DNA from: Argopecten irradians
Lineage: Eukaryota > Mollusca > Bivalvia > Pectinida > Pectinidae
Reading direction: 5' to 3'
Length of the DNA: 64,000 nucleotides
Assembly (NCBI RefSeq): GCF_041381155.1
Contig: NC_091147.1
Location: 7,710,837 to 7,774,836 of the forward strand
Each line of letters starts with the position of its first letter. Positions within the stretch are counted from its first letter, which is position 1. Positions 1-64,000 of the stretch are shown here, piece after piece. Below the pieces are notes generated by a model. It worked only from the letters and a program-made list of their open reading frames with translations, was not told the DNA's origin and made no database searches. A program made the translations under genes and the position numbers.

Positions 1-15
1 CTCAACAGGGTAGTT

Positions 16-549
16 CTATGTATGCCAGCCCTGCTCCCTGCATTCCGTCAGCAGTACCTCGTACTTCGCCCTCTTCCTTTCATGTGCTTCACTGCACCTT
101 TCCTCCGATGGGACTGTTAGTTCGATAATGATGACTTTCTTTGTTCCTGGTGACCATAGAACCATATCCGGTCTGAGGTTGGTGGGAACAATATCCGGAA
201 AAGTTAATCTCTGGTTGAGATCTACCTCCAGCCTCCAGTCTCCTGCCTGGCCGATAATTCCGGATGACCTCTCAGATCTGGATGTCCTTGTTTCACCTTC
301 CCTCACAAACCTAATCTGCGTATGCTTGGACCTTGGTTGACTTGACCTGACGCTCTTCCGTTCATTCTCCAAAATATCAGCCAGCTCCCTAAGGACTTGG
401 TTGTGGCGCCACGTATGATTAATGTGATAAGGCCACATGACAGGAGGTGAGTATGTGCTGGAGAGTTCCTCTCTGTCCACACAGAGGGCAGTCTGGTGTT
501 TCCACAAGGTCCTATCTATGGAGATTTGCTGGTGTTGGTAGCACATCAT
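16..549 (-). mobile_element. LINE fragment: restriction-like endonuclease end of an R2-type reverse-transcriptase protein
   Basis: A 177-residue open stretch that looks like the C-terminal end of a non-LTR retrotransposon protein. An R-H-N motif lies at residues 48-50 in a WRHNQVLRELADIL context. It is followed by P-D at 127-128, an E in IIELTVPSEE near 143, and a K in AKYEVL near 162. This spacing fits the PD-(D/E)XK restriction-like endonuclease that R2-like LINEs carry after the reverse transcriptase. In the family this enzyme nicks the target for reverse transcription. No reverse-transcriptase domain is seen upstream (to the right), so the copy is a fragment. The frame stays open beyond the first Met, so the start shown is only a convention. 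The assignment to an R2-like clade rests on motifs alone. Confidence 0.6.
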
Positions 550-1620
550 ACACAGATCGGAGGAGAAAATACAGTTGGAACTGCGGGTACTTCCAGATTT
601 CTGGAAATGTACTATGACCTTTCGATATTATCACCAAGTGTTGTTAGGAAGCGACCGGAAATTGATGTTTGTTATCTATCAATTTATTCTTTGTTCTCAA
701 TTATATGTAATTACTATTGTTACTTGAAATGTGAAAAAAATCAAATAATGTAAACGTATCAATACTTTAACATTTTCTTGTATCCATATTTCGACTTTCA
801 TGAAGTCGCCATTTTAAAAATACCAGAAATGGAATCAAATGATTAATATAATTTACACTTATATGTAAGTTGTGTCTGATAAAAACGACACATGATTTTT
901 ATGAAAATGCCGTCTTAAACGAATCATATGCGTTTTTGTAATGACTACTGTACTGTTCAACTGTAAATAAGGCATCCATCTTGAAATTACCGGAAGTAGG
1001 TACTTTTTCAGTGGCTACCGGTTTAAATCTAATTTTGAATGTCGTGGCTAGTCTACTCAAATGACAATTTTTACGTTTTTATCAAAACTATCAGACTGTT
1101 ATTCTGTTATTTCTCTAAGTTTCGCCTACAAAAAAATGGCGGCCATCTTAAAAAAACGGAAGTAGGCATATTTTGCAATGGCTCCCAATTTTAATGTTAT
1201 TTTGGTAGTCTTGGCTAAAAACATGCCAAGCTCAATGCGTTCATTAAAATGTTCAGCGTTCTTTTCCATTACTTTTCATATTTTCGCCTATTCAATCGGC
1301 GTCCATCTTTGAATTACCGGAAGTAGGTTCATTTTTCAATGGCTCCCGCTTTTAATATTATTTTGATAGTAATGGCTACTAACATGCAAAATTTCATGTT
1401 TTTATTGAGATGTGCAGCATGTTATTTCATAACTTTGTTAAGTTTTACCTATGAAAATGACGGCCATCTTGAAAAACAATCAGAAGTAGACACAATTCGC
1501 GATGTCTCCCGATTTTAATCTGATTTTGGTATTCTTTTGGTAGATTTTGCTGTGAAACAGCAATCATAGGTACGCTAAGCAAGCCTTAGCACATCAAAAT
1601 AATAATAATAATCCGCAACG
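550..1620. repeat. Degenerate ~160-bp tandem repeats (about five units), possible old tandem-core element
   Basis: From about 790 to 1550 a unit recurs every 160-165 bases. It contains 'gccatctt', then 'ccggaagtagg', then 'caatggctcc', 'ttttaat' and 'ggct'. The clearest unit starts are near 806, 971, 1139, 1299 and 1459. Units are well diverged, so the array is old. At the right edge (1571-1590) is a short palindrome, GCTAAG-caagc-CTTAGC, followed by repeated 'ataataataat'. This resembles the hairpin-plus-TTATTA end of the neighbouring element that starts at 1637, but the loop differs. No gene is seen in this stretch. Confidence 0.5.
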
Positions 1621-1636
1621 AAAATAAAATGCTGTT

Positions 1637-3415
1637 TTATTAGCTCACCTGGCCCGAAGGGCCGGTGAGCTTATGTCATGGCGCGGCGTCCGTCGTCCGT
1701 CCGTCGTCCGTTCGTCCGTCTGTCCGTCAACATTTCCTTTAAATCGCTACTAGTCATAGAGTTCTGCATGGATTGTAACCAAATTTGGCCACAAGCATCC
1801 TTGGGGGAAGGGGAACAGAACTTATATAAATTTTGGCTCTGACCCCCAGGGGGCAGGAGGGGCGGGGCCCAATAGGGGAAATAGAGGTAAATCCTATAAA
1901 TCGCTACTTGTCCTAGAGTTCTGCATGGATTGTAACCAAATTTGGCCACAAGCATCCTTGGGGGAGGGGGAACAGAACTTGTATAAATTTTGGCTCTGAC
2001 CCCCAGGGGGCAGGAGGGGCGGGGCCCAATAGGGGAAATAGAGGTAAATCCTATAAATCGCTACATGTCCTAGAGTTCTGCATGGATTGTAACCAAATTT
2101 GGCCCCAAGCATCCTTGGGGGAGGGGGAACAGAACTTGTATAAATTTTGGCTCTGACCCCCGGGGGCAGGAGGGGCGGCGCCCAATAGGGGAAATAGAGG
2201 TGAATCCTTTAAAACGCTACTTGTCCTAGAGTTCTGCATGGATTGTAGCCAAAATTAGCCACAAACAACCTTGGGGGAAGGGGAACAGAACTTGTATAAA
2301 TTTTGGCTCTGATCCCCCAGGGGCAAGAGGGGCGGGGCCCAATAGGGGAAATAGAGGTGAATCCTTTAAAACGCTACTTGTCCTAGAGTTCTGCATGGAT
2401 TGTAACCAAAATTAGCCACAAACATCCTTGGGGGAAGAGGAACAGAACTTGTATAAATTTTGGCTCTGATCCACCAGGGGCAAGAGGGGCGGGGCCCAAT
2501 AGTGGAAATAGAGGTAAATCCTTTAAATCGCTACTAGTCTTAGAGTTCTGCATGGAATGTAACCAAATTTGGCCAGAAACATCTTTGGGGTATAAGAACT
2601 GTGTTTGTATAAATTTTGGCTCTGGTTCCGGGGGGCAGGAGGGGCGGGGCCCAATAGGGGAATTATAGGTAATTCCTATAAATCGGTACTTGTCCTAGAG
2701 TTCTGCATGGATTGTAACCAAATTTGGTCAGAAACATTCTTTGGGGTAGGAGAACAGAACTTGTATAAATTTTGGCTCTGACCCTCCGGGGGCAGGAGGG
2801 GGGGGGGGGGGGGGTGGCGCCCAATAGGGGAAATAGAGGTGAATCCTTTAAATCGCTACTAGTCTTAGAGTTCTGCATGGAATGTAACCAAATTTGGCCA
2901 GAAACATCCTTGGGAGAATAAGAACTGTGTTTGTATAAATTTTGGCTCTGGTTCCGGGGGGCAGGAGGGGCGGGGCCCAATAGGTGAATTATAGGTAATT
3001 CCTATAAATCGGTACTTGTCCTAGAGTTTGGCATGGAATGTAACCAAATTTGGCCACAAACATCTTTTTTGAAAGGGGAACAGAACTTGTATAAATTTTG
3101 GCTCTGGCCCCCCTGGGGGCAGAACGGGTGGGGCCCAATAGGGGAAATAGAGGTAAATCCTATAAATCGCTACTTGTCCTAGAGTTTTGCTTGGATTGTG
3201 ACCAAATTTGGCCATAAACATCCTTGGGGGAAGGGGAACAGAACTTGTATAAATTTTGGCTCTGACCCCCTGGGGGCAGGAGGGGTGGGGCCCAATAGGG
3301 GATTTAGAGGTTAATATTAAAATTCCTTCAGAAAAGAAACAATGAACCTGTATTCAGAAAATTACTTGGCATTACAAACCAGGTGAGCGATACAGGCCCT
3401 CTGGGCCTCTTGTTA
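1637..3415 (+). mobile_element. Hairpin-ended element 1 with ~157-bp tandem core (HINE/pearl-like, non-autonomous)
   Basis: The left end reads TTATTA and then a near-perfect hairpin: stem GCTCACCTGGCCC, closed by a GAA loop, with its complement ending GGTGAGC at about 1670. A (GTCC)n-like stretch follows (1686-1725). The core holds about ten ~157-bp units, each with 'tagagttctgcatgg', 'ccaaatttgg', 'cagaacttgtataaa' and a G-rich 'ggggcggggcccaatag'. The right end repeats the complement of the first stem strand (aggtgagc at 3381), then a small GGCCCT-ctg-GGGCC-type palindrome, then CTTGTTA. Short repeats at the ends, a terminal hairpin, a satellite-like core and no coding sequence match HINEs (non-autonomous Helentrons) and bivalve pearl elements. 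Class membership is inferred. Open frames inside are by-products of the tandem units. Confidence 0.75.
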
Positions 3416-4560
3416 CGTTCACACCCTTATTGAAGTTATAAAATAATAAAACACACATGTGCAATAATTGTCACAACGATGATAGATGTTAACAATTGCG
3501 CAATCAGCGATGCTTTCCAATTTTTATTGAGAACAATTTCGTTCTGATCTTGGTTCAGATGTTGTGGTTTCCCGAAAATCACACACAACGCCTTCTTAAT
3601 TTATTCCTCCGTAGTAGATTTTCTTAGTTTATCTATCTAGTTGAATGGTACAAAATTGATGCTATAAATGATGATTTATTATATTTGTTTTAATGATCTA
3701 TACAAAAATATTATTTAAATGTGTTTGCAAATTTTTTTATTTGGGTGATCTAGAGATGAACATCATTGCTATTTGGCCTTTCATTCCAGAAATTTTTTAT
3801 TTATAGCTATTGCTAGCTACCTTTTAATTAGTATCAAACAATTGCATATAGAAATTATACATGAGGTGTCAATCTCTAGTCAACAATAATTCCATCTTTC
3901 TTTTTTTTCTGAAAACATGTACGGCTGTAACACTGCTATATTACAGTAATAAACAGAAACTATAGATGTGAAAGCTCGAGTTGCCTCCCTTCAAACATCA
4001 TTACTATTTATATACATTACCGTAGTGAATGTGCACTGCATAGCACTTGCTGGTCGACTTGTTCAAGCCGTTGTTTAAACAAACATACACAACATATTTG
4101 CAGCAATGTTTCATAACATCAAAGGATTGTTGTAATAGGTAACCAAATTATGACTTTATATTTGACAAAAGTATCTGGCCATGATTTATAAGTCGCATGC
4201 AAGCAGCCATGTTAGCCTTTTTAACAAGGAAATTACGACATAATCAGAAAACCGTAAAATTTCTTTCGTTATTAAATGGATATTAATTAACTTATTTTCT
4301 ATTCTTTTAAAGAGACATTGATGGAATTGATAATTTCAGTAATTAATTTGTGTACGTGTATATAGAATTGATTAATTACTGACATGTATTAAACGAAAGT
4401 GGCACTCATATTTTTACCAGATTTGTTGATTTAATAAATCTACTTATTTCAGAAATAAGAAATTTTGATATATAAAATACATTACACTCATTTCAGGAAA
4501 AAAATAATTTATGGTGGTTGATCTTTTTTACGGAGGCATGTGTAATACACGCCTGCCATC
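3416..4560. other. No gene seen; AT-rich intergenic DNA
   Basis: AT-rich, with frequent stops in all frames. No splice-consistent exon, no repeat family recognised elsewhere in the window and no tandem structure. Confidence 0.5.
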
Positions 4561-4565
4561 ATGGA

Positions 4566-5596
4566 CAGTGGCGTAGGAAGATGAAACGTCATGGGGGGGC
4601 AAAGGTCCTCAATATTTTGTAACTCCCCCCCCCCCCCCGCCACACCTACAGGAGGAGATCAATTCAACTCCCAACCATATAATATATGCTTTATGTACAT
4701 TTTTCATGTATCACTAAATTTAATCCTTGTACACATTTATAGACAGTGGGGTCGCTAAAAGGAAATTAACGAATACGCAAATTGGCCGAATTAGCGTGTG
4801 AGCGTCGAAGGCGCGAGATTTTGGTGTTTTATTAGGGGTCTGAGGGTGCCCCCCGGGATGAGTTTTATGTATATATATATTTTGATGATTTTGCGATCGC
4901 CCGACAGCGCGAGATTTTGGTGTTTGGGGGGTCCGGGGGTCTCCCCCGGGAAAAAATTACGATTTAGAATGGCTGAGATGAGTTTTACGATGCATTTTGA
5001 TGAATTTGCGAGCGCCCAAAGGCGTGAGAATTTGGTGTTAGGGGGGGTCGGGGGTCTCCCCCGGCAAAAAAAATACGATTTAGAATGGCTGAGATGAGTT
5101 TTACGATAAAGTTTAATGATTATAAAGCATTCTTAACATGGTAATTTTTCGATTTAAAGCTACCTGCACTTAGAAATGATAATTGTGTCGTCATAACATT
5201 ATGCAACCCTACTCGATCTGAAATATACCGGCTTCACACCATCGGCACATTGTTGTGTAACATAAAAAAATGAATTAATTGTCTCGCTAAGACATATAAA
5301 CAAATTGATCTTTTAAGAGACATATTTTTTTAATAGCACATAGAATCCCTTGATGGACATTATCAGTCTAGTTTGTGTGTATTGAATTTCACTATTTAAG
5401 GTTTGACATTATGCGCTTGAACGTTTTAGGAAATGCGCCGCGCAGCGGAAAATTTTCTAGAATGAAGTACGAAAAATGCGTAGGAGGACCCTTTTTTCTT
5501 TCAAATAAACATTTTTAGAAAATTTCAGTCGGCGAAAATGGGGGGGGGGGGGGGGGGGCAAAAAGACATGTTTGCCCCCCGCTTCCTACGCCCCTG
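4566..5596. mobile_element. hAT-like non-autonomous DNA transposon
   Basis: The left end reads cagtggcgtaggaag and the right end, reversed, reads caggggcgtaggaag: 14 of 15 bases match. Both ends run into G-rich tracts ('ggggggcaaa'). The 5-bp sequence atgga stands directly outside both ends (4561-4565 and 5597-5601), consistent with a target-site duplication. Such ends are common in hAT MITEs, and a 5-bp duplication is known for some hAT groups. Three imperfect ~115-bp repeats (about 4795-5105) each contain a hairpin of the form CCGGGGG-tct-CCCCCGG. No transposase is present. Confidence 0.65.
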
Positions 5597-5601
5597 ATGG
5601 A

Positions 5602-6530
5602 ATCACTCTGGTTTTCTTTGATCACCGGAACACTATACCTTGGTAATCCTATCGACAGTTTCCGGAACTACGGGAGATAACTTTACACTGTATTGCAACG
5701 TACGTTGTGCATTATACAGCAGTCAGAGGTTCTCCGTTTATCACATGTTTCAGTCACATTCATGTTTCAGTCACATTATAATTTCCCACTTAATTACTTC
5801 AGACTTATTTTTAATGTTACAATAAGGTATTAATTATTCTCACCGAAAGTGTGTCTCAATATCGGTACTTATACTAGTGAATACGCTGCACCTGTTAGCG
5901 TTACTTACCTACGGCAGACTAACCGCGAATCTAACAGTAATTGCATATAAACTTGTTTGTAATTAAAAACAATTCAACTGACAATAAATGCCTTTTCAAT
6001 TACAGGTATTTAATCGAATATTGCTAGGCCTATCCACTTATATTTTATAAAAATGAACTAGAATTCCCCCAAACTGATGAACATGTCAACAAGAACAGTC
6101 CATACAAAGGGAGACAACTGTTACAAACTCTGTCGACGCACTATAATGCAAAGTGTTACTATATAAAACTCCGAATAAATTACCGAGAAGATCACACATG
6201 GGATCACTGCTTCACTCATGTCACAGGGCCATGTATAGTCTCTATATGAAAAAATAGTCAGAAATACGTATAATTAACACAAGGGATTCATCGATCGCTT
6301 GCCAGAAATCTGACCTATTTTTTTCTAACTCGGTAACTTCACAGTCAATCGTCACCTACCTACGTATCTACATGTATAACACCGATACCTTCATAAAGGT
6401 TCAATCTTTTCATCCATACCAGTATTCACACGTTTCTCTACAATTTTTCTCTACAATTTGTAATACTACTTTAATCGGGACGTGCATTGCTCATTTCGTG
6501 CCATTTTGATTCGGGTCGCCAGCGACCTTG
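5602..6530. other. No gene seen
   Basis: I looked here for earlier exons of a claudin-like paralogue, because the 24-bp coding-type repeat begins just to the right, and found none. Short open frames have no recognisable domain. Confidence 0.45.
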
Positions 6531-6539
6531 ACACTTTTC

Positions 6540-7680
6540 GGAGCTTGTGGCGCCACAGGAGCATACCCTAATAGCGTCACAGGAGCATACCCTAATGCAA
6601 TATATCCCAGAGTTCATTGCGGTCCCCACATTCATCTCTGTAAACGGCCGTCTGTTGACCTCGGATCACAGAATATTACGTCATTGCATTGCGCCCCCTG
6701 TATGTATGACGGTCATAATGATTTTTTTGAAACAGCGGATGTCGTATGCAAATCGTGACTATTTACTTACGAGTAAATCTAGTGCATCCGCAAAATAATC
6801 CATTCTTGTTTGGCTTGCTATTGAATGGTCAAATTATATTATGTAAGAACTGACAGTCGTTCACAGGAAAATGGTACAAAACTTACTTACAATTATATTA
6901 AAGAATCTAGTATGAGTCCGAAATACGTTTTTCAAGAATCTTGAAATTTCGCTGGACCATTTACAGAGGTGAAATTGTGGGGACCGCAATGCACCCTGGG
7001 AGCTATTGACCCTAATGGCGCCACAGGAGCATATCCTAATGGCGCCACAGGAGCATACCCTAATGACAACACAGGAGCATACCCTAATGGCACCACAGGA
7101 GCATACCCTAATAGCACCACAGGAGCATACTCTAATAGCGCCACAGGAGCATACCCTAATGGCGCCACAGGAGCATACCCTAATGGCGCCACAGGAGCAT
7201 ACCCTAATGGCGCCACAGGAGCATACCCTAATGGCGCAACAGGAGCATACCCTTATGGCACCACAGGAGCATACCCTAATGGCGCCACATGAGCATACCC
7301 TAATGGCGCCACATGAGCATACCCTAATGGCGCCACAGAAGCATACCCTAATGGCGCCACAGGGGCATACTCTAATGGCACCACAGGAGCATGCCCTAAT
7401 GGCGCCATCGGAGCATACCCTTATGGCGCCAAAGGAGCATACCCTAATGGCGCCACAGGAACATACCCTAATGGCTCCACAGGAGCCTACCCTAGTGGCG
7501 CCTAGTGAACATATCCTAATGGCGTCACATGAGCATACCCTAATAGCGCCACAGGAACATACCCTAATGGCACCACAGGAGCATACCCTAATGGCGCCAC
7601 AGGAGCGTACCCTAATGGCACCACAGGAGGGTATCCTAATGGCGCCAGTAGAGGGTATCCAAATGGCACCAGAAGGGTAC
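6540..7680 (+). repeat. 24-bp minisatellite related to the C-terminal repeat of the claudin-like gene
   Basis: About 30 copies of ggagcataccctaatggcgccaca (24 bp, eight codons), interrupted by a 411-bp MITE. In one frame it reads as repeated G-A-Y-P-N-G-A-T, and because 24 is a multiple of three all frames stay open for long runs. The last units change to ggagggtatcctaatggcgcc, which nearly equals the coding repeat at 13007-13060. In that frame the array ends ...GGYPNGASRGYPNGT... and stops near 7710. In-frame stops occur inside the array. Most likely this is an amplified or duplicated terminal exon; no upstream exons were found, so it is not called as a gene. Confidence 0.7.
6598..7008. mobile_element. 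411-bp MITE with ~50-bp terminal inverted repeats inserted in the 24-bp array
   Basis: The left end runs caatatatcccagagttc and then attgcggtccccacattc. The right end, reversed, gives caatagctcccagggtgc and then attgcggtccccacaattt. Similarity continues for about 50 bases. Flanking both ends is accctaatg (6589-6597 and 7009-7017), a 9-bp duplication as Mutator-like elements make. The flank is also part of the array unit, but an untouched array would continue with gcgccacagg after the left copy, so a true duplication is the simpler reading. No coding capacity. Confidence 0.7.
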
Positions 7681-7710
7681 CCTTAAAATTTACTAGGACG
7701 GAACCCAAGT

Positions 7711-8150
7711 AACTATGGATCTACGATAAATACGAATTACCTCAATTAGGAGGAAGGCGTTAGGGCTAACCTTGTACTTAATATATTTTTGTACATAAAT
7801 ATTCATTAAAAATGTCATTTGAAATATACATATGTATGAATTATTTAATCTTAGAAATGTGGTTGAGGTATTCGAACAAGTATTTATAACTACTTACAAA
7901 GTTGATCTGGATCAATTTGATGGTGTTTTATTTTATTTGTAATAATTACTGTGTGCCACTACTAAATCGATTCAATAAGAATCGTATAAACCTAGAATTA
8001 CATTTTCCTATTCCACAATAACAAGCAGAAACAGCTATTTCATTTTTTTCTGACAGAAGGAAGGATTGAAAAGAGGAAAAAAACTAACAGGAGATAAAGA
8101 AAATCAATAAAATACATAAGATACGTGATGGTGCTGACAAAAGGATACAT
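7711..8150. other. No gene seen
   Basis: AT-rich spacer between the 24-bp and 42-bp arrays, with no recognisable feature. Confidence 0.45.
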
Positions 8151-8156
8151 CTTTAT

Positions 8157-9971
8157 TGGAGATATAGTAATACATTGATTAATGTACATTATTGGTGGGT
8201 GAGATATAGTAATACATTAATTAATGTACATTATTTGTGGGGGAGATATAGAAATACATTAATTAATGTACTTTATTGGTGGGTGAGATATAGTAATACA
8301 TTGATAAATGAACATTATTGATGGGTGAGATATAGTAATACATTGATTAATGTACATTATTGGTGGGTGAGATATAGTAATACACTATTAATGTACATTA
8401 TTGGTGGGTGAGATATAATAATACATTGATTGATGTACAATATTGATGGGTGAGATATAGTAATACATTGATTAATGTACTTTATTGAACCTAGTCGAGA
8501 TATAGTAATACATTGATTAATGTACAATATTGATGGGTGAGATATAGTAATACATTGATTAATGTACAATATTGGTGGGTGAGATATAGTAATACATTGA
8601 TTAATGTACAATATTGATGGGTGAGATATAGTAATACATTGATTAATGTACAATATTGATGGGTGAGATATAGTAATACATTGATTAATGTACATTATTG
8701 GTGGGTGAGATATAGTAATACATTGATTAATGTACAATATTGATGGGTGAGATATAGTAATACATTGATTAATGTACAATATTGGTGGGTGAGATATAGT
8801 AATACATAAAAAATGTACACTATTGGTGGGTGAGATATAGTAATACATTGATTAATGTACATTATTGGTGGGTGAGATATAGTAATACACTATTAATGTA
8901 CATTATCGGTGGGTGAGATATAGTAATACATTGATTAATATACATTATTGGTGGGTGAGATATAGTAATACATCGATTAATATACATTATTGGTCGGTGA
9001 GATATAGTAATACACTATTAATGTACACTATTGGTGGGTGAGATATAGTAATACATAAAAAATGTACACTATTGGTGGGTGAGATATAGTAATACATTGA
9101 TTAATGTACATTATTGGTGGGTGAGATATAGCAATACATCGATTAATATACATTATTGGTCGGTGAGATATAGTAATACATTGATAAATAAACATTATTG
9201 ATGGGTGAGATATAGTAATACATTGATTAATGTACATTATTGGTGGGTGAGATATAGTAATACATTAATTAATGTACATTATTGGTGGGTGAGATATAGT
9301 AATACACTATTAATGTACATTATTGGTGGGTGAGATATAGTAATACATTGATTAATGTAACTTATTGGTCGGTGAGGTATAGTAATACATTGATTATGTA
9401 CATTATTGGTGGGTGAGATATAGTAATACACTATTAATGTACATTATTGGTCGGTGAAATATAGTAATACACTATTAATGTACATTATTGGTGGGTAAGA
9501 TATAGTAATACACTATTAATGTACAATATTGGTGGGTGAGATATAGTAATACATAAAAAATGTACACTATTGGTGGGTGAGATATAGTAATACATTGATT
9601 AATGTACAATATTGATGGGTGAGATATAGTAATACATTGATTAATGTACATTATTGATGGGTGAGAAATAGTTATACATTGATTAATGTACTTTATTGGT
9701 AGTCGAGATATAGTAATACATTAATCAATGTACATTATTGATGGGTGAGATATAAGAATACATTGATTAATGAACATTATTGATGGGTGAGATATAAGAA
9801 TACATTGATTAATGAACATTATTGCTCGGGAGATATAGTAATACATTGATTAATGTACTTTATTGGTAGTCGAGATATAGTAATACATTAATCAATGTAC
9901 ATTATTGATGGGTGAGATATAAGAATACATTGATTAATGAACATTATTGCTCGGGAGATATAGTAATACAT
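8157..9971. repeat. 42-bp minisatellite array (about 43 units)
   Basis: The unit is gagatatagtaatacattg followed by attaatgtacattattggtgggt. Variants include a shortened unit with 'acactattaatgtac', one with 'acataaaaaatgtac' and one with 'attgatgggt'. Each full unit contains the near-palindrome tacattgattaatgta. Toward the right end a larger block with 'tagtcgagatatag', 'ataagaatac' and 'attgctcgggag' recurs, showing higher-order duplication. Because 42 is a multiple of three, long minus-strand open frames (14-residue repeats) appear; they are by-products and not genes. Confidence 0.9.
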
Positions 9972-9974
9972 TTA

Positions 9975-10399
9975 AGCAATGATGTCACTAATTTTTTAAC
10001 TTCATCTGGGTATGAAAGAATTTTTTTTTGCAAACTCTGTGAATCCGCGTGCAGACTACCTGATAATATCAGATGTGTTTAAACGTACGATTCCATTGAT
10101 TTTCCGATGTACGCAACGTTGACGTCTTATACATTTATATATGTACATTGATTAGTGTACATTATTCACTGAATTATTTACTGAATAAAGAACCATGTAG
10201 TTGTAAGTGGCATTCATACTGAATTGCTTGTAGTCTGTTTAAAGTTTGCAAACTTGCGTCCAATCCCACCACATATATAACATACATATAAATGTAAAAT
10301 AAAATATGTTAGAATAAAAATATTGTTTTCTTCTCCATTTTCTAATTGTGTAAATTTATAAACCCTTTGTGATAAACTTGATATGTTTGTTTGATATGT
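9975..10399. other. No gene seen
   Basis: AT-rich spacer. It holds one stray 'tgtacattgattagtgtac' (about 10142) reminiscent of the preceding array. Confidence 0.4.
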
Positions 10400-10797
10400 T
10401 TCCTATTAACACCTAGGGTCATGTAAGGAAGACATTCCATGTATGTGGTGTGTAGCGTGTATAAAGTACGTGTTGCGTGTTTTGAGAGACTGCGGTATAT
10501 TCAGGATATGTCTTCTTGTATACAGGAACTCTTGCCTTTTTTACAGTGCTTTATCGCTGACGCATGCCAACGAGGACACCAAGCAACACATCCCACCCAG
10601 TCACATTATACTGACAACCAGTCGTCCCACTCCCTTAACTGAAACTACCACTTTTATAGACTTTGGTGTGTCTCGGTCAGGGGACAGAACCCAGAGCCTA
10701 CCCCCAAAGAGGAGAACGTTCATACTAAAGGCCAAAATGAGGTAAGTCAAGGGAGACGTTAGGAAGAAGAGATACGATGATATACTAATTTAGTCGC
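10400..10797 (-). mobile_element. Degenerate long SINE copy (reverse)
   Basis: Reverse-strand copy of the ~530-bp SINE seen intact at 29245-29777. It runs from the tail (cctattaac...catgtaagga) through gactgcggtata, tgtcttcttgtata, cacattatactgacaac and gtgtctcggtcagggga to the head segment 'taatttagtcgc' near 10797. It is diverged and lies about 400 bp before the start codon of the claudin-like gene. Confidence 0.75.
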
Positions 10798-11203
10798 TGG
10801 TATGTATATACCTTCTCCCGGTTAGGTTTACGTTGTTTAGGTTTAACCGAGTTGTTTTATGTACATCGCTATGCGTGTAATTCAGAGACTTCCGGGTTTA
10901 TTTTGTTAGCCGCCGTGGTATTTCATTATAACACTTCGAAAATATAATGCATGTAATTCATAGCTTTCAAAAACCATCAAAGCTTTCAAAAACCATCAAA
11001 GATATTTTCTGTGTTGATTATGTTGTGAATGAAAGCTTTTACAACCTCACGATGAATATCAGGTTACCTATAACTGCGCACGCGCAGAAACGATTTATTT
11101 TTAATATAACACTATGCAACTGCGTAAATTGTAAGTTGCGGGCCAGTCTACAGTACCTGAAGAGTGTTCTGAAGGGTATTTTTCTCCACATTTGGGAATT
11201 AAC

Positions 11204-13143
11204 ATGGCATCGAATGTTAACACTGGAATTGGCATATTGGCCTTAATACTACTAGCTTTACACGCATTATCTATAGGAACACCAAGCTGGTTTGTTCTTT
11301 ATTCTGATGGGAATATCCTCCTGCGAGTTGGACTGTTCGCTGTCTGTCTAACGGATGAGGGGGAATGCTTGTCCTACTTCTCCGTTGTGTTTAAGGAGGG
11401 TAGCGCATCGTGTAAGTACACCTGTACCCGCTCTTAAATAATGATATATTTAAAAGCCGAACAAAAATATTTAAATCGTCATTTACCATACTCAACAATA
11501 GAAAAAAAATATTAAAATACATGAATTTATAAATAAAAAATTGTAATCGCTGTGTTTGAAATAAATGATTTGGCAGCATCCCATCAAACAAGTGACATGT
11601 ACATCATGGCTACCCGTACTTTATTTCAAATGCCGTCCCAGTATTCATATACATTTAGCTTTGCTATGTTTTTAGGACTTATTGACAGCTCCTTGTGAAA
11701 GCAGCAATTAGATTGGCCAGAACGTGACCCCAAATGGAATGCAGTTAAATGCTTCTGTATTTTGATAAGACCGAAAAACACATGTATTTATCAAAACAAA
11801 ATACTTATATCACAAAAAGCTTAGACTAGGGTTAATTGAAAATTCTCAACTCATTTTGGGACATTCATTAGCTTGATAATGAACTTAATCCATCATGCCA
11901 AACAAACGAATAACACACTTTTTCGAAGGCTTTCATATAAATGTTAATGATTCAATCCAATTTAATTTTCGTACGTTACTTTGGCGATATTCGATCATAA
12001 TTGTTGGTTTATTTCTGTTCCAGTTGAATACTTTGCCTATATTGGATTAAACATCATAGCTGGGATCTGTAACCTGGTATTTTTCATCCGGTGTATCTAT
12101 CACGAATGCTCTACTCCACCGCGTTATGAACGTCAGTTCATCACTCGTCAGGCCACTATTTGGTTTTTCGCTGGTAACTATCTTATTTTATCACATAATC
12201 CGAGCGATATTCAGTGATTTCGCCCATGTAATATTTTTGCAGAAGTCACTAGTATAATATGTCCTTACCATAGATTTCATTGCAGCATGCCACTGAAGAC
12301 ACCAAACAAGTACACCCACTGAGTCACATTATATTGACAACGGCCGAACTAGTCGATCCACTTTCTTTAACGGCCATGGACCATAACCAGAAGCCTTCCA
12401 CACATGGATGAGCTCTCAACTAAAGTGAGGAGGTGTCAAAGAAGCTTTATGAAAAGACAAAATACTATTTAGTTGTGTTTTTCGATCACACAATGGCGCA
12501 ACAGTTACAATTATAATGCCCTACCTGCATGGCCATTGTGTTAAAGATCTGAAAGACATTGCATCATATTCGACCACACTAATTTTTGCAAAGCATTCAG
12601 TAACATTTCATTATTTATCAAAGACAATTACCAAGTGTAATGTGTCTCTACTTTTTTTTTTTAACAGCCGGGTTGCTCATCGCTGCAGTGGTTTGGACTT
12701 TTATATCGCTGGTAGCTGGTGACGAAAAACTGAAATCAGTCGACACACCTTCTTCCATGTCATTTGAGCCCGGATATTCTTTCCATATCGCATGGGTTAC
12801 CGGAAGTGGTTATTTTATTTTCGCCATCTTCCTTGTCACCTATGCCAGGCGTTTGGCTGCTTCCGAGACACCGGATTTTCTGGTAACTGGCACCACCCGG
12901 GGTATTGTGCTGCAGACTGGAAATCAACCATTCAACAATACAGGAAACCCTCAGACCGCCGCATTGGGACACCCCATCCCTCCACCGGAGTACCCTAAAA
13001 CCCTCACTGGAGGGTATCCTAGTGGCGCCACAGAAGGGTATCCTAATGGCGCCACAGGAGGATACACTCAACATGCATCAAAAGCGCGCTCAAACGATTA
13101 CAGATTGCCACAAGACGATCCTTCATACACGTACAACCAATAG
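11204..13143 (+). CDS. Claudin/PMP22-type four-transmembrane protein, three exons
   Basis: Exons 11204-11411, 12024-12173 and 12668-13143 join in phase (GTAAGT and GTAACT donors; ttctgttccag and ttttttaacag acceptors) to give 277 residues. Hydrophobic spans lie near residues 8-27, 72-93, 114-136 and 160-180. The first extracellular loop has W29, G-L-F at 43-45, C48 and C55, which is the W...GLW-x-x-C...C signature of the PMP22/claudin fold. Such proteins sit in the plasma membrane at cell contacts; the role of this member is unknown. The C-terminal tail is Pro/Tyr/Gly-rich and holds an eight-residue repeat (GGYPSGAT, EGYPNGAT, GGYT) at 234-252. The same 24-bp unit forms the large array at 6540-7680. 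Start: this ATG opens directly into the first membrane span. A SINE fragment lies in intron 2. I am confident of the fold and exon structure, not of a specific orthologue. Confidence 0.8.
12282..12460 (-). mobile_element. SINE fragment in intron 2 of the claudin-like gene
   Basis: Reverse-strand piece of the long SINE: gcagcatgccactgaagaca, then cagt/gagtcacattat, tgacaacggccgaactagtc and ctcaactaaagtgaggag. Tail and head are both missing. Confidence 0.6.
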
Positions 13144-13960
13144 GCAGGTCATATCACTGGTCTGTTGTTTTGGTTATATATAACATCCAAAGATATATTT
13201 GATGCAAGTGTTCGAACAACTTACAATTATTTACAAAATTTTGTTGAACCTTGCATACATTGTGGATGAAATAATCAACATATTATAGTTCTTTTACAGT
13301 AGTTCATAGTACTGTTTTTTTAAGTAAACAGGAGAGACTTTGCGGAGAGCTCCTTAACCCTTATACAATCATAACCAGGCAAAATATATATATATAGTAG
13401 GACTTTTTTTACCAGTTACCGATACCATTCTCTGATATCACACAGATGCATGAATTTCACTAAAGCGATGGTGACTCTTTATTAAAGTTTGAAACCAGAA
13501 TGCAATGTACAAATAATAATAAAAATAATAATAATTGACTTTATTTTCATTCGATTCCACATTGAGTCAAAGACTCTTTTCACATGTGGTCGAACATATA
13601 AAATGTACAGTATTTAAAAATTGAGTTTCAATAAATGTTTTCCCGTAAATGTTGTTATTGTATCACTTGGCTGATATGACTTTGAAACAACTGGATACGG
13701 TATCTGAAGTCTGCCTTTGTCGAGGTAGAGCAACGCTTCTTTGTTCAAAACTTTTAAAATAATGGTTAGCGATCTGTTATGCAGAATATACTGTTTATAA
13801 ATAACTTGAACTGATATATTTGTATAATGGATATTAATCTTGTAGGTTATGGGACTCAATATATACCACTGTAAGGACAGTAGCGGGTGTATTCAGTCAA
13901 TAGATATCGCGACTGTGACATCTGGCATGGAGTACATCACTAAAATTTATGTGATCAAAG
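13144..13960. other. 3' flank of the claudin-like gene; no further gene
   Basis: Contains the presumed 3' untranslated region and AT-rich spacer. Several A-rich motifs (for example attaaa near 13481) could serve as polyadenylation signals, but none is clearly favoured. Confidence 0.35.
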
Positions 13961-13968
13961 CTGGGCCC

Positions 13969-14189
13969 ACTTGTTCAAACGGTGATTAGGCTAATCACAG
14001 TTTAACGATAATTTTCAAATCGAGATAAAATAATTTCTGGTTATACAAATTTTACGAAATTTTATAGGAATCTCAAGAACTCCATCCTTTACTTGCTTGC
14101 TGAGTTTAGTTAATCACAAATGTTGCAGTAAATGAAACATGAACATTTCTCTAATCATGTGATTAAGCTAATCATGCTTTGAACAACTG
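13969..14189. mobile_element. ~220-bp MITE with terminal inverted repeats
   Basis: Left end cttgttcaaacggtgattag then gctaatcac. Right end, reversed, gttgttcaaagcatgattag then cttaatcac. No coding capacity and no clear target duplication. Confidence 0.5.
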
Positions 14190-14645
14190 TACAATTGTAA
14201 TGTAAGGCGTTACGTGGGGTGAAATGTAAGCTTTGGGTGTAAACCTAACGACACGGTCCATGTCCTCCAAGGCTAGGAAACCAGGAAGTTCGGGTGAAAT
14301 GGAAAACCCCTACCATCCCAAAAATTGTATCTGTCTGTGACGATATCATGAACAAAAGAAACAAAAAAGGTATTTTAGCTGTGCTGAATTATTTCAAAAT
14401 AACCCATCATGAATGTCTTTTAAAAGAGATAAACATATCGTCTCATGCCATAGATACGTACAAAAGCGTCATAGGAAAACATTGTAGAATCTGTTCAAAA
14501 AAAGGCAATTACTTTTTTTGGTAAGACACATGTTTTAAAATGTTTATAACTCCTCTCTAATATATTCCATGTCACATCCATAAGATTGCGCTATAATTTG
14601 ATGTTCGTTCCTCAACTCAGTTCAGATTGGTTGTCTATAGCGCCT
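14190..14645. other. No supported gene
   Basis: An open frame at 14294-14524 (76 residues, Lys/Cys-containing) matches nothing I recognise and has no supporting splice or family evidence. Confidence 0.35.
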
Positions 14646-14651
14646 TTGCTA

Positions 14652-14859
14652 GGGGCTGCGGTGGCCGAGTGGTTAAGATGTCTCGGCATATTACCACAAG
14701 CCCTCCACCTCTGGGATGCGGGTTCGAATCCCATGTGGGGCAGTTGCCAGGCACTGACCGCTGGTTTTTCTCCGGGTTCTCCGGCTTTCCTCCACCAACA
14801 AACCTGGCTCGTCCTTATATGACCCTGGCTGTTAATAGGACGTTAAACTAATAAAACCA
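14652..14859 (+). mobile_element. tRNA-derived SINE
   Basis: The head carries a pol III box A (tggccgagtggttaaga) and box B (gggttcgaatccc) in a tRNA-like frame. A conserved core follows (ttctccgggttctccggc then tttcctccac), which resembles the core domains shared among animal SINE families. The tail is cgtccttatatgaccctggc then tgttaataggacgttaaac. The tail is nearly identical to that of the ~530-bp SINE at 29245, so both probably borrow the same LINE. It is not a functional tRNA gene: the acceptor stem does not pair well and SINE sequence follows. Confidence 0.8.
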
Positions 14860-15346
14860 CGCGTTCAAAGAGCTACTGAAAATATATCGCAACATCCCCA
14901 AACCGCAATTCCATCGCATTTAAAGTGGAAACCATTGTCTACCGATCGTGTAAAAGGTAAACTCCTCACTACATCATAGTCTAGGAAAGCTATATTTTAA
15001 GGGAGTGGGACGACTTGTTCGCCAGTTACAAGTATAAAGTGACTGATGGACTATGCTTTAGTGAGATGGCACTACAAAAAGATCAAGAGTTCTATCTTCC
15101 CGCTGTAATGCATTGCATTTTTGTGACATGTATGTGAATATACCCCGACATTGAGCAGGTTTTGATACGCTTTTTAACTTTTTTCATTTTTTTTTTTTTT
15201 TTTTTAATTTTATGTAAATTACTTCTCTCCAATTGTCTTCCATTCTGGCATTTTCCTCTCTCAAACACTAGAAATTATAGAGCTTTTTATTCTTATTAAT
15301 GAGAAGGGGTAAGAAAAGAAGAAGAAAGAATGAGAAAGGTGAAGGA
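14860..15346. other. No gene seen; poly-T tract
   Basis: Spacer with a T-rich run at about 15188-15206 and a purine-rich stretch leading into the 43-bp array. Confidence 0.45.
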
Positions 15347-16938
15347 GGTAAAGAGAAATAAGTGTATGTTGAGGAAAGGTGGCTTAAGAGGTAAAGAGAA
15401 ATAAGTGTATGTTGAGGAATGGTGGCTTAAGAGGTAAAGAGAAATAAGTGTATGTTGAGGAATGGTGGCTTAAGAGGTAAAGAGAAATAAGTGTATGTTG
15501 AGGAAAGGTGGCTTAAGAGGTAAAGAGAAATAAGTGTATGTTGAGGAATGGTGGCTTAAGAGGTAAAGAGAAATAAGTGTATGTTGAGGAAAGGTGGCTT
15601 AAGAGGTAAAGAGAAATAAGTGTCTGTTGAGGAATGGTGGCTTAAGAGGTAAAGAGAAATAAGTGTATGTTGAGGAAAGGTGGCTTAAGAGGTAAAGAGA
15701 AATAAGTGTATGTTGAGGAAAGGTGGCTTAAGAGGTAAAGAGAAATAAGTGTATGTTGAGGAAAGGTGGCTTAAGAGGTAAAGAGAAATAAGTGTATGTT
15801 GAGGAAAGGTGGCTTAAGAGGTAAAGAGAAATAAGTGTATGTTGAGGAAAGGTGGCTTAAGAGGTAAAGAGAAATAAGTGTATGTTGAGGAAAGGTGGCT
15901 TAAGAGGTAAAGAGAAATAAGTGTATGTTGAGGAAGGTGGCTTAAGAGGTAAAGAGAAATAAGTGTATGTTGAGGAAAGGTGGCTTAAGAGGTAAAGAGA
16001 AATAAGTGTATGTTGAGGAAAGGTGGCTTAAGAGGTAAAGAGAAATAAGTGTATGTTGAGGAAAGGTGGCTTAAGAGGTAAAGAGAAATAAGTGTATGTT
16101 GAGGAAAGGTGGCTTAAGAGGTAAAGAGAAATAAGTGTATGTTGAGGAAAGGTGGCTTAAGAGGTAAAGAGAAATAAGTGTATGTTGAGGAATGGTGGCT
16201 TAAGAGGTAAAGAGAAATAAGTGTATGTTGAGGAAAGGTGGCTTAAGAGGTAAAGAGAAATAAGTGTATGTTGAGGAATGGTGGCTTAAGAGGTAAAGAG
16301 AAATAAGTGTATGTAGAGGAATGGTGGCTTAAGAGGTAAAGAGAAATAAGTGTATGTTGAGGAAAGGTGGCTTAAGAGGTAAAGAGAAATAAGTGTATGT
16401 TGAGGAAAGGTGGCTTAAGAGGTAAAGAGAAATAAGTGTATGTTGAGGAAAGGTGGCTTAAGAGGTAAAGAGAAATAAGTGTATGTTGAGGAAAGGTGGC
16501 TTAAGAGGTAAAGAGAAATAAGTGTATGTTGAGGAATGGTGGCTTAAGAGGTTAAGAGAAATAAGTGTATGTTGAGGAAAGGTGGCTTAAGAGGTAAAGA
16601 GAAATAAGTGTATGTTGAGGAAAGGTGGCTTAAGAGGTAAAGAGAAATAAGTGTATGTTGAGGAAAGGTGGCTTAAGAGGTAAAGAGAAATAAGTGTATG
16701 TTGAGGAAAGGTGGCTTAAGAGGTAAAGAGAAATAAGTGTATGTTGAGGAATGGTGGCTTAAGAGGTAAAGAGAAATAAGTGTATGTTGAGGAAAGGTGG
16801 CTTAAGAGGTAAAGAGAAATAAGTGTATGTTGAGGAAAGGTGGCTTAAGAGGTAAAGAGAAATAAGTGTATGTTGAGGAAAGGTGGCTTAAGAGGTAAAG
16901 AGAAATAAGTGTATGTAGAGGAAAGGTGGCTTAAGAGG
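15347..16938. repeat. 43-bp minisatellite array (37 units, very homogeneous)
   Basis: The unit is gtaaagagaaataagtgtat followed by gttgaggaaaggtggcttaagag. Almost all units are identical apart from one A/T site (gaggaaagg or gaggaatgg); one unit lacks a base there, two have 'atgtagagg' and one has 'gtctgttg'. The high identity points to recent expansion or strong homogenisation. One strand is strongly purine-rich. Confidence 0.95.
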
Positions 16939-17398
16939 AACAATTAAACACATTCTAACCCGACTACTGCTTCAGTATACATTTCTACAATGAATTCCAG
17001 TTGAATCAATTTTTAAAAGAAAACTTGTATTTTTTTTCTTTGCTATAAGTGTTTGTTTGATTAATAACATGAAATGAAAGTACATCTGAGACATGCATGG
17101 ATAATCCTTAAATGACATGCCAAACCAACCAATCAACAGCTTAGTTTCCCTACCGACTATAAGGGCACCGCCTGACTACACCGCAGCTTATAAACATGGT
17201 GATGTCTACTTCTGTTTAGCGTTTCACATTCATGAAGTGGAACGCCTTGTTTGGCTATTGTCAGTATAATGTGAAACGCGGGGTATGCTTCATACTGTGT
17301 GCATGTACATCACAAACCATCGACATGCGTGCCATATTCTAGAGTGAAGTCCGTCATCAAAGGACTATACCTGTTAGTACGTTAAACCAAATTAGCCA
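16939..17398 (+). other. Spacer with a degenerate SINE piece
   Basis: About 17205-17300 resembles the body of the long SINE (tgtttagcgttcacat, agtggaacg, ttgtcagtataatgtgaaac). Otherwise nothing is seen. Confidence 0.4.
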
Positions 17399-18858
17399 TT
17401 AACCAGAACCAAGCTACTTCATCCCGTGGCGTTAACCACTAGACCATTGTATCATTGAATACTGGAAAAATCCGAACCAAACTATCCCGTCACGTAAACC
17501 ACTAGACCATTGTATCAGTGAATACTAGAAAAATCCGAACCAAACTATCCAGTCACGTTAACCACTAGGCCATTGTATCAGTGAATACTGGAAACATCCG
17601 AACCAAACTAACCAGTCACGTTAACCACTACACCATTGTATCAGTGAATACTGGAAAAATCCGAACCAAATTATCCCGTCATGTTAACCACTACACCATT
17701 GTATCAGTGAATACTGGAAAAATCCGAACCAAACTATCCCGTCACGTTAACCACTACACCATTGTATCAGTGAATACTGGAAAAATCCTAACCAAACTAT
17801 CCTGTCACGTTAACCACTAGACCATTGTATCAGTGAATACTGGAAAAAACCGCACCAAATTATCCAGTCACGTTAACCACTACACCAGTGTATCAGTGAA
17901 TACTGGAAAAATCCGAACCAAACTATCCCGTCACGTTAACCACTAGACCATTATATCAGTGAATACCGGAAAAATCTTAACCAAACTATCCCGTCACGTT
18001 AACCACTACACCAGTGTATCAGTGAATACTGGAAAAATCCGAACCAAACTATCCCGTCACGTTAACCACTAGACCATTATATCAGTGAATACCGGAAAAA
18101 TCTTAACCAAACTATCCCGTCACGTTAACCACTACACCAGTGTATCAGTGAATACTGGAAAAATCCGAACCAAACTATCCCGTCACGTTAACCACTAGAC
18201 CATTATATCAGTGAATACCGGAAAAATCTTAACCAAACTATCCCGTCACGTTAACCACTAGACCATTGTATCAGTGAATACTGGAAAAATCCGAACCAAA
18301 CTATCCCGTCACGTTAACCACTAGACCATTATATCAGTGAATACCGGAAAAATCTTAACCAAACTATCCCGTCACGTTAACCACTAGACCATTGTATCAG
18401 TGAATACTGGAAAAATCCGAACCAAACTATCCCGTCACGTTAACCACTAGACCATTGTATCAGTGAATACTGGAAAAATCCGAACTTAACTATCCCGTCA
18501 CGTGAACCACTAGACCATTGTATCAGTGAATACTGGAAAAATCCGAACCAAACTATCCCGTCACGTTAACCACTAGACCATTATATCAGTGAATACTGGA
18601 AAAATCCGAACCAAACTATCCCGTCACGTTAACCACTAGACCATTATATCAGTGAATACTGGAAAAAACCGAACCAAACTATCCCCTCACGTTAACCACT
18701 AGACCATTATATCAGTGAATACTGGAAAAATCCGAACCAAACTATCCAGTCATGTTCACCACTAGACCATTGTATCAGTGAATACTGGAAAAATCCGAAC
18801 CAAACTATCCCGTCACGTTAACCACTACACCATTGTATCAGTGAATACTGGAAAAACA
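17399..18858 (-). repeat. 63-bp tandem array (about 23 units) with tRNA-like promoter boxes on the minus strand
   Basis: The plus-strand unit is gaaccaaactatcccgtcac, gttaaccactagaccattg, tatcagtgaatactggaaaaatcc. On the minus strand each unit reads TGGTCTAGTGGTTAACG, a good match to a tRNA box A, and about 31 bases from box A's start GGTTCGGATTT, a partial match (about 8 of 11) to box B. In part of the array (about 17900-18400) two unit types alternate, with 'actggaaaaatccgaacc' or 'accggaaaaatcttaacc', giving a 126-bp higher-order repeat. It probably grew from a tRNA-like or SINE-head sequence. Whether it is transcribed is unknown. Confidence 0.85.
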
Positions 18859-18904
18859 GATACGATCATTTAGGATAATAATGCTAATCTGCATGCATTG
18901 CTGT

Positions 18905-21240
18905 ATAGAGATTGAATAGTGTTTTGATTGCGTTAAAGGTGGTATGAACGCAATGGGATACAGACATATTCAATGTAGCGCGTTAGCGCTACATGTAGAA
19001 TATGTCTGTATCCAATTGCGTTCATACCATCTTTAACACAATCAAAATACTGTTCAATCTATATTTTTACATAAATAAATCCACTTTTACGTCAAATTTA
19101 AAACGGTGATGGTTGCTAAGTTGGGTAACTACGGTAGTCAGGATGACCGAAGATATAGTTCCTATTGTTGAATGTTATAGCTGCAGTTTGGTTTGAAATA
19201 CAAAAATGACACTTTTCAATTATTTTCAAAATACATCTTTTTTTTCAATTTGATAATATATCAATAATGTCCAATTCGAATAAAAATTGAGATAACCAAT
19301 GCGGAACGACTACCGGTATGCATCGTTGTCAAGGTAGTGAGGCGGTTCGGAGTGGAGCGAGCCGCCATATTTGATTTTCAACCGAGGAAAGTTACTGTGA
19401 TATAGCCAATTGATGGTATGACCGTTGAGCTGCTGAATGCTTGTCATGTATGTATCGGTCTAAGAACGCGATTTAGACTAAATTCTTCATAGTCATTACT
19501 TTTATTTTATTGTACGGAGGATAGACAAGTGTTTGCCTGTGTGTAGGCCTATTTTGAATGCAAAGACGGGGCTATTTAAAACTGATGATACTGTTTCGGA
19601 TAGGTTACCTGTAATGTTTTTGTTTTGGAAACGTATACACTGTATATGATCTGTTCACCTATTGTTCGCTTAGACGCTCCCAGAATTGTTCACCGACAAT
19701 CAGATGTTCTGTACACACATACATGTAGGCCTACATCTGACGTAACTATGGGATTCCCCGAACATTCCTGAGGAAAGCCCCCCGGTTGTAGCCCCGACCA
19801 GCGATTCATTTTGTAGTTTATTACCGTTACAATGCTTGATCACATCTTTTGTTTTGATGTAAAATACATATTTAATTGGATCTAATAAAAACTCCTTATT
19901 GTTCTTTTGAAATCCGTCAACTTATTACGCAAAAATCTTATCGAAGCGTGAACTAGAAGTAGTCCGAACCTGCACTGCGTTTGTATTCATACGTAGTTTC
20001 GATTACGCTAATATATTTACATATGCCCCTATATAGTCAATGGGAGGGGAGTTGCGTTCAAATTAGCGTAAACGCAACGACGTATGAATACAAACCCAGA
20101 GTAGGATCGGACTACTTCTAGTTCACGCTTCGGTAAGATTTTGCGTCATATGATAATCTAAATAAACTTTAATTACTTAATATACATTTTACCTTTTCAT
20201 AGATGACAGATTTGCCTTGAATTAATAATAAACTAAAAAACGATTTCGGTCTTCTATTTGTCTCGAGACTGATCCTTAGGCGGTACAGACAATATCATGC
20301 TCGTCATTAGCCTACTCGGTTGGCCTACTGCATGAAGTGTAAACAAAGTTTCCTCGTTGTCGGATTCAAAATAATATTAAAGAGTTGTTATTAGATCCAA
20401 TTAAAATGTATTTGACATCAAAACAGAATAGATTCTATGTGTTCAAGCATTGTAACGGTAATAGACAACAAAATGAATCGCTGGTCGAGGCTACAACCGG
20501 GGGCTTTCCTCAGGAATGTTTGAGGGATTCCACAGTTACGTCAGTCACACACCATGCAAACACTTGCCTGTCATCCGTACAATAAAATAAAAGTCGTGAC
20601 AATGAAGAATTTAGTCTATATCGCGTACGTAGACCGATACATACATTACAAACATTCAGCAGCTCAACAGTCATACCATTTGATCAAAAGGCTATTTCAC
20701 AGATACTTTCCTCGGTTGAAAATCAAATATGGCGGCTCGCTCCACTTCGGGCCGCATCACTACCCTGACAACGATACCGGTAGTCGTTCCGCCTCGGTTA
20801 TCTCAATTTTTATTCGAAATGGACATTATTGATACATTATCAAATTAAAAAAAAATATATATTAAAAAATAATTCAAGGTGTCATTGTTATATTTCAAAT
20901 CAAACTGCACCTATAACATTCAACAATCGGAACTATATCTTCGGTCATCCTGACTACCGTAGTTACCCAACTTAGCAACCATCGCCGTTTTAAATTTGAC
21001 GTAAAAGTAGACGTATTTATGTAAATATAAAGATTGAACAGTGTTTTGATTGCGTTAAAGGTGTGGTATGAACGCAATGGGATACAGACATATTCTACAT
21101 GTAGCGCTAACGCGCTACATTGAATATGTCTGTATCCCATTGCGTTCATACCACCTTTAACGCAATCAAAACACTGTTCAATCTCTATTTGAACGCAACT
21201 CCCCTCCCGTTGACTATACAGGGGCATATGTAAATATATA
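18905..21240. repeat. 2.3-kb nested inverted repeat (foldback-like element)
   Basis: Two long arms (about 18912-19985 and 20080-21186) are reverse complements with roughly 90% identity. Each arm has unmatched blocks of about 200 bp (around 19545-19735 in the left, 20165-20345 in the right). Each outer end is itself a ~155-bp palindrome (18912-19066 and 21030-21186), starting agattgaa(t/c)agtgttttg and centred on gcgcgttagcgc. The centre (19929-20155) is a smaller palindrome. Its loop segment, with 'catatgcccctatatagtca', recurs inverted just outside the right end (21187-21240). No coding frame is convincing. It resembles foldback-type DNA elements; the class is not assigned. Confidence 0.8.
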
Positions 21241-21980
21241 AATGTAAACACTAGTAGTCGGGGCAGACCCGGATACGGTTAATGATGCATAAAATGTTTG
21301 TTTACGTCGGCTGGTTACTCCGTACTTTAATGTATTCAGTCAAAGATCGAACATGTTATTTTAGTCGAGTTGTTCACTTCCTTGTAGACCAGCTTTACTT
21401 CGTTTTACAGAAATTGTATTTATGTTGAGATCTGTAATCATCCCACGAAGAAGGTCAATCCTACGTGTAACCTAAACCACATTAGGTGATTTAAATCGTC
21501 TATAAGAAAACGCATCCTAAAATTGAAGAGATGCTATGTTAGATTGGATTTTAAAACTTACTTGAATATAGATCATTTATTTCTGGTTGACCTGACTAGT
21601 TTAATTAGTGTGCACTTTAGTATATATGTTAGATATATAAATCTATATCGGTGAATCCTTAAGTTCGTCCTCATATACATTTAGTCCTAATATACTCTCA
21701 AGTATTCCGATTTTTTGGGTGTGAGTATGAAGTTAATAAGTATCACACATATAGCATAGGTCAGTTTGTTGGAATGGATCTAATAGAGTTGCTTCCCTTG
21801 TAACAGCAATAAAATATTATTTCGTGCATGGAATCATTACAACCATAAACGATATTAGTTATAACGAAATAGGTCTAAAAATGGCTTCATACAATTATTT
21901 TCTGTTTCATTTTGATGCAAAATTGCGAAACCAAGTGACTCTTGTTCAACTGCAGTGCGATATTTTGTTAAACTATTTAA
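21241..21980. other. No gene seen
   Basis: AT-rich spacer; a 62-residue open frame near 21824 has no recognisable features. Confidence 0.4.
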
Positions 21981-22223
21981 TAAGATATGATTATAGATTT
22001 AATAAGATATGATTATAGATTTAATAAGATATGATTATAGATTTAATAAGATATAGGATTATAGATTTAATAAGATATGATTATAGATTTAATAAGATAT
22101 ATGATTATAGATTTAATAAGATATGATTATAGATTTAATAAGATATGATTATAGATTTAATAAGATATATGATTATAGATTTAATAAGATATGATTATAG
22201 ATTTAATAAGATATGATTATAGA
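21981..22223. repeat. 22-bp AT-rich minisatellite (about 11 units)
   Basis: The unit is agatttaataagatatgatt + at, with occasional 24-bp units containing an extra 'at'. Confidence 0.9.
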
Positions 22224-23220
22224 AAACTTGTTCACTTTTACAGTAGATACTAAATAACACTCATACGTTGTTTCTCATACCTTTTACAAAGTAGACCGTA
22301 TGTCAGCCTAGTTTACATTGGTGTTTTAGGTTTATCGTCTTTTAACATATGATCATACCTACCTGTTGTAGACGTTATTTCAGACAGTGGATTTTTTCTT
22401 TCAATTCACTTATGTATCTAAATCAAATTTACAAACAGCCAGCATATTTGGTCGGTATAGTCAAGTTTCCGCATTAAACAGAGTTGTCTTACAAGAAGGA
22501 AATTACTATTACGACTGAATATGTATAAGAATCCTATTTAGATAAGCTGTGCTCCATTGTGAATCGAAAATATTTGCTCGGCCAATCAGGTCTAATATAC
22601 GAAAGTCCGTGTACGTTGGTCAACAATAGTCACCAGATAAAACAAATCAGATATAGGAGAAAATTACTTACCTCGTCCAGAACTCAAAACCTTTCTCCAA
22701 ATGTGAGGCATGTTAAGGGAGACGTTATGGAAAAAAGGAAAGATAAAATTCTACATACAGACGCCTTTCTGTTTGTGAAGCTTCAAACTTACATAATAAT
22801 GATTCAAATTCGACTTGTTCCCTGTTTGGTAATGATCCTAAATGTATACTGTAGTTTTTCAATTGAGCGAAATGTTATAAATACTGACAACAATTTAATA
22901 TGAGATAATAATTATAAGTACTAAAGGAAAAATGTGTGTATTAACAAGGTTTTCGAGAAGTATTGTGCCGAACTCAGATTGTAACTCGGTAAATCAAAGT
23001 ATACATGTATACATCAAATCCATGGAGCATACAACGGTTTTTTGTTGTATGAAACATTAATGAAGTTTCAGACAGAAGTCAGAGATCGAAGCTCTCATTA
23101 GTACGGAGTACTATTGGCGATCGATTGTATCGTGCTAGTCAGCAATACACTCGTCGGTATTAATAAACCGGGTGAACTGTTGGAAGTAGGTTAACAAAAC
23201 TAAACGAATTATTACTATTT
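22224..23220. other. No gene seen; possible degraded SINE piece
   Basis: About 22700-22790 (aagggagacgttatgg, aaagataaaattc, agacgcctttc) weakly resembles the reversed head of the long SINE. An overlapping 114-residue open frame is therefore not called as a gene. Confidence 0.35.
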
Positions 23221-24634
23221 TAACAAGAGGCCCATGGGCCTTAACGGTCACCTGAGTTAAAATATATAATGAAACAAATAATGAAACAAATTAAAGACAT
23301 AAACACTATAAGCTGGGCCATGAAGTTGGTCAGTGATTTATAAATTTGACCTTTTTAGACTATGAAGAGTATTTGCTTCCATCAAACCTGTGAACTTAGA
23401 GGCATTTTTTGAAATTTAAATCAATTTGACCCTGTTTGGTCCTGCCCCTCTGGTCCCCCAGGGGGTCATCGAGGACGGATATGGATGTTAAAATGCTATA
23501 TCTTAGGCTAATAATTCTAATCAAGTTTGAATAATTTCCTATGAAAATTGGGCAAATAATGTTCACAAATATGTTTTTCCTATATAAACTAAAGTAAACT
23601 TGACCCCTCCCCAGGGGGTAACGTGAGACCCCAAGGTCATATAATTCACAGTTTTTTATAAAACACCTGAAGACCTTTCCATCTATAATTATTTGATTCT
23701 ACTATATCCAGAATTTTAGAAGATTTTTGAAGTTTTAGCCTATTTGACCCTTTTTTAGCCCCGCCCCTCTGCCCCCAGGGGGTCGGCCAGGACCAATGTG
23801 GATATGATATTAAAATGCTATCTCAGGCTAATGATTCTAACCAAGTTTGACTAATTTCCTATGAAAATTGAGCAAAAAATGCTCATTAATGTGTTTTTCC
23901 TATATAAACTATAGTAAACTTGACCCCCTCCCCAAGGGTAAACAGGAGACCCCAGGGTCATATAGTTTACAATTTTTATAAACAAACTTTAAGACCTTTT
24001 CATCTATAAAGTGTATTTGATTATACCATTTCCAGAATTTTAAAAGAATATTTTTGAAGTTTTAACCTATTTGACCTTTTTTGGCCCCACCCCTCTGCCT
24101 CCAGGGGGTCGGCCTGGACGAATATGGATATGATATTAAAATGCTACCTCAGGCTAATAATTCTAACCAAGCTTGACTCGTTTCCAATGAAAATTGACCA
24201 AATAATGCGCAAAAATGTGTTTTCTCAATATAAAGTATAGTAAACTTAACCCCCTCCCCAGGGGGAAACTAGAGACCCCAGGGTCATATAATTCACATTT
24301 TTTGTAAAGGACCTTAAGACCTTTCTATCTATGAAGAGTATTTGATTCTACCACATCTGTGAGTAGAGAAGAAGATTTTTGAAATTTTATTCAATTTTAC
24401 CTCTTTTGGCCCCTCCCACAGCCCCCTGGGGTGTGGGGACCATATAATTCACAATTTTGATTGGCCTTATGCCTTAGAAGGTTTGCGCAAAATTTCATTG
24501 AAATTGCTTCAGCAGTTTTGGAGAAGAAGTCGAACATGTAAATTGTTTACGGACATACGACGGACGACGCACGACGACGGACAAAAGGCGATTAGAATAG
24601 GTCACTTGAGACTTCGTCTCAGGTGACCTAATAA
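23221..24634 (-). mobile_element. Hairpin-ended element 2 with ~320-bp tandem core (HINE/pearl-like)
   Basis: Read on the minus strand it begins TTATTA, then the hairpin GGTCACCTGAGAC-GAA-GTCTCAAGTGACC (24600-24628). A pyrimidine-rich 'gtccgtcgtcgtgcgtcg' stretch follows, then about three ~320-bp units marked by 'ctatgaaaattg', 'tttcctatataaact', 'gaccccctcccca' and 'gggtcatata'. The far end carries ggtcacctga (23247-23256), then ggccca/tgggcc, then the TAACAAG terminus at 23221. The layout is the same as in element 1 but in the opposite orientation, with different stem bases that still pair. No coding capacity. Confidence 0.75.
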
Positions 24635-24639
24635 CCGAT

Positions 24640-24730
24640 GAAGTTTTGCTTTTTTCCGTCTTTGCAAAGTACATAGTTAGCTCCCTTGCGGGTAGGTATC
24701 GATTGTTACATAATTATTTCGTGACCATAG
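24640..24730. mobile_element. Single arm of a palindromic MITE family (also at 49.2 and 53.2 kb)
   Basis: Contains ccgtctttgcaaagtacata, gttagctcccttgcgggtag and gtatcgattg, matching one arm of the palindrome at 53098-53265. Confidence 0.5.
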
Positions 24731-24970
24731 TTCGCGTCGTTTTCTCTTTACGAATGTCGTTACGTCATATAATGGGTAGCGGAGGTGTTAGTAGACCGCT
24801 GTTAAGTTCTCTCAAGTGTCGAAATAGAATTCTGTATATTAAGCCCATTGCATGATCGTAGTTTTCTCTTCTTACCGTCTCATATTGACAATGTAAATGT
24901 TTCAGCCGAAGTGATCGTCCCCCCTGTAAGACCCGACACTTATACGAGACACGTCAGTATTAGTGTGTTT

Positions 24971-25512
24971 TGTTTGTTTGTTTGATTGATTAATTAACGT
25001 CCTATTATATATATATATAACAGCTATTGTCATGTAAGGACGGCCTCCTATGTATGCGGTGTGTTGCGTGTATGTTGTGCGAGGTGCATGTTTTGGGAGA
25101 CTGCGGTATATTCCTGTTGTGTCTTCTTGTATAGTGGAACTATACTTGCCCTTTTTATAGTGCTATATCACTGAAGCATGCCGCCGAAGACACCAAGCAA
25201 CACACTCCACCCAGTCACATTATACTGACAACGGGCGAACCAGTCGTCCCACTCCCTGTATGCTGAGCGCTAAGCAGGAGCAGAAACTACCATTTATATA
25301 GACTTTGTTGTGTCTCGGCCAGGGGACAGAACCCCGAGCCTTCCTCACAGAGGCGAACGCTCAACTCAAGGCCAAAAGTGAGGCGGTGCCAAGGGAGGCA
25401 TTAGGAAAGATGAAGTCCCTTATGAAAGAAGAGAAAAGATAATATTCTAAATTTAGTCGCCTTTTACGATCATGCAATAGGGGCAGCAGGTACAATGCTA
25501 ACGCCCTACCTG
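24971..25512 (-). mobile_element. Long SINE copy (reverse, nearly full length)
   Basis: From the reversed CAAA tail (tgtttgtttgtttgattg) through gactgcggtatattcc, cacattatactgacaac, tgtctcggccaggggaca and gaacgctcaactcaaggcc to the head (tacaatgctaacgccctacc). Slightly diverged from the copies at 27195, 29245 and 57471. Confidence 0.85.
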
Positions 25513-25530
25513 TGAGGTTGCCTTGAAGAT

Positions 25531-26010
25531 AAGACGTTAGAATTGAAACTGCTACCCCATTGTATTCGTAAAGGGCGATTAAATCTGATAGGCCTATCTT
25601 ATCTTTTCTTTCTTCCTTACGTCTCCTTTGGCACCAACTCATTTTGGCCTTCTGTTAAGCACTTAGTCCGCTAAACCTGCCTATATTATTAGGCTTTTTT
25701 ATTTATTGTTTTTTTGCCTAATATATATTAGGCAAAAAAAAAAAAATAAAAAAAATAAATAAAAAAGCCTAATAATATAGACAGGTTTAGCGGACTATTT
25801 AGCACTATGAGGAAGACTATGAGCTCTGTCCCCTGGCCGAGATACACTATAGTCTTTACAAGTGGTAGTTTCTGTGAAGCGCTCAACAAGTGAGTTGGAC
25901 GACTTGTTCGCCCGTTGTCAGAATACTGTAAGCGGGTAATATGTGTTGCTTCGTGTCTTCGGCGACATGCCTCCGTGATTTAGCATTAGAAAATGACAAT
26001 AATCTTCTAT
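25531..26010 (+). mobile_element. Degenerate long SINE split by a palindromic MITE
   Basis: The head (acgttagaattgaaactgct to cattttggccttctgttaag) ends at about 25663 and the body resumes at 25807 (atgaggaagactatgagc, ccctggccgagataca, cgcccgttgtcag). The gap is filled by the MITE at 25664-25797. Confidence 0.7.
25664..25797. mobile_element. 134-bp almost perfect palindromic MITE inside a SINE
   Basis: Left arm tagtccgctaaacctgccta then tattattaggc. The right arm is its complement, ending cggacta, with an A/T-rich centre. Flanks ttaagcact (25655-25663) and tttagcact (25798-25806) differ by one base and look like a 9-bp target duplication. Confidence 0.75.
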
Positions 26011-26044
26011 TGATGGTGGCATGGTTAAGTGGGAAATACAGAGG

Positions 26045-26225
26045 GTAACTGGTTTCCTTAGCACAGCCTCATACAACACAGGGGTGAGCGAAGGCCAAGT
26101 GTGAGATGGTGTCAAGGAACACGTTAGTAAAATAGGGAAAAAAAGAAATGATAGGATCCCAAATTTAGTCCCCTTTTACGATCATGCAAGAAGGACAGCA
26201 GTTTCAGTTCTAACACTTAATACTG
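26045..26225 (-). mobile_element. SINE head fragment (reverse)
   Basis: Contains 'gaaggccaagtgtgagatgg', 'aacacgttagtaaa', 'cccaaatttagtcccctttt' and 'acgatcatgcaag', the reversed head of the long SINE. Confidence 0.6.
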
Positions 26226-26584
26226 TAGTTATTAATAAATTGGCATTCGCGCTGAAGTGAAGCATAATCAAACCATTTAGTACACATTTTTCGTATTTAT
26301 TTTATATAATGCTTTATAATATAGGTTATAGATAATTATTAAAAATAATCTAGCACACATATATAATATATATTTTTCTGACACTCTTCTGTTTAACTCT
26401 AAGGCAGTGGTTTGGAGCCCAATATAATTGTTCCAGGAGGACAGTTAGTTAATAAGATCAAAAGGTAAAACGTATACAGTTATACATTTTGTCTGACTGT
26501 AGGTAGGGCGTTAGAATTGTACCTTCTGCCCCTATGGCTCGTAAAAGGCGATTAAATTTAGGATCTTATCTTTTCTCTTCTTCC

Positions 26585-27938
26585 TTATTATCCCCCGCCC
26601 AACGAAGTTGGCGGGGGATATACAAATGGGTTCCGTCCGTCCGTCTCTCCGTCCGTCCGTACGAATGGTTTCCGGAGCATAACTCTAAAACCAGTAGAGA
26701 TATTTCCATGAAACTTCATAGACATATTGTTCTTATGGTCTGGTAGTGCCTTTTGCTATTTTTAGGTTTTCATTTTTTGCACTTTTTCCGTAACCATGGA
26801 AACATTGCTGAATATATCATATTTTTGTACCAGGTTCATTTCCGCAGCATAACTGGAAAACCGGTTGAGATATATGCACGGAACTCCATAGGCACATCAG
26901 TCTTATGGTCTTATAGTGCCTTTTGCTATTTTTAGGTTTTCACTTTTTGTACTTTTTTCTGTAACCATGGAAACATTGCTGAAAATGGCAGATTTTTGCG
27001 TAAGAATCGTTTCCGGAGCACAACTCTAAAACCAGCAGAAATATTTCCTTGAAATTTCATAGACACATTGTTCTTATGGTCTAGTAGTGCCTTTTGCTAT
27101 TTTTAGGTTTTCACTTTTTGTGGGTTTTTTTCTGTAACCATAGAAACATTGCTGAAAATATCATATTTTTGTCGCAGGTTCCTTTCCGGAGCATTGGCCC
27201 TGCAGGTAGGGCGTTAGAATTGTACCTGCTGCCCCTATTGCATGATCGTAAAAGGCGACTAAATTTAGGATCTTATCTTTTCTCTTCTTCCTAAACTGAC
27301 TTTATCTTTCCTAATGCCTCCCTTGGCACCGCCTCACTTTTGGCCTTGAGTTGAGCGTTCGCCCCTGTGAGGAAGGCTCTGGGTTCTGTCCCCTGGCCGA
27401 GACACACCAAAGTCTTTAAAAGTGGTAGTTTCTGCTCCTGCTTAGCGTTCAGCATACAGGGAGTGGGACGACTGGTTCGCCCGTTGTCAGTATAATGTGA
27501 CCGGGTGGGGTGTGTTGCTTGGTGTCTTCGGCGGCATGCTTCAGTGATATAGCACTATAAAAAAGGGCAACAGTTCCACTATACAAGAAGACACAACACG
27601 AACATACCGCAGTCTCCCAGTACACTCACCTCGCACAACATACACGCAACACACCGCATACATGGGAGGCCGTCCTTACATGACCATAGCTGTTAATAGG
27701 ACGTTAATTAATCAAACAAACAAACAAACAATTTCCGGAGCATAACTCTAAAACCAGGCTATTTCCACTTCATAGACACATTCATTTTATGGTCTAGTAG
27801 TACCTTTTGCTATTTTTAGGTTTTCATTTTTTGTACTTTTTCCTGTTTTTTTTTTCATACACATAAGTCTCCACAATCAAACTTACTTCAGCTTTGATAT
27901 CTCCATTGGCGGGGGATCTGAATGACTATGTCCTTGTT
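26585..27938 (+). mobile_element. Hairpin-ended element 3 with ~170-bp tandem core (HINE/pearl-like)
   Basis: It starts TTATTA and then the hairpin ATCCCCCGCCCAAC-GAA-GTTGGCGGGGGAT. A 'gttccgtccgtccgtctctc' stretch follows. The core is about four ~170-bp units with 'tccggagcataactctaaaa', 'gccttttgctatttttagg' and 'gtaaccatggaaacattgct'. The fourth unit is split by SINE copy B. The right end has ggcgggggat (27908-27917), a small gac-tat-gtc motif, then CTTGTT. It sits inside SINE copy A. No coding capacity. Confidence 0.75.
27195..27731 (+). mobile_element. Long SINE copy B (intact, inside element 3)
   Basis: Full-length ~535-bp copy from ggccctgcaggtagggcg to the (CAAA)n tail. The 12-bp target duplication tttccggagcat lies at 27183-27194 and 27732-27743. 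Inside it a second tRNA-like region is visible (gagcgttcgcccctgtgagg then ggttctgtccc), so the unit looks like a tRNA-related segment preceded by an unrelated ~110-bp leader. It is the youngest layer of a triple nest. Confidence 0.9.
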
Positions 27939-28375
27939 GACTTTAGTCTTCCTAACGTCTCCCTTGACACCGTCTCACTTTTTGCCTTCTGTTGAGTGCT
28001 CGCACTGTGAGGAAGGCTCTGGGTTTCTTTCCCCTGGCTGAGACACACCATAGTCTTTAAAAGTGGTAGTTTCTGCCACTGCTTAGCACTCAGCATACCG
28101 GGAGCTCGAGTATGACGGCTATTTCGCCCGTTGTCAGTATAATGTGACCGGGTGGGGTGTGTTGCTTGGTGTCACCGGCAGCATGCTTCAGTGATATAGC
28201 ACTATAAAGAGGGTAAGAGTTTTACTATACAAGAAGACACATACCACAGTCTCCCAAAACATGCACCTCGCACTACACACACGCTACACACCGCATACAT
28301 GTGAGGCCGTCCTTACATGACCCTGGCTGTTGATAGGGCGTTAAAATTCATCAATTAAAAGTATACATTTTGTCT

Positions 28376-29192
28376 TCTCACTGTGTATGGAAAATAATGT
28401 GGGAATAAATAGCATATATGTAATCCATTTTGTTTTTTCTCCCTTCTACCATTTTGTTTCGATCTTTTCTCGGATCGAAAAAGGATTTATCATTAAGAAT
28501 AAAAAAAGTAACAAAAGTGATATACCTAAAGACGATATTTTCGTATCAAGGAGGACAAATGATGATCGGAGGATACCGGTGTTTTGCTGTAGATCCTTAT
28601 ACATGGATTGGATTAGGTTCTGGAGGCTATTCACTCTGATTGGACACTCTGGTACATAGGTATGATCTCAGTCGGTCACTTATATCATCACCATGAATTA
28701 TTCAATGGTAAGGGACACTGATGAATGACCCCCTAAAGGTATGCTATTGGAAATCATAACATCCAAATTGTAAACACAGCATCCACACTGACCATTCCCG
28801 GCATTACTGACCGAATGTTTATATTAAGTGAAAACCTGTATATCTGGAGGGCCCACTGTAATTCATCAAGATTTGGTGTAGTAATATCTACATAAATGGA
28901 TGTGAGTCTTGTTTTTGACACCATGTTAGTTCGCGCGAGAAAATTAACATTGTAGTTGAATGAACCATTTTGGTTATGAAACTTATGAAAAAAAACTTAT
29001 AAATGTCTGGATAATTGAAAATAAACTGAAAAAAAGCTATTGAAAAACATTAAAATTTTGTTATCTTTTCAATTTTTATTGGGACTATTTTTATCACTTT
29101 GGACTTGGCTGTTGAGGTTAAATGGTCGAAGCGGGAAATGTTCACTCGCGTCTAAATTATGTTTTACTTTGAACTAGAAAGTAAAATGTAAA
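28376..29192. other. No gene seen
   Basis: Two overlapping short frames near 28390-28660 have no recognisable domain. The rest is AT-rich. Confidence 0.4.
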
Positions 29193-29813
29193 TATAACAA
29201 TTAAAGGATTGTTAGATTGCATTTATTGGAGATGTAAATGCAGTGGCCCTGCAGGTAGGGCGTTAGAATTGTACCTGCTGCCCCTATTGCATGATCGTAA
29301 AAGGCGACTAAATTTAGGATCTTATCTTTTCTCTTCTTCCTAACTGACTTTATCTTTCCTAATGCCTCCCTTGACACCACCTCACTTTTGGCCTTGAGTT
29401 GAGCGTTCGCCCCTGTGAGGAAAGCTCTGGGTTCTGTCCCCTGGCCGAGACACACCAAAGTCTATAAAAGTGGTAGTTTCTGCTCCTGCTTAGCGTTCAG
29501 CATACAGGGAGTGGGACGACTGGTTCGCCCGTTGTCAGTATAATGTGACCGGGTGGGGTGTGTTGCTTGGTGTCTTCGGCGGCATGCTTCAGTGATATAG
29601 CACTATAAAAAGGGCAACAGTTCCACTATACAAGAAGACACAACACGAACATACCGCAGTCTCCCAGTACACTCACCTCGCACAACATACACGTAACACA
29701 CCGCATACATGGGAGGCCGTCCTTACATGACCATAGCTGTTAATAGGACGTTAATAAATCAAACAAACAAACAAAAAATGTAAATGCAGTCTAACAATCC
29801 TTTAATTGTTAAA
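29193..29813. mobile_element. Short palindromic MITE interrupted by a SINE
   Basis: Left arm aacaattaaaggattgttag then attgcattta. Right arm (29779-29813) tgtaaatgcagtctaacaat then cctttaattgtt, the reverse complement. With the SINE removed the palindrome would be only about 80 bp long. Confidence 0.65.
29245..29777 (+). mobile_element. Long SINE copy (intact)
   Basis: Begins ggccctgcaggtagggcg and ends (CAAA)n. The 13-bp target duplication atgtaaatgcagt lies at 29232-29244 and 29778-29790. Nearly identical to the copies at 27195 and 57471, so the family has been active recently. The duplication and A-rich tail indicate LINE-driven retroposition. Confidence 0.9.
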
Positions 29814-30226
29814 TGAGTAGGAATGCTAACTGGACAGCGCCAAATTTAATGAAGCCGCTCGTTAATTATTTGGCTTTTAATGCCACTTTTAAGACGTTCA
29901 ATGTTTATTTATACATTCGATTACAATTTCTAATGAAATCCCGAGAGAGTATCAATCTATAAGAATTCAAACCGTTGAGACGAAACAGCCATCTTCCTTG
30001 ATCACTGGCATAATAATAGTGACGTAACAATGATAATGACGTCATAATAAGCGTATGTAAGTTCACAAAAATGAAAGCCAACTGTGCTAGGTAATATCTC
30101 ACAGTGGGACTGCTATGGAAATGTAGATGTAGAGGGTGATTATAAAGTCTGTGTTTGTTCATCGTGTCTTTAGATTTATTATGCGCTATACTTATATTTG
30201 AAACTGTAAATGTCATTTGCCCAAAA

Positions 30227-30260
<34 letters not shown>

Positions 30261-31146
30261 CATGTGAAAGGAGCTCTTACTGACGATGACAGTGTAATTT
30301 GTCTCTGACATGTATCTGCTTTAATTGTCTTAAACGTGTTGTCGCATGATGACAGAATTTGAAAATATTTCACGAATATAAAATGGACATGCTTTTCAGA
30401 TTTGTTTTTCTCTCAGAATTTTCGCGCTGTACCTTGTGCTTGAGTAACAGGAAAATTACCTTTGTAGCACTTGTCGAGTATTTGATTGTGAATTTGCTGA
30501 TCGATCTTAGGAATCAGAGTCATTCCGTAACAAAGATTCAAACTGATCCAAACATCAGTGACGAAGGAATGCTGGTTATCGTTGTTGTGTACCCGTTTTA
30601 TCGAGATTTGAAGTTGGTCAACACAGCACTTATCCGAAGGGGAAGGGGCGTAATACAAATCGTTAGGGACACCAGTAAACACCCTCTAACATCCTGACGG
30701 CCCTTTACCCGTGACCGGTACACCACGTTATCAGTAGTGTTCTCCTATATCCCGGGGAATATCACACGTACCTTACCTATATACTTAGCAATATACATGT
30801 ACTTACAGTTCATAAAACGGGTTCAAGGTCAAAGATGCATTGTCTATTATACATGACATGATGACTATAAATACAACGTTATGATTGCGAACAATCAGAT
30901 TATATTCTGGTAATATCTATATTTCTTTCTTATGCTTCAATTCACTATAATTCAATTTTGCTTGTTACGAGCATTTTCATTGGCTTAAAAATTTACTTTA
31001 TCAGCCCATAAAGGAAAAAATGGCGTCGCCGTTTGTAACGTCGCTTCTGATTGGCTGATGAGATGACGGCGTAATAATTTCATAGACAAAAGAGTCCCAA
31101 AATAAATTTTAAATGTTGAAGAGATTAGCTTTAGTAAATTGAATTA
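29814..31146. other. No gene seen; poly-A tract
   Basis: A run of about 27 A residues lies at 30230-30257 with no clear retrocopy upstream. CRE-like motifs (tgacgtaa, tgacgtca) occur near 30020-30046. Open frames at 30359-30697 on both strands have no recognisable domain. Confidence 0.4.
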
Positions 31147-31252
31147 TAAGGATTAATTTGAATAGATTTTTTATGTTATGGTTTATTAGAGTACACTAAG
31201 ATTTTTGTGTTATATCTCCATAACATAAAAAATCTATTCAAGTTAATCCTTA
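31147..31252. mobile_element. 106-bp MITE with ~34-bp terminal inverted repeats
   Basis: Left arm taaggattaatttgaataga then ttttttatgttatgg. The right arm is its near-perfect complement, ending tccttа-type bases at 31252. An unrelated ~40-bp centre. Confidence 0.65.
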
Positions 31253-33676
31253 AATAAACTGATTATTTCCGACGTGGTCTATACTTTTGTTAAAATCCTA
31301 ATCTTATTCGTTGCTTCTAATGGATGAAGACAAGAATCGAAACTTAACCATGTACGTGGTATTACCTGTGCAATATCCATGTATAACATTTTGCTGGAAT
31401 TAAATTATTCCATAAAGATAGGACATGAGGGCACTCATTAAAAAACACACATTTTATTATTTTGTTCCTGGGCTAACAATTAAACCAAGACATTTATGCT
31501 GTGATAGTTGGACATATGTAACACCTGTCGGTGTACGTTGTAGACATGTGGTGGTATGTAATCTATGTAAGACATATACCTACCCATCAGGTCCGATATC
31601 TAATTAACTTTCCTATCTCAAATGTACATATTAACCTACAGAGGTCATCACGGAGCCAGGTCATGCCGGATATGATAGTAATAAAAGCCCCTCTCGGGTA
31701 CACTTCGTATATAATTAGTAGAACCTGAATACACCGGACTAACTCGGAACATGACGATACACTGTTACACCGATAATCTGAAAAGCTAACTTACACAATG
31801 ACACTTGGCAAAGATACTTTATTAACTACTCTCTAATCTGATGTAATATAGAATTTAACAGTTTCATGATCTGAACTCTGATCCAGACACAGGGGAAACC
31901 CGATCAGTGTCGAATCCTATATGTAATGTATACAGTTATATATGCAATAATATATAATAAATTAAGTTTAAGTCGTCACCTAGGCACTGTCTTATGTTTG
32001 TGTCGGAGATGCATTTGCCTATGTAAAGCATATAGTACAGCGTTACCGTTTATTACGCCATGCTAGGCATGTGCTGCAGTATTTCATTGAAGGAGCACTA
32101 TGTTACAAATCTGAATTGCCACGAATGCTAATAACGTGAATGCACCGTACATAAAAACTAGCTATTGCTATTTCAATAGCTATGAAAATTGGCGTAAAAA
32201 GGAGCCTATATGCTGTTGCTGAAAAAAACCCATTAATTTTGAAATTAATTTATTTTCTGATAATTACATGTATGTATATTTTGAAATATTCTATAAACAT
32301 GATTTTATTGTGAAATATAAAAAGGTCTTCATACATTAACTATTAACGTCAAGCTGTAAGAGCAATATTGTAATAATATTCAATATACTCGACATAATAT
32401 GGACAATACAGAATAAGAAGGGTAATAAATATCCGCATAGATCTCCCGTTCAACATGTAAGGTAGCAGGTAGCTCTGAAATTGAGATATACCTAGGTAAG
32501 GGCTGTCAAAATATTCTACATTCCCTATCAGAGTCGTAAATCTGCTGTATCTGCCAACACAATTTAAGGCCCGGGGCTAGTGTCTACATTTTAACAGTTA
32601 CCTAGTCGTTACTGCAGGCCAATTCGTCACCTGTGTTTTATCACATTTTCCGCTCAGACAATAGACAAAGTTTTGTATAGTTTATGCATTACGTTGTGAA
32701 CTTATACTATATAACGATAACATCACCCTAAGGAGTATACTTAGCTAGGACATATGCATATCGCAGAAATTTTAGGATTAGAATCACGATGTTCAACATT
32801 CCATAACATGTCATGTACTTTGATGCAAAATCCTAATTAACATAGGAAACGAATATTTCACATGTGGACAATATAAGGTTGTAAAGCTATGAAACACAAT
32901 TTAAAATGCAAAGAATGTTTAAAAATGTGACGTACAAATATTTGAACAATGAAACTTTGTTTTGTGATGCAACATACATGTACCAATATTTCATTTGAAT
33001 TTGGAACATGTCATATAAAGTGATGTAGAAATATAATCTCCAAAACACCAGTTTAGATGAAATCTTAGTATTTTTAGAAATTCGTTATTTATTGCAGGAC
33101 AGACATAAATGTTTTATACCATCAATAAATTATTTGTCTCTTTCCCCATTCATTCATTGTTCAGTGGTCCAATGTATTGGGTCCCAGCTATATACGACAC
33201 GGAGGAATGACATCAATCATATAGAAGTCATTACCTTCACCACACATTCCTATTATTATTCATTAATTATTAATAGGTTTGAATAGCTTGTTAATGAGCA
33301 AAGGTTATAAGTCGTTGTGGTATGGAAATATGTCTATAGTGATGACAACGCTAAACTAACGACATGCCTCAATTGTTGGGATAATAGAAAACATTTACGA
33401 TCCCAAATACATGTGACATAATGGCGAAGATGTATGTGTACATTTCAGGAGATCAAAAAGAAGTTAAAATTTGATTTTCGTTTTTTTTTTTATTCGTGAA
33501 CAAGTTCTAGATATCTTTCGGGATCCCACATGATTTCCCGACAATGTTCCCGTAATTTAAACGATGCTGTCACTAGTTTGATTATACTTTTTATAGGAGA
33601 TTGTAGGAGTCTGTAACCGTAAGGTTTATAATTGTTATATATTTACGATTTACCTATTGTTACACACACGGTACAC
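31253..33676. other. No gene seen; 3' flank of the FAM43-like gene
   Basis: AT-rich. The last few hundred bases probably hold the 3' untranslated region of the minus-strand gene to the right. No exon or repeat family recognised. Confidence 0.4.
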
Positions 33677-34549
33677 CTATTTACTTCCGTTAGACACAGA
33701 ATCTGGTTCGTCTCCTTCTATTACAGCTTGAACGGAAATATCTTTCGAAAGTTCGTTTTCAATATCTGGATCCAATATGGCTGCATTTCCGGAGAAAGGT
33801 CCGTTGAGTTCAGATGAATCTGATCTGTCGCGAACGTCTTTCGGAACCTCATATATGGAGTCATTGTTTGTATTGGAATGTTCACTTATTGGCAATTGTT
33901 CTGTTTGACATTCGGAATCCCTTCTGACGTCCGAACTTCCGGTAGATCCGTTCGAACTTGCAATACTACTTGTAGATGAAATAGTTTTACGATTGTTGTT
34001 GGTCGAATTATAGTTTTTGTATTGTTTCTTAGGAATAGACGATTCTGCAGCTTTCTCGATATCTTTTGTTTGCTGTTTTCTGCTTTCTCTTGAGACTTTA
34101 GTTTTACTCATCTGCCACTCTTTGTACGCGATCTGAAAAGCACGTGACAAAACTAACGCCATAGCCTTGGCCTTTTCCTTACTACTACACAGCACAGCGT
34201 GGCAGATGAGACTCGGCGAGGAATCATCCTTACATATCCACGTAAAGATCCGCTCATTTAAAACACAATCCGCGTTACAGAACGAGATGTTTTCAATGTC
34301 GAATAACCTATCATGTGCCCCCTTACCCTTTTTGTCCAGATCTGCCATGACGATACCACTCGTGTTTATCTGTATTGTAGTACGTTTTAGAGACTTCTCC
34401 TCCCCGGCATTGTCCCATAGTTTCTGTACAGGTATATTTGTGCATCCTTTCCCTGTAGCCACGAATGTTTCTGTACACCCGATGTACCGCACCTTGAACA
34501 CAGGATCTTTCTCCGTTATTTTAGCCCTCACCTTTAAAGAGCTAAACAT
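33677..34549 (-). CDS. FAM43-like PTB/PID-domain protein, 290 residues
   Basis: One open frame. Residues about 10-150 form a phosphotyrosine-binding (PID) type domain: DPVFKVRYIGC at the start, then GCTNIPVQKLW, a KRTTIQINTSGIVM strand region, and CHAVLCSSKEKAKAMALVL leading into the C-terminal helix. The pattern (T/S-EDP-x-YLG, GCT, KIW, CHAVL-EKA-AMALLL) is that of the FAM43 family. The tail is Ser/Thr/Asn-rich and low in complexity, with a YEVP motif that could bind an SH2 domain if phosphorylated. The frame is open for 29 more codons upstream but begins there with GTG straight after a stop. The first in-frame ATG (34547-34549) starts MFSSL, matching MFRS at the same place in vertebrate FAM43A, so I chose it. 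An upstream exon spliced into the open stretch cannot be excluded. The cellular role of the family is poorly known; a PTB adaptor role is inferred. Confidence 0.75.
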   Translation of the reverse strand: MFSSLKVRAKITEKDPVFKVRYIGCTETFVATGKGCTNIPVQKLWDNAGEEKSLKRTTIQINTSGIVMADLDKKGKGAHDRLFDIENISFCNADCVLNERIFTWICKDDSSPSLICHAVLCSSKEKAKAMALVLSRAFQIAYKEWQMSKTKVSRESRKQQTKDIEKAAESSIPKKQYKNYNSTNNNRKTISSTSSIASSNGSTGSSDVRRDSECQTEQLPISEHSNTNNDSIYEVPKDVRDRSDSSELNGPFSGNAAILDPDIENELSKDISVQAVIEGDEPDSVSNGSK

Positions 34550-36314
34550 TGTGGCACATTTAGTATGCACGACTTCTCTCCCAACACTGTGAAGCTTGGT
34601 GAATCTCACTGTGTGTTTGTTAACGCACCGTAACACAAACTAAATCCATCACATATGTCTCCCAACCTCTGCTGTTAAACCGTTACAAATACAATATGTT
34701 ATTGGCTGCATCCAATACTAATATACCTCTTAGAAATCATTTTCCATCCTTTGTCGGTACTGTAATGTGTATGAAAAATAGTAAGATTTTACCATAAACA
34801 ACACGTTGTCTGTATAAATCCTATGACCAGAGCCGGACTCAGCGGAAAGTGTTGTAGTTATTCCATGACTAGGTACCAGGTTTTAGCACCCACTCTTCGG
34901 AACTGTGCAGATAAGATAATATTAAAGCCACCAGAGGATAACAGAATGTGATACAATGACAGACCACGGTCCATATATCTACACACACTTCACTCATCAC
35001 AGCCAGAGGAAATCGATTTCAAGTCAGCAGTATGTCACGTGACATGTTATCTCGCTCTCCGTCCATACCTGTAGGTCTTAACAGGTAAGACCTATACTTA
35101 TACAGGTGAGACAATATGAGCCTTGGTCTAACTTAATTGCACTTTAGGGGAGGGCAATGGTGTAGAAGGCTTTACACAGGCGTATACTTTATTGGCCCTG
35201 ACCTACCATGTTAAAGGGAATACTTTTCCACCAGCTTAGATCAATATATCATTTAGATTATTTTTAAACCTTTTGCCTCTAATTAAATCTTAAGATAAAT
35301 CGAGTTTTCATCTCGATTTTATGTACAGTATTTTGGTGTGGCTTGTTTTCTTTCTACAAAACACCAAATCAGACGAGGGATGATTGAAAAAATCAACAGC
35401 ATCATGATCATGCATGGAGACTACATTTTAGGTCTCAGACTCCTTGGCGACACCGGTACCGTCCTACCCTAGGCGCAATCAGATGGCGCTACTAGACATA
35501 TATATATCAGAAGCATTGCAGTCGTTTATAGAAACCAACTTTTATGTTTATAAATATATATGTATAAGTGCATGCTATGTTTTAAAAGTTATCATAACAT
35601 TTATTCAAATTAATACCTATAATTTTATTTTATTCTGTTACAAAGACTGATTTTACTGATCGACTGACTTGTCGATGAGCTAATCTGAGAATAAGCAATT
35701 CATCATTATGATATTACTTACATCGACTATTCTGTATATTGATCAGTTAAACACAATATTTCATTACATATCTTTTTATAATTTAAATGTATTTCAGTAC
35801 AAAAATATTTGTTGTTAACATACTTATGAAAACTTGATGATTAATGACAATTTGTTTTGACAACAAGCCAAGGTTGTTATTAATTGGTTTTCTGATTGGT
35901 ATAGCGTAGGTAGGTGACTTCTACACGTTTGTGATCTTAAACAAACCTACATGTCACAGTGACAACCTCCACCACAATGACGCAGGTTCACATTGACGTA
36001 ACTATATGTTTCTAGTAGGCGGTGCTTAACCACAAGAGTGTTTAGACATCAATGACAAATAAATAAAAATGAAAATAAAAACACAGGGAATAAGCAGTTG
36101 GAAACTAAAAAACGATATACACAATCATTGATCCGTATTAAGAATTCGATAAAAGTATCGGATAGTTCTCCGGGACAGAAAATAACCGACAACTGCATTC
36201 ACCTTTAGATTATTGTATTATCACTACATCTCTTGAAACTTTTACTACCCAAGAAAAACAATGAGTGTGGAGACATTACACGTTCAATAATATTATCTAA
36301 TTTACCTTTACTTA
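34550..36314. other. 5' flank of the FAM43-like gene; no further gene
   Basis: Presumed promoter and upstream spacer. No clear TATA-initiator arrangement or exon could be placed. Confidence 0.35.
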
Positions 36315-36315
36315 A

Positions 36316-36530
36316 GATGAACCACAATGACTAAGTGGTTTAAAACTTAACATGTACTTTCATATTGTCACATGCCATTATCTGTAGGTTGCTAGTTCGA
36401 AACCCTCATTGGGTAATTTCCATACGCTGAACATATTTTTTTCTCTGGGAACTCCGGAATTCATCAACTTAAACTAAAACGTCCATAAATAATACTGACT
36501 GTAACAAGGACGCAAAACCAAATAAACAAA
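36316..36530 (+). mobile_element. Degenerate tRNA-derived SINE
   Basis: Box A-like tgactaagtggtttaa and box B-like gctagttcgaaaccc, then a decayed core (tctctgggaactccgga) and tail (actgtaacaaggacg). Same family as 14652-14859, much older. Confidence 0.65.
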
Positions 36531-37289
36531 AATCCTAATGCTCTAATATTGGTATTATTCCCCTAGTCCTGTTTATCTATGGAAATGACCATAAAATAGT
36601 TCCTTATGAGCCTTACCCATACGACTAATCAGCTATTGACACTTAACAAAACCTACAGCAGCTCTAGAGCCTCTAATACAGCTTTACTGTCTAGTGACGT
36701 TATAAGAGGCTGATTGTGTATAAAAATAGAAACGAAGGATCCTATTAGTCCTTGTTAAGGCCGATGTTACTATAAATAACCAGGTGACTTATAAATCATC
36801 GTCACTGGTATTGTGCGATGATTAGTTTTATTTTGACGAATAAACCTTTATATTATGATCACAAAGAGACAATACAGCAAAGATAGACATAGGGTAAACT
36901 AAGTGATATTCTGCATGTCTATTAAAATCAATGTAATGATGCAGTGCAACGGAAGTCATTTAATCGATTGTTAGTTAGCGCATTTCTACATATATATACG
37001 TCTAACTGCTTGAAACACAATTTGCAATGTTGCTTAGAGCAGCAAGATATGCAAAAATATCGCCTTCTTCGGAAACACATATTAAATATAATGCATCATT
37101 ACCACCACCTCCCGAAACTAAAAGGAAATCATTTTATAACTACAAACGTATCCATAACCAGAGTTCTGCATGGCCTATATATACTTATAGTTTTTCAAAT
37201 GGAGGCTATTGCCTGCCATAATCCGATAATCAAAAACACCGACATTTGAGACATCATCTTTTTCTTACCGGGTTTTCATTCTTTCTGAA

Positions 37290-37975
37290 ATGCTCCAAAC
37301 TGCTGACAATGAAGGCTCTGGGAAAACGTCCTCTGGTTGAGACACATTCATAGTAATTGTATTTACTGGTCTTACGTTATAAGAATTAAAAGAGTGGAAC
37401 GACTAGTTTGTCCATGTCTTTGTCAATATGTTTCAGTGAGTTAGTTTTATAAAATATTCAGTTTGATGAATTATGTTTACGTCTTATCAAAAGCCAGGGT
37501 CATTTCTTCCATGTGTTGTGTGTGTGACGTGCGCATTATACAGACAACTGACAAACCACTCCCGTGTATGCTGAGAGCTATGACAGAGCAAAATATTAAT
37601 ACCTGTTTACCTTTTCAGATTATAGTATGTCTCGGCCAGGGGGGCAGAAAAGAGTCTTCTTCACGATAGTTCAACTGAAGGCCAAAATGACTGGAAGAAG
37701 AGAAACGTTAAGATCCTACGAATCGGTATCGATTGCTGCAGTAGGCAAAGCATTCATCTTCAAATTAATTTAGAATACTCCCATTCTTAATGGTTTCAGT
37801 GATATATCACTATACAAATGGTACACATTTCACTATACAAGAAGACAACACGAATATACCGCAGTCTCCCAAAGTATGCATTACACACTTCAATACACAC
37901 CGCATACAATGCAGGCCGTTCTTATATGAGTCTGACTTAGTAGAACGTAATTTTTAATCAATCAAACAAACAATG
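37290..37975. mobile_element. Rearranged, degenerate long-SINE pieces
   Basis: Forward piece about 37305-37470 (gaaggctctggg, gttgagacacattcatag), reverse piece about 37475-37720 (actcccgtgtatgctgag, tatgtctcggccaggggg), forward piece about 37795-37973 (tttcagtgatatatcac, gaatataccgcagtctccc, caatcaaacaaacaa). An inversion or several insertions are needed to explain the order. Confidence 0.6.
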
Positions 37976-40544
37976 CTGGAATCTGTTTAAAGAAATAGAG
38001 ACATATCCATGGATTGTTTGGTGAGTGCTAAACTATTCATCAACAAACTGTTTCCAAGTACCCTGACTATCATACTAAAACAGTGCAATGTATTTGTGAA
38101 TACGGTTATTTTATCAATATGTCTGTTTTCTTATTTCTATATACACATGAGATCGTGCATGAGAAATGCTAATAAAACACAGTTTTATTGACGGTCTGGG
38201 TCGTTATTGTATCATATAGACAGTGTTGTATGCATATACAAATGGGACAAACTGATGGATTTGTTCAGAAAACGGGTATCACGATCTATAACTCATGGCC
38301 ATTCAAATATCATATCAGACTTACTACAAAGTTCAAATATGTTTTCAACAAATTATGCTATGGGTTGTGATTTTTGTAGCAAATCGGGGTTTATCCCTAA
38401 TTAAGATAGTATTCCCTGTTTAAACCAGTGATATTTTGTAAGCCTAAAACACTTCTTTGATAGATTACACAGAACGAAATCGTTAGCAAAAGTGTGTATT
38501 ATTGTATAATTTGCAAAATATGCGAAATAATGACCACTTCAGGAAAAAAGGTCCATAGAATTTGGAATATATTTCTGATAACACATAATCAACAGGGAAC
38601 AATACCGTAACAGCTATGGAATAATGTTGCTGATCTGGATGATGTTTTACAAAAGTAGTGATAAAATAATATTGGTTACTACATAAAATACTTGCCCAAG
38701 ATCGATGACGTGCCGGGATAACGTTTTCATATATATGGACAGTAACCACAGACTTAAAGAAACTACGCTAGTAAAAAAAATTATATTAAAATATAGCTGA
38801 TTTATAGTGAAATATCAAAAACCCAGAGATAGATGATATCGAACCGACAGAGATTATTAGTTTGACAGTAGATACGTTCTGTACGTACACATATATAATT
38901 AGTTTGAGGCTATGGCAGTAGATACGTTCTGTACGTACACACCTGTCACATGGGATATCTTGTTGGTTATTCTTCATGAGACGTGTGATCGATAAGGTGC
39001 GTGTTTGATTACTCAGTAGAACATCTTTATCTTTATAAACACAAGGTCACGTATCAACATTAGTCTTTGGGCATTGTTCCTTTTTTCTCAAGAATAATTC
39101 AATAATTGATTCACTCGATATACACAATTACTTAGTATCTGTAAAAAGATACTTTGTTGAAACAGATGTAAAGTTATATATAAATATCTATCATATCTAT
39201 GTAATTTATAATTTAATATTCGCTTAACAAAGAAAATCCTTATACCATTGTATAATCTTTAGTAGATTATTTGACTTGTGTTGTTCTCGTTATTTAATAT
39301 TGGAATGAGAAAATCAGCCACATTCTGCCTTATTTATTAGAAATTGATTGAGATGTTCCATAACAAAGTGACAGCAAAGAACTAATTGCCACAACCATTA
39401 ATTTTAAGTATTACTGAATATCAATATCACGGGGTGTGACTATTAATTGTATTTGATACTTGCATATATTTCTTCGTATCAGTTGTGTGTGTTAATTAAA
39501 CCCCTTTATCGTAAATCATCATCCAATAGCATTAAAAGCAGATTAGTACTTTTATTTGTCTTCCTGTTCATGCGTGTAAAGATAAATTAGACTTTTCATG
39601 AAACTATTATACCCTTTTTTGAATCAAAAGTGAAATACACTGTGACATAGCTTCACAAACTTAACATGCTTTTTATCAACGAAAAATAGAAACATATTTG
39701 ACAAATTACAAGATATTATCTATCGATAGTGGGATTATTTACAACGCATACAATGAAGTAGAATACAAAATTCAATATCATTTACCTTCGATATCCCAAT
39801 ACATTGAGTCTAGCTAGTCTAAAAAACCCTTAAGCAGATAGTCTTTATTTAGCAGCATCAACAACTTTTTCATGACATTTTGATGATGCTCATAATGCCT
39901 GGAGTAAATGTTAACCTGTGGCCTTCACACAATGCATATTGTACATAGACATAGTTAGCTTACAAAACCCAGACTATCATACTTCGCGGCCTATAAGCAT
40001 ATCAGAACTTATTTGTTTTATTTGTTTTATTTATTACATTGTACAAGCTTAGCTTAATAACATCTCGTGAGTAACACGCTGGACCTTGTTAAGTTCATGG
40101 TTTATTTTCCATTTCGTTACTAAACATGTTAAAGTAAAAGTTTGATTGCAGCTAACGTCCTGACCGTTTCTTTGACTGAATATGATCATTTGAATGTACG
40201 AGTAAATCGTAGAATGTGATCGCTATTGATCTGTTTGTTTCACTGAACTGATACCATCCCCGGTATGAATAATTGTTTATCGTACATGTGATAATTATAC
40301 TTCTATGGAGATATCAGTCATTTGGACGAACGTCAGGGGATATAAATCACCTCTCTATCGTATATGTATACATGGCGTATTTATATATACAAGTGTCCAA
40401 CGCGCAGGGCACTTCGATATTCCTGTTATTTAAAAAAAAGATCAATAAAGCCTACATGATAAATGATAATATTCAAACGCATTTCCTCTTAATAACGGGA
40501 ATAAATGTTTTCAACTACATGGTAAAATCATATTATGAAAATAT
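37976..40544. other. No gene seen
   Basis: AT-rich. A 27-bp direct repeat (gcagtagatacgttctgtac + gtacaca) occurs twice between 38865 and 38942. Otherwise nothing is recognised. Confidence 0.4.
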
Positions 40545-41508
40545 ATAATAATCATTCCCACATTACCTAAATAAGGAGATATATCCTTCCCAGTATAGCT
40601 CCACTATAATATTATAACACATTACATAAATAAAAAGATACATCCTTCCCAGTATAGCTCCACTATGATAATGTACCACATTACATAAATAAGAAGATAC
40701 ATCCTTCCAAGTATAGCTCCACTATAATATTATAACACATTACATAAATAAAGAGATACATCCTTCCCAGTATAGCTCCACTATAATATTGTGCCACATT
40801 ACATAAATAAAGAGATACATCCTTTCCAGTATAGCTCCACTATAATATTGTGCCACATTACATAAATAAAGAGATACATCCTTTCCAGTATAGCTCCACT
40901 ATAACAATGTACCACATTATATAAATAAGGAGATACAACCTTCCCAGTGTACATGTAGCTCCACTATAATAATGTACCACATTACATAAATTAAGAGATT
41001 TATCATTCCTAGTATAGCTCCACTATCATATTGTACCACATTACATAAATAAAAAGATACATCCTTCCTATTATAGCTCCACTATAATAATGTACCACAT
41101 TACCTAAATAAGAAGATATATCCTTCCTGGTATAGCACAACTATAATAATGTTCCACCCTACATAAATAAATAGATACATTCTTCCTAGTATAGTTGCAC
41201 TATAATAATGTACCCCATTACATAAATAAGGAGATATATCCTTCCTAGTATAGCTCCACTATAATAATGCACCACATTACATAAATAAGGAGATATATCA
41301 TTCCCAGTATAGCTCCACTATAATAATGTACCACATTACATAAATAAGGAGATATATCCTTCCCAGTATAGCTCCACTATAATAATGCACCACATTACAT
41401 AAATAAGGAGATATATCCTTCCTAGTATAGCTCCACTATAATAATGTACCACATTACATAAATAAGGAGATATATCATTCTTAGTATAGCTCCACTATAA
41501 AAATGTAG
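40545..41508. repeat. 59-bp minisatellite array (about 16 units)
   Basis: The unit is gtaccacattacataaataa, ggagatatatccttcccagt, atagctccactataataat, with moderate divergence between units (for example 'aaagagatacatcctttcc'). Confidence 0.9.
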
Positions 41509-42452
41509 TGTAATGTAGAAAAAAAGCCGATCCGATGTCGAGATTAGATATGCTGACCACCATCGTCTTAATTTTGCTTTTTCCAACTTTGAAAGAACAA
41601 AATCTTATAAGAATTGCTGAAAATACTGGTTCATTTAAATTTATATAGATTTAGGCTACCTTTCCATAAATATTTATATGTTTTGCTTCAAAAAGTTTTT
41701 CTGTTTAAGGAACTTAGCATATTTGACGAATTATTTTTTTATTTTGCTGTTATTGGTCAAACAGTTCCACAATTTTAAAAATGTTAATCAAACTTTTTGA
41801 AAAAATATTTGTGACTTTATGGTTTATATTCGAATAAATGAGAACGTTGTCACTACACTAAACCGGTTCAACGCTATTTCTCACCTTAACGTTAGGTTAC
41901 CAATGTCAAATGGTGTTTGATTGAAATTTTTCTTTCGCTTTCTTCATATAATCACTAGTTTTAAGTAAGATTTGCAATTGTATTAAAGTGTAAGATAAAG
42001 TGACCGAAACATACAAAAAATGTATAATATATGTTTAAATATATATAATCAGCATAATTTCGTTTCTCTAAATATAGATTCTAATGACAGCGAGGTTTCA
42101 TTTATAAATACTATAGAAATATTCCAAGTAGTCAGATGACGTTAACTAGGTCAACATACCCTACGATAATAAACGTTTAGCATAAAAGAACATCATGTTT
42201 ACTGTAGATACTAAAGCTGCTCCTGTAAATATCTTATCATCTCACAAAGAACTTTATTGGAGAAGGGTTTAAAACTATGTTTACACACGATCGCTTGTTG
42301 CTATACAAAATAAAGCGGAATGTTGTAACAGCACGTCCGCTGTAGTCACAGTGAGACCTTAAATCTTGAATAACCGTCGTCATTTTATTAACAGATGACA
42401 ATGCTGTTTAGCTTGAAGACAAAGGGAATAAGAGGAACATACTTATACATGG
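41509..42452. other. No gene seen
   Basis: AT-rich spacer up to the LTR element. Confidence 0.4.
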
Positions 42453-42456
42453 ATGT

Positions 42457-43164
42457 TGTTACATGAACGAATAACAGAAAGGAGAAACCAGCAGCTAAAT
42501 TCAAAACACAATTTAATTATATATACAATATTATACAGAGATGGTTTACAATATCTAGAGTAATTGGTGGTGGTACAAGAGTAATACGATGATTTAAAGT
42601 GTTACTTATCTGTATGCGAATGTCCTGGTATAATCCTTGATCCTTCTAGGTTTCAAATTAACAATAATCACAAATCCACAAGGAAATTGAATGTCCACCG
42701 ATGATTTGTAAAGTTCCAGGCAATATGAATAAATCCACACAAAGTGTTGTAATAATCCACAGATAAAGTCACAATAGCTCTCCCAATAGAATCTTATATG
42801 GCGCTGTACAATTCTTGATATGTCTTATTACAGGTCTCATTACAGTTCTGATTAGCCTTGGACAGCTGGAGTATATATAGCTAAACCGTAATTCAAGAAT
42901 ATTGGAGAACCTTCTACTTCTAGAAATATCTAACTAAAAACAGTAAACAAGTAAACACACATAACTTTCTGGAAATAGATCATTCTAGATATCTACTTAA
43001 AATCAACATGTTTACAAACATATTTGTTTATACATGATTATATTCTAGAAAGTTCTATAACCTAAATCAATGATATGACCTTCATAGGATGTATTGATAA
43101 AAAAAAGCTATAGGAGTTATCTCCCTTATCTCATAACTACATGTATTTAGTGTCATACATAACA
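42457..43164 (-). repeat. 3' LTR of the Gmr1-like element
   Basis: 708 bp, starting tgttacatgaacgaataaca and ending gtcatacataaca. More than 99% identical to the copy at 48239-48945. Confidence 0.95.
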
Positions 43165-43229
43165 CACCCCTCCTTAAAGAAAAGAAAGTTTTCTTGAAAA
43201 GGAAACTTTCTTGACATATCAAGTAATAT

Positions 43230-43750
43230 TTAAATCCTTGATAAAGCATCAGCTAGAATATTGTCTTTCCCTTTGATATGTTTGATGTCAAGATTGTATT
43301 CTTGCAAAGTCAAACTCCACCTGAGAATTCTTTGGTTTTTGTTTTTCATTTTCCCAATGAATGTCAAAGGGTTGTGGTCGGTGAAGACCAACACAGGCAC
43401 AACTGTAGTGCAGAGATACACATCAAATTGGTTCAAGGCCAAAATCAACGCTAAACATTCTTTCTCAATGGTGGAATAATTTCTCTGGTGTTTGTCAAAC
43501 TTTTTCGAGAAATAACAAATTGGATGGTCAATTTTTTCAGCACCTTCTTGCATCAAAACAGCACCAACACCTACATCACTGGCGTCAACAAACAGTTTAA
43601 ACTGTTTATTAAAATCTGGAGCAGTCAGAACTGGTGAGTTTGATAATATGGCTTTCAATTTCTCAAAGGCAGACTTACATTCGTCTGACCAGACAAATTT
43701 GACATTTTTCTTTAACAAAGCAGTAAGTGGAGCTGCTATAACAGAGAAAT
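43230..43750 (-). mobile_element. RNase H part of the Gmr1-like element
   Basis: Recognised by the run FKLFVDASDVGVGAVL, then STIEKECLALILAL, VLVFTDHNPL and the terminal DNILADALSRI, as in gypsy RNase H. It removes RNA from the RNA-DNA hybrid during reverse transcription. It is the last pol domain before the 3' LTR. Confidence 0.85.
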
Positions 43751-43799
43751 TTTGACAAAAATTTTCTGTAGTATCCAGCCATACCAAGAAATCTCATCA

Positions 43800-44540
43800 G
43801 CTCTCTCTTGCCTCCAGGAGTTGGAAAATCTATAATTGATTCTACTTTGGCCTGAACAGGTTTAACCTGCCCCTGTCCTACAACATGGCCTAAAAATTCA
43901 ACAGTTGCATGACAAAATTCACATTTCAATAAGTTTACAGTCAATTTCATGGTAGTGAGTCTTTCGAAGAATTCACGAATCCCGCGTAGATGGTCTTCCC
44001 ACGTGTCGTGGTAGTTGATGACGTCATCGATGTATCCATCACAGCCTTCCAGGTCTGATATCACGCTGTTAAGAAGACGTTGAAATGTTGCCGGGGCATT
44101 CTTCATACCAAACGGCATAACTTTATACTGGTACAAACCTTGTGAGGTTACAAATGCCGACACTTCTTTAGCTCTTTCTGTTAATGGCACCTGCCAATAC
44201 CCTTTCAACAGGTCAAACTTGCTTACGTACTTGGCTTTGCCAACTTTGTCAATACACGAGTCAATCCTTGGAATTGGATAAGAGTCTGTTTTACTGACAG
44301 AGTTTACTTTTCTGAAGTCAGTACAGAACCGGTATGTCTTGTCTGGCTTTGGTACCAGAACACATGGAGAGCTCCATTCACTTTTGCTTGGTTCAATAAT
44401 ATCATTGTCCAACATGTATTGAATTTCTTTCTTTAAGTGTTCTTCTTTCAAAGGATTGACACGGTAAGGATGTTGCTTGACAGGTGGCGCATCACCTACA
44501 TCCACGTCATGATAGATAGCATCTGTTTTGCCTGGTGTAT
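43800..44540 (-). mobile_element. Reverse-transcriptase part of the Gmr1-like element
   Basis: Gypsy-type polymerase: SPCVLVPKPDKTYRFC, then DLLKGYWQVPL, MPFGMKNAPATFQRL, the catalytic Y-I-D-D and HATVEFLGHVV. It lies after the integrase in reading order. Confidence 0.9.
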
Positions 44541-44999
44541 CCGGAAACAAATGTTTAAACTCAAGTATCAAATCTTTCAGTTCATTGCGTTCCTTTTCTG
44601 ATAGATGACATAGTTTCTTGTCCAAGTTCGCGAGCACATCTGAGTTCCGTAACTTAACACCACAGTCTAAACCTACATCTTGTACACCACCATCTAAGTC
44701 TAATTTACAAATATCAGCTGTACTTTCACTTTGTGATGGTACAGAGGCCAAAGTAGCAATAGGTTGAGAGGTCTTGCTCTCTTCTCTATCTACATATTTC
44801 TTAAGCATATTAACATGACATAATTGAGTTTTCTTGCGCCTCCCTGGAGTTTGTACAATGTAGTTAACATCATCGACCTTTTTCTCAACAACATAAGGTC
44901 CAAAATATCTAGCTTGCAAAGGCTGACCCGGTATGGGTAATAGAGCCAAAATTTTGTCACCTGGATCAAAACTCCTTGCACGGGCATCTTTATCATACC

Positions 45000-45819
45000 A
45001 TGTTTTCATTTTGGTTTGAGTAAGGGCCAAATTTTCTTTTGCCAGTTCACATGCCCTTGTCAACCTTTGCTTAAAGTTAGACACATACTCTAAGAGATTC
45101 ACTTTAGAATCTTCGTCCAAAATTTTGTCTTTCAAAATTTTCAAAGGACCACGTACAGTATGTCCAAACACAAGTTCAAATGGACTGAAACCAAGAGATT
45201 CTTGTACAGATTCTCTAACGCCAAACAACAACATGTGTATGCCTTCGTCCCAATCTCTTTTGTTTTCAAAACAATAAGATCTCATCATATTCTTCAATGT
45301 CTGATGAAAACGTTCTAAAGCACCCTGAGACTCTGGATGATAAGCACTAGACTTATACTGCTTGATCTGGAGCTGGTACATGACTTGTTGAAAAATACCA
45401 GACATGAAATTTGAACCTTGGTCCGATTGGACAGCTTTTGGAAGACCAACCAATGTAAAGAATTTAACCAAAGCCTTGACTATGTTAGGGGCTTTAATAT
45501 TCCTGAGTGGAATGGCTTCAGGAAAGCGTGTGGAAGCACACATAATAGTTAAAAGATACTCATTCCCAGACTTAGTTTTGGGTAGAGGACCTACACAGTC
45601 TATAATGACTCTACTAAATGGTTCCTCAAATGCTGGAATGGGGTGCAAAGGTGCAACAGGGATTTTCTGATTAGGTTTCCCTACCACCTGACAAGTATGA
45701 CAAGACCTACAAAAATCAGCCACATCCCGTTTCAACTTGGGCCAAAAGAAGTGATCTAAGATCCTGTTATAAGTCTTGGTCACACCTAGATGCCCTGCCA
45801 TAGGTACGTCATGAGACAA
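45000..45819 (-). mobile_element. Integrase part of the Gmr1-like element
   Basis: An H-H-C-C zinc-binding region (GHLGVTKTYNRILDHFFWP, then CRSCHTCQ) followed by the D,D,E core (VIIDCVGPLP, then QSDQGSNF, and the E in GALERFHQTLK). A C-terminal segment with 'YFGPYVVEKKVDDVNYIV' resembles the usual gypsy integrase tail. It precedes the reverse transcriptase. Confidence 0.9.
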
Positions 45820-46299
45820 ACTTAGAATATCTTGCCTATACCTCGGTGGGACAACTATTTGATTGACAACCTTCCAGTCTTCCTCGGGGGAGACACATCA
45901 GGGGGGCGCCACTTGCGCATCAACACACCTGACTGACGGAAGTAACAAACCGGGACTTTCTCAGCCTCTTCCTCACTCAAAGCCCGATTACACAATAAGG
46001 AGATTTCAGGATCTTTCTCCTGTTCTACTATAAGCTCCTCTCTAGACAAAGATGATTTACTCATCATGTCAGACAAAGAAGTACCCTTGTTAGGAACAAC
46101 TCTATTACTATCAAAGTCTACAGGATTGCTCAAAAGATCACACTTGCTCCCGACATCCTCTATATCATGAGCCAAGAAAGTGTCACCTAACCCTGGACTA
46201 TAATGATCCTCAACTACTGCAACATCAGAAACCTTCTTACTCATTGAACGAGTTACAGCACAAGAAGGGAAAATACCAGGAAATTCCTGTTGAATAGAC

Positions 46300-46640
46300 T
46301 CAGCATCATCTGTTTTATCAAGGATACTGGACACTAAGGGATCTACCCTAACTTTCTCTCCAGCCAAGTCATTGCCTAAAATGAGCGACACGCCCTCTAT
46401 GGGAAGTTCCGGTCTAACACCAATGGTGACAGGCCCAGTAACCAAGTCTGACTTTAAATAAACACAATGGAGAGGCACATTAACAAAACCTAACTCTACA
46501 CCTTGAAGCAAAACACTACTACCAGATGAGGTCTCCTCAGACAAAGGCACTACGCCATCTAATATCAAAGAATGAGAAGCCCCAGTATCTCGCAAAATCT
46601 TCACAGGTTTCAAGTTGGTAATATCACTAGTAAGTGAAAA
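46300..46640 (-). mobile_element. Protease part of the Gmr1-like element
   Basis: Aspartic protease region marked by ILRDTGASHSLIL and downstream hydrophobic strands. It lies between zinc knuckle and integrase. Confidence 0.75.
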
Positions 46641-46819
46641 AAAAACCTTCAGAAATGAAGGGAGAGTACTTCTCCAAGACACTATCAGACTCTGAGCTCT
46701 TAATCTCAACAGACACTTTAGAATCTTCCACAATATCACTAAGTTTCTGACTAGGCTTTGACATAGCTAACACAGAAGGAACTGACTGTTTACGCCTTTG
46801 CTCCTTACGCTGGAGAGAA

Positions 46820-48109
46820 TAACATTCAGACATAGTATGCCCTACTTTCTTGCAGTAATTACAAACAGGACCAGAAGGAGACCCCACACCTGCCCTATGA
46901 TCTGTTTTAGAATCAGACTTAGTCTTATCACCTAATTTAGGTTTGTCGTTAGAAGGGCCACTAAAGGTTGGGTTCCTAGGCTGACCAAATTTACTAGTAC
47001 CTGTGGTACTGTTTTTGTCTTGAGAACTGTTTTTTAACAAATGAGCCTTTGTGGGTGAGAGCGTAATCATCAGCCATTGTAGCTGCTTCACTAAGTGTTT
47101 CAACTTTTCTCTCATCTAAATGAGTTTTTATGTTTGTGTGGACACAACGTTTAAACTCCTCTATCAACAATAATTGCCTCAATTTACCGAAATCGTCATC
47201 AATTTCTTTAGAATCACACCACCTATTAAATAATTGTTCCTTTTCTCTGGCAAATTCTACATGAGTTTGTTCATCTCTCTTTCTTGAGTTTCGAAATTTC
47301 TGGCGGTAAGCCTCAGGAACTAACTCATAAGCTTTCAAAATAGCTTTCTTGACTACTTGGTAATTTGAAATATCATCAACAGATAAAGAAGAATAAATGT
47401 CTCTAGCTTTACCAATCAAGACACTCTGAAGAAGCATTGTAAGCTTATCTTCAGGCCATTTCATACTATCAGCTATTTTCTCAAAATGTAGAAAATACTT
47501 GTCAACTTCTTTCTCTTGAAAAGGAGGAACTAACCTAATATTTCTACTGACATCAAAACCTCTGTTTCCTTGTAAACCCCTAAAAGTTGGATTACTTGAA
47601 CCGTCTTGAGAAGCTAGCTCTAATTCTTTAATTCTAAGTTCTGTTTCAGCTTGAATTTTCTGCTTCTCTAGTTCTAACATCTGATCTCTCTCGATCTCTT
47701 TTTCTTTTAATTTTCTTTCCATTTCTTTTTCTCTTAACTCTCTTTCTTTGTCTATTTCTTTTTCTCTTAACTCCTTTTCTATTTCTCTTTCTCTCATTTC
47801 TTTCTCTATTTGTTTCATTTTCATTTCATTCTCTATTTGTTTCATTTTCATTTCATGTTCAAGTTCCATTTGTCTAATTTGGATTTCTGAAGTGACTGTT
47901 TCCTCTATACTATCTAATGCACTAGAGTCAAATTTGCCATTGTCAACAAAATATCTTATAATTACATTCCTAATTTCAGCTTTCCTCAAATTAGTTTTGA
48001 TAGTAAGGCCTAAATGTTTACCCAATAATAGTAAATCCTTCTTACTAACTTGCAAAAGAACTTCCAGGGATGGCGCTTTAACAAACTGTTCTACCTGCAT
48101 AGTAGTCAT
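46820..48109 (-). mobile_element. Gag part (SCAN-related capsid, coiled coil, zinc knuckle) of the Gmr1-like element
   Basis: The N-terminal 'VLLQVSKKDLLLLGKHLGL' region is followed by a long charged coiled coil made of E/K/R repeats. The capsid contains 'YFLHFEKIADSMKWPEDKL', then 'AYELVPEAYRQKFRN', a pattern like the vertebrate SCAN domain. SCAN is known to descend from the capsid of Gmr1-like elements. A CNYCKKVGHTMSEC zinc knuckle follows. These parts build the particle and bind the RNA. Confidence 0.8.
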
Positions 48110-48238
48110 ATTTATCTAGCTGTTGGTTTCAAATGTAAACTCAAAGTTTGTACACAAATTTTGAAAATTTCTTAATTAATTTTTCAAAGTTAGATTTCAC
48201 AAATTGAATATCGATCCCGGACACGAGCCCCCAATTTC

Positions 48239-48945
48239 TGTTACATGAACGAATAACAGAAAGGAGAAACCAGCAGCTAAATTCAAAACACAATTTAATT
48301 ATATATACAATATTATACAGAGATGGTTTACAATATCTAGAGTAATTGGTGGTGGTACAAGAGTAATACGATGATTTAAAGTGTTACTTATCTGTATGCG
48401 AATGTCCTGGTATAATCCTTGATCCTTCTAGGTTTCAAATTAACAATAATCACAAATCCACAAGGAAATTGAATGTCCACCGATGATTTGTAAAGTTCCA
48501 GGCAATATGAATAAATCCACACAAAGTGTTGTAATAATCCACAGATAAAGTCACAATAGCTCTCCCAATAGAATCTTATATGGCGCTGTACAATTCTTGA
48601 TATGTCTTATTACAGGTCTCATTACAGTTCTGATTAGCCTTGGACAGCTGGAGTATATATAGCTAAACCCTAATTCAAGAATATTGGAGAACCTTCTACT
48701 TCTAGAAATATCTAACTAAAAACAGTAAACAAGTAAACACACATAACTTTCTGGAAATAGATCATTCTAGATCTCTACTTAAAATCAACATGTTTACAAA
48801 CATATTTGTTTATACATGATTATATTCTAGAAAGTTCTATAACCTAAATCAATGATATGACCTTCATAGGATGTATTGATAAAAAAAGCTATAGGAGTTA
48901 TCTCCCTTATCTCATAACTACATGTATTTAGTGTCATACATAACA
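48239..48945 (-). repeat. 5' LTR of the Gmr1-like element
   Basis: 707 bp. The adjacent internal sequence (48200-48238) holds the tRNA-Pro-like primer-binding site. The right flank atgt repeats the left flank at 42453-42456. Confidence 0.95.
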
Positions 48946-48949
48946 ATGT

Positions 48950-51900
48950 TGGTTTTGATTTTCCTGTTTTTTTTCTTTTTTTGTGTGTGTTTGTTTTATT
49001 TCATGCCACTATGTTAAAGCTAGAATATGTCGTATTTATAAAGCTTGTATAAGTTATGTTATTGGTATTCAACTGTGCTTCATATTTTGAATTTATTTTA
49101 TAAATATTATCTTAAGTTTAAACACTACAAAATATCTTGAAAACATATGTATGTGCAATGCTGAGTATATCATATTCCGTCTCATTATATTACAGAGATA
49201 GTTGTGTTGGTTGTGATTGTGACACCATGTGATTGCGAGCGTAGATAACGACATGAATTTCGCTCTCAAAATAAATGGTCAGAATGAATACCTAGCTACC
49301 CGCAAGAGAAGTAAATCGGTACTATGCAAAGACCGAAGAGCTGCTTCGTTCAAACATATCGTGTGAAACATAGACCCATTCAATGATTTTAACAACTGTA
49401 AAATTCATGGAATGGAAAAACAATTGAATAAAAAAGTTATCAAATCGTCCAATAGTGCTCATAACTCATATTAACGTCGCTCTTTCTGTGGAATATTGCA
49501 CACTCCCAACAAACGTGCATGCAGACGATTTCAAGGCAACGTTATTTTACATTTCATTAAACTTTTCTCAATTCACTATCATACAGTTATACCAAACATA
49601 ATGTCGAAAACATTTCGAGACAAATTCTTACCGAACATGAAATACAAGAAATTAAATTGTGTCTCATGCATGAATAAGTTGTTTGAAAGATGTATCTTTT
49701 ATTGCGTGCGTCAATCACAACGGCTACATCTGAATAAATATGAACATATTAGGACTAGGTTACAGTTATTCCCTTACAATGCAGATTATGATTATCATTG
49801 GAGAAATGGGATTCTTTATTACAAACTTTGAAATGTATAATGTGTAATCAGAACAATAACTTAAACTGGACTGGTCAAAATGTACACACTGTATAAAGTT
49901 AAAAGTATTAAGTATTATCATAACGATAGAATTTGAGATTTCGCTCACAGTTCTGTCTTAAAATATACAAAACACAAGGTAAGACGCGCTGTGATTATCT
50001 CTTAAGGATCTGCTCTAGTGAGGTTTCAGTCTCATTGAAGCCTCGTTTCAACATTAATCAAACAGTTTTTGTCTCAATTTGTAGCAAGATGTCATAAAGA
50101 AAATTTGTCAAAAATTAATCTTCTATTGCGAGTAGATTTTTTATTCACAAAAATTAAAACATGACCAATTTGACTGCCATTTTAAAAAGGTACATTTCTT
50201 ACGCTTTGCATGGAAATGAAATTTCACCTATTTTCATTTGAATATTTTGTTGCGATATTTAGCTAAATTTAGCTAAAAATTATTTTTGAAGTTAATAAGA
50301 TAAAAATGAAGCAAGCCTTCAGTGTGGAATTATTACCATTTTTTTACATTGAGTGAAGATGCTGAAAAATAACAAATTTTGTCATGGGACAAGCACACTG
50401 ACCCTCTATGTTTATGACGATTTTAGAAACAGCAACTGTGTTTCCTTTAAAATGCAAAAATTTAGAAAAAGTAAGTCATCAGAATTTTTTCTGTTAAGTG
50501 TTGAATCGGTCAAAAAATGTGAAAAACAAGGTATTTTCTTTTTCAGAATTCATGGGGTAGGGGTAACATATACAGCTGTTCTGAGCAAAAATATTGGGTT
50601 GACTGTATGATATTATTATTTCCTTAAAGGAACAACTGATTTTGTCAATACTCATACGTATTAGACAACCAATTTTGTAAAATATTGCTGTAATTTGTCG
50701 TGTTTGTGGTCAAAACAGTGAAATTCCATTGAAATCACAATTTACGTCAAATAACTATCTTTGAATTATAATAGTCAAAATCAAGCAGATAGCATAACAA
50801 ACTCTTTTCTAAATTAAAAGGAAAGTTGAAGGATTTTTCTAACAGATGGTTCATTTTGGTTTTGAATAGTTACACAGAAGATCAAATCATAAACGTTATA
50901 TGTGCCAGAACTAGGTGAACATTTTAATATGTTATTTTTATCCCTACAAAACAATACGTATCCCTTGGGTACATTGTTAATGAGTTGAATACTCCTTACA
51001 AATATTATATCGGTTCATTGTAGATATTTCAGTGACAGTTCGGTGATAACCACAATAGTTCTCAAAGGGGATTAGACAACCGGTACTTTAGTTTGTACGT
51101 CGACTTTATCAGACACAACAGTTGGAGTTGGCTGACTTGTGTTTCTACTTGACATCCCACCCTCCCAACCATGTAATATAATTTGTCTTATAAAGAAAAT
51201 GTGTTGCTTGACAATGGTAAAGCTCATTTACATATAATGTAATGTATCATCAAACGTATGCTTAACGTTTTAGGAAGAGAGATAACTCGAACGGAAACAC
51301 AATACAGTTCGAGTTCGAATCGCAGTGGCGATTTTCTTTCTTTCTTTCTTTTTAATTATAAATAGGAAATCAATGATTTTTTCAAGTATTTACAATTGTT
51401 TGCTAGTAATAAAAATATTTTTTAATGAATTTTGATTATTTTCTCATTGTGTTTATCGATTTATTAATGAATTATGACAATAGCTGGGTGGGTTTTTGCA
51501 GAAACTGTTTTTAAATCTACTTAAAAAATCAACACTTTAAGGTAGCAATCTCAAGTGAAAAAAAAAGGAAATTTGAATTATTTTTTTTCAAAGCAGCCTG
51601 TAATTTTGGTTTCTTACAGTGACACTAAAGATCGCATCTTCAACGTTATATTTTTTTATTTAATTTTATATATTTAACGAGGATTACAACTTTATACTTC
51701 AACGTTATGTGCCGTAATTAGATGAGAATGTTGATATGTTATTTTCTTCTACAGTAATTTATTGAAATTGAAATATGCTAAGAAAACCATTCACAATCAC
51801 AGACAAAAATGCATCATGTCTGATAAACATTATTTACAACACATATTTCTATTTGTTTTCTTTCCTTGTTTCATGATAGATATTAACGCAATTTACCTCG

Positions 51901-53097
51901 TGCTGCATTGGGTTTATCATCTAAGCCAAGTAAGAGGTTAATCCTTATATTTACAATATTTTCATTCAACAATAAAATCAACGAAAACTTCAGATACAAT
52001 CATTTACCTGTGTTATTCGCCGTCAAAATTATACTTCCGTCATGTTGATCCATGCACAACAGCAATTTAAAAAGTGCGCCGTTGACTGACAACTTAATCC
52101 CGCCCTTTTTCCATAACATCACAAAAATAGTTATCATATTTCAGTTATTTTATTCATGTCAAATAGAAATAATTCATTAAATAAATGTATTTTATTGTAT
52201 GTAACTGATTGTCTCGTACATGTGTTATTTGTAAAGATTGGTAAGTGATTTTGTAGAATGTCAAAGGTAGTCCGCAAATGTTTACATGTATTTATACCCA
52301 CCGAATCTGGTCGCGTTTTGCACTAAAGTTATTGGGAAATAAATAGATTTCCACCAACATAGTTTATCGATACAGAAACAGTGGTAATTGTAAGTATTAT
52401 CATTTGAATTACAGGAATTATGCATTTTTTTCTGAAAACTTTTCGCAACAAATACATATATATACTTATGTACACATCCAACGCCTACGTCTTTGGCATA
52501 CGTTCTCGCATTCCCCCATGGTCGGATGAGTAGTCTCCCTTACCTCGCCCAATTTTACTACATTGCGTACATTAATCAGACTATAAATCATCATGTATCT
52601 AAATGGTTACAAAATTAAAGATATTAACAACAACAAAAAAATAAAAAAAATAATGAAAACATTTCTCTGTATCTTTGATCCTTCTTATGTAGAAAACAAC
52701 ACTCTTTTTTCAATGACAATAGCTGGTGTTAATTCATGGATATTTCAGCAATGTTTAATAATTAACTGTCCAGGTAATTGCATGACTCTGTGCCAACGGG
52801 ATGTTAAGATCAACGATCTCGATTACCTGAAAAAAGAAATAGATTAAGGAAGATAAAAACACGGTTGTCAGCTCTGTTCAGAGTCGTGTTAATGTGTTAG
52901 GATCATTAACTACTATAGTAACTTTACACATAATTATTGTCGCGCGTTATCTCCCCTCTCAATTTAGGGGTTAGATCAATCCTAAAAGCTTGTCCAAACC
53001 GATTATTGTCTTATCCGATCCCGGTCTATTCCGGTATGATTTTTATGTCATTATCCATCGAAATTGATAGTAAGAAAAATTGTCTTTGGAAGTCTGG
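48950..53097. other. No gene seen
   Basis: AT-rich. Contains a decayed palindromic MITE (49150-49340, annotated separately) and a short (CTTT)n run near 51340. Open frames near 49496-49831, 50353-50610 and 52593-52847 match no family I recognise. The last exon of the alpha-glucosidase gene may lie at the right side of this stretch or just beyond it, but I could not place it. Confidence 0.4.
49150..49340. mobile_element. Degenerate palindromic MITE
   Basis: Left part catattccgtctcattatat then tacagagatag; right part ctacccgcaagagaagtaaa then tcggtactatgcaaagaccg. Related to the element at 53098-53265. Confidence 0.45.
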
Positions 53098-53265
53098 CTT
53101 TACCGGGTATATTCTGAATTTGCATATTACAGAGTTATCTGCACTTGCGGGTAGGTACTGATTGTGACGTCATGTGTTTAAGAGCATACCGTCATATGTT
53201 TCAGAGAAATCAATACCTACCCGCAAGGGAGCTAACTCTGTAATATGTAAAGACAGAATATGCTG
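53098..53265. mobile_element. ~170-bp palindromic MITE
   Basis: Left arm catattacagagttatctgc then acttgcgggtaggtactgat. Right arm, reversed, catattacagagttagctcc then cttgcgggtaggtattgat. The outer parts (accgggtatattctg and cagaatatgctggtcccggt) also pair. Other members are at 24.65 and 49.2 kb. Confidence 0.65.
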
Positions 53266-53809
53266 GTCCCGGTAACAACCGGTTTAGACATGTTACACTG
53301 TTTATTATAAAGGTTATCGCTAAAATATACACGTGTACTGTATTAAAGTTATACCGATGTTTATAGTCCCTGTTCTTACCGTATTTCCAGAACAACGGCT
53401 TATAGGATTAAAATTGATAATTCAGACTTATCGAAGTGTTAGGATTGAACTTTAAAATTTGCACGAATCACCTTAAAACTTGATTTTGTGAAAATTGAAA
53501 TGTTCAGAACCCTTCACAGGTGAATTACTTTTTACAGAAATACAGTGATGATAATAGCACATTCATACATAAATATGAAATCGTATTCATGTTTTTTATA
53601 AATGATCGTTAGGGATTTGGAATTCTTAATGATTCTCTTCGCTGGTACACTTGGGAATGAATTCCGAGGATATGATACTTTTTTGTATTTTCTAGTTTTC
53701 ACTGGTGATTTTTAGAGTGAGTATTAAAAATACGCACAGATAACTTCTAATTCTCCGATAAGTATTACCCATCAAATACTTTCAAAAATGCTCACAAAAC
53801 TGTACTTAC

Positions 53810-63720
<9,911 letters not shown>

Positions 63721-64000
63721 CTAGAAAAAAACCCCATCATGATATCACTGATGACTTAAACAATCCATCTATTGCCAATACGGCATCAATCAATGTAACA
63801 GAAAATGGTTACTGTGTTGATGAGAATGAGCACAGTCGCTGATACATGGACAATGCAACACAATGTTGTTATGTAAATATATGTTAAGTCTTTTTAAGCA
63901 TCATTCCCAATTGTTGGGTTTATGGAGTCGTAAACAGAAACGGAAGGACAAACAAAAATGACCGTCCGTTTTTTGTCTGTGACTAAATACACGCAAAATA
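63721..64000. other. Intron of the alpha-glucosidase gene running to the window edge
   Basis: Starts with a normal acceptor (ttttttctag) before exon 63621-63720. No further exon recognised before the edge. Confidence 0.5.

Follow-up and report, generated by a model that had tools for sequence, protein, structure and literature searches.

Three elements in a 64,000-nucleotide stretch of the Argopecten irradians genome (the window), here called A, B and C, very probably follow the HINE/Helentron (Helitron2) plan of non-autonomous rolling-circle elements. They are probably mobilised by Rep-helicase-endonuclease proteins of the sort encoded in this genome, and their 5′ arm would switch between hairpin and end-to-end pairing. 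They belong to a known class, and the finding does not serve to define a new group.

Element A (1637-3414, forward strand) is a HINE-type, non-autonomous element flanked by T (T/TATTA...CTTGT/T). On the same strand it contains a left hairpin with a T bulge (1642-1671, AGCTCACCtGGCCC-GAA-GGGCCGGTGAGCT), a GTCC-rich microsatellite (1687-1728), ten central tandem repeats of 157 bp (1735-3315), a right subterminal inverted repeat (3379-3388, CCAGGTGAGC), a 3′ palindrome (3394-3408, AGGCCC-TCT-GGGCCT) and the terminal CTTGTT (3409-3414). The 5′ arm is complemented perfectly by CCAGGTGAGC over 10 bp, a match that takes in the bulged base of the hairpin, and the palindrome, a HINE feature, was matched by an equally good fold in 6 of 200 shuffles.

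Element B (24634-23222, reverse strand), also of the HINE type, has the same order of parts, all on the reverse strand: a left hairpin with a C.A mismatch (24598-24630, TAGGTCACcTGAGAC-GAA-GTCTCAaGTGACCTA), a GTCC/GTCG-rich microsatellite (24549-24582), 3.2 central tandem repeats of about 326 bp (23406-24431), a right subterminal inverted repeat (23246-23256, CTCAGGTGACC), a 3′ palindrome (23228-23241, AGGCCCATGGGCCT; equally good fold in 11/200 shuffles, likewise a HINE feature) and CTTGTT at 23227-23222. Here CTCAGGTGACC is a perfect 11-bp complement of the 5′ arm and runs through the hairpin mismatch. The first-pass annotation had taken the three elements to be unrelated in sequence. This is true of C, which shares only a 22-bp microsatellite match with A and none with B, but A and B are kin, aligning at 63% over their first 266 bp (E = 5e-17) and having a core motif in common (E = 2e-8).

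Element C (26585-27938, forward strand) sits inside a SINE-like repeat. Its left hairpin (26589-26620, TATCCCCCGCCcAAC-GAA-GTTGGCGGGGGATA) has a C bulge, its GTCC-rich microsatellite lies at 26632-26660 and its central repeats (26658-27194) comprise 3.1 units of 171 bp, with a further partial unit downstream of a nested SINE-like repeat (27195-27731) that ends in an (AAAC)n tail and is bounded by two copies of TTTCCGGAGCAT (27183-27194 and 27732-27743). The right subterminal inverted repeat (27906-27917, TTGGCGGGGGAT) and the terminal CTTGTT (27933-27938) complete the element, all of these parts being on the forward strand. The left and right arms of C match over 10 unbroken bp, as against 10 bp in A and 11 bp in B. 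No 3′ palindrome was found in C, where the region after TTGGCGGGGGAT folds at 0 kcal/mol, nor in family D, where 152 of 200 shuffles folded as well; C and D are therefore termed HINE-like and not full HINEs. The fungal elements FoHeli3-5 also lack a 3′ hairpin (PMC5148889). The joined flanks of C read CTTCTTCCT/TGACTTTA, from which other SINE-like copies (CCTAAACTGAC, CCTAACTGAC and CCTAATAAC) depart by a few bases, so that the empty site can be placed only to within some bases.

In all three elements the left hairpin arm thus recurs, inverted, just within the right end. This third copy of the arm had been overlooked earlier. The GTCC-rich stretch, the CTTGTT termini and the tandem cores, expected at about 157, 320 and 170 bp and measured at 157, 326 and 171 bp, were found as described in the first-pass annotation, and its proposed kinship with HINEs and Helentrons is borne out by the hairpin, subterminal inverted repeat, microsatellite and tandem core, which match the published HINE/Helentron (Helitron2) plan; A and B have the HINE anatomy in full.

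The TTATTA start, stem and GAA loop are present in A, B and C. Folded as single-stranded DNA, their left ends reach -14.6, -11.4 and -14.2 kcal/mol, respectively (z = -6.45, -7.04 and -5.48; equally good shuffles 0/200 each), with helices that are not clean because of the bulge or mismatch in each stem. The window contains four matches to the motif TTATTA-N10-14-CGAAG where 0.14 would be expected, of which the fourth (19922) is not a hairpin element. Among eight triloop hairpins of the window with at least 10 pairs, GAA lies on one strand in four, namely A, B, C and an unrelated AT-rich hairpin at 43182-43212. Genome-wide (846 Mb), the bare motif TTATTA-N10-16-CGAAG shows no enrichment over its reversed control (1939+1892 matches compared with 2175+2820) and was rejected as an element finder, also because copies of A that begin with TTTTTA escape it. 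That lack of enrichment is what might be expected if the likeness of the elements were chance, arising from GC-rich hairpins beside T-rich sequence. Addition of the outer stem, however, gives 757+827 matches against 18+24 in the control, and both ends are common to distinct copies, so that chance is a negligible prospect.

Stacking distinct copies, a check suggested by the first-pass annotation, upheld the boundaries, with T on either flank of the copies. Left homology starts at a T-rich TT(A/T)TT before the stem (A, n = 10; C, n = 9; D, n = 3) and the right limit is CTTGTT in 10/11 copies of A, 4/6 of C and 3/3 of D, the others reading CTTGTA, CTTGCT or CTTTGTT. TTATTA is the start of the three elements, as claimed, but not a fixed end: it is present in six of the ten stacked A copies, of which five were picked by that motif or by the first-pass annotation and one by a search containing it, while the four chosen without it all read TTTTTA.

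The claim that pairing is conserved while sequence changes stands. The A/B lineage carries four inner stems (GGCCC, GGTCC, GACCC and GAGAC), and 390 of 430 inner-stem cells are Watson-Crick in 86 of 100 listed left ends, from a search that left these positions free and a parse that retained only rows of 34-36 nt containing AAG; the cells count copies and not events, and a total of four stem sequences points to no more than a few changes. Among the 86, the second pair from the loop is C-G in 61 and A-T in 19, and the third is C-G in 35, T-A in 25 and G-C in 19. Between the sister subfamilies B1 and B2 the covariation extends to three places, since at arm positions 6 and 11 the 5′ arm, its hairpin partner and the right end change together. 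The unbroken left-right run is longer than the unbroken hairpin base in six of seven types (A1, 10 against 7; A2, 9 against 8; B1, 11 against 6; B2, 11 against 7; D, 10 against 9; F, 9 against 4; C, 10 against 10); a single copy supplies the right end in each of A2 and F, and the types are not independent, A/B being kin and C/D being kin. By predicted energy the left-right duplex is more stable than the duplex of the arm with its partner in the hairpin in four of the seven (B1, B2, D and F; in B2 by 0.1 kcal/mol), and the proposal that left-right pairing is always the stronger was rejected. The A/B inner-stem covariation, the three-place covariation of sister subfamilies and the excess of the left-right match over the hairpin base are new here.

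These patterns bear on a different account of the ends, in which the repeated arm is a sequence-specific protein-binding site at both ends, the hairpin a by-product of its third copy and the loop inherited. For A, B, D and F, the match of the right copy to the 5′ arm continues across the hairpin defect, so the copies at the two ends are better conserved than the partner in the hairpin, as such a site would predict. It would not predict a covarying inner stem: the second pair from the loop lies beyond the 11-bp right match of B1 and B2, and its covariation argues that base pairing inside the hairpin is kept in its own right. We consider the binding-site account possible but rather unlikely.

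The GAA loop was examined in a left-end survey blind to stem and loop, anchored on TTATTA plus GTCCGTCCG and covering the first 67 Mb of one chromosome; rows sharing a left end were merged to give 77 distinct ends, leaving out one degenerate copy of family I whose GAA-loop fold lies elsewhere. An intact GAA loop stands at the expected place in 36 of the 77 (A1, 12/17; A3, 2/2; C, 20/23; E, 2/2, with a T-A closing pair). It is absent from D (0/10), F (0/3) and G (0/6), the sole intact copy of three in family I has a TCC loop, and five family H copies and six others have no such hairpin; family J has TGAGG. GAA as the universal mark of the group is accordingly rejected, and with it the definition of the group by a GAA loop on family-specific stems. 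The loop is common at the hairpin tip and recurs across unlike stems, and is not group-defining. Folding of 100 listed left ends gave GAA in 54, AAA in 16 and other loops in 30, whereas the parsed 86, biased towards GAA by the demand for AAG, gave 65, 17 and 4. GAA is commoner in these hairpins than in others of the examined sequence: GAA/TTC forms 16/176 comparison triloops with stems of at least 6 bp, 4/44 with at least 7 bp and 0/11 with at least 8 bp, a set of uninterrupted stems (five duplicate loci dropped) whereas those of the elements are interrupted.

GCGAAGC mini-hairpins are extraordinarily stable, and the loop could well have been reached by convergence on an optimum, as a DNA triloop of very high stability that needs no dedicated reader, although we stop short of calling this probable. 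GAA recurs with unlike stems (A/B, C and E) and in the Fusarium elements FoHeli1 and FoHeli2 (PMC5148889), and families with other loops are also highly repeated (F, 260 places; J, 355 places; up to 3 mismatches). Convergence leaves unexplained why D and I, which have the outer stem of C, carry other loops; their base has stayed while the loop and inner stem could change. The loop CpG also decays, as seen in the AAA of 16 of the 100 folded copies, so source copies must have kept GAA. That GAA instead goes far back as a recognised feature of Helitron2/Helentron left ends and has since been lost by some families is unlikely: C-GAA-G is found in all three scallop elements and in two groups of fungal Helitron2, and the inner hairpin of A2, GTCC-GAA-GGAC, is identical to that printed for FoHeli2, but the loop is missing from D, F, G, I and J, the fungal examples are just two and FoHeli3-5 have a degenerate 5′ hairpin (PMC5148889). 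The fuller proposal, of an ancient, recognised C-GAA-G module of fungal and molluscan left ends with an inner stem of any pairing sequence and an outer arm that must match the right end and switches between hairpin and end-to-end pairing, is likewise unlikely.

Of the known systems, Cg_HINE from Crassostrea gigas is similar in its 5′ subterminal inverted repeat of 11-12 bp with a complementary repeat 1-12 bp away, its GTCY/GTCC/GTCK microsatellite, satellite-like central repeats and 3′ subterminal repeat with palindrome, and its groups of elements, whose flanks may be related or unrelated; the paper also mentions 'diagnostic changes' that occur in concert in the subterminal repeat, inverted repeat, stem and loops (PMC7492417). 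It differs in that the text consulted of that paper does not name the loop sequence, and in that scallop C and D lack the 3′ palindrome. Bivalve pearl elements, with central repeats of about 160 bp, have been re-classed as non-autonomous Helentrons (cited in PMC7492417). DINE-1 and HINE-Mo resemble the scallop elements in their subterminal inverted repeats, 5′ inverted repeat (DINE-1), 3′ stem-loop, variable terminal Ts, microsatellite and central repeats, and probably in their TT target (PMC4067079), and HINE features with TT preference are described in both papers (PMC4067079, PMC7492417). In Helitron2 an asymmetric terminal inverted repeat forms the 5′ hairpin and has a copy inside the right end; Bao and Jurka reported compensatory changes in two related Culex elements in 2013 and proposed a switch from hairpin to end pairing (PMC3627910). 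The scallop data differ in drawing on many copies from several subfamilies and in showing covariation at three places together with the pattern of hairpin defects. The 5′ ends printed for FoHeli1 and FoHeli2 of Fusarium oxysporum contain CC-GAA-GG, without comment in the text consulted, in coding elements with a shorter stem and another target site (PMC5148889). A literature text search for a GAA or CGAAG loop with Helitron terms gave nothing relevant among the matches listed.

Candidate mobilising proteins are encoded in the genome, where 104 Helitron_like_N matches merged to 91 Rep places and PIF1 and Exo_endo_phos domains occur in one reading frame. Two Rep copies (C13 and C193) have more than 16 kb in common at 99.3%, that of C13 being cut on the left within the coding region; no A, B or C ends were found at the limits of their shared sequence. 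When 45 of 100 listed places of family E were compared with the Rep places, one lay within 60 kb. Among the 100 of 355 family J places listed, left ends are found at distances of 13.3 kb (C13) and 16.7-21 kb (C10) to an antisense Rep, a lead only.

Under the HINE/Helentron reading we infer that a Rep nuclease would nick at the left T-rich end and that the displaced 5′ arm would fold into the left hairpin, the inner mini-hairpin (often C-GAA-G) perhaps nucleating the fold or contacting protein. During transfer at the right end, the 5′ arm may re-pair with the subterminal inverted repeat there, which would open the hairpin, draw the ends together and fix the end point shortly downstream, at CTTGT/T. 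The switch idea originates with Bao and Jurka (PMC3627910). For the canonical Helraiser, single-stranded donors are insufficient (PMC5876387), a reason to be wary of a free single-strand fold.

In some animals much of the genome consists of Helentrons and the HINEs derived from them, which also carry satellite DNA around. In the literature we met no test of how their ends are recognised. With many families, unlike stems and three-place pairing in one genome, the scallop elements form a natural mutagenesis set for the switch idea of 2013, and they raise the cross-species question of whether the GAA loop at the left ends of fungal and molluscan elements is inherited, recognised or merely convenient.

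Three repeats in the window, element A (1637-3414, forward strand), element B (24634-23222, reverse strand) and element C (26585-27938, forward strand), each contain the parts described in the first-pass annotation: a T-rich end, a GAA-looped stem, a GTCC-rich stretch, a tandem core (157 bp x 10, 326 bp x 3.2 and 171 bp x 3.1, respectively) and a CTTGTT end. The predicted DNA folding energies of the left hairpins are -14.6 (A), -11.4 (B) and -14.2 kcal/mol (C), with 0/200 shuffles folding as well in each case; the stems carry a T bulge, a C.A mismatch and a C bulge, respectively. A third, inverted copy of the 5′ arm, overlooked in that annotation, lies near the right end (CCAGGTGAGC in A, CTCAGGTGACC in B and TTGGCGGGGGAT in C). 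In A and B it is followed by a palindrome (AGGCCC-TCT-GGGCCT and AGGCCCATGGGCCT, respectively) and then CTTGTT; no palindrome follows the arm copy of C.

The part set of A and B is that of the HINE (non-autonomous Helentron), whose plan, where these papers set it out, comprises a 5′ subterminal inverted repeat (subTIR), complementary inverted repeat, microsatellite, central repeats, 3′ subTIR and 3′ palindrome (PMC7492417, PMC4067079), and also that of the Helitron2 plan as outlined in PMC3627910. C differs from the HINE plan in lacking the 3′ palindrome. A and B are new families of HINE, a known kind of element, and C is a new HINE-like family. The three had been described as unrelated in sequence, which is true of C, whose sole match to A is 22 bp of microsatellite and which has no match to B at E 0.01, but not of A and B, whose first 266 bp align at 63% identity (E = 5e-17) and which have a core motif around GACCCCCTGGGGGCAG in common (E = 2e-8).

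Other repeats occur nearby. A foldback element of ~2.3 kb (18918-21185) has a long inverted repeat at both ends, each end being a near-perfect palindrome around GTAGCGC-GTTA-GCGCTAC, and six more tandem arrays are present at 7009-7647 (unit 24 bp), 8159-9972 (42 bp), 15345-16938 (43 bp), 17421-18856 (63 bp), 40558-41507 (59 bp) and 55719-56760 (34 bp).

In the 846-Mb assembly containing the window, the bare motif TTATTA-N10-16-CGAAG was not enriched (1939+1892 matches against 2175+2820 for the reversed control), whereas adding the A/B outer stem gave 757+827 against 18+24. Anchoring a search on TTATTA and the microsatellite alone, with stem and loop left free, gave 436+668 against 36+43, where one element can yield several matches. 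Among the matches listed, which all lie within the initial 67 Mb of contig C1, were 77 distinct left ends: 17 of type A1, 2 of A3, 23 of family C, 10 of D, 2 of E, 3 of F, 6 of G, 5 of H, 3 of I and 6 others. Families C, D and I have the outer stem ATCCCCCGC in common; a further family, J, was found beside a Rep gene.

The proposed covariation of the stems is real, though foreseen in print, and wider than first described. Four inner stems (GGCCC/GGGCC, GGTCC/GGACC, GACCC/GGGTC and GAGAC/GTCTC) occur in the 86 A/B left ends parsed of the 100 among the matches listed, with 390/430 cells Watson-Crick; at the third pair from the loop, 35 are C-G, 25 T-A and 19 G-C. These cells are copies, not events, and four stem sequences represent few changes. 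Between the sister subfamilies B1 and B2, arm positions 6 (C/T) and 11 (G/C) differ, with matching changes in the hairpin partner as well as in the right end. The right-end match does not extend to the second pair from the loop, so the hairpin is maintained in its own right.

Six of the seven types with a known right end have a left-right helix whose unbroken run exceeds that of the hairpin base (A1, 10 vs 7; A2, 9 vs 8; B1, 11 vs 6; B2, 11 vs 7; D, 10 vs 9; F, 9 vs 4), with C tied at 10; one right end each lies behind the A2 and F values. By predicted duplex energy the left-right pair is better in four types (B1, B2 by 0.1, D and F) and the hairpin partner in the other three (A1, A2 and C). 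These values fit, without proving, the switch suggested in the relevant part of PMC3627910, in which pairing between the terminal repeats abolishes the 5′ hairpin and determines where replication ends. B2-type right ends are also found paired ~125-130 bp apart in another stretch, L040 (8244-8368 and, reversed, 483-613), the second with different sequence ahead of its palindrome; these are perhaps doubled right ends.

When copies were stacked, left homology stopped just outside TT(A/T)TT (10 copies of A, 9 of C and 3 of D) and right homology ended at CTTGTT in 10/11, 4/6 and 3/3, respectively. The claimed boundaries thus hold in most copies, except that TTATTA is not fixed: the four A copies picked without that motif all have TTTTTA. 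C split a SINE-like repeat, the joined flanks reading CTTCTTCCT then TGACTTTA; other copies of the repeat differ by a few bases at the insertion point, so the insertion fits a TT target without establishing it. The chronology at 26497-28344 is nested, as a further copy of the SINE-like repeat (27195-27731) lies inside the core of C, accompanied by an (AAAC)n tail and the 12-bp direct repeat TTTCCGGAGCAT.

The genome contains 104 Helitron_like_N matches, and one reading frame has PIF1 and Exo_endo_phos domains, the Helentron combination. Two Rep copies traced outward had >16 kb in common at 99.3%, and no A, B or C ends were seen at their limits. The J hairpin (TAGGGATTTCCAT-TGAGG-ATGGAAATCCCTA) occurs genome-wide at 355 places within 3 mismatches (e.g. 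C3:2791586-2816049 and C7:44695749-44695974, both genome contigs). Among the matches listed, same-strand neighbours are often separated by 49-66 bp or by ~4.0-4.8 and 8.1 kb, a spacing like that of tandemly arrayed complete rolling-circle elements. J left ends also lie 13-21 kb from an opposite-strand Rep gene (C13:6664959, C10:221870-226175), possibly an autonomous element with an inverted coding region.

The GAA loop had been put forward as the defining mark of the group. Among the matches listed in the first 67 Mb of C1, it is intact in 12/17 left ends of A1, 2/2 of A3, 20/23 of C and 2/2 of E, where the closing pair is T-A instead of C-G. It is absent from D (ACGCG in 8/10), F (CGAG in 2/3) and G (ATCA in 4/6); I has TCC in its sole intact copy of three, and the five H left ends form no hairpin. 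J has TGAGG. GAA is therefore not constant in the group and does not define it. The A/B parse demanded the letters AAG, which biases its loop counts; when all 100 A/B left ends among the matches listed were folded, 54 had GAA, 16 had AAA, the CpG-decayed form of GAA, and 30 had other loops. GAA is nevertheless commoner in the elements than in other hairpins of the sequence examined, where GAA/TTC occurs in 16/176 at at least 6 bp, 4/44 at 7 and 0/11 at 8. Eight triloop hairpins with at least 10 pairs are present in the window, four with GAA on one strand, including an AT-rich hairpin outside A, B and C (AAGAAAGTTTTCTT-GAA-AAGGAAACTTTCTT, 43182-43212).

In Fusarium, FoHeli1 (CAGCC GAA GGCTG) and FoHeli2 (AGTCC GAA GGACT) also have a GAA loop in their left ends as printed, which passes without comment in the section of PMC5148889 giving them; FoHeli3-5 are described there as having merely a degenerate 5′ hairpin. 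Recurrence of the GAA loop is a new regularity, though a modest one, and merits a cross-species test.
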